Assembly (NCBI GenBank): GCA_032622095.1
Contig: CP136064.1
Coordinates: 7,991,512 to 8,055,511, forward strand
Length of the DNA stretch: 64,000 nt
Origin: Siphonodentalium dalli
Lineage: Eukaryota > Mollusca > Scaphopoda > Gadilida > Siphonodentaliidae
Direction: 5' to 3'
Below the pieces are notes generated by a model. The model did no database searches. It was not told where the DNA came from and was given only the letters and a program-made list of their open reading frames with translations. Both the position numbers and the translations under genes were made by a program. Shown in pieces: positions 1 through 64,000 of this stretch (within the stretch, counting starts at the first letter, position 1; each line of letters begins with the position of its first letter).

Positions 1-180
1 TAAGACAAATAATTTCTAAATATCTTCTTGCAATCCTGGTTTTTTTAAGACAAGTGGGGAATTCACAATAACACTTTGAAAGTATTAACCGAAGAACTAG
101 TGGGGTAACAATGCACACTGCTTAGTGCTGTGGATTCATACAATAACAAGTGTGCATCTTTATAAGTAGTATGTCATCCA

Positions 181-624
181 TATATGTGACCAGTCGTAAG
201 TCGGGATTTTTTTACCCTGTGTCAATGCATTCTCTTATATATGCGAGTCGACCATATGTCGCCTCGCATATATAAGAGAATGCATTGGCCTAACAATTTT
301 TTACAATTTTAATAATTGTTTCTTGTATTTTTTTTAAATTTATAATTTCACCCATACAGAGCCCCAGACAAACATGAGCAGACGACACTCTTCTATATGC
401 TTCTATATATGTGTGGGGCTCCCTGCAGGGTAATGGATGTTTTTTATTTTATGTCCTAAAAATTGTAAGAAACATTTATTTAAAAAAAATGATAAAAAAT
501 TGTTAGGCCAATGCATTCTCTTATATATGCGAGGCGACCTATGGTCGACTCGCATATATAAGAGAATGCATTGGCACAGGGTAAAAAAAATCCCGACTTA
601 CGACTGGATTTGATATGGCGGGTC
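181..624. mobile_element. Palindrome-bearing MITE, family A, copy 1
   Basis: Non-autonomous foldback element. The left end reads ATATGTGACC and the right end ACTGGATTTGATATGGCGGG, the inverse of the left end of the better copy at 20257. Next to each end lies a 70-bp palindrome (221-290 and 507-576), the second being the reverse complement of the first. The left terminus has lost about 15 bp relative to copy 2. The interior is AT-rich with a short imperfect hairpin around AGAGCCCCAGACAAACATGA. No coding potential. The superfamily is unresolved because no clear target duplication is visible. Confidence 0.8.
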
Positions 625-1942
625 AAATTTACTTTGAATTAATGGTTGCCGCATTGGAAGTGTGCATCTTTATCCCGATATTATGGAACGTTCATACACT
701 GGCAAGTTTGCACGTCATTTTTTGCAGGCATTAAGTTTTCTCATAGAAATCGGTATGGTGCCAGAAAATGAACGGCAACGCACATATTCAATGCATATTT
801 ACCGGAGCTAACGACATGGTACATATAAATCAGTATGGTGCCAGAAAATGAACGGCAACGCACATATTCAATGCATATTTACCGGAGCTAACGCCATGGC
901 AATTAACATTTCGGTAGTTCAACTTGTAACGGTGCTACTAGCACATTGCCTTAACATACATGTATGGTTAATTCTTGCGAGATAATTGCATGTTATTTAC
1001 TGGCAAATTTCGATAGCATTATACTACATGGTTTTTACCTCTCATGTAGTTAGCCGTGGTACAAATGCATTTTATAAGTCTTTTTGCATTCGGGTTCTAG
1101 CTCATTGTAACTTTCTATTACCGAAATGCCTGCACAAAAATGCCTGGCAAATTTGCGAGTGTATGGACGTATACCCTAATTGAGATTGGAGTCTTAATCC
1201 GTTTTTATAAATTTCTATACAAAACCTGTTAAGAAGTCCAGACGTCTGTGACTAGAGGCAATTATACATTGCCAAATTAACGCAGCCCACCCGCCCGTTG
1301 TGTGCTCTCTTATTTTGGGAATCTAATTATCTCCATTCGTGTTAGCTGATTCAAAATTGAATTACCCCCTTCATATTGTCTTCGGGGTAAGTCGAACGGA
1401 CATATTATAGTATTACTATAATAGTATAGAATTCCAACCGAGCGTTTAATGATCAGGTATGAATTTCGGCTTACACGACATAACCTCTTGCATTTTACAC
1501 AACGATGTAAATTTTGTAAACAACGATACTAAACCTAGTAATTATTGCTTCACATCACATTAAACCGGTGCAACTAAGCACGCCCGGTCCATCCCGGTCC
1601 GCCCCTGTGGTGTCTGGGGGGGGGGGTATTTTAGTGGCCATAACAGTGCTGGTGCGTCACGAAAACACACACGGACGGGTGACGGAATTACATATAAGTG
1701 CCGCTATATATTAACCCATATCTTGCTAGAATTGCAACTGTGTGCCTGCAATATCTTGACGCGAGCTTCATTCGCGGCAAACATATTCGAAGATGGCGGA
1801 TCAATTAATTAATTAATTAATTAATGGTTAATTGCCATGCTTTAGTGGTCGATTTCCCCCTGTTTTTGTGAACGTAGTCGGTGTTAGTTACGCTACATAT
1901 ATGTGGCCACATGCATGACTGTGGGTCTGGCTGCGTGTCTTG
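625..1942. other. Non-coding stretch with small local repeats
   Basis: No gene recognised. It holds an 80-bp direct duplication (749-819 and 829-898, starting at a TCGGTATGGTGCCAG-like sequence), a G run near 1617-1627, an AATT microsatellite at 1802-1826, and at about 1231-1280 the first of three related segments around GTCTGTGACTAGAGGCAATT that recur upstream of the LINE. Confidence 0.6.
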
Positions 1943-2068
1943 ATATACGGCCTGTTACTAACTCGCGGCCATATGGATCCACCAGGTCCGGGGCTGGATG
2001 AATCTTTGAAACCACGGAACCGGACCTGGTGGATCCAATATGGCCGCGAGTTAGTGACAGGTCGTATT
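1943..2068. repeat. Inverted repeat (hairpin), arms about 48 bp
   Basis: The left arm at about 1943-1993 contains ACTAACTCGCGGCCATATGG and GATCCACCAGGTCCGG. The right arm at about 2021-2068 contains the inverse, CCGGACCTGGTGGATCC and ATATGGCCGCGAGTTAGT. The loop is about 28 bp with very few arm mismatches. It is GC-richer than its surroundings and could be a small foldback element. No coding function seen. Confidence 0.8.
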
Positions 2069-2599
2069 GCGGGCACACTATTGCAGTTTTGGCAAGTTAG
2101 GGGACAGTAGCGGCACTCGTGTGTGGTCGCGACCCTAGACTTTGTAATGACACTTCCGCGCTGTTATGGCTACTAAATTACCTCTAAACACAAAATGTAG
2201 CGGTTCGGGCTGATCCGGGCGATGTTTAATTATACCCCTTTAAAAACAAGTAATTGTCGTCTCGCGTCTTTTTAACCTAGTATGTAGATACATTCATGAT
2301 TCCTGAATGTTATCTATAGATTATACAGTCGATGGGCTTTTTATCGCTTGAACATTATTCCAGTTTATTCAGGTTTCTCGACGTCTGTGACTTGAGGCCA
2401 TTATAGCGAACTTAATTTGTTAACGTAATACTCTCGCCGTGTATAATAGTCTAATGGCATTAATATGCGCCACGCGTCCAGGTGTTCACTAATTAAGAAT
2501 GAATTTAATCCTCTCCATAAACATCTATAAACAAATATATTAGGTCTAAAAGGCGTCGTATAGTAATCTGGAAGGATTTAGAAAATCCTTACCTATTAA
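2069..2599. other. Non-coding; second copy of GTCTGTGAC repeat
   Basis: No gene recognised. At about 2378-2410 lies a second copy of the segment seen at 1241 (CGACGTCTGTGACTTGAGG). This could be decayed 5' sequence of the LINE that follows, or an independent short repeat. Confidence 0.45.
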
Positions 2600-2925
2600 G
2601 CTGTCACGCCGTCTGTGACCAGAGGCAATTGTACAGAATCAATTTAATGTAAAACACCACGAGAATGGGGTAATCCTCTTCACAACTCTATATACTCAAC
2701 AAAAAATATTCACACGCAAGATTTGCCACAACTTGAGTGACATATTCACTCTCCAATACTATATATTTACATATACCTAACACTGCATCCGAGCACTCAC
2801 AGGAACATCTCATCGAGTCAGCAGCACTCTTTATCGGAAAGTCTTCCTCCTTAAGGAGAACTTATAAAATTACCTCTAAGAGTAAAATCAAAGAGTAAAC
2901 TTATATAAAATTGCTAAAATCAGAT

Positions 2926-4443
2926 ATGGCCAGTAAACAAACATCCGCGTCGCAGTGCCCTTCTCAGGGCGCCGATTCGAGTGAGTATATTGCCTTCCTG
3001 AGAGAAGATAACAAATCGCTCAGGAAACAGATCGCCGGTCTAGAAATACAACTTGCTGGGTTCAGAGCCTCTATCGACAAGATGGCCGACCGCTTACCCG
3101 AAAAGCAACCCACAGCAGAGAAATCTTCCAGCAAAAAAGAGAAAAAGACCGAGAAAATCAAAAAGAAACCTGAGAAAAACACCACGACACCTGCCACATC
3201 ATCAGCTCCAGTTCCAGATTTCGCCGCAAAACTACCCTCAGCAACCTCTGTACCGCCAGCAACTCCAGTGCCCATCGTTCAAAAAAACCACGAAGACCAC
3301 ATCGAAGTTGAAATGACAGACGCTGAACAAGACATCTCCGACGAAGAATTCGCCACCGTCTTCAAAAACAAAAGAAGACGTAAAGAAAGCATGATGATTC
3401 CAGATCCTGTCAGCCCAATCAGCACGCCAGCCAAAAAGATACGAACGCACACTGAACATAAACAACAACCTAGCCCAACAAAAGGAACCGAACGACCGAC
3501 TATCAGCCACTCCAACAAACGAAGAGACATTCTAATCGCCGAAAACCTAACGAACGAAATGAAGCAGAGTCCATACTTACTACACAGAACAATAACGACA
3601 CGCTACCCCATCCGAACATCTACAACCAGAGCCGGCACACTTCTAATTTATCCACAGAACGAAGAAACAAAACAATATCTACTGACCAAAGCTAAAGACC
3701 TACCCGCCTTCAAGGACAAGAAAGTAACATTCCGCCTAACCAACGGCAGCAATCGCCTGACCAAACCTACAACCCATAAAGCCGTCATCTGTGGCATACC
3801 ACCATCTGTCACGGAAGACGAAATAAAAGAAGACATCGGCAGTAAATACACAGTTCAACGCCTAAAAAGCTCACACGATCAACAACCAACATGGAAAGTG
3901 AAAATAACTTGCGACGATAAAGAATCAAAACAACAGATAATGAACGGCGTTAGACTCGGCTCAAACATGAATAGATTCAAAGTCGTCGACTACAAAGAAC
4001 AGCCCCACGTGACACAATGCTACAAATGTCAGAAGTTTAATCACACGGCCGAATTTTGCAAGAGCACAGACACAATCTGCAAAAATTGCGCGGGAAATCA
4101 CAAGCACCAAGACTGTACCAGTAACATCAAAAGATGCGCGAACTGCGACAGTGATCACCACTCAGCATACAAGGGATGCACAGTTTTTAAAACTGAAGTT
4201 ACAACAAAAGAAACACAAAAGCTCACATACGCAGCCGCCACAAGCAAACCCGCCGACATCACTGAAACCCTAAAGCTTGCAGCTGTAATAACATCGACCA
4301 TTGTCAGCGCCCTGTCTGACAAACAAAGAGATCCACGAAATATCAAAGACAGCGTGTGTCAATACGTCGAACATGCTGTCAACACCATATACCGAACTCA
4401 ACTCACAAAAGAAACCATCCAACAGTTCACATACAGACGTTAA
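2926..4443 (+). CDS. LINE ORF1 protein (gag-like, zinc-knuckle RNA-binding)
   Basis: Predicted to package the LINE RNA into a ribonucleoprotein. The ATG at 2926 (MASKQTS) is chosen; the frame is open about 15 bp further upstream but only from a non-ATG codon. About 505 residues. A likely coiled coil lies near residues 20-58 (EYIAFLREDNKSLRKQ), followed by a Lys-rich and then Pro/Thr-rich linker. Three Cys-His knuckles follow from about residue 365: CYKCQKFNHTAEFC (CX2CX4HX4C), CKNCAGNHKHQDC and CANCDSDHHSAYKGC. This coiled coil plus knuckle layout is typical of Jockey-clade ORF1. It ends 56 bp before ORF2. Third codon positions favour C and A, unlike the AT-rich host exons in the window. Confidence 0.88.
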   Translation: MASKQTSASQCPSQGADSSEYIAFLREDNKSLRKQIAGLEIQLAGFRASIDKMADRLPEKQPTAEKSSSKKEKKTEKIKKKPEKNTTTPATSSAPVPDFAAKLPSATSVPPATPVPIVQKNHEDHIEVEMTDAEQDISDEEFATVFKNKRRRKESMMIPDPVSPISTPAKKIRTHTEHKQQPSPTKGTERPTISHSNKRRDILIAENLTNEMKQSPYLLHRTITTRYPIRTSTTRAGTLLIYPQNEETKQYLLTKAKDLPAFKDKKVTFRLTNGSNRLTKPTTHKAVICGIPPSVTEDEIKEDIGSKYTVQRLKSSHDQQPTWKVKITCDDKESKQQIMNGVRLGSNMNRFKVVDYKEQPHVTQCYKCQKFNHTAEFCKSTDTICKNCAGNHKHQDCTSNIKRCANCDSDHHSAYKGCTVFKTEVTTKETQKLTYAAATSKPADITETLKLAAVITSTIVSALSDKQRDPRNIKDSVCQYVEHAVNTIYRTQLTKETIQQFTYRR

Positions 4444-4499
4444 AACAACACAGCCAAAGCTGACACGCCCAAACACGCAAGCCGATTGTAACACCTACA

Positions 4500-6899
4500 A
4501 TGGCTGACACGACCAAACAGACTACAACAACACGCCGCACACACAACGTGCCCACACAAAAACACTCTTTTCACCTACTCCACGTTAACATAAACGGACT
4601 ATCTGCTAAACGCCAAATTCTTCAAGAGTACATCACCGACCAACAACCAGACGTTATCGCCATCAACGAAACGAAACTCAACGACAACAGCAGGGTTAGC
4701 TTCACCAACTACAAGATCGCCCGCCGTGACCGTACCGCACACGGTGGCGGGGTCGCTCTCCTCATCCATAAAGACCTGAAACACGCCATGCTCAACACCG
4801 ACGACCTAGACGAAGAAACCCTGGCAGTAGAAGTCACCATTCGCAGTGCCAAGACTGCCATCATCGCCACATATAACCCGCCAAACACAGACCTCAGCAA
4901 TGCCTCCTTCAAACACTTCACATCAACCCACCGCCACTGCATCTTCATCGGAGACTACAACGCGAAGCACACCTACTACGGCTGTAAAGATACCAACAGA
5001 AACGGTGACCGAATGTTCAACATCATAGAAGATCTTGATCTACTCATACTAAACAACATAGACGAACCAACACATCACCACGCGGCGACCAACAAATGGG
5101 ACATCCTAGACCTAGCCATTGCCACTCCATCCATCGCATCTAAAGGAATCATGTGCTATATTGGAGACGACGTATCCAGCGACCACCTACCCGTACACAT
5201 AAGATCCAGCAATGCCTCAACCGATCGCCACCCGAAAACCCTCCGCCGCAACCTAAATAAAGCCGACTGGGACAGTTTCCGACAGCAACTCACCAACAGC
5301 ATAGACAATTCACCCATCACATCAACCAGCGACATTGACGCGACATGCCAGCACCTATCCCAAACCCTCGAATCAGCCCTAGATACAGCATGCCCGAAAC
5401 AACAAGTCAACACCACAGCATGGCGAGTCTCCCCCGAAACTCTGAAAATGATCCGACTTAAACGCAAGCTAAGAAGACTACAGCAGAAAAACCCAAACGA
5501 CATGTACTACCGAAATCTTTACAACAACATGAACAGACAAGTCAAAACGGCAGTCAAAAAAGAAAAACAAGCATCCTGGCAGCGGTCGACAACCGAACTC
5601 GGCGATAAAAGAATGAACAGAAACTTCTGGAGTACCTTCAAATCCCTTACCGGCACAGGAAAAAACAACAACAGCACAGAAAAACCCCTCAAAAAAACCG
5701 ATGGCAGCCTGACCTCAGGAGACAAAGAAAAAGCAGAAGCCTTCGCCGACAACCTTCAAAAAATCCACAACACCCACCAAGGCCCAGCCTACGACGACGC
5801 CTTCAAAGCAACTGTAGAAAACCACATCAAAGACAACCCCGACCTCTTCAAACCACTTCCAAGTACCACCAACGACCACGATGATGTCTTCCCCGTAGCA
5901 TCTCCAATCACACAAGACGAAATCGCATCTAACCTAAAGAAGGGAAAAGGCAACTCAGCACCAGGCAACGACAGCATCACATACGCCATCCTACGACAAG
6001 CCCCTCCAGCCTTCTTCGCCAGACTACTCCTTCTATTCAACGCCTGCCTGACCATTGGATACTTCCCAACAGCATGGAAAACCGCCGTCGGTATCATGAT
6101 ACCCAAGCCAGAAAAAGACCGCGCCATTCCCAACAACTATCGACCCATCAGCCTCCTCCAATGTACCGGGAAACTATTCGAAAGAATTATCAGCAGCCGA
6201 CTACGAGAGCACCTTGAATCCTCCAACTTCTTCAACCCGTGGCAGCGTGGCTACCGACAAGGCAAAGAAGGCATGGAACACATCGTTCGACTAGCTGAAG
6301 ACGCCCGACTATCCCTTGGCAAAAACTGGTTAACAGCTGCAGTATTTCTTGACGTTGAGAAGGCCTTCGATTCCGTATGGCACGATGGCCTAAGATACAA
6401 GTTCAGCCAGCTCAACATCGCCCGAAAATACACACGACTAGTATCCTCTTTCCTACAAGATCGTCAACTCAGCGTCCGCATCAACAACGACACATCCAGC
6501 CCAGTATTCCTACGCGCCGGAACCCCACAAGGATCAGTACTCAGCCCACTCCTCTTCCTGATATACGCCAATGACATACCCACCAACCCAAGAAACAACG
6601 TAGAAATCTCACAATTCGCCGACGACCTAGGACTCTGGACAACACACAAAAACCCCAGGATCCTACAAAAACGATTACAAAAGACCCTCGACGACTTATC
6701 AACATGGTGCTCTAGATGGAGAATAAAACTCAACGCCAAGAAAACCCAACTCATCATATTCCACCAGAGAAAAACAACACAGACTATCAACATCAAGATA
6801 GACAACGAGACCGTTCAACCATCCAACCAAGCCATCCTACTAGGAATCACCCTTGACCAACGAATGACCTTCGCCGCGCACATCAAAAAAAGTCGCTGA
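4500..6899 (+). CDS. LINE ORF2: endonuclease-reverse transcriptase (frameshifted before its C-terminus)
   Basis: Catalyses target-primed reverse transcription: the endonuclease nicks DNA and the RT copies the element RNA. An APE-type endonuclease fills residues 20-235, with HVNINGLSAK, a catalytic Glu in INETKL (about residue 57) and SDHLPVHI at about residue 228. The RT domain spans about 440-780, with NNYRPISLLQCTGKLFERII, AVFLDVEKAFDSVWHDGL, AGTPQGSVLSPLLFLIYAND and the active-site box FADD at residues 706-709. The frame stops at TGA 6897-6899 just after a run of seven A (6885-6891). Removing one A would continue into the C-terminal segment at 6892-7308. No RNase H domain is visible, as expected for Jockey. 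Confidence 0.92.
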   Translation: MADTTKQTTTTRRTHNVPTQKHSFHLLHVNINGLSAKRQILQEYITDQQPDVIAINETKLNDNSRVSFTNYKIARRDRTAHGGGVALLIHKDLKHAMLNTDDLDEETLAVEVTIRSAKTAIIATYNPPNTDLSNASFKHFTSTHRHCIFIGDYNAKHTYYGCKDTNRNGDRMFNIIEDLDLLILNNIDEPTHHHAATNKWDILDLAIATPSIASKGIMCYIGDDVSSDHLPVHIRSSNASTDRHPKTLRRNLNKADWDSFRQQLTNSIDNSPITSTSDIDATCQHLSQTLESALDTACPKQQVNTTAWRVSPETLKMIRLKRKLRRLQQKNPNDMYYRNLYNNMNRQVKTAVKKEKQASWQRSTTELGDKRMNRNFWSTFKSLTGTGKNNNSTEKPLKKTDGSLTSGDKEKAEAFADNLQKIHNTHQGPAYDDAFKATVENHIKDNPDLFKPLPSTTNDHDDVFPVASPITQDEIASNLKKGKGNSAPGNDSITYAILRQAPPAFFARLLLLFNACLTIGYFPTAWKTAVGIMIPKPEKDRAIPNNYRPISLLQCTGKLFERIISSRLREHLESSNFFNPWQRGYRQGKEGMEHIVRLAEDARLSLGKNWLTAAVFLDVEKAFDSVWHDGLRYKFSQLNIARKYTRLVSSFLQDRQLSVRINNDTSSPVFLRAGTPQGSVLSPLLFLIYANDIPTNPRNNVEISQFADDLGLWTTHKNPRILQKRLQKTLDDLSTWCSRWRIKLNAKKTQLIIFHQRKTTQTINIKIDNETVQPSNQAILLGITLDQRMTFAAHIKKSR

Positions 6900-7308
6900 C
6901 AAAGCCAGAAAAAGAACAAACCTGCTAAGTTGTCTCAGAGGTACCGACTGGGGAACCAACAGCCAGACCATCATCAACCTCTTCAAACTATACGTCCGCC
7001 CAGTAATGGAGTATGGCGCACCCGTCATAACAGCAGCCTCCAACAGCTCAATCGAAACCCTGCAGAAAGTCCAAAACAAAGCTCTCCGCGTCGCTCTACA
7101 TCAGCCAATCTTCACACCAATCCAAGCCCTCCACGACGCAGCAGACATACCTACGATGAAACAACGACTAACCGACCTCAGAAACCAGACCCTCGCCAGA
7201 ATCGACAACAGCCCACTCATCCAAGAACTCCATCTACGAAACCAGCTGCTCTCCACCAAAAAGACCAAGTCCATCCTAGAAATCGACAACACCGACAGAC
7301 CCATCTAG
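6892..7308 (+). pseudogene. C-terminal part of LINE ORF2 in the +1 frame
   Basis: 138 open codons in the frame displaced by one base from the upstream ORF2. The segment starts VADKARKRTNLL and includes LYVRPVMEYGAP and VQNKALRVAL, the usual tail of Jockey/CR1-like ORF2 (the region after the RT thumb). It ends at TAG 7306-7308. With the upstream part the full protein would be about 935 residues, normal for the family. The break lies in a homopolymer, so a true inactivating insertion and a sequencing error are both possible. Confidence 0.85.
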
Positions 7309-7789
7309 ATCCCATACAACCGTCAACCAAGCCAACCAACAGCCAAATCCAACAGCCTCGACTCCTCCACCACGCTTCCACTGCTTTGCCTCCAAATACA
7401 ACAGCCTCAACAACCGATTTTCATCGAAGAATTAAAGAAAGGGTGAAGGGAACTGCACAATGCATTCCGACCATCCTAACCGGCCTGCGGCCGGAAACTA
7501 CACAACTACTGCATCCGATTTTCGCATAGCGTTACGATATGTGAGCTTTGATGGTTGGGTTCCTCGACTCGAATCAAATATATAGGGGCGTTAACTCGGA
7601 GTATGTGTCAGTAAGTTCGAACACACGCGGGTGAGCGCTATTTTATACTATGGTGTGGTCTGGCTTCCCTGTTATTTTGTTTATAAACAAACCCACATGA
7701 AACTTCTTCACTCGTGCGGACAAGTGTTCAATCTGTCACTATTAAATACATATTATGGACTTGTTTGAGTGTGTGAAACTGATAAGTTA
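7309..7789. other. LINE 3' UTR, then unassigned sequence
   Basis: The first 200 bp keep the C/A-rich bias of the LINE and are taken as its 3' UTR. From about 7520 onward the sequence is ordinary AT-rich DNA with nothing recognised. Confidence 0.5.
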
Positions 7790-8135
7790 GTACCGATGTG
7801 CTATGTCAACCTGGCAAATATAGCATTCTGCTAACATCGCCGAAAATGTCATAGAAATCGACACTACCACTCCATAGAAAACATCGTCTGAACTACGTTC
7901 AATTGTAAATATTTACATCTCGATTCGGGACGCAACTATCTGCGATAAACCAACACAAATGATTTCGTCACCGAGAGCCATTGCATTTAATTATTGTATA
8001 AGAGTGGTGGTGTGTGTGGTCTATTTGGAATAATATTCGTAAAATAACAATATTTGAGCAAGAATATTCTCCATTTCTCTTACATCACCCTACCGGAGTG
8101 TTTCACATCACTTTAATCAACAAACGGAGCCTTCT
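7790..8135 (-). repeat. Interspersed repeat family B, copy 1 (inverse orientation)
   Basis: The reverse complement of about 7800-8130 matches 22965-23450 along its length. Shared blocks on the minus strand include GTGAAACACTCCGGTAGGG, CGAGATGTAAATATTTACAA, TTCAGACGATGTT and GGCGATGTTAGCAGAATGC. Here the TCTATGG...GTCGATT segment is present once, whereas the other copy carries an expanded 23-bp array at that point. No coding potential. Confidence 0.75.
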
Positions 8136-8620
8136 TATTTGCACTTCTGACCTAATATACTATAAAGAGTAGATGTTGTTATTTTTTACCAAATACATAT
8201 TGAATGCCGACATTTTCATTAAGCTGGTACCCAGGCGGTCACGATAGCCAGAATGAAGTATGACTGAGACACCCCACCCCATCTATGGTCAACATTTTCA
8301 GCAGTTTAAAACAATAAATCCATCTGTTTGAGTATTGGAACTATTTGCAAAACAATTTCATCAAATTACATTTTCGCCTTTCCAGTGACTTAGAAAATTT
8401 ATGAATAAATCATGGCAATTTTTGCTAAACACAATTATAGACTAATGACCCATTCAGTCGTGTTAACTAACCATTATGACGAACACCACCCTAGTCATTA
8501 TGACTATTTTTCTGCCTTAGTCATTTTGACAAAGCTAAGTTATTCATCACGAGAAATAACGTTTGACTAACCTAAGTTAGTCATATCGACTAACTTTTTT
8601 TCTTCAGTATACTGTAATAT
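8136..8620. other. Non-coding stretch
   Basis: No gene. Near 8455-8600 the short motif TAGTCATTATGACTA and relatives (TAGTCATTTTGAC, TAGTCATATCGAC) recur, a loose local repetition. Confidence 0.5.
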
Positions 8621-9112
8621 GCTCATGATATCGCTTCTTTCTATTTTTAGTCTATAGAGCTACGATATCGTATCTTGTGGCATTCCATGTAATATACGCA
8701 TGATGTTTTTCTATTTTCAGTCCATAGAGCGACGTATTCGTGTCGTGTGGCAGGCATTCCATGTAATAACGCATGATGTCTTTCTATTTTCAGTCCATAG
8801 AGCGACGTTATCGTGTCTTGTGGCAGGCATTCCATGTAATAACGCATGATGTCTTTCTATTTTCAGTCCATATAGCGACGTTTTCGTGTCTTGCGGCAGG
8901 CATTCCATGTAATAACGCATGATGTCTTTCTATTTTCAGTCCATATAGCGACGTTTTCGTGTCGTGTGGCAGGCATTCCATGTAATATACGCATGATGTC
9001 TTTCTATTTTCAGTCCATATAGCGACGTTTTCGTGTCTTGTGGCAGGCATTCCATGTAATAACGCATGATGTCTTTCTATTTTTAGGCTATAGAGCGACG
9101 TTTTCGTCAGGA
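8621..9112. repeat. 73-bp tandem repeat array, about 7 units
   Basis: Units begin at about 8621, 8698, 8770, 8843, 8916, 8990 and 9063, spaced 72-74 bp after the shorter-matching first unit. Each holds CGCATGATGTCTTTCTATTT, AGCGACGTTTTCGTG and TGGCAGGCATTCCATGTAAT. First and last units are diverged or partial, middle ones nearly identical. Because 73 is not a multiple of three, the long minus-strand frames here rotate and are not genes. Confidence 0.92.
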
Positions 9113-9583
9113 GATGGCGAGAGGTAATATACATATCCTATTTCACGAACATATCACGTGGTATCATAGTTAACTAGCGTCAAAATCAAGGCAGAGTTAT
9201 CTCTCATAGCCCCGCTGAGAAACTACTGCCACAAGGACATTTGGTAAGGATTGTTCTTATCAATACCGAAATAATTACCATTATTGCAAACTTTTTTGTG
9301 GTAAAAATAACATAATATGTGACTAAATATAGTTCCGAAGATACGTAAAAATAGATGTATCGGTCCGCAAAGTACCACCCTTCCGGCAGTGATATATCGG
9401 AGTGATAACGGAGAGGGCGCTGCATGGAGTTTGAATTAACGTCTCATTGTGCACAAGACCCGCAACTCTATTCCACACTTTTGCCCGGCAAACTTTTTGA
9501 TAACAAAATTGCGAATATAGAAGCATGGATTGGGTTATACCAACACGATTTTCAATACACAACTTGATATGACCATCCCTGGT
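9113..9583. other. Non-coding stretch
   Basis: Nothing recognised on either strand between the 73-bp array and the foldback element. Confidence 0.5.
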
Positions 9584-10062
9584 CAAGTGATCTTGCTAAT
9601 ATGTTATGATGCTGTTGGTCCTGCTGGATTGCTATAATGTGGGTAGGGCAAATTGATTCCGTTACGAAAAAGTACCATTATTTTGTCTAAAGTTGTTATT
9701 TTCGCGGCATTTGAGAAAAAAACAGTGTGAGTATGAAACATTCAATAACATTTATATTTTTGAAAAATATAATGTCTGCGCTGGTGTTTTAAAAACGGCG
9801 TAATTAACCATCTTGATTATAGTTGATTTTCAACAACTTATACAACCAGTATTAAAAATATTTCGCAATAAATATGTTTTTGAATGTTTCATACGCATAC
9901 TGATTTTTCCTGTATATATGTTCAGATTATCGGAACACCGCGAACAAGACAAATTAAAAATATATAACGGTACTTTTTCTTAACAGCATCAGTTTGCCCT
10001 AACAACATCATATCAATTCAGCAGGACCCAACCGCATCATATCACATTAGCAGGACCACTTG
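9584..10062. mobile_element. Foldback MITE with about 130-180 bp terminal inverted repeats
   Basis: The left arm starts CAAGTGATCTTGCTAATATG and contains AGGGCAAATTGATTCCGTTA and GAAAAAGTACC. The right arm carries the inverse (GGTACTTTTTCTTAACAGC, CAGTTTGCCCTAACAACATC, TTAGCAGGACCACTTG). The inverted match extends inward to TGAAACATTC / GAATGTTTCATA. Each arm contains an internal near-duplication around CCTGCTGGATTG / CTTGCTAATATG. No coding sequence. Superfamily unknown. Confidence 0.75.
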
Positions 10063-10772
10063 GATAGATGGGGATATAGGGTAGAGGATGATCTGGGATC
10101 GAGTTGTATCTGATTATAACCATGCAATCTGGATTATCTGCATGCTGTAATGATATACATGATGCGTGTAACGTGTCTAACGTTAAAGCACGGTACATGG
10201 GGTATAAGTGGAAAAAATTAGTTGTCTATTATATAATATGGTCTACCTCTTCCCAGAAAGTTTTATATAGATGCCACGGTATAAAATAATAGATATTAAT
10301 AGAGGACCCCTGTCCGGAGAAGCTTCTATCAATTAATGTAAATTTTATTTATAATTTCTTATCACGGACAGTTTTACTGGAAGTGTTTCGAACAGAAATA
10401 TGCGCAAAACATTTTGGGGTGTACCAAGATGGATAACTCTATCTTGTTGTCAACTTCAACCAAGGCAAATAATTGCATTTCATCTTTTGGAATCATGGAG
10501 CTAAATGTGTTCCAGAGTCGGGGAGCGAGTCCACCGTGTAATGTAAAGGTAACTGAAGAATGAATTGATACATGTGACACGTTATTAAAGGATGCAATAT
10601 TGTTTATTTGATTTGTACATCATATCTAAATAATTTAAACTGGTGAATTAATGGAGGGATAGATTTTTGTGAGTGGGAAATTTATTTAACTAGCTGCTGT
10701 AATTCTGGGTTTTTCCAGGTAAAATTTGCCTGCGGGATAGCCCTGTCGTACACTTGGGGATTTATGGGGACC
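10063..10772. other. Non-coding stretch
   Basis: No gene or repeat recognised. The short open frames lack recognisable protein features. Confidence 0.5.
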
Positions 10773-11188
10773 GTATCGAGTATAACCGAATGGTGTGTCC
10801 AGCAGGTTCTCAGTAAATGTGTCGAGTATGACCGAATGGTGTGTCCAGCAGGTTCTCAGTAAATGTTTCGAGTATAACCGAATGGTGTGACCAGCAGGTT
10901 CTCAGTAAATGTGTCGAGTATAACCGAATGGTGTGTCCAGCAGGTTCTCAGTAAATATGTCGAGTATGACCGAATGGTGTGTCCATCAAGTTGTCAGTAA
11001 ATGCGTCGATTATAACCGAATGGTGTGTCCAGCAGGTTCTCAGTACATGTGTCGAGTATAACCGAATGGTGTGTCCAGCAGGTTGTCAGTAAATGTGTCG
11101 AGTATAACCGAATGGTGTGTCCAGCAGGTTCTCAGTAAATATGTCGAGTATAACTGAATGGTGTGTCCAGCAGGTTCTCAGTAAATGT
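10773..11188. repeat. 46-bp tandem repeat array, 9 units
   Basis: 416 bp is almost exactly nine units of 46 bp. Each unit reads GTGTCGAGTATAACCGAATG then GTGTGTCCAGCAGGTTCTCA then GTAAAT. Only scattered substitutions separate units, and there are no unique spacers. A minisatellite. Confidence 0.93.
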
Positions 11189-12380
11189 GCTTGTGGTGAT
11201 TGGTGGCCATTCCAAATTGCAGAACGTCATGCTGATGTAAACAAAATGTCAAATTATGGACGACACCAAACAAAGCGTCATGTCAAACACAATATGTCCT
11301 GAGTGCGCATCACATCTCAGACGACGCAGCACCGAAACAATTTTACTGACAATTTTGTATTCCGATGTGGCCGTTACTCTTATGCTAATAATTAAATATG
11401 GCATAAAGAACGACGCACGTTCTGCATATCATGCGCGTGGTCAACTCATCACATGGATAATATAAACACTTACTTTTCATTTCTAACAAACAATTAGGTG
11501 TATCAAGTGCGCACACCAAGTTTTTACCGTTTGCGTATTGCAAACATCAAGATATTCTCCCACAGCGATAAAATATGTTTATACTTTATCACGGTAATTT
11601 GGCATAGTATGTCATCATCAACCCTCTCATAGTCCAATAGTAATGTATTCAAAATGAGAGAGAACTCTAAAATGCCCGCTATTTCGTTAAATACCACTGT
11701 TACGAAATAACGGACATATCTAATGATTCACACCACAAAGAAACACATTTGTGGAATAATATAGAAAATATACTTGCGTGGGTGCACTAAACACTAATTG
11801 CATGTGTGTGACTTCCCCCAAACAAATATATGTTTAGGGTAAACATAAACAGCTTTATTCCTGATATGGAACTAATAAAGAGCGTTTATGCCATTGTTGT
11901 GTGATTAGCCAGTAGCATTGTGCTGTCTTCTGTAACACAATCAGGCTCTTGCTTAGGTAAAAATATAGTAGGTCTTTATGATAACATGTTGTTTACGTGA
12001 TGGTCATAGTATATATGAACGAAACTGTATGCGATTTAATGTTTTTCTGTTTACGGTGATTAGAACAAATATGAATATTTTCGACAATTAAGGCCGCACG
12101 TGCCTTTAATATAATATATTAACGATTTATTATTTTGTGTTAGTATCACATCATGGTGGTGATTTCCGGGTTTGCTGTGGACTATATACAACCCCACTAC
12201 ATCATATACTAATAATCTGTTCCGTGCATATTAATTACAGAACGATTATATGTTATTTAATATGATAAATATATATATATATGATTATATTACAATGGTG
12301 GCTGACAACCCTTGTGTCATAGATACACCACAAACTGATTTGTGTTGGGGGACCAGATAAGGAATTAAGGTTTGTGGTCG
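11189..12380. other. Non-coding stretch, 1.2 kb
   Basis: AT-rich DNA without a recognisable gene, RNA or repeat boundary on either strand. Confidence 0.5.
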
Positions 12381-12641
12381 TGCTTCTTGCTGGCTGGGGC
12401 GCCGAGGCCCCCTCCATAAGATTGTATGCGACTTAATAATTGAATCACCCGGGTCCCTTCCATGAGAATACCATGCAACTTGCTGACTGAGGCACCGGGG
12501 CCTAATCCGTGGGAGGGTCATGCGGCTTGATGGCTGGGACATCGGGGTTTCCGTCGTGGGAGTGGCGTGCGCCTTACAAGCTGGGTTATCGAGGTCTTCG
12601 CTGTGGGAGTGCCATGTGCCTTACTAACTGAGTCATCGGGA
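12381..12641. repeat. Decayed 47-bp tandem repeat, about 5.5 units
   Basis: GC-richer block in which a 47-bp unit recurs with many substitutions. Examples are TGATGGCTGGGACATCGGGG with CGTGGGAGTGGCGTGCGCCT, and TGCTGACTGAGGCACCGGGG with CGTGGGAGGGTCATGCGGCT. It is much older than the 46-bp array at 10773 and unrelated to it in sequence. Confidence 0.75.
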
Positions 12642-13004
12642 TGGGAACTTAAAATATTGCCAAGCATAGTGTGTACAGAGGAGACATTGCAACATAGCCC
12701 GTGTATTTTGCGTCCAGCAGTATTGCGTGAACGATTCTTGTGACAAATATGTTTTAAGCCGTGTTTTGCTCTTCTCCTTATCTGACTTTCTAAAAGGCCT
12801 CCGGTCAACCTGCCGGTGCATCACTTTAACTCGTTATTGTAATTCTGGTGTGCCAGGTTTGGTGTTCACCTCGTTTCGGCAACGTGTTACCTGTTAAACA
12901 CACACTTACCAAAAATTGGTTACACATAAAAACATATGTTTGGAGACGGACATCTGCTATACGTCTTTTGGGGCATACAGAATCTGTTATGAAATTTTAC
13001 GACA
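12642..13004. other. Non-coding stretch
   Basis: Nothing recognised. Confidence 0.5.
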
Positions 13005-13174
13005 CCCTGTGCCAATGCATTCTCTTGTATATGCGAGTCGCCCATAGGGAGCCTCGCACGTAGAAGAGAATGTATTAGCCTAACAAGATTTACCTTGACC
13101 TCGTAACCCAGTGCATTCTCTTATATATAAGGCTACCTATGGGAGACTCATATATAATAGAATGCATTGGCACA
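13005..13174. repeat. Palindromic hairpin cassette, subfamily with TTACCTTGACC spacer
   Basis: Starts CCCTGTGCCAATGCATTCTC and ends AATGCATTGGCACATGG, so the cassette has its own inverted ends. It holds two diverged copies of the 70-bp hairpin (13011-13080 and about 13111-13171) separated by AACAAGATTTACCTTGACC. The same spacer occurs in the cassette at 32249, defining a subfamily distinct from those in the MITEs. Confidence 0.75.
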
Positions 13175-14057
13175 TGGTCTGTACTGCACCACGCGTATTC
13201 CGCACCAACAGTTACACATCAGCAAAAATAATGAACAAATATTGTTTTAAAATACTCCCGTGTTTCATTTCCTGTGTGGTCCAAATATCTCTACGAATCG
13301 ATGTTAAATCATCGAAGTGTGCCTCTGAATTCTGGAATCAATCGCAGGACCATTTTATGAGCATTTATGTAAGAACATTTAAATTATATCCAGTCGCCAT
13401 TTTCAAAGTTCAAATTTGCATTTGGCCGGGTTGAGAAGATATCACGTGGCGTTTTCAGCCAATCACACGAGCCGATCAGTTCTGCCACTGTCACACATTC
13501 GTAGGATACACACGTAAAACACTTCCCGAGAGACAGTTCCTCGTGAGAGACCAATTAACCCCCGAAATGCTTGCAACCCCAAGATTGACCCCCTTGTGTT
13601 TAGTGTGCAGCGCAGCTCCCTTCATGAAAGAGTTAATACAATATTGCGGACCAATGCCACTTCAATATTTCACTTATATACTTATAATGTAAAATGACCA
13701 ATGAGGCATGCAAGTTATACGCTTGAAACTTGTCGTATATATAGTTAAACGGACGTAAGTCAAACAATGCTCTCCCGGAATCAAAACAAACAACATACTG
13801 TGACGTACATCACGAAGAATGTGTGTTTCCCGGGCTTGGAGTTAGCCGTTTGAACGGGAACAATAGTAGTTCGCATTACTATATAGTAACTTGTTCGCAA
13901 ATACCATACTCACATATAAATTCTCGCAGTATATTGCATGCAATTTCTGCTCTTTCAGGTAACATAAAGATTAACTCACAAGGCGGGTCGAGTGAAGTGA
14001 GGACTGTCGCTCATCTGATAGGATCGAATGCTATGAGAAACGTCCCACAAGGTTTGT
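13175..14057. other. Non-coding stretch
   Basis: No gene recognised; no repeat boundary seen. Confidence 0.5.
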
Positions 14058-14394
14058 TTAACCCTTTACCCAACAGAACGGCCCTGTGCCAATGCATTCT
14101 CTTATATATGCGAGTCCACCATAGGTCGCCTCGCATATATAAGACAATGCATTGGCTTAACACATTTTTTTAGGCCAATGCATTATCTTATATATGCGAG
14201 GCGACCTATGGTCGACTCGCATATATAAGAGAATGCATTGGCACAGGGCATAACTGTAACTATCACAATGTGGTCAAGGAGCCGGTTCCAATGATATCCA
14301 TATTTGTATGGTTCTATTGAGACAGACCGAAGATATTTTAGGCTGTTGAAGCTTTATTTGGCCGGTTTGGCCGTTTTGTTGGGTAAAGGGTTAA
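14058..14394. mobile_element. piggyBac-like MITE carrying the palindromic cassette (copy 1)
   Basis: Bounded by TTAA at both ends (14058-14061 and 14391-14394). The terminal inverted repeats are CCCTTTACCCAACAGAACGG on the left and CCGTTTTGTTGGGTAAAGGG on the right. A TTAA target with CCCTTT termini is the piggyBac-superfamily signature. The interior carries the inverted pair of 70-bp hairpins (14088-14156 and 14173-14243) and a flank containing GTGGTCAAGGAGCCGGTTCC. The copy at 16669 is in the opposite orientation. Non-coding. Confidence 0.85.
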
Positions 14395-14616
14395 CGATCA
14401 ACTGTATGATTTGACACTAAGAAGAAAAATCCATTCTAAATTAAATGAAAGTGTTCAACTTAGGAAGGAGTTTATTTTTTGCTGAGCAATGAATAGAATT
14501 ATAAAGAAGAACGAAAGCCAAAAAGTTACAGTAAAGGTCTTGTATTGTGTAGATGGATTTATTTTCATTTAAAAAATTTCACCAATACATGTGGGCTGCA
14601 TGGTGTGCGGATGAAT

Positions 14617-16588
14617 TCAAATTTGAAATCAAAGATGGCTGCTGGCAGCCATATTTTATAACGAATTTAAGAACTAATCGATAGCTCAAATCTAGAGGTC
14701 ATCCCGGAGATCCATATGAAGCTTGGTGACGATTGGATGAGGGATGTTTGCTGTAAGGTGTGCCGAAGGATTTAGTCATGCATTCGTAAAACCCAAGATG
14801 GCCGCCGGCAGCTATGTTTTTCAACAGATTTCGGAAATAATCGATGGCTCCCATTTGGAGGCCACACCGAAGATCCGTGTGAAGTTTGGTGACGATCAGA
14901 TGAGGGGATGACGTCGTGTCATTTTTTGTCGATGTTCGATGTCCATAAGAGTTATAATGAACCAAAGACGGACGCTTTGGTCGTATATAGACTATATCTG
15001 ATTTTGTGACATCACCAATTAATATATAATACGACGCTGGTATTTTGAATTTTTGCGAGCGCTTTTGTCGTACAGTAGATCGATGGGCTTAAAGCATTAA
15101 TGTCGTAATCGGAAATAAACATGTGTGTCTGTCAGGGGGAGTTACTATCGGAATTATGCACAGTGAAGTTCATTCGTAGCGGCGGTTGAGAACATAATTG
15201 TGACATGTTAAGGACTGTCAAATATTTTCATTGGAGTTGCCTAAAATATAAATCGTGCGTGCAATGAGAAAATCAAATTTTAAATCAAAGATGGCTGCTG
15301 GCAGCCATATTTTATAACGAATTTAAGAACTAATCGATGGCTCAATTCTAGAGGTCATCCCGGAGATCCATATGAAGCTTGGTGACGATTGGATGAGGGT
15401 TGTTTGCTGTAAGGTGTGCCGAAGGATTTAGTCATGCATTCGTAAAACCCAAGATGGCCGCCGGCAGCTATGTTTTTCAACAGATTTCGGAAATAATCGA
15501 TGGCTCCCATTTGGAGGCCACACCGAAGATCCGTGTGAAGTTTGGTGACGATCAGATGAGGGGATGACGTCGTGTCATTTTTTGTCGATGTTCGATGTCC
15601 ATAAGAGTTATAATGAACCAAAGACGGACGCTTTGGGTCGTATATAGACTATATCTGATTTTGTGACATCACCAATTATTATATAATACGACGCTGGTAT
15701 TTTGAATTTTTGCGAGCGCTTTTGTCGCACAGTAGATCGGTGGGCTTAAAGCATTAATGTCGTAATCGGAAATAAACATGTGTGTCTGTCAGGGGGAGTT
15801 ACTATCGGAATTATGCACAGTGAAGTTCATTCGTAGCGGCGGTTGAGAACATAATTGTGACATATTAAGGACTGTCAAATATTTGCATTGGTGTTGCCTA
15901 AAATATAAATCGTGCGTGCAATGAGAAAATCAAATTTGAAATCAATGATGGCTGCTGGCAGCCATATTTTATAACGAATTTAAGAACTAATCGATGGCTC
16001 AATTCTAGAGGTCATCCCGGAGATCCATATGAAGCTTGGTGACGATTGGATGAGGGATGTTGCCTGTAATGTGTGCCGAAGGATTTAGTCATGCATTCGT
16101 AAAACCCAATATGGCCGCCGGCAGCTATGTTTTTCAACAGATTTCGGAAATAATCGATGGCTCCCATTTGGAGGCCACACCGAAGATCCGTGTGAAGTTT
16201 GGTGACGATCAGATGAGGGGATGACGTCGTGTCATTTTTTATCGATGTTCGATGTCCATTAGAGTTATAATGAACCAAAGACGGACGCTTTGGGTCGTAT
16301 ATAGACTATATCTGATTTTGTGACATCACCAATTATTATATAATACGACGCTGGTATTTTGAATTTTTGCGAGTGCTTTTGTCGCACAGTAGATCGGTGG
16401 GCTTAAAGCATTAATGTCGTAATCGGAAATAAACATGTGTGTCTGTCAGGGGGAGTTACTATCGGAATTATGCACAGTGAAGTTCATTCGTAGCGGCGGT
16501 TGAGAACATAATTGTGACATATTAAGGACTGTCAAATATTTGCATTGGAGTTGCCTATAATATAAATCGTGCGTGCAATGAGAAAATC
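14617..16588. repeat. 657-bp tandem repeat, exactly three units
   Basis: Units start at 14617, 15273 and 15930 (periods 656 and 657 bp) and end at 16588. Landmarks in each are AGATGGCTGCTGGCAGCCAT, GAAGCTTGGTGACGATTGGA, ACCAAAGACGGACGCTTTGG and GGGCTTAAAGCATTAATGTC. Differences are few, so the triplication is recent. Each unit contains two older subrepeats of about 150-180 bp, both of the form GATGGC-GC-GGCAGC ... AATCGATGGCTC ... TTGGTGACGAT. An 88-codon minus-strand frame recurs in each unit only because the DNA is copied. Confidence 0.93.
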
Positions 16589-16668
16589 TCAATCACTCTG
16601 GCAGGGCGGGAGACAATACTGGAATTGAAATCGAAATTCGTGACGCATGCAACGTTATTATATGGCGT

Positions 16669-17068
16669 TTAACCCTTTACCCAACAAAGCGGCCAAAATC
16701 GGCCAAATAAAGCTTCAACAGCCTAAAATATCTTCGGTCTGTCTCAATAGAACCATACAAATATGGGTATCATTGGAACCGGCTCCTTGACCACATTGTG
16801 ATAGTTACAGTTATGCCCTGTGCCAATGCATTCTCTTATATGTGCGAGTCGACCATAGGTCGCCTCGCATATATAAGAGAATGCATTGGCCTAAAAAAAA
16901 TCTTTTTTTAACACTTTTTACCATTTTTTCTTACATTCTTTAACAAGTTTATAATTTTTAATGTGTTAAGCCAATGCATTCTCTTATATATGCGAGGCGA
17001 CCTATGGTCGACTCGCATATATAAGAGAATGCATTGGCACAGTGCCCTTCTTCTGGGTAAAGGGTTAA
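16669..17068. mobile_element. piggyBac-like MITE carrying the palindromic cassette (copy 2, inverted)
   Basis: TTAA at 16669-16672 and 17065-17068. Left end CCCTTTACCCAACAAAGCGG, right end CTGGGTAAAGGG. The right terminal repeat is shortened relative to copy 1. It carries GGAACCGGCTCCTTGACCAC, the inverse of copy 1, then the hairpin pair at 16822-16891 and 16970-17039. Its right TTAA is also the left TTAA of the next element. Confidence 0.85.
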
Positions 17069-17422
17069 AGGGGTACTGTACACTAAATCCGACCATTTAT
17101 GGGAGCATCTCCTTTTATACTCAGCAGAATACTCTACAACAAATGAATGCATTTAAGCCATTGATTAGTGCAAAATACACTTGTGTGTTCTATGAGTGAT
17201 GTAATCAACATGGCAATTATAATGAAAAGGAATATATGACTCCAGCCATTATTCATTTTCATGATATTTACCATGTTGTTTGCATCGTTCGTAGAGCGCA
17301 CACGTGTATTGTGCACTAATCCATGCATGGCTTAAATTCATTCATTTGTTGCATATAGTCTGTTGAGTATAAAAGGAGATGGTCCCATGAATGGCCGGAT
17401 TTAGTGTACAGTACCCCTTTAA
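17065..17422. mobile_element. TTAA foldback MITE, copy 1
   Basis: TTAA at 17065-17068 and 17419-17422. The ends AGGGGTACTGTACACTAAAT and ATTTAGTGTACAGTACCCCT are inverse, and the inverted match continues for about 165 bp per arm (CATCTCCTTTTATACTC / GAGTATAAAAGGAGATG, CAACAAATGAATG / CATTCATTTGTTG). It is a nearly full-length hairpin. It abuts the piggyBac-like MITE and shares one TTAA with it. A second copy follows the Toll-like receptor at 29950. Confidence 0.9.
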
Positions 17423-18190
17423 ATTATCCTAATATATTACATAGTACATACGTGAATCTGATAATCCTTAGATATCCTTCCATTTTCATGAATCGACAGG
17501 GAACACTTGCTTATGAACAAAGCAGAAGATACATTCAGGTTATCGCGAATTCGGTCGATGGTGACAGCTACATGATGACGTTGTTCGCCGAGTTTCATTG
17601 AAATCGACACGATGACATGTTATGAATGAAATGAACATGTTGAAATCGACAAGCTTCTTCGTATAGTTCACATCTCAATCCGATTGCGCACACAGCGTCA
17701 ATAATATAATGGTTAACTTCAGTAAAATACTCCCCTCTCGACAAGAACCAACAGTCTTGATTTTTGAATACTTTTAGTTTGATGTTGGGAGTTTATATTC
17801 TATAATAATTTGTACAAAAGGAACGGCTTTTAAAGTTTTTTTTTTTTTTAGGTTTTAAGTCTGAGTTGAGAGCTCGTAGATTTCTCACATGAGCTGAAGT
17901 TTGATTAACCTAATTTATACACGAAATTGCTAGCTACAGGACCAACTCTTTCGATGAACCATTGTGCATGTCTAGAGTGAAATTAATCATAATTACATCA
18001 CGATATAAGGCCTAAGTGAATCTTATTTTATGGGAATACGCATCTATGAAGTTATTTTTATAGGATAAACAAGACACATGCAGATATATCCTAGCTTATG
18101 TGTGTGGTTTAGCTGCGGTTCATTAATTACGTAATTAATTAATAGCGTATGGTCATATCATTAACGGAACAAATTGGCCAAGGGGTTGCT
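17423..18190. repeat. Diverged third copy of the 45.5-47.9 kb repeat
   Basis: Ordered matches to 46300-46900 and 47340-47890: a TGATAATCC near the left, CTTATGAACAAAGCAGAA, TTTCATTGAAATCGACACG, AATGAAATGAACATG, CCCCTCTCGACAAG, AAGTGAATCTTATTTTATGG, and ending with AGCGTATGGTCATAT. The 657-bp array just upstream also matches the start of the 45.5-kb copy, so the two regions are relatives. No coding function seen. Confidence 0.65.
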
Positions 18191-18796
18191 TCTTTAATCT
18201 GAAACCTATCGATGTTTTATCGATCACGGTGTTATCGTTAGACACCCTTTCGCATAAAGAACTACGACAGATAATTATTACCAATCGCTGTTTGTAGTCG
18301 GACGGTCTAACAAGCTTTTCACAGAAACGACGACTACGATTCCATTTGTGAGACGATCGTGCTTGTCACTCGCAGTAAGCGATTACGGATCTTCGTGTCG
18401 TGATTATTTTGTACTTAATTCTGTTAGCAGGTTATAGTTAGCGCTTTGTGTTTCGCAAAATTATCGTGTTTCGGGATGACGAATGACACGTTTTTCACTA
18501 ATAGATACAAATTAAGGCCACATGGAAATCACAGTTTGGGGATTAGATCTCATAGTCTTCTCCCGCACCAAGCAGCCGAGAAACGATCGAGAACGTATTA
18601 CTTTCTGGTGTCTTTGTGGGTTTTGTTGAAAATCGAAAACCGTAATCATAGCAACGGATAAGGAAAAACGAACGACAGCAAATAGAAAGAACACAATATC
18701 TAATGACGTAGTACCCTTTTCGTAATAATTACCTGTTGTCGTTCACTATGAGAAAGGTGTCGATTAGCATTTCTGTTTTATGTTTTATCATTTCAG
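18191..18796. other. Region upstream of the TNF-like exon
   Basis: No convincing upstream exon was found. A candidate splice donor (GCA|GTAAGC at 18375) is visible, but no reading frame encoding the missing N-terminal part of the ligand could be tied to it. The last 60 bp, GTTTTATGTTTTATCATTTC then AG, form a plausible acceptor for the exon that follows. Confidence 0.4.
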
Positions 18797-19218
18797 TTCC
18801 CGGTCGACAGTATCCTATATCCGACTGGATACACGAGCAGGACATCGCATTCACCAACAATGTTATTTATAGAAGCGGAAGAATGGTTGTACCGGAGAAC
18901 GGACTATATTTTGTCTACAGTCACATCTCATTCTTTGAAGTATATCACACTACGAGCGAATCGGCCCGATCGCTATCCCAGAGCATCTCACACTATTTAT
19001 ACAGATATAACATAATATATGAACGAGGAGGAGAGGAGCTTCTCACACAGGCGTCAATCACCAAATGTGACGTCACACGCTCGTTCGGGGAGTATTCCAG
19101 TTACATCGGCGCAGTATTTCATCTACGTCAAGGCGATGAATTATTTGTGAAAGTGTCAAATCTAACAATTCTGTCTAGAGATCCCCGGCAGAATTACTTC
19201 GGTCTTTTTAAATTATAG
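18797..19218 (+). CDS. TNF-superfamily ligand, TNF-homology-domain exon (probably terminal)
   Basis: Encodes about 140 residues of a TNF homology domain, the receptor-binding trimer-forming beta-jellyroll. Recognisable parts are ISDWIHEQDIAF, the GRMVVPENGLYFVYSHISF strand pair, SSYIGAVFHLRQGDELFVKV, and the C-terminal NYFGLFKL typical of TNF ligands, then TAG at 19216-19218. The A strand with the usual AHL-like motif is absent. The frame is open upstream to an ATG at 18736 or 18748 (MRKVSISISVLCFIISVPG), which could be a signal sequence. TTTCATTTCAG at 18786-18796 is an equally good acceptor, and the missing A strand favours an upstream exon. Known members signal to TNF receptors in apoptosis and immunity; the specific ligand cannot be named. 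Confidence 0.82.
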
Positions 19219-20256
19219 CTATTTGTGAATCATTTTTGGGACCTTGTGCAATTGGAGTTTCCCTTGATGATACTGGGAAAATGAACTGTCGCTGACAGTT
19301 ACTGACGATGATAATTCTTGGACCCGAGAAGGTGTTCCGTCCTCTTCGAGGGTGTCCATATGTTCCAGTTGCAACATCTACCATATCTCACAAAAATCCG
19401 TTTTAGTGATCAATGTTTACATATTCTCACAAAATTCTCACAGCGATACCAAGTATAAGATATACAGGCAATTGCCGAAAATATATCTCTTAATATTTCC
19501 AGGACTTTTTGAACGGCGAACATGTGACTAGCGAGTTCTTACTTCAATATGGAGCACGGGTAGCTAGTTATCGATATAAAAAAAAATTCAATCTTCACGC
19601 AAGTCCCTGTTTGCGACACGATGTGATCGCTCACACCATTATCGATAAGATGTCATGCATGTTTTGAACAAACTAATCCGTTTAAAATACTAACGTTAAA
19701 TTGTAAATTGGGCAAAACTTCAGCGATATCGTGGTTCCATTTCAGTCAGAAATTTGTAGTTCGTGTTGATACATGTATACATGAAAATAACCGCCAATTC
19801 AGATTTGATCGAATTGCGAATTGTCAAAACCCTTTCAAGTTTATTTTCTATATTGTTCCAGAAATTCGTCTCATTGTGTTGTGAGTCTTTAGACATGTCC
19901 TGTTTTTTTGTGCAAAAGTTGTTATTTAACAAAATACCGGGCATCTTAGAGATATATCTCATTTTGAAAAGGTAAACACGAGTGTTAATGCCATACTATG
20001 TCAATGTTTACAAGCTACAAGTCCAAGGCTACAAGCGAAACGTCTGTTTAGATTTAACGAAACGTCTAACGCCGTCAAGTACAACTATAATTCTATGTTC
20101 GCCGTCACGTGCTGAGGTTCGAATCCAACCATATCCGATAATGTGCCTTATATCAACAACACACAAAAAGAGCTTTTTAAAGATGAACGTTTGTGGGTGA
20201 GCATCAATGGTCAAATTTAAAATGTTCAACCTGCTCTCAGATCATGCGATCTTGAT
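19219..20256. other. TNF 3' flank and non-coding DNA
   Basis: No gene. No canonical AATAAA was found in the first few hundred bases after the TNF stop. The motif GGTTCGAATCC at 20116-20126 resembles a pol III B box but lacks a folding partner. Confidence 0.45.
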
Positions 20257-20723
20257 ATATGTGACCCGCCATATCAAATCCAGTCCGAAGTCGGGATTTT
20301 TTTACCCTGTGCCAATGCATTCTCTTATATATGCGAGTCGACCATAGGTCGCCTCGCATATATAAGAGAATGCATTGGCCTAACAATTTTTAATCATTTT
20401 TTTGAAAATAAATGTTTCTTACAATTTTTAGGACATAAAATAAAAAAACATCCATTACCCTGCAGGGAGCCCCACACATATATAGAAGCATATAGAAGAG
20501 TGTCGTCTGCTCATGTTTGTCTGGGGCTCTGTATGGGTGAAATTATAAAATTGTTAAAGAATACAAGAAAAAATTATTAAAATTGTAAAAAATTGTTAGG
20601 CCAATGCATTCTCTTATATATGCGAGGCGACCTATGGTCGACTCGCATATATAAGAGAATGCATTGGCACAGGGTAAAAAAAATCCCGACTTCCGACTGG
20701 ATTTGATATGGCGGGTCACATAT
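20257..20723. mobile_element. Palindrome-bearing MITE, family A, copy 2 (best preserved)
   Basis: 467 bp. The ends ATATGTGACCCGCCATATCA and TGATATGGCGGGTCACATAT are inverse. The inverted repeat continues through AAGTCGGGATTTTTTTACCC and the hairpin, about 125 bp per arm. Hairpins are at 20311-20380 and 20599-20669. The interior has an imperfect hairpin from GGAGCCCCACACATATATAG to GTCTGGGGCTCTGTATGGG. Non-coding. The terminal motif does not match a superfamily I can name. Confidence 0.88.
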
Positions 20724-21096
20724 GTTGAAATTTTGTCAATAAAAAAAAACATACACCCCTATGCATGGTTTCCACCTTTAATTTTTTTGTTTTCATAAGT
20801 TCCGTGCTGAACATTACTAACAGGTCACGAGTGAACACCCCAGTTAAGTTGCATACTTCGTGTTCATGTTAAGTAAATCCCTACGTTATCAGTATTGTTT
20901 GCTTTATATGTTAATCGACTGTTATTTGAGTTGTATATATTACTAATAAAATATTAACAAACTGTTTCAGTATTATGAACCCCGCCCCTCCCCGATTGTA
21001 CAAACTGCACGCTACGTCAAATAAGAACTCTGGAAATAACGTCACTCCTAGATATTATCAAATAGTTTAATACACGCAGCTTTGGTTGTTTCACAT
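20724..21096. other. Non-coding stretch
   Basis: Nothing recognised. Confidence 0.5.
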
Positions 21097-21270
21097 TATA
21101 CAGTTGTCGCCCGCTGTCGAGGGAGAAATTCAGATTTGTCACCCGCTGGATAACGGATTGTATCCGAGGAGCGCAGCTCCGAGGGAGACATTCCGTTGGG
21201 AGCGGATGACAAATCACAATGTCTCCCGAAAAGAAGGGCAACAATTGTTTTGTTATCCGATTATCAAAGA
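21097..21270. repeat. Hairpin repeat family C (TCGCCCGC), copy 1
   Basis: Imperfect foldback: CAGTTGTCGCCCGCTGTCG, ATTTGTCACCCGCTGGATAA and the inverse half TTGGGAGCGGATGACAAAT, CAACAATTGTTTTGTTATCC. It matches the copy at 23491 in layout and ends. Non-coding. Confidence 0.7.
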
Positions 21271-22964
21271 CCAATTCATTGCCATCCACACGCATGGTGC
21301 ATCACTGAGTCATAGCAAGTTTTACGTAATTATTTTGTACTTAGTTATAATTGTATCAGGTCATCATCGTCAGTGGTATAATCGATGATTGCATGCAAAG
21401 CCTCGTGCCCATGCTTGACTCCTGAAAATCGTAACTGTATACGGGTATAGAAAAACATCAATTCACAGACAACACCAACACAAATTCAAGACACGTTGTA
21501 CCTAGATCATGCCATGAAACTCTACTATATGGCTAAAGCCCGTAGAGATCATATTCCGCTAGTAGTAAACATTGGAACTTTTTGAAGTTTTGACAGGGAA
21601 CCTTATACAGTTAATAAAATAACGCGGGGAATATAAGTATTAGTTTTTATCTGTTCCGTAATAATGTACTTTACTGTAGGTGAAGATCCTAACTCGAAAT
21701 TTCACGATTTAAGTGATTTTGTGAGCGATTTTGCTTCGCGTCGCGTAAAATTATGGAATTTTTCCTGGGTAATTAATTCAATACTTTTTTTTGCACACTT
21801 AATCTTTCTTTGTCATTTCAATCCATGCATTTCACACCGTGTAAGCGAGAACCTGTGTACTGGTAGATGAAGTAGTCCTAGTTCTATTTGTGTACATGTA
21901 CACTGTTAAATTGTTTATTGTGTATTCATATGTGATTTGTTCTCATGCGCCTTTTATTCTTTCTTCGAACAATTATCAACTGGTGTAAGAATAAACTGCT
22001 TTGGTCTGCTGATAGTTGATTATTTGTTTTGTCTGGCCTAAGCTGACACGACTCATAGTGAATTTTCAATTACAAGAGTACTGATGAGCGCGCGTTCATT
22101 ATCAGTAATCATGTTGTGATCACAGTAATCTGCGACACGTGACTTCACACAGATCTGTATACATATCTACAGCAATGTAAATGCACCCTAACACATAGCT
22201 TGACGGTCTATGGGGTGTACTGACAAAATAATGCCAATCAAATTGGAAATTCTGAGGTCTCGAGCAGAATTATGATCCCGAGTATATACAGTACAGATTG
22301 TGCTCCAACATGCAAAAACAAGATTATAAATAGTGAGATTAGAGAATAAAGAACCTTCTGAATAAAGAACTTTCGGGATACAGAAAATAAAGAATTCTCA
22401 CACAATATCTATGTCTGATTTTGTCACATTTTTATTTACCGTGAATATTGGAAATCGGTCTCAGATTTTACAATTTACGGCAATCTGTTGACGATGGCAG
22501 GGGGGCATAACTATGTATTAGCTACATATAACAGCACCTCTTCATGATTCATGCATTTATTACTATAAATACGTCATTAGCAAAGACATTTTGGCTAAAT
22601 TGTAGAAGTTTTAAAACTGGTTTAACTTCGATTAAAACGGAAATGGAAGTTATAAATAACATCCGCTGGCATTACAAAATTAGGATGGCCGCTTGCCAAC
22701 CAAACGGACAAACTACTAAATACATTGGCTGGCTATGATCGGACATTTGTAAGACCATTACAATTCACCAATAAAACTAATGATATGTCTATATTGCAAC
22801 AAGTATCGTTCACGGTATAGTTTAAGATTGGCCGTATCTTGAGGCGGCAAACCGATTTCGTGAATTGAGTTTGTTACTATAAATAGAAAAATTACAGTAT
22901 CGGAGAAGAATATTTCGAGTTTAACGAATGGTTGTCAAAACACGGGATGCAAAGAGCAATGATA
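21271..22964. other. Non-coding stretch, 1.7 kb
   Basis: AT-rich DNA. No protein family, RNA or repeat boundary recognised. Confidence 0.5.
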
Positions 22965-23450
22965 TTTCTTAAAGTGATGTGAAACACTCCGGTAGGGTGA
23001 TTAAATAGAAATGGAGAACAATCTTGCTCAAAGCAGTTATTTTTACAAATATTAATTAACATTGACAACACACACCGTCATTCTGATAAATTAATTAAAA
23101 TGCAATGACTCTCGATGGCGAAATCATTTGTGTTTGTTTATCGGCGATAGTTGCTTCCCGACTCGAGATGTAAATATTTACAATTTACCGTACTTCAGAC
23201 GATGTTCTCTATGGAATGTTATGGTCTATTTCTATGGAATGTTATGGTCGATTCTATGGAATGTTATGGTCGATTCTATGGAATGTTATGGTCGATTTCT
23301 ATGGAATTTTATGGTCGATTTCTATGGAATGTTATGGTCTATTTCTATGGAATGTTATGGTCGATTTCTATGGAATGTTATGGTCGATTCTATGGAATGT
23401 TATGGTCGATTTCTTTGAAATTTGCGGCGATGTTAGTAGTATGCTATAAT
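22965..23450 (+). repeat. Interspersed repeat family B, copy 2, with internal array
   Basis: Matches the reverse complement of 7800-8130 from GTGAAACACTCCGGTAGGG through CGAGATGTAAATATTTACAA to GGCGATGTTAGTAGTATGC. It differs by an inserted array of the TCTATGGAATGTTATGGTCG unit at 23204-23416. Confidence 0.75.
23204..23416. repeat. 22/23-bp tandem array inside repeat family B
   Basis: About nine units of TTCTATGGAATGTTATGGTC plus GAT, of 22 or 23 bp. The same point in the copy at 7790 has a single unit. All three plus frames stay open for a time because the unit lacks stops, which explains overlapping repetitive frames here; they are not genes. Confidence 0.92.
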
Positions 23451-23490
23451 TCCCATGTTGACATAACGTACCCGAACAAGTCCATAATAT

Positions 23491-23665
23491 TATACAGTTA
23501 TCGCCCGCGATTGAGTGAGACACGGGGATTTGTCGCCCGCTCGAGACCTGGAATGTCACCCGAGGGCCGCCAGGCCCGAGGGTGACATTACAGGTCGAGA
23601 GCGGCGACAAATTCCCGTGTCTCACGATAACAAGGGTGATAACTGTTTTGTTATCTGACAAAGGA
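23491..23665. repeat. Hairpin repeat family C, copy 2
   Basis: Near-perfect foldback. The left half has GTTATCGCCCGCGATTGAG, GAGACACGGGGATTTGTCGC, GACCTGGAATGTCACCCGAG. The right half has CTCGGGTGACATT in inverse form, GGCGACAAATTCCCGTGTCT, and GATAACAAGGGTGATAACTG. GC-rich centre. Non-coding. Confidence 0.8.
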
Positions 23666-25726
23666 TTACATACGAACCTCCTCAATAGCAGGCATAAATG
23701 CGCGCATATATTCTTTAATCCAGTTCGAAAAGTTAATTTTATGTTGGAATCATCGCTATTTAGAAAATAAAACATTCATAATCTGGATCAATTAACAGAC
23801 CCGTCATTTGCGCAGCTATTCTCCGGTCAGTTTGCTGGTTGCATTGTGGAAATCGGTTCACGGAAAGAGGAGCAAAGCAATTTCGAAGTTGAGTAGCCAT
23901 GCAGCGAAATGTTCGGTTTCGTTTCAAATTTTAATGGCCGTGAAGACGCCGACAGACGTGTTCAATTCCAGATTGCTAAAATGTCAAACTAACACGTTGT
24001 AGTGGTGCAAAACGAATTTGACATATGTCACAGATTGTTGCGCAACATACGGGTATTCTCTGAAGTCTGAGGAATGTATTGAAGAAAAGAAATAGTCAAT
24101 TGATAAACAGCAAAGAGTGGCTATTTGATCAAGCACATAAACGTAGTTGTAACGTATGTACATCGTAAGTGCAATTGTCTGCAGCAAATATACCAACTGC
24201 ATAATAAGGTTTATCTATTTGTCCCACGGTCTTTATTATTGATATAAAAAGGTCAAATAGGAATATTACACATTATAACAGATACAATGTATGTGTCTGT
24301 GATAACACCATTTATACATAGCGTGCTTTAATAGCAAATAAAAAAAACACACAATTATGCAAATTAGCAAACACCACAGTTCGCGGTTGTTATGAAACAG
24401 TGGGGTTTATAAAAACAGTGTTTTTAGAAATTATCAGAGAGCTGTCAGAGAATCTCTGCGTGGTGAGTTCTTCGTAGTTCTATGTTTGCTGGTAACAGCT
24501 GAGCGGTCAATAACTGAGACAATGTTACCCTCGAGGGTAATATGGTGATTTATCGCCCGCCATGTGACGCACTCTCAGCCAATCAGAAGAGAGGAAAATG
24601 GGATGAAGGATAACAATGTCCAATAGTACATAAGATAGTATATTTATTGTTATATGTTTCCCGAATCTATGATAAACTTCCTTTCCCCAGTGATTGTAAT
24701 GATAGGGTTAATTGTATAGATAAACACAGCACATCGAGATATAAATGATATAATGAATACGAGCGTACAAGCATAATTAACAATATCATATTCTAAATTG
24801 GTTATGACTGGTAGCTACCATTGTATAAGTTAGGGAGGATCATACCAGGGTCATTCTATAGTAAACAATAGAATGATACACGTCATATACAAGGGTGTCA
24901 TGGTATCTCAGACCGTATTTGGACGCATGATACACCACACGTTGGAATAACTACTCGTGTCGAGAAATACCGAGGACTCCCGCTCTAACCGCCGATCCAC
25001 CAACTCCTCTGTTCATTGACCGATGCTTGCTGTGTTTATCGGGAGAGACTTATACAAAATTTAATATAAAGTTATCAAAACCTATGGACTAAGTTTGTTC
25101 CCGTTCCACGGCCAACTATACCTCCAACACTAGACGCTTCGGGACAATATGTTTTAACAGCATGAACGTAAATGAGGTACATCGCTGTTAACAGTGACAA
25201 ATCCCGATGCCCCATTGAGGCATTGAAAAGCACCGACTAGAGAACATGGGAAATCCAGATGTACCATACTATATTGCAATGCAATAGCCACATGATAAGT
25301 GACAGGGTATTGATAAGATAAGATAAGTTTAATAGGCAAAACATCCTTATAAGGACAGTATGCAAACATATTAATATATAGTTGCACATTGAACAATACA
25401 ATAAATGATATAATAATAGATGGTAATATATAACCATTTAAGTACAGCTGAATGTGCATAGGGTCGTCTCGTCTTCATTTATTCATTGCTTATGAGGCGA
25501 AGCTCATCGCGTGCGGAAAATAATTTTCGGATTATATGACATATTGAAGTGCATGAATTTGAAATATTGTTGGATAGGATTTTGACAAGCTGTTCAGTTT
25601 GTGTCATGTTTTCAAAGTCTGGGAACTGTGTCTTCATAAGAGTTATTAGTTCGAGTCGCGGTGTGCGGTAAGCAATCTGAAGGAATGAGCAAACTCAAAG
25701 GGATGGCGAGGAACATGGCGAAAACA
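23666..25726. other. Non-coding stretch, 2 kb, with a partial family C copy
   Basis: No gene. At about 24525-24640 the segment ATTTATCGCCCGCCATGTGA and nearby GATAACAATGTCC look like a degraded copy of hairpin family C. The rest is unassigned. Confidence 0.5.
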
Positions 25727-25800
25727 GGTGGTATCCAGGGAAAATACTGTTCGTATCCAGGGAAAATACTGTTCGTATCCAGGGAAAATACTGTTCGTTC
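25727..25800. repeat. Short tandem repeat, 3 units of about 23 bp
   Basis: Three copies of GTATCCAGGGAAAATACTGT followed by TC, directly adjacent. Confidence 0.85.
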
Positions 25801-26429
25801 ACCCAGTAAACCAATGTGCTCTGATCTGACGAAGCAGCCAATACGCACACGATTGGATAGCGAAAGATACTTAATCGGGGTTCACGATTACATAGCGATT
25901 GATATTAAATCGCAATAACACGTTGCACGCGAGGTTAGGATTGAGGCTACGATTATTGAGGAAATAACGGAGATGCTTGAAGAAGTGCTTTAAGAGGGAG
26001 GTAAAGTGGCAACATTTGAATGGGGAATTCAGTGTTAATTTTTTAGAAAACTTTGATCAAACCATTAAAACGCATACTTTATTTTTTGTAAAGTTTGAAG
26101 ACTTATCTAGTGACAACGCGAAGCGGAATTTTGATTTTGATCCCAGGTTGGATATTATTGGACAATATTAAAAAGTAGGTCACCATTGTTTATAATATTC
26201 CCATCAAATGTCACAAAACAAATGAAAAATCTGCTTTGAGTTGACACTAGATATATGCCCAAACATTCCAACAAAATATGAAGTATTTTTCTACGGTTTG
26301 TAAGTATTGAGTAATCTTGTCTTGATAATTAACACTGAATTCCCCATTTAAACAATGCCACTTTACCTCCCTCTTAAAGAGCCAAATGAACCAATTAGTA
26401 TATTTTTTGTAAGGTAATAAAACGTCGCT
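25801..26429. other. Non-coding stretch with an inverted block
   Basis: AAGAGGGAGGTAAAGTGGCA near 25990 and TGCCACTTTACCTCCCTCTT near 26350 are inverse, each next to an ATGGGGAATTCAGTGTTAAT or inverse block. About 50 bp of inverted repeat therefore frames 26.0-26.38 kb, probably a small degraded foldback element. No gene. Confidence 0.6.
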
Positions 26430-26600
26430 TATCCCTTTCATGAGGTTCATGGCATGAGCTACGCTGGTTTAGCATTAAAGACCCTGTGCCAGTGCATTCT
26501 CTTATAAATGCGAGTCTCTCATATGGAGCCTCGCATATATAGGAGAATGCACATCATTATAAGATCAATAAGAGAATGCATTAGCAAACATTCAGAAAGC
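26430..26600. repeat. Degenerate palindromic cassette in a third sequence context
   Basis: The flank TCATGAGGTTCATGGCATGA then GCTACGCTGGTTTAGCATT matches 50930-50975. It runs into ACCCTGTGCCAGTGCATTCT and a diverged hairpin (26482-26549), with a partial second half at 26565-26586. The hairpin loop reads TCTCTCATATGGAGCC, different from the main type. Confidence 0.65.
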
Positions 26601-27626
26601 TCCGGTCGGGGAAGGGTTAAGTGAGAATGATGTGTTTTCTTCCTGGTGTAGATTTCCCGCGATTAACATACTATAATGTGTTTTGTAATGAGCAGCGGGA
26701 AGCTCGTTTCCGGCCGCCGATTTTCACGAGAGTTATGGCCCTTTTTGCGGTTTTCCCATGCACCTGGTGACGTGTAGTTGTAAGTCATTCACTTAAGTTT
26801 TGTCTGGTGGGTTACCTTATTTTAACTTATATAACTACAATTAATGTCATTCTGACTGATCTATAACTTATATTGCTTACAACGGACATGGGCACTATGA
26901 ACCCAAACAAATTCACATACACATGTATTAATGCTGTTAGTCCAATTAAGGTATGCTAGGCTGTTAAATTATATTATTTTTGTTTACCTTTATCTTGACA
27001 ACTGTAAACTGCCGCAAGGTAGACTGCTCTGGACATCATTAGTGAAGTGTCCACTTCCTGAGTCCAAGACAGGGGTGCCTCTACTGTAGGACCGGGATAC
27101 GAGCTTCCCCCACTCATTAATTATGGGCATCACAAAACAAAATAAGGGCGAATGATGTGTTTTCTTCCTGGTGTAGATCTCCCGCGATTAACATACAATT
27201 ATGAGTGCACACATCTATACTGTCATCCGTGTATGACTCGGTATGTGGTTTAAACCGAAATGAGGTATTGACATAATTAACATGCTCTATTGCATACCCA
27301 CGAGGCAGACGATGCAGCTGAGCAAGTTTGAATTCACTACAACTTCCTGGGGGAAAAGTGGGGATTTAGTATTTGTGTGTAATTCACTGCACATATTGTT
27401 CGCATTGGACAGCGAGCTAGGTGTAAAACACATCGTCGGTGAGATCACAAGTGGTGAGATCACTAGAGTTATTTGCTATCCGACAACGTATACATTCAAG
27501 AGACACTGCATGGAATGGTTCGCTGGGCGGCAAAGTATATATTCAGAGACAGTGTGAATCTTATCGATATCTTATATTTGCTTCAAGTTTCTGTATAATC
27601 GGCCGTGATATAATTAGACCGACAAC
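26601..27626. other. 5' flank of the Toll-like receptor, with a 45-bp direct repeat
   Basis: The segment GAATGATGTGTTTTCTTCCT followed by GGTGTAGAT-TCCCGCGATTA occurs at about 26626-26671 and again at about 27151-27197, nearly identical. No coding exon was identified upstream of the receptor; the open frame at 27282-27557 has no recognisable features. Confidence 0.6.
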
Positions 27627-29942
27627 ATGGTTGTGTGGTGCTACTCTTACAATGTTAAGCCGTTGAAACTCGTGTGTTTTGCGACCGTATTGACAGCGTG
27701 TGTCATGGTTGACAGTGGAACTGTTTGCCCTGCTGAGTGTGTTTGTCTTGAAAATTCAGGAAAATTATGGCTGAAGTGCCACAGCGATCCAGAGCATATC
27801 ATTCTCCAGCCAAGTGTCAACGTAGTAGTCATCAACGTGACAATGACAGCGGTGGTATCGTTAGATAGATTGTTCAACCACAGTTCATGGAATTTCGTGT
27901 TGAATTTCAGTTTGTATGCACACAGAAACGTCCGAATTACAAACGACACATTCAAAACTATGGTAAACGTGACACACATATCTATGACGAACATATATTC
28001 TCCTGGGCGGTTCGATGTTGGCTTTTTGAAGCACTTCCGGAATATGAAGCATCTAGATCTTAGTGAAAACGAAGACTTGAGACTGAACGACGTTGGAGAC
28101 ATTCTGTCCTGTCTTCGAGGCACATCACTGCGTGAGTTGAATCTCCGAGCAACTAACAGGTGGCGGTCGACAGAAATAACAGACGTCAACTCACAGTTTT
28201 TCAGGACGTTAATGAGTTTGAAACTGGAGAAGCTGGATATGTCTTATACAGGTTTCCTACTAATAGATGTAGCTTCTGTGTTCAATGATCGAAACGTAGA
28301 CGGATTCGATTTCTTAGAAGAATGGAATTTAATGAACACCACTCTCATCCTAAATCAACGTTCGAAAATGCATCCGAATGGTTCGTTACGAAGATATACA
28401 AAGAAAATTCCGGCGTTGCGAAAATTAGAATTAGGCGGATTTCGCTTATCAAGATCTCGACAAGACAAATGTGAACGGAGTGCGCAGCCATATAACACGT
28501 GCGGTCATCATGACGAATGGATTCTTCCAGTTAACTTCACAGAACTAAGGTTGGAAAACATCCACTTCAACAAAGGGTGTTTTAGAAAAGACCCGTGCCC
28601 CGGTTTGAATGTAAACAATTCCCTGGAAGTTTTAATTTTGAAAAATATCGATTTAATTGCGATTGGAATAGATCTCGGCCGTTTCATACCCAAACTACGA
28701 GAAATCGATGTCCAGTCCAACACTATAACTTACTTGTCACCCACAATATTCAAAGGAATGATCAACTTAAAAGTCATTAGAGCGGGAAGAAACAACTTAG
28801 GTACAAATCCAGATCTTGCGCTGTCAAAAATATTTTCTTTTGTGACAAATTTAGAAATAATTGATCTATCGTACAATAAATTGGATATTATTCCAGACAA
28901 CATGTTCATTGAAAACAAGAAAGTCCGAGTCATTGACTTGTCAAACAATCGTCTCACCAGATTAACACTGACAATCGGCCACCTTTACAAACTAGAGTTA
29001 CTGGACTTGAGTGGTAACCGTGTGATGTTTGTGGAACAGCACTCACTAGGGGGAATCAGCACACTCAATCAATTGGGAAAATTACAATTCGTCGATCTCA
29101 GAAAGAATTATTTCGTGTGTGATTGTGATAACGCAGATTTCATTAAAAGTCTGAAAGGAATTCAGAAAGCCCTGGTGGACGGTGAATGTTATGAGTGTTC
29201 AGAGGGGGGCAGAAACCGACTCCTTATCGACGTCAGTGAAAACGAACTAAAACTCAGCTGTTTCATCGTCTTGTTTAAGACAGTTCCTTCGTTAATCGGA
29301 TCTCTCGTTCTCTGTGTCGTCTGCGCAGTTGTGTTGTACCGGAAGCGACTACTATTCGTTAAGATATACGTGTGGGTACGGTTTTGGAGGTATCGGCGAA
29401 GAAAGTTCCAAACATCCGATCGAGTATTTTTCGCTTATTGCTCAAAAGATAAGGTTTCAGCGCTTAAGCTGTTCAACACGATCAACCCGCTTCTAATGCG
29501 GCTATTAGAAACAACCGAGGATGTTCTATATATAAACGACAAACATTTCCGTATCCCGGGCCAGATTGACGAGGAGATAGTCCGAGGAATCATGACGTGT
29601 CGCTGCACAGTAGCACTTATAACCGATGATTTTGTCAATAGCGCGTGGACTAATCTAGAAATGTCATACACCTGGGTGAAAAAGAAGCCACTTATACCAG
29701 TATTCTTGAAAGCTATGGACAAGCGCCACCTTCCGGGAGTATTGCGTTATTATTATGACAAGAACGTCAGGCTGTTGTATCCCGATGACCCGGAAATGGA
29801 GGACATGTTTATTCAGTCCCTCTTGAATGGAATAGCTGGTGCTCTGAACAAAAAGGAGAAAATGGTGGGATTTGAGTTAGTAAATGGGACTAACGCCGAG
29901 AGAGATGCAGTTGATCCACTGCTGGCGGAAGACAATGTTTAG
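27627..29942 (+). CDS. Toll-like receptor (LRR-TM-TIR), single coding exon
   Basis: 771 residues, a complete transmembrane pattern receptor. Signal sequence at about 12-30 (LKLVCFATVLTACVMVDSG), then a Cys-rich cap starting CPAECVC at 34-40. Leucine-rich repeats run to about 500, clearest in MKHLDLSENEDL, LEIIDLSYNKLDIIPDNMF, VRVIDLSNNRLTRL and LELLDLSGNRVMFV. One C-terminal cap follows (NYFVCDCDNADF ... GECYECSEGG), then a transmembrane helix at about 552-572. The cytoplasmic TIR domain spans about 599-740: box 1 RVFFAYCSKD, box 2 region FRIPGQIDEEIVRGI at 641-655, then SAWTNLEMSYTW and KKPLIPVFL. It should dimerise on ligand binding and recruit MyD88-type adaptors toward NF-kB; ligand unknown. 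It is intronless in the coding part, common for invertebrate TLRs. Start at 27627 gives a slightly long pre-signal stretch; Met-27 is too late. Confidence 0.95.
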   Translation: MVVWCYSYNVKPLKLVCFATVLTACVMVDSGTVCPAECVCLENSGKLWLKCHSDPEHIILQPSVNVVVINVTMTAVVSLDRLFNHSSWNFVLNFSLYAHRNVRITNDTFKTMVNVTHISMTNIYSPGRFDVGFLKHFRNMKHLDLSENEDLRLNDVGDILSCLRGTSLRELNLRATNRWRSTEITDVNSQFFRTLMSLKLEKLDMSYTGFLLIDVASVFNDRNVDGFDFLEEWNLMNTTLILNQRSKMHPNGSLRRYTKKIPALRKLELGGFRLSRSRQDKCERSAQPYNTCGHHDEWILPVNFTELRLENIHFNKGCFRKDPCPGLNVNNSLEVLILKNIDLIAIGIDLGRFIPKLREIDVQSNTITYLSPTIFKGMINLKVIRAGRNNLGTNPDLALSKIFSFVTNLEIIDLSYNKLDIIPDNMFIENKKVRVIDLSNNRLTRLTLTIGHLYKLELLDLSGNRVMFVEQHSLGGISTLNQLGKLQFVDLRKNYFVCDCDNADFIKSLKGIQKALVDGECYECSEGGRNRLLIDVSENELKLSCFIVLFKTVPSLIGSLVLCVVCAVVLYRKRLLFVKIYVWVRFWRYRRRKFQTSDRVFFAYCSKDKVSALKLFNTINPLLMRLLETTEDVLYINDKHFRIPGQIDEEIVRGIMTCRCTVALITDDFVNSAWTNLEMSYTWVKKKPLIPVFLKAMDKRHLPGVLRYYYDKNVRLLYPDDPEMEDMFIQSLLNGIAGALNKKEKMVGFELVNGTNAERDAVDPLLAEDNV

Positions 29943-29949
29943 TCAACCG

Positions 29950-30304
29950 TTAAAGGGTTACTGTTCACTAAATTCGGCCATTTATAGGACCATCTCCTTT
30001 TCTACTCAACAGAATATATGCAACAAATGAATGAATATGAGCCATGGATTAGTGCAAAATACTCTCGTGTTTTCTATCAACGACGCAAACAACATTGTAA
30101 TTATTAATGAAAATGAATTTATGACTCCAGTCATAAAATCATTTTCATTATAATTACCATGTTGTTTGCCTCATTCATAGAGCACACAAGTATATTTTGC
30201 ACTAATCCATAGCTCAAATTAATTCATTTGTTGCATATATTCTGTTGTGTATGAAAGGAGATGGTCCTATAACTGGCCGGATTTAGTGTACAGTCCCCCT
30301 TTAA
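29950..30304. mobile_element. TTAA foldback MITE, copy 2, in the TLR 3' UTR
   Basis: TTAA at 29950-29953 and 30301-30304, with inverse ends AGGGTTACTGTTCACTAAAT and ATTTAGTGTACAGTCCCCCT. Arms match copy 1 at 17065 (CCATCTCCTTTTCTACTC, CAACAAATGAATGAATATGA). It begins 7 bp after the receptor's stop codon. The nearest AATAAA downstream is at 30590-30595, so a normal receptor transcript would include the whole hairpin. Confidence 0.9.
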
Positions 30305-31306
30305 ATTTGGCAAGTGCTAATCCTGGGGTATGAAGTAACGTCGTTATAATTTAGAGACCCACACGCACTGTAAAGGAACCGAGCTAAATAGTTGAAAGGG
30401 ATGTATTAGGTACATTTTCTCTGGTAGGGGGGACCTGATTCACTCAGTGTTGTTAACTTACAGCTATGTAATATAATATTAATAGCGCCCGCTCTCCCGC
30501 GGCGAAGCCGCGGAAGCGAAGCGACCAGTGTATACATACGTATGCGAATATGAGATATATACTAATCGACTTTTTCGGCCCAATCTAAAAATAAATTGAA
30601 ATCACCTAAAATAGGATAATTTATTCATAACTGAAGGTTCAGCCAGGGTCAGCGGAGTCCAAAATTCTATTGTTGGCAACGGTCCCCGTTTTGTATTGAT
30701 TAATGCCCCCTCGAACTGAGTAATTGGGCAAAATGCTCCAGGGCAAAAATAAAAAACTTTGATCTAGCAACTGTTAGCTATACTTCATCATATGTAGGAA
30801 CATCATGCTCCTAAAGCCAAATATATTTTCAAAAAGTGAATGTAAATTGAACAAAAGCTCTGGTTAACAAAAAAGTTAAATTGCATGAAACAGTTTTGTT
30901 TACATATTTCATATAATTATTAAAAATATTTACCCCGAAAGAGGAATCTAGCGACGTTGCTGGCCGTTTACATATTATCTTCAATTTTCTAACGGTATTT
31001 CCGGCTAAAACAATTATGAAATATTCTCAAAGTTCAAGGCCGACAAACGGAAACTTTAAGTTCCGATTGAAAGATCGCAGAGTCATTTTAAGATTGCTTC
31101 TTGGGAAACCAGTAAAGGCGTCATGACATCAAGACGTACATCATGACGTCACTATCTACACCGGCGCGCAAAATTCCAGACAGGACTGCGTCGATGGCCA
31201 GACAGCTGAGATTCGTATTACATGGCAGGCTAAATATCCACATTTACGTTATATGTGATTATTTACATACATTGTATATATCATTTTCTTGTGTCCCATT
31301 ATAATT
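30305..31306. other. Non-coding; candidate TLR poly(A) signal and a GC palindrome
   Basis: AATAAA at 30590-30595 is a candidate polyadenylation signal for the receptor. At about 30494-30510 the palindrome CCGCGGCGAAGCCGCGG, followed by AAGCGAAGCGAC, resembles tails of some invertebrate repeats. No gene. Confidence 0.45.
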
Positions 31307-32069
31307 AGGGTGGATACACACATGCATGTAATTTCTGTATGTAAAATACATGTATTAATACATGTATTTTACATGGCCACACCAATAATTCACAACACTA
31401 ATCACCTGCGCGCGAGAGGTTCATTGTTAACAGGCTAGACAAGTGAGCAGTGCTAAGCGAAGTCAAATTGTCTTCATGTCTTCTCTCACGGATGCGGAAA
31501 TTATTCAAGTCTGTGTGATATCTGGCATTTTATTAATGCACGACCACCAGAAGCCATACGTCTGGCATATACAGGCTTGATGTAGAACATTTTCAACCAT
31601 GATGCTTGTTTGGGTGGGGTCTCGAAAGGTTCAAATCGCTAAGGGACTTAGTTGAATGTATCGGTCGGAATAATCTGGGCAAGAAGGTACAATATGATAT
31701 GTTTTACTTAAATAGCTCAGAGATAGCCACCCCCGCCTGATAGCTTTCGGGGTCATATATAGCCCCTGCATGCATCGGGGAAATCCTGATCCACCGCTGC
31801 TATAAATAAGAGAGGGCTGGTCATTATTTAAATAGAAAGTCTACCATATGGGTTATCCCACGAACAATTATTTTAAGTGGCCTGGCGACTCGGTCCAAGA
31901 TAACGGCTTATCTACATTCCGACTTAATTGGAACTAGAACTCAGTCGTTCAACACGTAGGCAATGATTATGTTGTCAGTGGACACATATTACATCGTCTG
32001 TATGATCCATGTAAAACGCCAAAATACACGGAAATTACAGAGATTACATGCATGTGTGTATCCACCCTT
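31307..32069. mobile_element. DNA-transposon remnant with about 28-bp terminal inverted repeats
   Basis: Left end AGGGTGGATACACACATGCA then TGTAATTTCTGTA. Right end TACAGAGATTACATGCATGT then GTGTATCCACCCT. About 760 bp, no coding sequence. Just inside the left end is a perfect 36-bp palindrome at 31339-31374, centred on ACATGTATTAATACATGT. The left and right flanks do not show a certain target duplication. Confidence 0.75.
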
Positions 32070-32248
32070 AGGTCCTTCTATAAAGATAACAATTAATCCG
32101 ATAATCCCATGAACAGTAACAAGCGGGCGCAAATTACGTTCACGTACATGATCATATTATTTCTTGTTGTTGTATAGTGCGACAGATAGCCCAATAGTAT
32201 CGAAATACAACATTGTATGGTTTGTGCAAATACAGCGTCATCCGTTAG

Positions 32249-32424
32249 CCTATGTAGTTAATGTGTTCTCTTATGTCCCATGTGGAGCCTCTCATATATA
32301 AGATAATACATTGGCATAACAGAATTTACCTTGACCTTGTAAGCCAGTTAATTCTCTTATATATGCGAGGCTATTACATATCTGTGTGAAAACTTCTTTA
32401 TATATATAAGATAATGCACTGCTA
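32249..32424. repeat. Palindromic hairpin cassette, degenerate
   Basis: TGTTCTCTTATGTCCCATGT and CCTCTCATATATAAGATAAT form a decayed hairpin. The spacer AACAGAATTTACCTTGACC matches the cassette at 13005, then CCAGTTAATTCTCTTATATA starts a second decayed hairpin ending TATATAAGATAATGCACTGC. It lies 11 bp upstream of the foldback element. Confidence 0.6.
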
Positions 32425-32435
32425 CAATATCTTTC

Positions 32436-34908
32436 GGTCCTACTAAAAGCCGACCGCACCTGTCCGCACCGACCGCACCTCCCCCAGGGGTCCGAGCGAG
32501 ATGGGACAAGCACTATCGTTCAGAATAGACAGGCATGTGCCAGAGTTCCAATCTCAATGTCGATTTCTTGAGCAGAAATGGCACTGTTATCCCCTAGCTT
32601 GCGGCCGGTTCCGTCAGGTTCGCAAAATCCAAAAAGGCACCGACGCACCTCCCCTGGATGCCTCACCACGGAAATGGACATCACATCATGCAGCGAATAC
32701 CAATCTGCGCCCATTTGGGCAATCGGGCTAGGCGCTAGCTGTAGCGGAAGTGAATAAATTAACCCATACGCTGCTGTCGAATAAGCTATGAATGTACATT
32801 AAAAAGCCGAATATAACACCCGCCGACGGGATCGCCCTAGAGGACCCAGCGAAGTGGTGCGTGCACTATCGTGTAGAATATACCTGTATGTACCATATTT
32901 CCAATCCCAAAGCGATAGTTTGAGCAGAAACGACACTGTTAACCCCTAACTTACGGCCGATTCCGTCAGGTACGCAAAATCACAAAAAGGCACAGACCGC
33001 ACCTCCCCTGGCTGATGACCACGGAAATGGACACAATATCATGCAGCGGTACCCCTCTGCACCCATGGCCGATCGGGAAAGGCTTAGTCGCTAGCTGTAG
33101 CGGAAATGAATAAATTAATCCATGAATGTACGCAAACACGCCGAAAATAGCACCCGCCGACCGCACCGCCACTGGGGGATCGAGCGAAATGGGAAATGCA
33201 TTACCGTGCAGAATAGACCTGTATGTAACAAAGTTCCAACCCCCAAGTCGATCGCTTGAGTGGAAACGGCACTGTTAACCCATAACTTGCGGTCGGTTCC
33301 GTCAGGTACGGAAAATTCAAAAAAAGGCACCGACCGCCCTCTCCCACCTGCCTGGGCACGGAAAGGGCCATCATATTATGCAGCGAATACCCTTTTGCAT
33401 CCACGGACAATCAGGAAAGTTGCTACATGCAGCGGAAGTGAATATATTAACCCCAGCTGCTGCTGCTGTCACTACCCATGGTTCTATAATAGGGACTTGA
33501 AGCATTTTGTTTAATAACTCATTTTTGCATGCTTGAATACTCCAGACGACAAAACACAACCCCAGGGAGTGGGGCAATTTTCGTATGTGGTTTGCCTCCA
33601 GACACTTGCCCAGACACCCCACCCTCTCACAGTTTACACGAAAACATTCCCATTATAGAGTTCTCACTTAAATATTTTGTTGAAAAGTGAGATATGGCAT
33701 GCATGTGCACAAATAGAAATAAGCGACGATCTTGATGAATATATCACACGTTGATAACTAATCAATAATAATATGATATACTAATTATTACAACCAATGC
33801 CATACATGTATTGATAGTGTTTATTGTGATTCCGCTCAAGCAGTCGAATTGGGAAATTGCAACTTTGGTACATACTGGTCTATTCTGCTCGGTCACCTGC
33901 ATGGTGACGGTGTGGTTGGGGAGTGTTATTTTTGGCATTGTTGCATACATTCATAGCGAATTCGACAGCAGCGTATGGGTTACATCTAGCGACTTGCCCG
34001 ATCGCCCATGGATCCCCACTTGATATGGTGTCAATTTCCGTGGTCAGGCAGCCAGGGGATGTGCGGTCGGTGCCCTTTTGTGGATTTTCCATACCTGACG
34101 GAACCGACCGCAAGTTAGGGGTTAACAGTTCCGCTTCCGCTCAAGCTAGCGACTTGAGGATTTTAACTTTGCTACATATAGGTCTGTACTGCCCGATAAT
34201 GCATGCTCCATCTCGCTCGGTCCGTTGCTGGTGGTGCGTCGGCGGGTGTTGTTTTCGGCGTTTTTGCGTACATTCATAGCAAATTCAACAGAAGCTTATG
34301 GGTTAATTTATTCACTTCCGTTAAGCTAGCGACTTTCCCGATCGTCCATGGACGGAGTGGGATATTCCTTATATGATATGATTTCCACTTCCGTGGTCAG
34401 GCAACCAGGGGAGGTGGGTGCCTTTTTTTTTATTTCGCGTACCTGACGGAACCGGCCGCAAGTTATGGGTTAACATTAGCGTTTCCACTCGAGCCATCTC
34501 GCTCGGTCCCCTGGTGGCGGTGTGGTCGGCGGGTGTTCTTTTCGGCATTTGTGGGCACATTCATATCGAATTCGATAGCGTATATATGGTTTAATGTATT
34601 AACTTCCGCTACAGCTAGTGAGTGACTTGCTCGATCGCCTATGGATGTAGAGGGGTATTCCCTAATTGATATGGTGTCAATTTCCGTGGTCAAGCAGCCA
34701 GGTGAGTTGCGGTCGGTGCCTTTTTGGATTTTGCCTACCCGACCGAACCGCCGCAAATTAGGGGTTAACATTGCCGTTTCCGCTCAAGCTAACGATGGGG
34801 ATTGGGACTTTGGTACATACAGGTGTATTCTGCACGATAGTGCATGCCCCATCCCGCTCGGACCCCTGGGGGATGTGCGGTCGGGTGCGTTCGGCTTTTA
34901 GTAGGACC
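32436..34908. mobile_element. Large foldback (FB/TU-like) element, 2.47 kb
   Basis: The outermost ends GGTCCTACTAAAAGCCG and CGGCTTTTAGTAGGACC are exact inverses. Each arm is about 1 kb and made of tandem 330-358 bp subrepeats: left units begin near 32460, 32818 and 33150; right units, inverted, carry CATCTCGCTCGG-like boundaries near 34210, 34495 and 34850, with a partial one near 33895. Unit landmarks are TGCGGCCGGTTCCGTCAGGT, ACCACGGAAATGGACA and GCTAGCTGTAGCGGAAGTGA. The arms are separated by about 340 bp of unrelated AT-rich DNA at 33480-33815. No transposase is encoded. Long inverted repeats made of subrepeats are the hallmark of FB (fly) and TU (sea urchin) elements; assignment to a superfamily needs more than structure. 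Confidence 0.82.
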
Positions 34909-35394
34909 CAGACAGCGTATAGCATCGTCAACTCACTCTCATGAATAATCCGAATAAACGCTAGCAAATTACTATTTTCTCGGCTTTGGGGGGGGGGGGG
35001 GTAATTTTTTTTCGATTCGAATAGAGGAACCCACACATCAAAGATCAGATAACGATTTTTTTAAGTCTGTTATTTTCCACCGCCGATATTTTTAGAGGCC
35101 CAGTAAACAGTCGACGAGAAGACGGTCTCGGACCAAATTGCGGAAGAAGATGTATTACTGGAGTGAAGACAGTTGTTATTGAACATATTGGCTTTCCGTA
35201 GTTATCTAAGTGCTAGAAGCCGCCTCCATACTTAGAACATAAAACATGGCTTAAATGACAGATTAATCAATGAGATTTGCCCATGAAATGTTGCAATAAA
35301 TAGATAAATGCATAGCTGACTTCTATTTCATAGAATGCATGTACTTTTGACTGAGAAAACTTTAGTGAAAGATTACCGGTCAATGGGATACATC
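34909..35394. other. Non-coding; G homopolymer
   Basis: A run of about 14 G near 34987-35001. No gene recognised. Confidence 0.5.
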
Positions 35395-37090
35395 TACCCT
35401 TTTGAGCTGCTTGGGGAAATTGTTTACAAAGATCCTGTCAAACAGATTGTACTCATATATTGAGGAAAATGAAGTTCTCCGTGAAAACCAGACGGGCTTC
35501 AGAAAAGGTTATTCTACAGCAGATAACATTTGTGTTTGCATATGCTAACTGAAATTACAAAGGGAATCTTTATAGCGCTTTCGTTGAAAAACCATTCGAT
35601 AAGGTATGGCGGCAAGGGCTATGGTACAAACTCCTGAGAAATTACATAAATGGGAAGTTGATCAGAGTTATTAAAAACATGTACACGAACAGTAAATCGA
35701 AAGTTCGTTTGGGTAATGAAACGTCCAATTATTTCCCATGTTTATCTGGGGTACGACAAGGTGCTAACTTATCATCCCCCTTCTGTTCTCACGTTACCTG
35801 AACGATCTTGAAGATTTTTTAAATCAGACGGCGTTGAAGGTCTGTGTAAAATGTCACGGGATATAGAAACCCATTTGCAGACATATGTCAAACTATTCAT
35901 TATCTTATACGCAAATGGCACAGTACTTATGGCTGAAACACCGACACATTTACAAAAGGCACTTATTAGTTTCCAAAGTTACTGCGAGAAATGGGAAATG
36001 AATTGTGAATTTTGAGAAAACTAAAATAATGTTAATATCTCAAAGAAGCTTGCCAAAGAATAAGACATTTCTTTACAAAGGTCAGACAATTTAAGTGGTG
36101 AATAGCTTTAATTACCTTGGAATTATACACATAAAATCAGGCACCTACTCTTTAGCGTAAAAGACTTTGATGAATAAAGCAACCAAGGTAATGTACTCTA
36201 TTATATCGAAATCAAGAATTCATTGCTTGTCATTGAAAAACATGTTTGAATTGTTTGACGCCCAAGTTTTACCAATTATAATGTATTGGTGTGAAGTCTG
36301 GGGATCAGGGAGTAATGCAATATTTGAAAATATCCACACACAATTTATAAAGAATGTGCTCCATCTAAACTCGTTGACTCCTAATTATATGGTATATGGT
36401 GAAAGTGGTAGACTGCCGATTGAGTACACAATTAATTTGTGCATTGTGAAATACTGGAGGAATATTAAGAATATGCAACAAAGCAGATTTTTTTTAAAAC
36501 CCTTTATTTACTAGCACTGGATGTATGTGAATCTGTGTCAGTAACATTTCAGTGGATAGAAAAAAATAAAGGATATCCTGACAAATTGTGGTCAGATCCA
36601 TCTCTGAAAAATGGAAAATATTCAGATACACTAGTACCATATTTCAAGTGCAATTTAAATAGTCAATTCCGTAATGTGTGGTTATCTGATATTGAAAACT
36701 CTAATCGAGGTGACACCTATAAAATGTTCAAACATGACATTAATTTTGAAACATACTTGGATAGTTTGGATACAAAAACTAGAATATCTTTATGTCAATT
36801 TCGTACTAGTAACCACCGCTTATCAATAGAGAAAGGAAGTTGGAACGGAACAAATGAATTTTCTAGATTGTGCCCCATGTGTAAAATACGAAAACTTGGG
36901 GATGAATTTCACTACTTAATGGAATGTGAATACTTTGAAGAGGCAAGATATCGCCTCATGCTGAGGAAATATAAGGTATAAAACACCCAACTATTGATAT
37001 TCTAGAGACATATTAAATTTGAAAGATGTAACGTCTCTTCGCAGACTCTGCTCGTTCATCCGACTGATAAACCTTAAACTGGACACAAGT
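35395..37090 (+). pseudogene. Broken LINE fragment (reverse transcriptase to ORF2 C-terminus)
   Basis: 5'-truncated non-LTR retrotransposon. Translation near 35400-35560 gives LSCLGKLFTKILSNRLYSYI and ENQTGFRKGYSTADN (RT motifs), then GNETSN and a SGVRQGANLS block near 35745. Open pieces follow at 36167-36514 (DAQVLPIIMYWCEVWGSG) and 36535-36981, which ends in the zinc-like motif CPMCKIRKLGDEFHYLMEC. Several frame breaks, including one near 36514 between the last two pieces, show it is dead. It is unlike the Jockey-type element at 2600. Clade uncertain. Confidence 0.82.
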
Positions 37091-37104
37091 GATTAATGTA
37101 TAGC

Positions 37105-37180
37105 GTTACTGTTATTGGTGGTGGTGTTGTTGTTGTTGTTGTTGGTGGTTTTGTTTTTGGTGTTGTTGTTGTTGTTTGGT
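37105..37180. repeat. GTT/GGT microsatellite
   Basis: Impure GTTGTTGTTGTTGTT and GGTGGT tract directly after the LINE fragment; possibly grown from the LINE 3' tail. Confidence 0.85.
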
Positions 37181-39186
37181 GTTGTGTGAAGATTTTGGTT
37201 CTGTTAGATATAAAGATTAAGACGATGACGACGAAGATGTTGATGATTATTTTGATTATGAAGTTGACTCTGATGTCAAAATTAAATTGATGATAATGTT
37301 GATAAAAACGATGATGAACATGCTGCATGTCAATCAAGAGATCACTGTATATTGTGTATACAATGCATTATGTTCCTCCTCTCAATCTTCTGTGTATATA
37401 CTTTCCATTTATTGATATCATTGTTATTTTTGATCAGAGAATAAAGCATTCTAGGAATGTTCTAACATCGCCAAAAATCTCCAACAAATCGACCGCAATT
37501 CTCGATTATGGACGCAAATATATCGGCGATAAACCATACTCGGCAAATGTCCAATTGCTATCGATACAAAGCTGCTTGTGAACAGATTTACGTTTGACGC
37601 TATAACAGACGGGATGATCGGGGTGGGGGTTCGTAAGATCTTAAAACCGGACCAGGTGGTTATAATGGACAGTATATCTTCGTGGTAACAATTGTTTCTA
37701 TGAAAATATTATAAATGTAGAACTCGATTCTAAGATAATAGTATAGATGCAGAAAGCGGTTATAGGATAATATTATACATATATAAAGCGATTCTAGGAT
37801 AATATTTTACACGTAAAACGAGATGCTAGGACAATAGTGTACATGTCGAAAGCGATTCTAGGATAATGTACATGCAGAAAGCGATTAATCGAATCAATAT
37901 ATGTCGCACGCCGTTAAATCTCACAGAGCGAACACTGGTCGACCTTTGCGAGTTGCAGGAACAATTAAAAGAACGACTAGTTGTCTGTTGTATATTATAT
38001 CGCATAAATTCCCAAACATAACCAGCAGTAAAGGGGATTGCCGGAAACAATTACAATACCGTTTGACCTTCTGAATCATAGAGTATCGACCACAAGCAGC
38101 CGCACGTCACCTTTAGCATCATCATTAGTCTATTGCTCAAATTAACGGATATACAGCAGCTAGGCTAGCGCCTACCTTAGAAGTTGCAATCGACAGTTCA
38201 CAGGCTCGTCCACAATGAAAAAGACAATATACCAGGTCGTTGATTAAGTTTGCAGACCGAAGACGACACGCGTGGCCGCTGAAGGAACCATACCCTAAGT
38301 CGTTAATTTCATTATCCGACCCTATAGCCACAAATACGTAACTGGAATAGGACATGGAATTTTAATTTATTTCGAGGCCACGAAATAGCTAATTCGTAGC
38401 CAGGAAATACTAATTCGTGGCCATTAATTAGTATTTCGTTTTTATCCCATTCAGTCACTGTAATGGAACTGTTACATCAGAAGTTATTCTATTGCCGGCA
38501 TTATGATGGTTCAGGAATGATATTTTATGATAAAAAATAACACAATTAGGGACAAAATCACGCATAATTATATATACCTGGAATCCATTAAACTTTCCTG
38601 AATGAACTTTAGACTACATAATTGCCGTGTTACCGAAAGCTTAAATTTAGATCGCAATTAACTCCGAAATAGAGAGTTATCGTGTAACTACTATCAACAT
38701 GTGATCACTGAAAATCAAGCCATGTAACATAATTCATTTGTTGTTTTTTTGTGGGCTCATGTGGTGTGAAATGCATTCTGGAGACGAAATACCGAGTTTA
38801 AAGAATACTTGTGTTATTCTTCAGAGAAAATTTCCCGATAGGGGTTGTTAATTTGGCGCACTTGCCTCATATTCACAACGTGTGTGTTACGGTTCTATTT
38901 CAAGCCAATCACGACTGTTACGGTTCAATACAGGATATGTATTCCGACGATTTCTGCAATTGGGCCCAATATAGTTTTGTGTATCAATCGTTTTAAACCC
39001 AGTATTGACTGTAGGGTATCATTTACCCAATCCGGCAGGCATATTAACAAAAACATAGTATAAATATATATCAGCAGGAGATTAAGTGACATAGTATACT
39101 TAGTGAATCGACCAGGATTAGGCCAAACAAATGGTGTTGTGCACCCCCCCCCCCCCCCCCCAAGCCCTAAACATACATCCCACACA
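37181..39186. other. Non-coding, with a family B scrap and a decayed 40-bp tandem repeat
   Basis: At about 37465-37550 the sequence CTAACATCGCCAAAAATCTC then TATATCGGCGATAAACCA is a diverged piece of repeat family B in the orientation of the 7.8-kb copy. At about 37725-37895 a unit of roughly 40 bp (CGATTCTAGGATAATATT plus CATGCAGAAAG) recurs about four times. At 38365-38435 ATTTCG and GGCCACGAA blocks form short inverted repeats. No gene. Confidence 0.55.
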
Positions 39187-39830
39187 TCCCGCCTCGACCC
39201 AAAATGGCCGCCCTCCAAATGGGTCCAAATCGGTCAAGTGGTCGAGAAATGACATAGGTCCCCAATTTGAACCCCTCCGGGGATTGGCCATTTTGGATAT
39301 GTGGGTGTGTGTGGAGTGTATGTTTGTGGTGTATTTGGGCCAACCTTACAACACCTTTGTTTTACCTAAATCGGTTATGGAGTCGTGAAATGGCATGATA
39401 GCCATATGGGTTGGCCATTTTGGGTCGGAGCGGGTGCGTGTGGAGTGAATGCTTGTGGTGTCTTGGGCCATCCTACAATAACCTTTGTTTGACATAAATC
39501 GGGCAATGAGCCCGACATGGCAATGGTCCCCTATTTGGACGCCACTGGATGGCGGTCAATTTCGATCGGGGTGGGGTATGTCGGATGTAAACTTATGGTG
39601 TCTTATGGGCAACCCTTCAGCACACTCTGTGTGACCTAAATATATCAAGGGGCCGAGAAATGGCATGGATCCCCATGTTGAATCCCTCTGAACGACGGCC
39701 ATTTTGGGTCAGTGCGGTGTGTGTGGATATGTTTGGTGTCTCATGTGCCACCATACAACACTCTGTGTTCGATATAATTCGGTCAAGGGGCCGAGGAATG
39801 GCATGGGCCCCTGTTTGAATCAAGTTTCAC
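39187..39830. repeat. 138-bp tandem repeat, about 4.6 decayed units
   Basis: Landmarks TGGCCATTTTGG, GTGTGGAGTGTATGTTTGTG, ACAACACCTTTGTTTTACCT and AAATCGGTTATGGAG recur at roughly 138-bp spacing (AAATCGG-type starts near 39227, 39367, 39500, 39638, 39774). Units differ considerably. A run of about 17 C near 39146-39163 precedes the array. Confidence 0.75.
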
Positions 39831-40229
39831 GCGACCGAGTGTGGTCTTATTTGTGTCACATACTCTTGGAGTTTCCGTTCAAGCATTATCCAGATGGAAT
39901 ATAAGACAAGAGACTCAATGTTTGCGAAGAAGTTCTAGGCACATGCGTAAGTATGTGACTCTAAGGGTACACAATCCGATTAGATGGTCCCAAATGCCAT
40001 CAGATTGCAACAACATCAGCATTTCTTGAAATGCCGCTTCAGTTATTGGAAAAAAATAATGCTAACCACTGTCAATTATAGTATCAAATTGTCCAAAAAG
40101 TTTTATAAATCAACATATATATGTTCAATGCACTTCTGTGTCGAGACTATGTCGATCGACATTCGTCGAATATTTTCCAGGCCGCCACATGTTACAGGTA
40201 GTGAAAAATAACATGTTTCAAACATCGAT

Positions 40230-40617
40230 ATATGTGACCCGCCATATCAAATCCAGTCGCCTCGCATATATAAAAGAATGCATTGGCCTAACAATTTTTT
40301 ACAATTTTAATAATTTTTTGTTGTATTCTTTAACAATTTTATAATTTTACCCATACAGAGCCCCAGACAAACATGAACAGACGACACTCTTCTAAATGCT
40401 TCTATATATGTGTGGGGCTCCCTGCAGGGTGATGGATGTTTTTTATTTTATGTCCTAAAAATTGTAAAAAACATTTATTTAAAAAAAATGATAAAAAATT
40501 GTTAGGCAAATGCATTCTCTAATATATGCGAGGTGACCTATGGTCGACTCGCATACATAAGATAATGCATTGGCACAGGGTAAAACAAATCCCGACTTAC
40601 GACTGGATTTGATATGG
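40230..40617. mobile_element. Palindrome-bearing MITE, family A, copy 3 (internally deleted)
   Basis: Left end ATATGTGACCCGCCATATCA then AATCCAGTCG joins directly to CCTCGCATATATAAAAGAAT, so about 95 bp including half of the left hairpin is missing. GTCG occurs at both sides of the gap in the intact copy, consistent with a microhomology deletion. The right hairpin at 40507-40575 is complete. The right end has lost its final bases after GGATTTGATATGG. Confidence 0.82.
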
Positions 40618-41081
40618 AGAAAGTCAAATGCGAAAAGTTGACAACTGCACTTGGACAGACATCACGTGACATGCTGAACCCCACGCATACTATGGATCCC
40701 GACTTCAAAACTCTATCAATCGCTATAACTCTCAAAATGCCATTTATATATTCAAATCGCATTTCGAACAACAGTTTAGATTTGCCCTAAACATGTACAT
40801 TCTTCGATGAAAGCACACATAATTTGTGTTAACGCATCTTGAACATCGCGTGTTCACAAGTGAACAATGCGTTTTGGCTGCTGGCGAACATCTAATTGTT
40901 TGTGGTTTCAACGGGACCTAACTGATAAATTGAAAACAGCGGTCACGGTTGTCACGTAGTGCTTTACATGTTTAATAATGGTATTCGTCTAAATTCCATA
41001 CCATGGATATTTGTCCACCGAGAGATGTTTAGCACACTCATACATGTATATTGTCCGCGCTTATCTTTGGCACACCAACTA
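40618..41081. other. Non-coding stretch
   Basis: Nothing recognised. Confidence 0.5.
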
Positions 41082-41604
41082 TTATCAAGGCATAGTGTTT
41101 AATTTGAGTAAGCAAGCATTGTCAAGTCATAGTGTTTAGTTTGAGTAAGCAAGCATTGTCAAGTCATAGTGTTTAGTTTGAGTAAGTAAGCATTGTCAAG
41201 TCATAGTGTTTAGTTTGAGTAAGTAAGCATTGTCAAGTCATAGTGTTTAGTTTGAGTAAGTAAGCATTGTCAAGTCATAGTGTTTAATTTGAGTAAGTAA
41301 GCATTGTCAAGTCATAGTGTTTAGTTTGAGTAAGTAAGCATTGCCAAGTCATAGTGTTTAGTTTGAGTAAGTAAGCATTGTCAAGTCATAGTGTTTAATT
41401 TGAGTAAGTAAGCATTGTCAAGTCATAGTGTTTAGTTTGAGTAAGTAAGCATTGTCAAGTCATAGCGTTTAGTTTGCGTAAGTAAGCACTGTCAAGTCAT
41501 AGTGTTTAGTTTGAGTAAGTAAGCATTGTCAAGTCATAGTGTTTAGTTTGAGTAAGTAAACATTGTCAAGTCATAGTGTTTAGTTTGAGTAAGTAAGCAT
41601 TGTC
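41082..41604. repeat. 37-bp tandem repeat array, 14 units
   Basis: 523 bp of the unit GCATTGTCAAGTCATAGTGT plus TTAGTTTGAGTAAGTAA. Very homogeneous, with a TTTAATTTG variant in a few units and AAGCAA at the left edge. No unique spacers. A young minisatellite. Confidence 0.95.
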
Positions 41605-42774
41605 TGCATGTGCGCAAACATATAGCTAGCTGCCCACAATACGAAATGGCGCAACTAAAACTCTTACCCCTAAAATAAAATAAAAAATTCCTCGAGTACA
41701 ATTGTCAGAGCATATATAAAATATTGCGGTTATAAACTGAACAATATGTCGTTTGTGTTTTAATTAGATATGACCATACAATGACCCGAGATACAACACT
41801 GGATAAATTTATGAACTAGTTAGCAAAACTAAACATAAATATTTTGAAATTGCAAAAGAAAAAAAATACTAGGATGTTGAAAAAAAGTGTCACATATAAT
41901 TGGCTATCATTTGTGGACCACATGGGCTGTCCCAATGACCTAGCAAAACGGTTTTAATAATGGAATAGCAATAATATTTCTGTGAAAATGCGATATGAGC
42001 GTAAATTTAACCTCACCACCTAAAATATAATTTAAGACACACCGCGCTGCATTGCAGTATATATATAGTAGACGATATCTATTTAGTGATCCAATTGTAT
42101 ATGTGTGATAAGACAAAATTACAATGTTAGGCCTGAAAAAATCATAAGATAGATAAGATAAGATAAATGTTATATAATGGTCGGATGTAAAAACATTACA
42201 CAAATACAAGCTATGCAGAGCTATTGACCGACTAAAATTAAATGCCGTTCATAACAATGAAACAACATGTGTCTATATAGATACATCGAAGTTATATTAG
42301 TATTACTGCACTGAGTAAACACATGTGTAATATTTCGCAAGATTAAGTTGCATGTTAACAGTCTGACGTCACAACTTGGGTGAAAAAAGTAGTGTGAAAA
42401 CTTTTGCTTTGTTTTTAAGTTGTCAGATCTGGGTCAAACGTAATTATTTCACATTGGTGCTTGTTTATCTGTTATCATTGTAGATATTCGAACAAATTAT
42501 GACGACTTGCATGATGTAACCATACTGGTCATCAGTTGTGGGATCTAATTCTGTGTGTAATCATACATTCCAGTTGACATACACAAGTAAATATAAAATA
42601 CACGAACATATAGTTGAGTTGAGTTTTCTAGGTGCCAGTAAGTATGGGCTTGTGTACTTCCAGGACCAACAGCAAACCAAATACCAGTGATTTGTTATAT
42701 CGCGCTAGTCAAATCATCAAAACCAAACAGGCATGACGCCTTCAGTGTTCAGTTCAAACATGAATTTCCAGCGA
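41605..42774. other. Non-coding stretch
   Basis: No gene recognised. Lies downstream of the minus-strand gene whose last exon is at 43232-43569. Confidence 0.5.
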
Positions 42775-42920
42775 AAGTTTGCAGAATTGTTGTTTTGAGG
42801 TCTAGCAGTGCGACAGATCACATCACCATCTTGTCATTATCGTCATAGTGTCGTCGATGAACACATCATCGCGCCATTCAGTGTTTCCTCCCTACATTCG
42901 TCAGTGTTACCTCCGGTGTA
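42775..42920 (-). pseudogene. Decayed duplicate of the adjacent last exon
   Basis: Aligns in order with 43238-43385: ATTTCCAGCGA, a GAATTG.TG block, AG(T)CGAGCAG-like sequence, CACCATCTTGTCATTATCGT versus CACCATCCTGTCATCGTCGC, then TGTGTCGTCGA and CCTCCGGTG. The minus-strand reading is interrupted by stops, and it lies in the 3' flank of the exon at 43232. It looks like an old tandem exon duplication that lost function. Confidence 0.6.
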
Positions 42921-43077
42921 TCGTGTGTAGAAATTGACCACATGAGTCATGTTATAGAACATTTAAACCACCAGCTCAGAAGTGGTAGCTTCAGTCCACC
43001 GTGTTTACAAATCAACAGCATGCGTCCCGTTTCAGAACCTTCAAACAAGCCGCTCAGAGTCGATACCGTCTTTCGCA

Positions 43078-43083
43078 TTTATT
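43078..43083 (-). promoter_or_regulatory. Candidate poly(A) signal AATAAA
   Basis: TTTATT on the plus strand reads AATAAA on the minus strand, about 150 bp beyond the stop codon of the minus-strand exon at 43232-43569. Confidence 0.4.
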
Positions 43084-43231
43084 ATTGTGTTTTTGTATTT
43101 CCCATAGTTTATCCGCTACATCAGGATAAAGTAGCGTGCAGACGAATCAGTTGCGTTCGTCATTATTTTGTTGTCAGCGTTAAATCTTTCACACGAGTTA
43201 CGTAATGTACGCAACGAATTCAAGCCAGTCC

Positions 43232-43569
43232 TCAAAACTCCATTTCCAGCGACATCGTTATGAATTGCTGGTCTGCAGTCGAGCAGTTCGGCGGTTTACA
43301 CCACCATCCTGTCATCGTCGCCATTGTGTCGTCGACCATCAGTTCACAACGATATTCATCACCGCTGTTCTGGCCTCCGGTGCAAATTGGCATTAATTCC
43401 ACAACTGAGTTCCCGTTCCAGCATCCCGATATGACATAATCGCAGTATGGGGCCGTGCCCGTCCCGTGGATGGTGCCATTAGCATTGAATTGTAAGTCCC
43501 ACGCCTTTGGAAATTTATTTGTTCCCTTCACGTTGTATCCTTCCCAGTGCTGTAGAGGACCAATGTGAC
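43232..43569 (-). CDS. Last exon of a secreted protein (Trp/Gly-rich domain, family not recognised)
   Basis: Minus-strand exon of 111 residues ending in SLEMEF and a stop at 43234-43232. The acceptor TTACATTTCAG lies directly before it; the first codon is split (phase 1). The protein starts HIGPLQHWEGYNVKGTN, then AWDLQFNANGTIHGTG, CDYVISGCWNGNSV, and Cys residues in ICTGGQ, YRCEL, WWCKPPNC, likely disulfide-bonded and extracellular. The W-x-L-x-F ... NGTI-x-G pattern suggests beta-strands, but I recognise no named family. Phase and orientation fit the PAN-like first exon at 49817-50138, so this may be the C-terminal domain of that protein (about 208-219 residues in all). Confidence 0.65.
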
Positions 43570-44977
43570 CTGAAATGTAATTCAAGTCAAATATTTGTCG
43601 CATTTTGATTGGTCGAGAGCTGCTAACTTTAGTTTTGGATTCACGAGCATCGATCGCCGAAGCATGCAACATTTTGAATGGAGCGCGGTCACGCCATTGT
43701 GTCATTGACAACGCGCGTAAGATACGTCACCTAGATGTTTGTTGTCGCGGAATCTAGTCAACCGGAATGTTATTTTCGATAGACGCGGTTTACGAGAAGT
43801 TGTGATGGTGATTAGAACATATCCAAAAAAGAATATCTCACTTCAACGCATGTAATGTCGATCAAAAGTGTTTTTCCTACAGTCTTTTAGATTTATAAAT
43901 TCCATTTATATAGCCGCCATCTTGGAAGCCATTTTTCAATAAATACGATTCTCACGACTGTAGAATGGTATCGGGTTTGGATTTAGAGCTTTGTTGTTTG
44001 CTATAGACGAACACAAACCGAATACACTGTAATAGGTCTATGTAAACCAGACATAGACAGAAGTTCGTCAACGTATGATCTGACGGTGATTTTTTCCGCT
44101 ATTTCGGGGGAGGGTTACATTTAGAGTTATTGTGTTCATATGAGTGGTACCTCCAAAGCTAAATAAAATTGCTATGCATTAAATTTCAAATGAAAGAAAA
44201 TTCCACAATCTCTTAATAATTCGACCTGTGAGGAGTTTTCATGACACGGATGCTAGAAAAAAAGACAATTGTTTTCGAAAAATCCACTATTTTCGGCCAA
44301 TGCTTCGCAACAGACGGCAAAATTTGTTTCCTTTGATGTTATTCATTTTTTTTCTGGGACGCGGTAATGGTATTTGTTATTAATCCACCCATAACATATG
44401 CCCAGGTGCCAACACATAAGAAAATAGCGAGATATGTCGAGGACTCGTCCATATGGAGTCAACTTATTTGTTCAGAAATCCGTACCGGCCAAACAGTATA
44501 TAAACTCTTTATAAACAACATACTAAAATCAACAAGAATCAACACAATTTTTGGAAATAAATTAGGAAACATATTGTAAAATCGTCAATTTATTGATTTA
44601 TACGGTTGTAATATTCCAATTCGCAAGTCCATCAAATTTCGTGTCCATTTTGCAGACTGTATGTACCTGATTACCGAACAGTAATTGTTTCCCAGAATAG
44701 CTAAGTGTTGTTCGAGTTATGTACCTTCAAAAACTGGATAGTGTATTCTCGAAATGAGCCAAATTCCATATTTTATGGTAAAATAAAATAGGGAAAAATG
44801 AATGAATGTGTCAATGGTATAGTAATTTATAACCAGATTATGCACAAACAATGTTTTCTGTGTTCATCTATGATTAGGAAACCAGATATATATTCTCATA
44901 CAAAGTGTGTGTCCATCATATTTTATATATTAATTAAATTACGATCAAATAGTGGTCTATCGTTCTCTCTCTCTCTC

Positions 44978-45009
<32 letters not shown>

Positions 45010-45496
45010 GTGCTCACTTTAAACATAGTATGTCATAAGTCGTATAAAGCGATGGAGTTGAACAACTGCGTTATCTGATTTCTTTTATTACAATAAATCA
45101 GACTCCAACTCGTGACCGGATGTTGGCAAATGTGTAGGACGTTCAAAGTATCATACTGGGACCACTCTCCGGGGTCAAATGTATTCGGCAGAACATTAAA
45201 TCAATAGACCATTGTCTCGAGGTTGAATTGTAGCTTGTCTTCCGTGGAACTACCAATGCCGGATGAAGCTCGACTAATAAACACGCATTTATCAATATTA
45301 TGTGTATCGCCAACAAGCACGTTGAAAGAAGTTATGTGGGTAAAGGAAGGTTGGAAGATCGTCTTGTCCCCATATACATGTTTACAAGGACGCGAGTTAC
45401 TGCAACAATATTTAACATGTCCTCGAAACGAACAACATGTTTCAGATATGTCAAGATGAATTGCACGTAAATTTCGCGATGCGCCAAACTTAGTAA
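43570..45496. other. Probable intron of the minus-strand gene; CT microsatellite
   Basis: No further exon found with confidence. A CT microsatellite lies at about 44960-45010. A minus-strand frame at 45201-45524 contains several Cys (ETCCSF, KYCCSNSRPC) but lacks clear splice sites. Confidence 0.45.
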
Positions 45497-46904
45497 CGAA
45501 CCAAAGCCGGACGCTTTGGGTCATATATAGACTATATCTGATTTTGTGACGTCACCAATTATTATCTAATACGATGCTGCTGTTTTGAATTTCGCGAGCA
45601 CTTTTGTCGCACAGTAGATCGATGGGCTTAAAGCATTAATGTCGTAATCTGAAAATCTTGTAACTGTCTTTCGATTACTGGTATTGCAAATGAGAATTAT
45701 GAATATTGAATTACAATTTATCACATGATTAGCACTATTTTCCGATGTAATATTCGAGCGTAATAGACACGTGTAATATCATCGCGTGCAATGACGTCAC
45801 GCTGCTATATGGGACAATGTTCGCTGGCTGCAGTTAATTGTTGTTCTTTTCGATAAAATTTTAGCGATTATATGATCATGTGATAAAAAGTATCTCAAAC
45901 TCGTTCTATTTTATACGGAATTTATCAACCTCGTCCACTAAATTCTATTTGAGCATCGGTAAACCTCGGCTCAAATCGAATTTAGTGAACTCGGTTGATA
46001 AATTCCGTATAAAATAGAAGCTCATGTGAGATCCTCTATGTAAGTTCATTCATAGCGTTAGTTTACCTTTTATCGAGAAAATAAGACACAATCAATAACG
46101 ACACTATAGTAACTATACAGTCTACACACATCGGGGCGAGTGAAACGTGATCGAAATTCCTGATGTGAAATATAATAAGAATGTCATCACGAATTTACCG
46201 TTCTACTGGCCATTTAATGTACAGCACTTGGTACGGTGCAGTACTGTGCAAAACGAAATAACATATATTTAATAAGGAATTAATGTTATCATAACACTAT
46301 ATAGTACATACATGCATGCATGTGATAATCCATAAATATACTAGTTTCTGGAATCGAAAGGAAACACATAATTGTGAACAAAGCAGAATATACATTCGTG
46401 CACGCAGGTTTTGGCGAACTCGGTTAATGGGGAAAGTTACAGGGTGACGGTGTTCGTCGATTTTCGTTGAAATCGACACGGAGACACCTTTAAATGAAAT
46501 GAAACAGCTATGAAATGGACACGCTTCTCTGTAGGGTATATCCGCCGCAGTGCTCACCCAGCGTCAAGGAAAGAAATATATTGGTTAAATTCATTAAAGA
46601 TGTTCCCGTTCCCCTCTCGACGAGGTATAATTATTTTCACTTTGATGTTGGTACTAATAGTTTATAACCATGAATAATCAAGATGTCGATCAAGTACGAT
46701 CTGCCTAATTTATACTCGAAATTACGATTGAGGTCCATTCATTCGACGAACCCAGGAACTATAGCATTATGTGAATCTTATTTGGAGGGAATACCAGGGA
46801 ATCTATAAACCAGGGAATATATAAACTGATTTTGATAAAAAAAAACACAGCTACCCTCGTGTGAGTGGTTTTGCTCTGGTTCGTTTATTACGCTAGCGTG
46901 TGAA
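45497..46904. repeat. Long repeat, copy 1 of a tandem duplication
   Basis: Starts with ACCAAAGCCGGACGCTTTGG and ATATAGACTATATCTGATTT, the same block as in the 657-bp array, then GGGCTTAAAGCATTAATGTC, ACGACACTATAGTAACTA, ACATCGGGGCGAGTGAAA, TTAATGTACAGCACTTGGTA and CCGTTCCCCTCTCGACGAGG. It carries about 310 bp (45720-46030) absent from copy 2, including the hairpin at 45905-46018. Confidence 0.78.
45905..46018. repeat. Inverted repeat (hairpin), arms about 49 bp
   Basis: Left arm CTATTTTATACGGAATTTAT and CCACTAAATTCTATTTGAGC; right arm GCTCAAATCGAATTTAGTGA and ATAAATTCCGTATAAAATAG. A few mismatches, loop about 15 bp. Found only in copy 1 of the surrounding duplication, so it arrived later or was lost from copy 2. 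Confidence 0.85.
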
Positions 46905-47890
46905 CATATTATCTAATACGACGCAGCTGTTTTGAATTTCGCGAGCGCTTTTGTTGCAATGTAGATCGGTGGGCTTAAAGCATTAATGTCGTAATCGGAA
47001 AATCTTGTTACTGTGTCTTTCGATTACTGGTATTGAAAATAAGAATTATGAACATTGAATTACAATTTAAGTTCATTCGTAGCGTTAGTTTACCTTTTAT
47101 TGAGAACATAAGACACACTAAATAACGACACTATAGTAACTACAGTCGGCACACATCGGGGCGAGTGAAAAGTGATCGAAATACTGATGTGAAATATAAT
47201 ATGAATGTCTTCACGAATTTACCGTTCTAATGTGCGAAGATGGGCATTTAATGTACAGCACTTGGTACGGTGCGGTACCATGCGAAACGAAATAACATAT
47301 ATTCAATAAGGAATTATTTGTTATCATAAGACATGCATGTGATAATCCATAAATATAATATTTTCTGGAATCGAAAGGAAACACATAATTATGAACAAAT
47401 AAATTCAGGCGAACTCGCTCATTTGGGAACGTTACGCGATGATGTTGTTCGTCGATGTTCGTTGAAATCGACACGGTGACACTTTTGAATGAAATGAACA
47501 GCTATGAAATAGACACACTTCTCGGTATAGTATCTCCACCGCAGTGCTCACCCAGCGTCAAGAAAAGATATATATTAGTTAAATTCATTAAAGATGTTCC
47601 CGTTCCCCTCTCGACAAGGTATAACTATTTTCACTTTGAAGTTGGTACTACTAGTATATAACCATGAATAGTTTAGCTGTCGATCAAGACTACCCGGAAG
47701 TATGATTTATTTGCCTAATTTATACTCGAAATTACGATTGGTTCAACAAACTCAGGAAATATAGCTTTATGTGAATCTTATTTGGAGGGAATACCAGAGA
47801 ATCTATAAACTGATTTTGATTTTTAAAGCCACAGCTACTCTCATATGAGTGGTTTTGCTTTGGTTCGTTAATTACGCTAGCGTATGGTCA
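46905..47890. repeat. Long repeat, copy 2 of the tandem duplication
   Basis: Direct repeat of 45580-46904: TTATCTAATACGACGCAGCT, GGGCTTAAAGCATTAATGTC, ACGACACTATAGTAACTACA, ACATCGGGGCGAGTGAAAAG, TGTACAGCACTTGGTACGGT, CCGTTCCCCTCTCGACAAGG, ending with the AGCGTATGGTCATAT also seen at 18150. Several small deletions relative to copy 1. Non-coding. Confidence 0.8.
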
Positions 47891-49816
47891 TATTAATGAT
47901 ATTATACAAGTTTCGCATTATTATCTAACTCTGAATTTTTTTTTTAATCCCAAATTGAGACGGAGATTTAATTAAAAAACCTAAATTGATTTTGTAACGG
48001 CAGCGACATAAGAATCAAAGTTATAGTAATAGCTATAATAGCTAAAATTTTAAACAGTTTTAACTAGCATGCAATACGTAAAAGAGTAAATATAATCATT
48101 GTTGTTCATGTTATGTTTGCATGATAAAATGAGCGAACAATAATTTAGTGTTTTAACATTGAATGTGTCAGTTATTTGATTATAGGTAATACAACTTTAT
48201 GGGTGACACACGGCACTTATGGCAGTGCACTAAATTACAAACAATAGGCCACCAAATGCTGTAAAACAGTAATGAGGATTAACACCAATGAATCGATTGT
48301 CTGTCATAAGACCGAACGGTGGGCGGTGGGTGGTGGTATATTTTCAAGTAACAATGGTGAGATTAAAGAAGTATAGACAGAGTATTTCAAGGTGTGGATA
48401 TGCAGTTATGGATATGCACGAAGTCACTGACATGAAACCTACCATGAGGTGTGATGAAATTTGAAGATGCTTTAGCAAGGAACACGATGTCGGCTTTATT
48501 TAACGTGGTTAAGCGGATTTATGCTATTATAATTAACTAGAATGCTAGATGTTAAAACAGATGATAGTCATTATTTATGAGCCGAGAAAACTGGGATTAA
48601 ATTTGGCAAAAAAAACACAAAAAGAAATCCCAACAAATTGGGCAGAATAAAATTTCGTCTTAGCGTGAACAATGGCTGAAAACGCCTCTATAATTCCGAG
48701 CCAAGGCGTCCGTTTTCTTCTTAGTTTGGAAAATAATGGCGCAAATTACCTTGAACAATGTCGCAGCTCTTGATATTTGATCGAAATCACTTTCTGGATA
48801 CTAGTTCAATATTGTGCATGTATAATCCTTATGGTTCCCTTCTATGTTTGAACTCACCCTTCTAAAATTAAATTCAACTAAAGATGTACTCCTGATTCCA
48901 AAGTTATCGAAAAATGCTATGTTTGAATAACCAGACTACGATTATCACTATAGTCAATTAAACAATAAACCAACAAACCGGACGTAAGCTACCCCACGTG
49001 ATCGTGTCTCATTGTTGTGTTATTGCAAGGGGAATCTTGACTACTAGTTCAGGAGATATTTGTAGACATTTGCTGCTCACATGAGTAAAATTAACCCACT
49101 CATGTTCTTCCTTGAGGTCTCTTCTAACTTTTACGATGTTCAAACGTGGCCACATAGACTCCAGACAAGATGACGTCCATCGTGGCGGCCATTTTCCTTT
49201 ATATGCACCAGGTCTCTTTGATCGCCATTAGAGATTATTATTAAGATAATATCACATGCGGTCGTGTTTTTCGCCAGATTCATTGTGCTAGTACAACACC
49301 CTTGCAAACTAGCCTAAAATCACAGGCCCCTGGGGAAAAAAGTTAATATACCAATATAGACTTTAGTGACACGTGACAATGTTCGCAAGTCACAGGACCG
49401 ATTGTGGCTAAAACCACACCAACTATTAAAACCTTAATACATTTTAGAAATTGTCACATCAGCCAAACGATACCCCGATGTGTCTTATTTGCAACATAAA
49501 TTCCTTTTAATTTGACATACACCACGTTGAAATTGAACAAAACGAAGTCGAGCTACATAAATGATTTACGCCAACAATAAACAACCACCTTTTGTGGGGT
49601 GTATGGCAACGCAACTTGTTATTATTAGTTATTACTACGAATGCACATTCTCCAGAACGCATAGGGCCTATAGTAACACATTGTGCACAGTCACAGTATG
49701 AATGTTACAAAGAGACCGGGGCTTTCCAGCTGTCCAAATTATTGTATTGCTGTGTATACCATACATGTATGTTGGTGTTGAGAATAAGCTTTGACTTGAC
49801 AATATTATATCATTAC
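47891..49816. other. Non-coding, probable intron of the minus-strand gene
   Basis: No exon or repeat boundary recognised; sits between the two minus-strand exons. Confidence 0.5.
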
Positions 49817-50138
49817 CTTGTTTTATACGCACTGTCCCGTCACCACCCCCTTTGTTTCCTGCAGACAGGAAGCATGACATCTTCGCTACGTCATAGCGGA
49901 CTAGCTGACACCAGTCGTATTCACAACACATCGCGCCGCACTGAACTTCACTCTCACACGGGTTCAGTGTAAGGTTCCTGGTGATGACCGGCATGGACTG
50001 GGAATATGTATTGAAGTCACAAGCTACTCCCGACACGAGTTGATACCGTACCAACAATGTCGCAAACGCATACGAACAGGCGCGGATCATTGAGTTTCGC
50101 ATCATGTTCAAAATGTGTTGAAATTTCGCTATATACAA
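49817..50138 (-). CDS. First exon of a secreted PAN/apple-like protein
   Basis: Minus-strand exon of 107 codons plus one base, ending at a strong donor (CAAG|GTAATG, GT at 49816-49815), phase 1. The first ATG is at 50138; ATGs at 50105 and 50102 give a neater signal peptide, RACSYAFATLLVRYQLVSG, cleaved before ACDFNTY. The rest, residues 40-107, has a PAN/apple-like cysteine pattern: CDF, NPCESEVQCGAMCCEYDWCQ, then VRYDVAKMSCFLSAG. Invertebrate proteins of this type are secreted, carbohydrate- or protein-binding, and carry a variable C-terminal domain. The phase matches the acceptor at 43569 on the same strand, 6.2 kb away, suggesting a two-exon gene; intervening exons are not excluded. Confidence 0.75.
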
Positions 50139-50649
50139 ACAACTAATCGCTGGTGTTCACGAGTTACAATATCACTAAATACGTGTCCGGCCGAGCTCGC
50201 GTATGATGTGACAATGTCTGAGGGAATGGTACCGGTGTACTGCTGATGTCCCTTTGTGTTCGATATGTCGAGGCCAGTACGGATGTCACGATGTCGACTC
50301 CACAGCGGACAATGGCGTACTGTCTGAAACATGAACTAATATAGAGTGTATGTCTGACTTTCTACGCAGTCGTGTTCATTCGAAATGCATAGTGACCTAT
50401 CGATTTATAGCAAGGCCGACAATGCCACATATACGTGGCATTGGCACTAAATCAACTGCGCACATATTGCAAGGTTGAGCATAAGAGATCGATGGTCGTG
50501 TGTCACACTCCTCAACGTTGGTCAAAATGTTCAACGCCACCAACATGTTGAAATTTTACTCATAGTTGGATTTCACAAACAGAAATTAGTGGGAAGTTGT
50601 TATTTTTAGACCGACGTAAATATTTTGCAACGTTTCAACAATGTGGACA
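50139..50649. other. 5' flank of the PAN-like gene
   Basis: No promoter element clear enough to call; no other gene seen. Confidence 0.45.
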
Positions 50650-50984
50650 TTTACCTTTTAACCCTCTATATAGCTCCATTACTGTCTGCTATGGTCCGTA
50701 TGAGGCTCCATACGGGATTTTTATATAACCCTTTCATTATGGGATGTATGCAGCACCGGACAGAGAAAACAATGCACCGATGACTGTCGTATGCATGGGC
50801 CCGTGTGAGGCTCCGTATGGAAGTGTTATATAACCTTTATGGAACCCCAGACAGAGAACAATGTACTGATTACTGTCGTCTGCTTGGGTCCTTGTCCTTG
50901 TGCTTGTCATGAGTATTATTTAACTCTGTCATGAGGTTCATGAAGGGAGCTGCGCTAGTTCAACATTGAAGTGCATTACCGTAT
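50650..50984. repeat. About 115-bp tandem units related to the interior of MITE family A
   Basis: Three units contain TACTGTCTGCTATGGTCCG, GACTGTCGTATGCATGGGCC and TACTGTCGTCTGCTTGGGTC, followed by GGCTCCATACGGG or GGCTCCGTATGG and TTATATAACC. Family A MITEs have GTGTCGTCTGCTCATG and GGGGCTCTGTATGGG in the same order. The right end TCATGAGGTTCATG ... GCGCTAGTTCAACATT matches 26430-26475. Confidence 0.6.
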
Positions 50985-51575
50985 ATATGCATTCATGGAT
51001 TTCACCTGGTTAATGGGGGTAATGGGGTGCAAATGGGCATTTCAAGGTGGAAACCACAAACGAAGGCATTGTGTTGTCCACGCCCCTGTAAGGTCAGTAC
51101 GAAAGTGCAAGGAATTAGCGATAGGAAGTTCGTTGAGGTGTCAACATTCGAGTCTCCAACTGCACTCTCCCTATGGCAGCAGTTTGCAATATTCAATTTG
51201 CACCCCACCTGTAGCACCCCACGTATAGACATGTTCGCCCCACATATAGGGCAGTTGGGCTGGAAAGTTCATAACGTACCAAACTATTCCTACCAGTTGG
51301 AAGTTTCCGACCTGGCATCCCCATAAGGCTGCAATTGTCATTATAATGGTCAATTCATTTGTTGACTCGCAATGTTCGATAAAAACGCTGACGTGTCCAG
51401 TATAGTCTCGTATCGACCAGCAGGCCAGTACCATTCCATATGCACATCTACATTTTTGTTTGGAACCCTTTTGTATTCCTTGTGGATTCGCTAAACTTGG
51501 AAGTTGTACTAGTTTTGCTCAGTTTTTTTTTAAGGTTTTTTTTGTTGCAATCATATGTGCGAACAACATAGTAAT
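50985..51575. other. Non-coding stretch
   Basis: No gene recognised; overlapping open frames on both strands lack family features. Confidence 0.45.
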
Positions 51576-51661
51576 ATTGAATATTAGATGTGTGGAGGTT
51601 GAATATTAGACGTGTGGAGGTTAAATATTAGACGTGGTGAGGTTCAATATTATACGTGGTG
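51576..51661. repeat. 22-bp minisatellite, left part (about 4 units)
   Basis: Units of the form GTTGAATATTAGACGTGTGG and GAGGTTCAATATTATACGTG, the same unit as the large array at 53611. Separated from it by a 1.95-kb insertion. Confidence 0.85.
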
Positions 51662-53610
51662 TTAAACCCCGAAGCCACGACAAATAGTTTTCACGGCTGG
51701 TTCAACCGACTTCGTGGCTGGTTAGCTATCTAAGCCGGCTCAGTCACATCGTTCGTGGCTAACGAAATATGGCGGCTCAGCCGGCTGAGATGTTATCATT
51801 CAGCGTATTTTCGTTTCCGAAATGTTCCTAATCCCCGATTATAGATACCGTTTTTTAGCATTTGTGGTGAACCCGTAGAATTCCAACCACACTAATATTT
51901 TGATGTTGGGCTTTTCCATTATTGTGAAAATTCATGAAGGACTGGCATGGATATACTATGTAGTTTCCCATCTAATCGGTATAAGTAGTTACACTGGGAC
52001 TTGCGATATATGTCACAGTGAACAACGTTCACTCGGATGTTTTTGCACTTAAGTACGGTGTGCCACATGGGTCTGTGCTTGGACCCATGCTCTATGTGAT
52101 CTACGTCCTACCGCTGGGGGACATAATCCGTCATCATGGACTGAATTTTCAATTTTACGCGGATGATTCCCAACTCTACGTTCATTTCAACCCTGGTTGT
52201 GAGATTCCAGCCAGAGAATCCCTATAGCACTGTGTATCCGATATTAAAATCTGGATGACTGATAATTTCCTTAAGTTGAATCCTGACAAAACTGAACTGA
52301 TATATATCGGGTTACCGCATCAGTTGCAGAAAGCAACTACACACGATATTGTGCATGGAGATAGTGTAGTCTCTAAGTCGACTATGGTCCGCAACCTGGG
52401 GTATATGATGGATGACAATCTATCTGCGGAGGCGCATGTAATGCAAGTTTGTAGATTGGCATATTGTCACCTGAGAAATGTCAGCAGGGTGCGAAATGTG
52501 GTCGACGAAGAGACGGCCAAACAACTCGTACATGCATTTATCACAAGCCGTATAGACTACTGTAACTCACTTTTATTTGGTTGCAACACATACCTTATTT
52601 GGAAACTTCAGCTTGTACAAAACTGTGCTGCTAGGATTGTTACCAAAACAAAGAAATTAGATAACATCACTCCAATTTTAGCTAAATTACACTGGCTTCC
52701 GGTTGAGCAGAGGATCCATTTTAAGGTCTTGCTTTTCACTTATAAGTGTTTAAATAATCTGGCACCATCGTACTTGTCGGATCTCATTCAGCGCTATCAA
52801 CCCGCCAGACCCCTTTATAATAAAGATATATATATATAAACCTGGGGATCTGGCTACATGCGGCGATCGCGCTTTTTCTGTGGCTGGCCCAAAGCTGTGG
52901 AATCTACTTCCTGATCACTTAAGGATTCCACAAACCATAAATGAGTTCAAGTCCGCACTTAAAACCCACCTGTTTGAAGTGGCATTTGGTCCTCGGCCCA
53001 CATTGCGTAAAGTTAAGAAATAGCCGCAGTTTATGTTGTATATCTGTATTGTGTTGTATATGTTGTATGTGTATATTGTTAAGTCCGAGAGCACATTTGT
53101 GGAGTCGTGACTATAAACCTTATTATTATATATGCATGCATCATTGAATGATGAACCCGATAGTAATGATATATAATATTTCAAACTATTTTCTATTCTT
53201 ATGTGTATATATTGACAAATGCCAGCGATGTCTGAGACTGGGTGTTGTCGATATAAACAATTTATATTTTAACCTTTTCAATAGCGAATGGATGGGCCCA
53301 TTCAGTTATATGAAAGCATGCATTGTGATAGTCTATTCCACATTAAGGGCCTCGGTGTTTCTGATAATATAGCAACCAAGCCGTGTCCATGCCAATATTA
53401 GGCAAATATATAATGCGGTTTAGTTCTTTGCGATTCACAGTACATTTGTGTTTGACATATAAGCCCTTGCACACGGCTCAGCCATTTTACAATTCCGGCG
53501 GCGGAGATTTTTAAATGTGGCTGGCGTTAGAGATAATATGGCTGGTGGCGGCTTGCGGCCAGTATGGCTGGCGGCGGCGGCGTGTGGTGGCGGCTTCGGG
53601 CTCCACTTGG
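51662..53610. mobile_element. Insertion splitting the 22-bp minisatellite; probably composite
   Basis: Flanked on both sides by minisatellite units. Near its ends are CCCGAAGCC (left) and GGCTTCGGG (right), and both flanks are rich in GGCTCAGCC / GGCTGG blocks, hinting at a DNA element with inverted ends into which a LINE (51985-53130) inserted. CGTGGT occurs at both junctions but is also part of the satellite unit, so a target duplication cannot be proved. Confidence 0.5.
51985..53130 (+). pseudogene. CR1/L2-like LINE, 5'-truncated
   Basis: Begins inside the RT: SDVFALKYGVPHGSVLGPML, then the active-site region QFYADDSQLYV, then an in-frame TAG near 52227. The frame resumes as CVSDIKIWMTDNFLKLNPDK, NLGYMMDDNLSAEAHV, SRIDYCNSLLFG and LAKLHWLPVEQRIHFKVLLF, typical CR1/L2 signatures. 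A TA expansion near 52830 shifts the frame before GDRAFSVAGPKLWNLLPDHL and FKSALKTHLFEVAFG. The 3' end TATAAACCTTATTATTATAT is like L2-type tails. Inactive. Confidence 0.9.
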
Positions 53611-54207
53611 CGTGGTTGAATATTAGACGTGGTGATGTTGAATATTAGACGTGGTGAGGTTCAATATTAAACGTGGTGAGGTTGAATATTAGACGTGGTG
53701 AGGTTGAATATTATGCGTGGTGAGGTTGACTATTAGACGTGGTGAGGTTGAATATTAGACATGGTGAGGTTTAATATTAGACGTGGTGAGGATGAATATT
53801 AGACGTGGTGAGGTTTAATATTAGACATGGTGACGTTGACTATTAGACGTGGTGAGGTTGAATATTAGGCGTGGTGAGGTTTAATATTAGACGTGGTGAC
53901 GTTGAATATTAGACGTGGTGAGGTTGACTATTAGACGTGGTGAGGTTGAATATTAGACGTGGTGAGGTTGAATATTAGACATGGTGGGGTTGAATATTAG
54001 ACGTGGTGACGTTGAATATTAGACGTGGTGAGGTTGACTATTAGACGTGGTGAGGTTGAATATTAGACGTGGTGAGGTTGAATATTAGACGTGGTGAGGT
54101 TGAATATTAGACGTGGTGACGTTGAATATTAGACATGGTGAGGTTGACTGTTAGACGTGGTGAGGATGAATATTAGACGTGGTGAGGTTGAATATTAGAT
54201 GTGGAGA
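53611..54207. repeat. 22-bp minisatellite, about 27 units, with higher-order structure
   Basis: Unit GTGGTGAGGTTGAATATTAG plus AC. Variants (GTGACGTTG, TTGACTATTAG, ATGGTGG) recur in order: from about 53893 a five-unit block (GACGTT, GACTATT, then three GAATATT units) repeats, giving a 110-bp higher-order period over at least two rounds. Confidence 0.93.
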
Positions 54208-54876
54208 CAAGTATGAATAACTAATATTAGAACACAGTTTATACATTTATCCATGTATTTCTTAGTGGTGTTGTTTTCACAGACTTCTATATTTGTTCAT
54301 ATTTACCCGCTGCGAGTACCGTCGGTCCCTTTGAAAGACGTTAAATTACTGACATTCAGTAAATTTGATTTCAATTTCTGGAAACACAAATCACGTACCG
54401 TGTGACTAAGATTTCTAAGATATGATAAGATATTATGATTCAATAAATGCGTTAGGACATAAACAATAAATACCCATATTATCATCACCTACTCCCCGAT
54501 ATTTCGGCCCACTACCTATTTACATTGTATGCATTTGTTGTTATTTACTCACGATCTCCCCACACCGTGTTCATAATCGAAACCAATCTCATAAAAAGTC
54601 AGTCAAATGTCCAAGATGGGTAACCCAATTAGCAGCCAGAAAGGTGACGACACAATGGGAGGGGTTTGCCCTTTGGAAATAAACTTATGAAATGTGAGTT
54701 ATATGTGTTATATGAATGGCATTCACCGATGCAATTCTGTATAACTTTATCTGAAGTTTATCCACTGGACCACTGCACGCGTGAATAGAACTATAAGACA
54801 ACACTAATTCCATTGATTAATATTTTTACAGCGTTTACATGACATGTACTAGAGTCTAGAGTACAATGTATACATG

Positions 54877-54910
<34 letters not shown>

Positions 54911-55989
54911 GACTGTTCTTAGTTGCTGTATGGTGCACATACAGTAAATAATAACAAATAACATCCCTCTCCACCGCAATTTTCCAAGACCAACCGATGA
55001 TAATCTAGATGTTCATTTGAAACTGCCCTATCTTTCAGAATATCTTATTGGTGCGGAAACTTGTGTGTTTACAAATGACAAATTTGTGTTGCTGAACGTT
55101 ATGCATATTTACTGTCCTTTAGAGGCAATATTTGTCATATTGACTACTATAATTCACATGTATATTTAAAACATATTTAACATGTTCTGGTGATTGTCCA
55201 TTCATAAACTTGGTATGTGTAATCAAACACTATGAGGTGTCATTTATATTTTGAATGTGTGTATAAGGCGTGTGTACAACACGTGCGTACAAGACGTGTG
55301 TATAAGACGTGTGCGAGTAGCATGCGAACGTCACCGGCCCCGCCCATACTTCGAACATTGGTAAATGGGAGGTCTATAATCATTAATTCTCATTTCAATG
55401 TTTGGTGTTTCGGGGAAATATGTATCATAACTATCGCCAAATATGATAGTTTGTGTTATATTTCATGTGATTTTACAGCTAAAAAATAAGTCGACATTAA
55501 ATTGGAATACACGTGGTGTCCCAATGAGCTGGAAAGCAACAAAATGACGCAATCGTCACCATAATGATGTAATTATATGACTCCCATTTTAACCAATTAT
55601 TTGCCTACAATTGGCACATATTGTTGTGTGCTTGTAATATGCCTTACAGTAACAAAACATGCGAAATTCAATTTTCACGAGAGTGCTCTCTTACGTCATG
55701 TGCATAGAACTATGTAAACATACAGGCGTTTTATATATAAGAACATCTGTAATTATCAGACCAAGTTGCAGACGATCCGTAGAATTTAACCTAATAATCA
55801 TGATTTATAAGGACGTACTTTATATTCAGAATGTATAGATAGTATATCTTAGAAGTATATTATACTCTACTATTATTCAGAGGGAATTTATCTTCCTGAT
55901 GTGTCCTGATGTTTAACAATCACGAATATTCGGCAAAAGATATCGGCATATTGTGTAAACAAATGAAATTTTCCTGCATAATTTCCGGT
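54208..55989. other. Non-coding, with a TATATG microsatellite and a repeat scrap
   Basis: TATATG microsatellite at about 54882-54910. At 55032-55085 CTTTCAGAATATCTTATTGG and GGAAACTTGTGTGTTTACAA match the unit seen at 56180 and 60320. No gene. Confidence 0.5.
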
Positions 55990-56600
55990 GTCGGATACAC
56001 AGTTTTGAAAATACTGTTGAAATATAACTCGCAAATCTGGTATTTTATTCTGGTTCAATGATGGGTACAGTTGGACATGTTATCGTGGGCACCCGCAACA
56101 TATAATGTCTAGCCCCTTCCGGACATGTGCCAAATGAGGGAGGTGGATACAACTAAAATATGCGTATGTGGCACATTTTTTATCTTTCAAAATATATTAT
56201 TTATTGGTACGGAAACTAATGCGTTTACGAATGGTATCTACTCTTTGTCATTCATCAACGAGGAATCACCCTATGTTTTGTGTTTTTGTGACATACTGTA
56301 CAACCAAGCATAACAGTTTTGAAAATACTTTTGAACTGAGCAAAGTACTAACCCAAACTGGGGTGCAAATAGAATTTCACAAACCTGGATTTTATGCTGG
56401 TTCAAGGAGGGGTACAGTCAGTTGGACAATTCAATGCGGCACCCCACACACACAAACCCACTAGCCCTGTCACTGCAGGCGGGAGGAGCGTGAACTCTTT
56501 CAGCAGTTATATTATTGGTGTGAAAACTAGTGTATTTACGAACGACATGTGTTCTTTATTTCGGCCAATTTGGCCGGTTACTTCATGTGACTTTTTCATC
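55990..56600. repeat. Interspersed repeat family D, two tandem units
   Basis: Two diverged units of about 300 bp. Each contains TTTGAAAATACT, a GGTTCAA-GA-GGGTACAGT block, and later TATTATT-ATTGGT-CGGAAACT and GTTTACGAATG. A third copy lies at 60040-60400. Non-coding. Confidence 0.6.
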
Positions 56601-57290
56601 TGACGTGTGTGTCGGATAATTGATCTGGAGGATTTATGTAAATGTTAGCCCAAACTACATTTCCAAGTAACGATGGTTTTGTTGTTTATTTTGAGGAATA
56701 ATACCGCGTCAGATGAATTCAGCCCAAATATGTTAACAGTTGTCGTGTCAAACATTCGGCAGTAGGTTAGCGTTATTTAGTATTTGTGGATGTCCTTTAA
56801 CATGGGGAAAATAGACTACTGCGCTTGAACGAGCATGTGAATTTGTCGTTTTTAATGTACAGCAACTTGATAATCAATAACAGAGGCATTCTCTGTCAAA
56901 TATGGTCGCTCTATTTACGGTATTAATTGCGGAACTTTCTAAAGTAAACTACGCGTAAACGGATACATACGGTAAATTCTAGAATGTGCCGGAATCGGCC
57001 TAATCGCGGCCCCAGGGCCAACTCGCCCAGTCGACGTGTGTCAATTCGGTACCTACTATAACATGTACCCGAGTCCGATACGGAATAAAAGATGTATACG
57101 GGTGTTATATAGCGTTTGGTCCGTTGTTTCTCAATGAATATTATTGAAATTTGGTGTATATGTCCGGGCTGGGACATGGAATACAACAACGTTTGAATTG
57201 TTTTTAAATTTACAAATTTGTTGATTTTATTCAATTTGTTTTCGTTCTGAAAACACACTATAAAGTGTATATAATATAATAACGAACACG
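56601..57290. other. Non-coding stretch
   Basis: Nothing recognised. Confidence 0.5.
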
Positions 57291-57592
57291 AGAAATACAT
57301 AATTTATAAACTGTTAACAAAAGATATCAAATTCAATACATGACAAAGATGACTCAGTGGAGTTTATAAAGTGAACATAAAAACATTGAGGTAAGCATCT
57401 TTTTAAGGAATGCAACTTTATTTAATGATAATAAACACATAAATTAAAATAACAAACATGAGACATACATGATTTATAAACTGTTAACAAAAGATATCAA
57501 ACTCAATACATGACAAAGATGACTCAGTGAAGTTTATAAAGTGAACATAAAAATATTAAGGTAAGAATCTTTTTAAGCATTACTAAACCGTT
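57291..57592. repeat. Tandem duplication, period about 171 bp
   Basis: ATTTATAAACTGTTAACAAA, AGATATCAAATTCAATACAT, GACAAAGATGACTCAGTG and GTTTATAAAGTGAACATAAA occur at about 57299-57415 and again at about 57470-57590 with few differences. Confidence 0.88.
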
Positions 57593-58765
57593 TAGCACAG
57601 ACCACAGTCCACTTCACTCATCCGATCATCACCAAACTTCATATTTATCTTGATATTGATCTATCAGATGAGAGCTATCAAATATTTTTTTAATTTCATA
57701 GGAAAAAATCGTCGCCAGCGGCCATATTGCATTTACGTTATATTTTATCGCGTCATGTCGATATCTAGTATTACTTAGAAATTTCACCTTTCCAGATTCA
57801 TAATTGCTCCATTGACTGTAACAGATGAAATTATTCCCCTCTTCGGATAGAGTGTCACTGAAACTTTATTTTGTCAGACTGTCTGTATAATCACTGATTA
57901 TATATGGCAATAATCTGTAATAAGATGTAGCACTATTTTATTTTATATTTACATGCAGTGCTGTTTTTATACATCAATTCTAATCCCCCTAGATCATCAT
58001 GTGATCGATCATACATCGCGCGAGGACCTGGTTGAATTAAGGGGGGTTTTATGGATCACTTCTGTCCTCAAGCTAGATTATACTTATGACATTTAATGGC
58101 ATGTTTCTAACGTGGCGGGTTAGATATGCTTGAGAAACCACCACTCTTTAATTCACACCAAGTTCTCAGCTGTCATGTTCGGATATTAGAACCCATAGCC
58201 ATGATATATGGTTTATTTTGTGTATACTAGTAATATAGTTATTTTCAGTACCTTTATATACCAGTACTGTGTATAACAATGCATATAAATTAATCCATGT
58301 ATACATGTATATTGATTCAACGGATTCAGTGGTTTTGTCCATCAGTCTATCAAATTTGCGGGGAAAACATGGCCACAAGCAGTACACCCTGCTAAATTTC
58401 GAATTTGAATCAATTGGCGCACCCTGCAGCCAGCTTTTATTGGAGAACTTTTTCTTATGTGGATATTTTGGGTCACCGCTAGATGTGAGCCATATTTTGT
58501 TCTCAAACTGTCCTTGTGAAGACATCACTGCCAGCGGTGATCTTCAATTTTACTATTTTTATGGCTAAATAATTTGGTTGATCCTACAGACGACACCCCT
58601 TGTCCGATCGTCATCAGATTCCACAATTATCTTCTGGATAACCAGGGTGAGAGTAATCTAATTTTCCCGAATTTCGTTAAAAAACATTACCACAGGCAGC
58701 AATTTGGTATCTTACTCTTTGATCCTCTTTTGCATGACTGAATTGTTTAGCAACTGTACAGACAT
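57593..58765 (-). repeat. Old diverged array of the GGCGGCCAT repeat family
   Basis: ATCCGATCATCACCAAACTT then CGCCAGCGGCCATATTGC (57620-57730) and CCGATCGTCATCAGATTCCA (58595) are the inverse of the GATGGCCGCCGGCAGC ... TTGGTGACGATCAGATGAGG subrepeat inside the 657-bp array at 14617. Highly decayed, so older than that array. No coding function supported for the frames here. Confidence 0.5.
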
Positions 58766-59027
58766 ATCCCTCATCTGGTTTTTATATACATGTATATCTC
58801 TTCATGCGGATAGCCAGTATTACGTAGGTACTCCAACTTTCTGCATTCCTGTCATCATTTGAAATATAAATATTTACCTGATACATACCCTTCAAAATTT
58901 GTTTCGTCGTATCTATTTTAATGACCCGTATGGTAATATTGATACAGATATATTTGTCAAACATTTCTTTGTACAATATACAGGTATTTAGTTTGTAACT
59001 AAATATAGAAATATATAATAGTAGCTC
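58766..59027. other. Non-coding stretch
   Basis: Nothing recognised. Confidence 0.5.
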
Positions 59028-59515
59028 GTGGACCCCACTTCGTCCGGGATGTTCCCCTCTGATTTTCGGAGAAATGCGCGATTTAACCTTGAATTGACTA
59101 TTTTAAAGGTGAAGGTCATATCGGGGTCACGATTTGACCCGTCCAAAACACTCCCCGGACAAAAGTCACGACAAAAGTACCCGTCGAAATCCGCCCGGCT
59201 TTATACCCGATTTGACCTTGAATTGACAATTTTGAATGTCAAGATCAGGTCATGGTCATGATTTGACCCACCCGAAACACTCCTGGGACAAAAGTAACAG
59301 TAGGTATCAAATTTCGTTGAAATACTTCCGTTTTACCAGATTTGACCTTGAATTGATCTTTTTGAATGTCAAAGTCAGGTCGGGATCAAGATTTGACCCG
59401 TCCAAAATACTCCCTGGAAATAATTACCCCTAGGTATCAAATTTCGTCAAATCTGTCCGGCAGTTTTCCCGGCCATAGCTAACAGACAAACAGACAGACA
59501 AATGTCCAAAATATA
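59028..59515. repeat. About 129-bp tandem units (TTTGACCTTGAATTGA), three copies
   Basis: TTTGACCTTGAATTGAC-type starts at about 59081, 59211 and 59341, followed by TTTTGAATGTCAA, GGTCA-GATTTGACCC and ACTCC-GG-A. It ends in CCATAGCTAACAGACAAACA and a CAGACA tract. Structure as in 3'-tail repeats of invertebrate retroposons; the exact family is not identified. Confidence 0.7.
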
Positions 59516-59890
59516 TATTAAACTAGCTGATGTACTCGACTTCGTTCGGGCTAGTTAGGGATTTTTTTGTGATCGCCTCCATCTGGACAGTACCCAGTAT
59601 ATACAGCGTCTGGCCAAACTATTGTTCAATTGGTCCAGAAACATGCCTATATCAGCACGTTCGAGAACATGGTCCCACGTGAAATTGGACCCGTCCATAT
59701 TGCTCCCGGGATCGAAGTAGTCCTACACACAAATTTTTAGTCGGATCGGTCAAGGTCCAGAAACATGCCTATGAGCGAGGTCAAGTTGACACGTTAAATA
59801 CCAAATTCGAGCAGTGTTAGAGTCTATAACACATACACACATACATTCACGCATACACACATACATACATACATACATACATACAGACAG
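59516..59890. repeat. Retroposon-like tail repeat ending in an ACATAC microsatellite
   Basis: Starts CTAGCTGATGTACTCGACTT then CGTTCGGGC, contains CCAGAAACATGCCTAT twice, and ends in an ACACATACATACATACATAC tract at about 59832-59884. The CGACTTCGTTCGGG head and microsatellite tail suggest an RTE-dependent or SINE-like sequence; inference only. Confidence 0.45.
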
Positions 59891-60039
59891 GTGTTTCAAA
59901 ATGTATAATCGATAGCTACAACAATTCTATGGTAGATAGTTCACGGCCGACCTGATGCATGCATCTTGTATTTGATAGCCTTGCACATTTAGTCTATTCA
60001 CCATATAATGAGATGTCTGTGTTGCCATAAAACCGCTCG

Positions 60040-60400
60040 CTCAAAGGGGAATAACTCTATTTGCTGCGTTTCTTTGTGACATACTGTGCAATAGAATATA
60101 ACATGTTTTTAAATGACTATTGCACTCAGTAAATTCTACCCCAAATGGGGTACAAATGGAATTTCTCAAACCAATGATTTTAGTCTGGCTCAAAGAGAGC
60201 TACAGTCGGACAGTTAAAGATGGACACCCCCAACATGTACTTTCTTGTCCTGTCCCTGCATACGCCAAATATGCAATTAAAAATATGCGTTTGTAATGCA
60301 CTTCTTTATCTTTCAGAATGTATTATCTGTGGGGAAAACTATATTGTTTACGAATGGCAGATGCGCTTTGCTTTCGTTGCGCATTTACGGTCAAAAGAGC
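60040..60400. repeat. Interspersed repeat family D, third copy
   Basis: TTTGTGACATACTGTGCAAT, ACCCCAAATGGGGTACAAAT, GAATTTCTCAAACC, TTTATCTTTCAGAATGTATT and GTTTACGAATGGCAGATGC follow the same order as at 56180-56460. Confidence 0.65.
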
Positions 60401-61779
60401 ATATATATTCACCATATAGCATAACGGTTTAACCTATACGATCGCCTTGTAATTCATATATCGTAATTTCTGACCAATTCATTTCTTGGGAGGGGGGGGG
60501 GGGAGTTGCTAAATAATATAGCAGCCTGTTCTCCCGAAAACCCGCATATTATCTGCTTATAAAAGATCTTATTTTATGTAGATAATCTGCTTATAATAGC
60601 GTCATTTTGAGTCGATAATGTGCTGAAAATGGGAGCGTTTTAGTCGTGAGGTGATTCTCAGCAGACTATGTGCGGACAATGACACAAATAAGCAGACTAT
60701 GTGCGGACAATGACACAAATAAGCCAACTCACGAGTTTTTAGGTGTAAACTTTTTAACGTGCAATTTCACTGTGACCCGCGCCATAAAACGAAATAGCAG
60801 ATAGGAGTCCATGATCTGCTTATTTCAGAATCAAATAATCGCGTACCTATTTCACATTATAGGTAGAGTGCATATTTGTTGAATATAGTAACATAATTTT
60901 CCCTATGTTTAAACAACGATTTTCTCTAACTATCCTATCTACTTGCCGAATTACTTCAAACAGGTGGAGCATCCACTGCCCATGCTCACGACAATATCGC
61001 AGCCGCATCGTAGCAATCAAGCAATGTTTGATTTTTACCAGGAGCATCGTGTCGTAACCTTGGCAACGCGCGTGATCGTAGCTGTGACATGACCATGGTC
61101 ACACTGGTCTCACAATTTACATACTATCATGTGATTGATCACATGGATAAAATCGTAGATGCAGACATCTGCGGGCCAGTAGCTTTTGTCCACCTGCGAT
61201 TTTCCCCACTTGCGATTTTAATCGCAGCGTCTGCGGTGACACTTAGTCCGATTTTTCACATGGCGATGATGCACATCTTAGAATACGACACGCACAATTT
61301 CAGCCCAATGACAGCCTCAGATATAACGTGTTTCCCAAAGGTTATCAGGGCGTTATTTTTCCCGCTATAATGCGTTACTTTCTCTAAAGATGAATGTAGT
61401 TTCAGCGGCGTCCGGTCTGCCCAATCTCCAGGCGCGTTATTCTCTTCGGCCGGGGAAATTCACTCGCTGCTTCTCTCATTGGCAAAAATAATGCTCAATG
61501 GAAATATGCAAAAATTTAAATAGTTGTTGTAATCCGCAGTTATTTGTGATAATGAGTTTCAGGCTAATTATCGACCACGTTTATTAATAACAACATTACA
61601 CAACACAATGGTTTGTCCAATAGTGACTAATGTTTTAATAATTCAAGAAAAATAGTATAAGTAATGAGAACACTACATAATCATGGATATTGGCCGCAAG
61701 ACAAATTAACATGGATTCCCGCGCTCCTTGTGGGGAATTATCCGCCAGTTCTCTTCCATATACTGGGACTAACATAACA
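60401..61779. other. Non-coding, with small local repeats
   Basis: G run at about 60490-60503. A 31-bp direct repeat of AGCAGACTATGTGCGGACAA plus TGACACAAATA at 60661-60722. No gene recognised; frames near 60847-61370 show no family. Confidence 0.5.
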
Positions 61780-61980
61780 CCGATTCATTTATCCAGAAGA
61801 CACAGTTCTGCGTAACGACCAAGCCATCGAACACGAGATGCATTTCCTAATGGATTGTCCAACATATATTCCTGTCAGGAATGAACTCAATACAATTATT
61901 GGTGACAAGTAATAAAGTTTTGAATGATGAATAGACCGGACCAACTCGTATATATATTTAGCCAATGACACATCTCAGTC
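61780..61980 (+). pseudogene. LINE ORF2 C-terminal scrap
   Basis: Translation gives EDTVLRNDQAIEHEMHFLMD then CPTYIPVRNEL, the His/Cys motif found at the end of ORF2 in the type of LINE seen at 36900 (GDEFHYLMEC). Short, interrupted, non-functional. Confidence 0.65.
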
Positions 61981-62485
61981 ATAGATATATAGACAGATAG
62001 ATAGATAAAAAAGATATGGCCATTATACAATCTATATGATGTGAATTTACTGTATGTTTTCACATGCTATATGCTGTTAATAATATTATAACTGTCCCCC
62101 TATGGGGGCGTTTTCTCTTAATAACTATATATATCATAGTAACTGACGAAGGCCGGATATGTTTTGTTCTAGAATCCTTCTGTTGCCCCTCGACTGTCTT
62201 GTCTTCGGAACTGGGCATCCGACGTGCACATCCGACCGAACTCGAGATGTATCGATAGGGCCAGTGTCGCGTGAGTAAAACAAAGGACGTCATGTGAACA
62301 CATCGACCTACCCATCAACGATTTCTGGCCAATGAAATGAAGGCAGTAGCTTTGAATATATTCTATCGTCACTCAAGAACCATCGATATTTGACAGCTAC
62401 AACTGACAAAAAGCACCGACAGCGCGGGAGATTTAAAGGAAGTGTGTTCTCACAACGTACCATTTGCCAAACGAGGCTGAGAAAC
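61981..62485. other. Upstream region of the signal-peptide exon
   Basis: No clear promoter element. The 5' UTR of the exon at 62486 probably lies in the last 100-200 bp. Confidence 0.4.
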
Positions 62486-62546
62486 ATGAAGATGCGAGAA
62501 CCGCTTGTGTTGCTTCTGATTTGGCTCAAGTTTCTGCGTGCCGCAG
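62486..62546 (+). CDS. First coding exon: signal peptide of a secreted or membrane protein
   Basis: ATG at 62486 encodes MKMREPLVLLLIWLKFLRAA, a basic start followed by a hydrophobic core and small residues, i.e. a signal peptide. It is followed by one base and a consensus donor, GCAG|GTAAGA (GT at 62547). The phase-1 junction is the usual one between a signal-peptide exon and an extracellular domain. The next exon was not found before the window ends, so the mature protein is unknown. A longer upstream frame starts at 62390, but the ATG at 62486 gives the sensible signal peptide. Confidence 0.65.
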
Positions 62547-63349
62547 GTAAGAAATTGTTTTTATTGAAGTCCATGCAGGTGATCTCCAATTTACATTTTC
62601 GTAGGTGACCTGTGGGAATTCTGAGCTTACATACACAGCTTACTTACATCATTTGTTACAGCATTTAATGGGTTAATCCTTGGATGTGCGTAAGTGAGGG
62701 CATGACCGATAGTGCCACCGTGCACGCCGACTAGTCATACAAAGTTATGACCACTTACCTCACGGTTACATCTCCATAAAAATAGTCCACATGACAGTTA
62801 ATCTTTATATTTATATACATTTAGCGAAAAAAACACTTTTTTAAATGTATTTAAATCGAAAAGTGTATCGTGACAAAAACAGCACAAAATACCCAATAGC
62901 ACCCTTGGCAAAAGTTAATAGGAACAATTTCTCTTCATATTGAAACCCGATGATGTATTAAGTCAATCCTGCGCGAGTCCAAATGCGCCCAAAACATTAC
63001 GCGTTCGTCTTTCCAAACCCAATGACGTATCGATGGTGTTATGAGCTTGGTGTTATGAGCCGTTGCTCATTCACCGAGAAATAACTAGCCACGTGGGCGC
63101 CGACCAATCAGAATGCTGGATTTAGTGATGACAACACTTAGTATGTAAATATATTTTAATGAAATGCAGATTTCATTAAATGACTATCTTTAATATGGTG
63201 TTATACTAGCTCTGCTGTGATTGTTGTGTTGATGCCTTTTAATATGATCTTAAATACTAGTTATTGATCCGATTCCATGTGTTGTTGCGGTATCGCATAC
63301 CCATCGTCAGTATCCATGCCTACAAATCGTACTATACTACTGGAAGAAT
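62547..63349. other. Presumed first intron, non-coding
   Basis: No exon recognised. Confidence 0.4.
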
Positions 63350-63660
63350 GCGCTCTCTGTCTCTATACTCTCTATCTATCGCCCTCCCATCTACCTCTCT
63401 CTCTTCTATCTCTTTGGCTATATCTCCCTCCTATATATATCTCATCTCTTCCCTCTATATATCTCTCTTCTCTCCCTCCTCTCTATATCCCGTCTCTCTC
63501 TCCATCTCCCACCTCTCTATCTCCATATCTCCTCTCTCTCTCTCTCGTCTCCCTAATCTATATCTCTATCCCTTCTATGTCTCTCTGTCTCTCGCCCTAT
63601 CTCTCTCTTATATCTTTCCCTCGCTCTTCTCTCTCCCTCATCTATATATCTCACTCTTAT
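63350..63660. repeat. Impure CT-rich microsatellite
   Basis: About 310 bp of TCTCTCTC mixed with TATATCTC and CCCTCC. Long Ser/Leu/Tyr-rich open frames arise from composition only. Confidence 0.92.
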
Positions 63661-64000
63661 ATTATTTTATTTGTTTGTTCGTTTCTGTTTTTGTCTTTTT
63701 GTTCTACAGATTTCCACCGAACTTAGATATTAGTCATCTCATTCTTATTGCGTATAGTTAATAGATATATGACTGGTGCCGCACGAGTCATGGATGGGGT
63801 TTGGACGGGGCAGGCTACACCAATTGCACAAACATAATTTTTTTCGCCGATTTCCACCAAAGTTATAAATAATCATCATTAATAAAACATTGTTTTATCG
63901 CGGATTTCCTCCAACTTATATGTATAATATTTGTAAATGCACGGACTCAGTATAAATGTTCATTGCTTCCAATGTGCATGCTTCAGTGAGCAACTGGACG
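63661..64000. other. Non-coding stretch
   Basis: Nothing recognised to the window end. Confidence 0.5.

What the first reader, a model, noticed from the sequence alone, without database searches (positions are those of the whole stretch)
181..40617. A 70-bp near-perfect hairpin, always as an inverted pair, shared by MITE families with unrelated ends
Seen: the hairpin has a 27-bp stem (TGCCAATGCATTCTCTTATA then TATGCGAG), one T/C mismatch, a 5-bp stem CGACC/GGTCG and loop ATA. It occurs at 221, 507, 14088, 14173, 16822, 16970, 20311, 20599, 40507 and in diverged form at 13011, 13111, 26482 and 32249 onward. Where a pair is complete, the second copy is the reverse complement of the first, so the single mismatch shows orientation. 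Hosts include elements with ATATGTGACCCGCC ends and elements with TTAA-CCCTTTACCC (piggyBac-like) ends. Inference: the CCCTGTGCC...GGCACAGGG cassette is itself mobile or is exchanged between elements, or its structure is selected, for example as a transposase or small-RNA substrate.
Basis: partly seen in the sequence, partly recalled or inferred. Interest (0 to 1): 0.75.

Follow-up and report, generated by a model that had tools for sequence, protein, structure and literature searches.

The report
Shared hairpin module across unrelated MITEs
A 67-base hairpin with its spacer sits, over a hundred thousand times in one animal genome, inside several families of small non-coding transposons whose ends belong to different target-site classes, so such elements can swap internal parts; a milder form of this was already described in corals.

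Summary
The hairpin is real, at the stated places and far beyond chance. The window lies in a 2.23-Gb eukaryote genome where the exact 33-base outer arm occurs 123,984 times. Four host families were resolved: A (TA target site, TGTGACCCGCC ends), B (TTAA, CCCTTTACCC), C (TTAA, CCCTTTGAGTGCC, one hairpin) and an older D (TTAA, CCCTTTCATGAC). A, B and C have the same 67-bp hairpin consensus and inner spacers 84-95% alike, while unrelated sequence starts right outside CCCTGTG. So ends were exchanged rather than diverged, across two target-site classes. D differs in the hairpin only by two compensatory base pairs; the T:C mismatch is kept. The cassette is not clearly a transposon of its own: no constant duplication at its edges, one solo candidate, almost no empty hosts. 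Best reading: an existing hairpin module was captured as filler when new MITEs formed, then amplified with them, possibly because the palindrome helps transposition (untested). A few cassettes look like LINE-type retrocopies. Closest published case: CMITE of corals, all with piggyBac-type ends. New variant of a known kind.

The parts
185..627 (+). Family A MITE (tips damaged), hairpins at 222-288 and 508-574
   Evidence: left tip has a deletion, right tip mutated
12985..13180 (+). Family D-like cassette, hairpin 13012-13078 and a diverged second one 13108-13170
   Evidence: left flank TGAAATTTTACGA matches D left end
14058..14394 (+). Family B MITE with TTAA duplication, hairpins 14089-14155 and 14175-14241
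16669..17068 (-). Family B MITE with TTAA duplication, opposite orientation, hairpins 16823-16889 and 16971-17037
20258..20722 (-). Family A MITE with TA duplication, hairpins 20312-20378 and 20601-20667
26433..26620 (-). Family D MITE, decayed, one readable hairpin 26489-26555, right flank TTAA
32249..32425 (.). Decayed D-like cassette with arms at 32289 and 32342
40233..40617 (+). Family A MITE, half of first hairpin and right tip lost, second hairpin 40507-40573

Best explanation
A, B, C and D are non-autonomous DNA transposons (MITEs) with different ends. Each is a pair of transposon ends with the same module (CCCTGTG + 67-bp hairpin + AT-rich spacer, usually as an inverted pair) as the filling between them. 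The module existed before the young families, in an older TTAA element such as D. It was taken up as internal filler when new MITEs formed (inferred: aborted gap repair that switched to an existing copy), for A, B and C apparently separately, and once by an element of another class (A, TA target). Each composite was then multiplied by whatever transposase fits its ends. Shown: the shared module, the different ends, two target-site classes, the sharp edge, amplification almost only as composites. Inferred: the capture mechanism, the direction D to A/B/C, and that the palindrome is kept because it helps transposition, as palindromes bound by paired cysteine-rich domains do in piggyBac-type ends.
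For: Same 67-bp hairpin consensus in A (79 units), B (48), C (5); spacers alike at 51/58 (A/B), 39/41 (A/C), 36/43 (B/C) aligned positions, ends before CCCTGTG without real similarity. TA duplication 14 of 19 A, TTAA 12 of 14 B (one more is CTAA on both sides, one TTAA by eye), 2 of 3 C, 3 of 4 unique D. All 8 A, 2 C and 4 D-left ends found in 264 kb (window + 20 samples) lie within 300 bp of an arm. Exact empty B pattern 0 hits, exact empty A pattern one locus. B looks like about 145 bp of one end + cassette + about 20 bp of the other end. Hairpin change D to A/B/C is two pairs changed on both sides. piggyBac-type ends carry palindromes bound by two cysteine-rich domains (PMC11707139, passages).
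Against: The edge lies at the same base (CCCTGTG) in all four families, which plain template switching does not predict. A transposase for TA sites would have no known use for a piggyBac-type palindrome. No module was seen in the 16 transposase-gene upstream flanks read, of 128 matches, and other TTAACCCTTT elements lack it (for example L014:4465-6033), so it is not required for TTAA elements in general. No expression or transposition data.
Confidence: 0.5

Rival explanations
1. The cassette was once a mobile element of its own (CCCTGTGCC terminal repeats; its CCCT fits the piggyBac-type CC[C/T]T motif given in PMC2872659). It inserted into other MITEs, and the nested products amplified.
For: The same sharp edges CCCTGTG/CACAGGG in A, B and D, at the base of an inverted repeat. 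L101 is a solo cassette flanked TTAA and TCAA. In A the joins read TTTTTTTA/TAAAAAAA, compatible with a TA duplication or a mutated TTAA. CMITE-IN of corals formed by such an insertion (PMC2872659).
Against: No duplication at the joins of B (CGG / CATAAC) or D; no inverted pair within 600 bp among the 100 listed of 298 TTAA-edged arms; of 13 regions fetched 4 are A with one changed base, 2 B, 4 D-type, 2 unrecognised, 1 solo.
Confidence: 0.27
2. Passive hitch-hiking: the module was captured or inherited by chance and has no role; its sameness in A, B and C only reflects recent exchange.
For: A, B and C are young (per-base divergence about 2-4% outside the hairpins), so little change is expected; C does with one hairpin.
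Against: D is old (mean 89.1% to its consensus) yet its hairpin consensus differs only by two compensated pairs; the T:C mismatch is kept in D too (12 of 14 units; all but one of the 100 listed of 3,362 places).
Confidence: 0.18
3. The hairpin is kept as a small-RNA precursor or another host-side function.
For: Length and stem resemble a precursor hairpin. A few A copies look reverse-transcribed, so transcripts probably exist.
Against: No Rfam match in the window at gathering threshold; no expression data here; over 100,000 copies are explained by transposition.
Confidence: 0.05

Closest known systems
CMITE families of Acropora corals (PMC2872659; abstract, Results and Discussion read)
   Same: Several MITE families with different terminal repeats share one internal region that is more conserved than the ends; TTAA sites; CC[C/T]T tips; tandem arrays; a composite (CMITE-IN) made by insertion; authors suggest the internal region helps transposition
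   Different: CMITEs are about 100 bp with a 75-base internal region, about 1,600 copies estimated, all with piggyBac-type ends. Here the region is a hairpin, usually paired and inverted, with 123,984 exact arms, and one host family has TA sites. The CMITE sequence is in a figure not held, so homology or hairpin form there could not be checked
MER6 MITE carrying the V domain of SINEs (PMC6887750; abstract only)
   Same: A mariner-type MITE whose interior is a module taken from another kind of element
   Different: The module there comes from a SINE; no sharing with TTAA MITEs is stated in the abstract
Palindromes in piggyBac and piggyBat ends (PMC11707139; passages)
   Same: Palindromic sequences near TTAA ends, bound by two cysteine-rich domains of a transposase dimer
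   Different: Those are 19-bp or shorter imperfect palindromes close to the tips; here it is 67 bp, near-perfect, and also in a TA-site family; binding untested
SINE-like / LINE-mobilised sequences
   Same: A few T6-edged copies have 15-25 bp direct flanking repeats and an A-run 3' end
   Different: Only 3 of 21 examined; the bulk of copies have TA or TTAA duplications

Membership tests
MITE (miniature non-autonomous DNA transposon) | Short, non-coding, terminal inverted repeats, high copy number, constant short target-site duplication | tested here: met
   Lengths 222-477 bp for A, B, C and D; TA for A, TTAA for B, C, D; copy number
piggyBac-type (TTAA) MITE: B, C, D | TTAA duplication and CC[C/T]T tip | tested here: met
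   12 of 14 B, 2 of 3 C, 3 of 4 unique D with TTAA; tips CCCTTT; motif as given in PMC2872659
piggyBac-type (TTAA) MITE: B, C, D | Tips matching an autonomous element of the genome | tested here: inconclusive
   16 upstream flanks of 128 transposase matches read; two show TTAACCCTTTATCTGCTATA, none the B, C or D tips
Tc1/mariner-type MITE: A | TA target-site duplication | tested here: met
   14 of 19; other 2-bp superfamilies not excluded
Tc1/mariner-type MITE: A | Tips matching a known transposase-coding element | not tested
   No partner was searched for
CMITE-like modular MITE | Different ends with a common, better conserved interior | tested here: met
CMITE-like modular MITE | Sequence homology to the CMITE internal region | not testable with these tools
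   Sequence is only in a figure
Independent mobile cassette | Solo copies with a constant target-site duplication | tested here: inconclusive
   One solo TTAA/TCAA candidate in 13 regions; no inverted TTAA pair in the 100 listed of 298; T6-edged solos have no constant duplication
LINE-type retrocopy (minority of T6-edged copies) | A-run 3' end, variable 5' end, 7-25 bp direct flanking repeat | tested here: inconclusive
   3 of 21 meet it (L050, L058, L067); 13 show neither

The most novel reading that the evidence does not exclude
The hairpin is a portable amplification module: a palindrome that serves transposases of two superfamilies (TTAA and TA), moves between their MITEs, keeps its pairing through compensatory change and its single T:C mismatch by selection, and accounts for the success of each host family that gains it.
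Probability: 0.17. Interest if true: 0.82.

Novelty: new variant of a known kind. Interest (0 to 1): 0.5.

Why it matters
How MITEs are born and why some explode in number is open. Here one module with a clear boundary sits in families of two target-site classes, with over 100,000 nearly identical copies, so its capture can be dated by comparing species and its effect measured by deleting it from otherwise equal elements. It also warns that grouping MITEs by internal sequence can join unrelated families.

Tried and rejected
Ends merely diverged from one family: rejected between A and the others, because the AT-rich spacer is still 84-95% alike among A, B and C while the ends before CCCTGTG do not align beyond short matches. 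Among B, C and D the tip TTAACCCTTT is common, so for those part of the difference could be divergence.

Arm-to-arm copying that keeps the hairpin perfect: disfavoured, because it should erase the T:C mismatch. That mismatch is in every listed place of the young type (100 listed of 119,957) and all but one of the listed of the old type (100 listed of 3,362); both patterns allowed T or G and C or A there. In my loci 78 of 79 A, 48 of 48 B, 3 of 5 C (two are T:G) and 12 of 14 D units keep it. L055 (inverted 17-bp flank) shows that local template switching does happen.

Hairpin as a part of full-length piggyBac-type elements: no arm (at most 8 of 26 mismatches) in 16 upstream flanks of 861 bp, of 128 matches; three related flanks (L110, L114, L117) have a one-mismatch CCCTGTGCC, which I take as chance. 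Downstream flanks were not read.

Hosts without the module: 0 for the exact B pattern, one locus for A. Both patterns were exact, so decayed empty hosts would be missed. In one search, 4 of 10 B-end matches lay over 300 bp from an arm, but the reversed control gave 6 matches, so they say little; 3 of 8 D-right matches were far (control 0): one is a decayed D copy, one a D-like end without a hairpin (window 50946), one looks unrelated; 7 of 20 TTAACCCTTT tips were far (control 3), so TTAA elements without the module exist.

My first family sorting was wrong because short markers matched the hairpin; one search replaced it. Hairpins less diverged than the rest in A (1.3 against 2.1-2.4%), B (0.6 against 3.0-3.9%) and C (0.5 against 1.8%): not used, because most loci were chosen by an exact arm. 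Rfam (window only) and viral contigs (exact 24-base pattern) gave nothing. The species was not identified; one literature search for it did not help.

Full report
Observation. The window is G000:C4:7991512-8055511 of a 2,226,750,531-base genome in nine contigs; Pfam finds TNF and LRR/TIR-domain frames, so I take it for an animal. Half-arm matches number 28 in the window against 0.0 expected over 20 mononucleotide shuffles. The fold is as described: 27-bp stem, T/C mismatch, CGACC/GGTCG, loop AUA; two intact copies give -55.1 kcal/mol, z -14.7 and -12.9.

Host families. I read the window, 20 systematic 10-kb samples (L009-L028; 13 of the 20 have no arm within 6 mismatches) and 73 targeted regions, besides the eight loci. 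Four families emerge. A: TGTGACCCGCCATATCAAATCCAGTCG tips, consensus 459 bp, TA on both sides in 14 of 19 complete copies. B: CCCTTTACCCAACA tips, consensus 389 bp, TTAA in 12 of 14, CTAA on both sides in one, TTAA by eye in the last. C: CCCTTTGAGTGCCAGG tips, consensus 226 bp from 3 copies, TTAA in 2 of 3, one hairpin. D: CCCTTTCATGAC-type tips, 235-259 bp, TTAA in 3 of 4 unique copies, old (sequences). Of the 123,984 exact arms, 80,329 have the B context (G before CCCTG), 21,092 the A context (TTA), 1,043 a C or T there (the 20 regions fetched are A, B and D copies with changed flanks and a few unclear ones); the remaining 21,520 (subtraction) include C and others. All are counts of exact arms, hence lower bounds.

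What is shared. 150 hairpin units in exact register give the same 67-bp consensus for A (79), B (48), C (5) and 4 unassigned. D (14 units, mean 89.1% to its consensus) differs at four positions: CTCCC/GGGAG in place of CGACC/GGTCG, two base pairs changed on both sides, the neighbouring T:C mismatch unchanged. Beyond the hairpin, A, B and C share AT-rich spacer: 51 of 58, 39 of 41 and 36 of 43 aligned positions (A/B, A/C, B/C); the A/B score is 74 against at most 39 in 200 shuffles. On the other side the likeness stops at CCCTGTG: A has TTTTTTTA, B GTTATG or CGG, C CATATA, D AAAA. Spacer that is still 84-95% alike beside wholly different ends speaks for exchange of ends. Since A makes TA and B, C, D make TTAA duplications, the exchange crosses target-site classes. 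That A is Tc1/mariner-type rests on the TA duplication and recalled knowledge.

Module and hosts. In 264 kb (window plus 20 samples) all 8 A ends, 2 C ends and 4 D-left ends lie within 300 bp of an arm (B and D-right controls in Tried and rejected). An exact empty B pattern has 0 hits, an exact empty A pattern one locus, a short A palindrome with TA flanks. So composites, not bare hosts, were amplified. The cassette alone is not an evident transposon: among the 100 listed of 298 arms preceded by TTAA no two lie inverted within 600 bp; of 13 regions fetched 4 are A copies with a changed flank base, 2 B, 4 D-type, 2 unrecognised on the left, and only L101 is a solo cassette, flanked TTAA and TCAA and itself in a roughly 500-bp tandem array. 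B and D show no duplication at the join.

A side path. 341 arms are preceded by six T and a flank without the G bases of A; seven of the listed ones form a local cluster on C2. I examined 20 plus L039. Three have long direct repeats at their edges: L050 17 bp, L067 21 bp, L058 25 bp, against at most 8 in 400 unmatched pairs. Read so that they end in TAAAAAA, their 5' ends differ (full cassette, near-complete A, internal truncation): the pattern of LINE-type retrocopies primed at the internal A run. L055 has an inverted flank. L051, L052, L062 and L068 share a second boundary at AACATCC without a duplication. The other 13 show neither; some keep an A end on one side. A LINE-like endonuclease/reverse-transcriptase frame lies in the window (4464-6896); no link was tested.

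Mechanism. MITEs are commonly two transposon ends around a filler (general knowledge), and B fits: about 145 bp of one end, the cassette, about 20 bp of the other. I therefore favour capture of an existing module as filler, then amplification. Why the module stays intact is open. piggyBac-type transposases bind palindromes near their ends with paired cysteine-rich domains (PMC11707139, passages), which would make a palindrome useful to B, C and D; for A another transposase would have to profit too. The two compensatory pairs favour selection on pairing or symmetry (6.7e-5 by chance if four independent changes are assumed), but one template-switch event could also give them. Against a requirement: C works with one hairpin, and TTAACCCTTT elements without the module exist.

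Comparison. CMITEs of corals (PMC2872659; abstract, Results, Discussion) are the closest case. Differences here: hairpin structure, copy number, and a TA-site family. MER6 (PMC6887750, abstract) is a mariner-type MITE with a module from a SINE. Searches (open-licence PubMed Central only) listed, to the extent that I read the listings, no case of one module in both TA and TTAA MITEs; most subscription papers are not held. Verdict: new variant of a known kind, of moderate interest.

Noticed in passing
L050, L058, L067: Three cassette copies end at an internal A run and have 17-25 bp direct flanking repeats: LINE-type retrocopies of a DNA-transposon transcript.
   Followed up: partly
L051, L052, L062, L068: Four unlinked half-copies share the same two boundaries (T6/A6 and AACATCC) but have no flanking duplication; unexplained.
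   Followed up: partly
L055: The right flank is the reverse complement of the left flank for 12 bp beyond the A/T run: a likely template-switch scar.
   Followed up: no
G000:C1 about 0.73-0.93 Mb: Cassettes recur at constant spacings of about 11,175 and 14,558 bp: large tandem arrays that contain them.
   Followed up: no
L101 (C3:22824700-22825400) and C3:23121418: Solo cassette with a long palindromic spacer inside a roughly 500-bp tandem repeat.
   Followed up: partly
L071: D-type hairpin units with their spacer repeated head to tail at least four times.
   Followed up: no
genome G000: 128 matches to the piggyBac-type transposase domain (PF13843), many in open frames of 500-720 codons: a rich set.
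   Followed up: partly
window 4464-6896: Open frame with endonuclease and reverse-transcriptase domains (LINE-like); the 514-codon frame just upstream has no Pfam match.
   Followed up: no
window 27618-29939 and 18712-19215: LRR/TIR-domain frame (774 aa) and a TNF-family frame (168 aa).
   Followed up: no
window 742-899: A 78-bp unit repeated at 80-bp spacing, 96% identical.
   Followed up: no
L009-L028: Arms are unevenly spread: 13 of 20 samples have none, L009 has 11; perhaps more toward chromosome ends, not tested.
   Followed up: no
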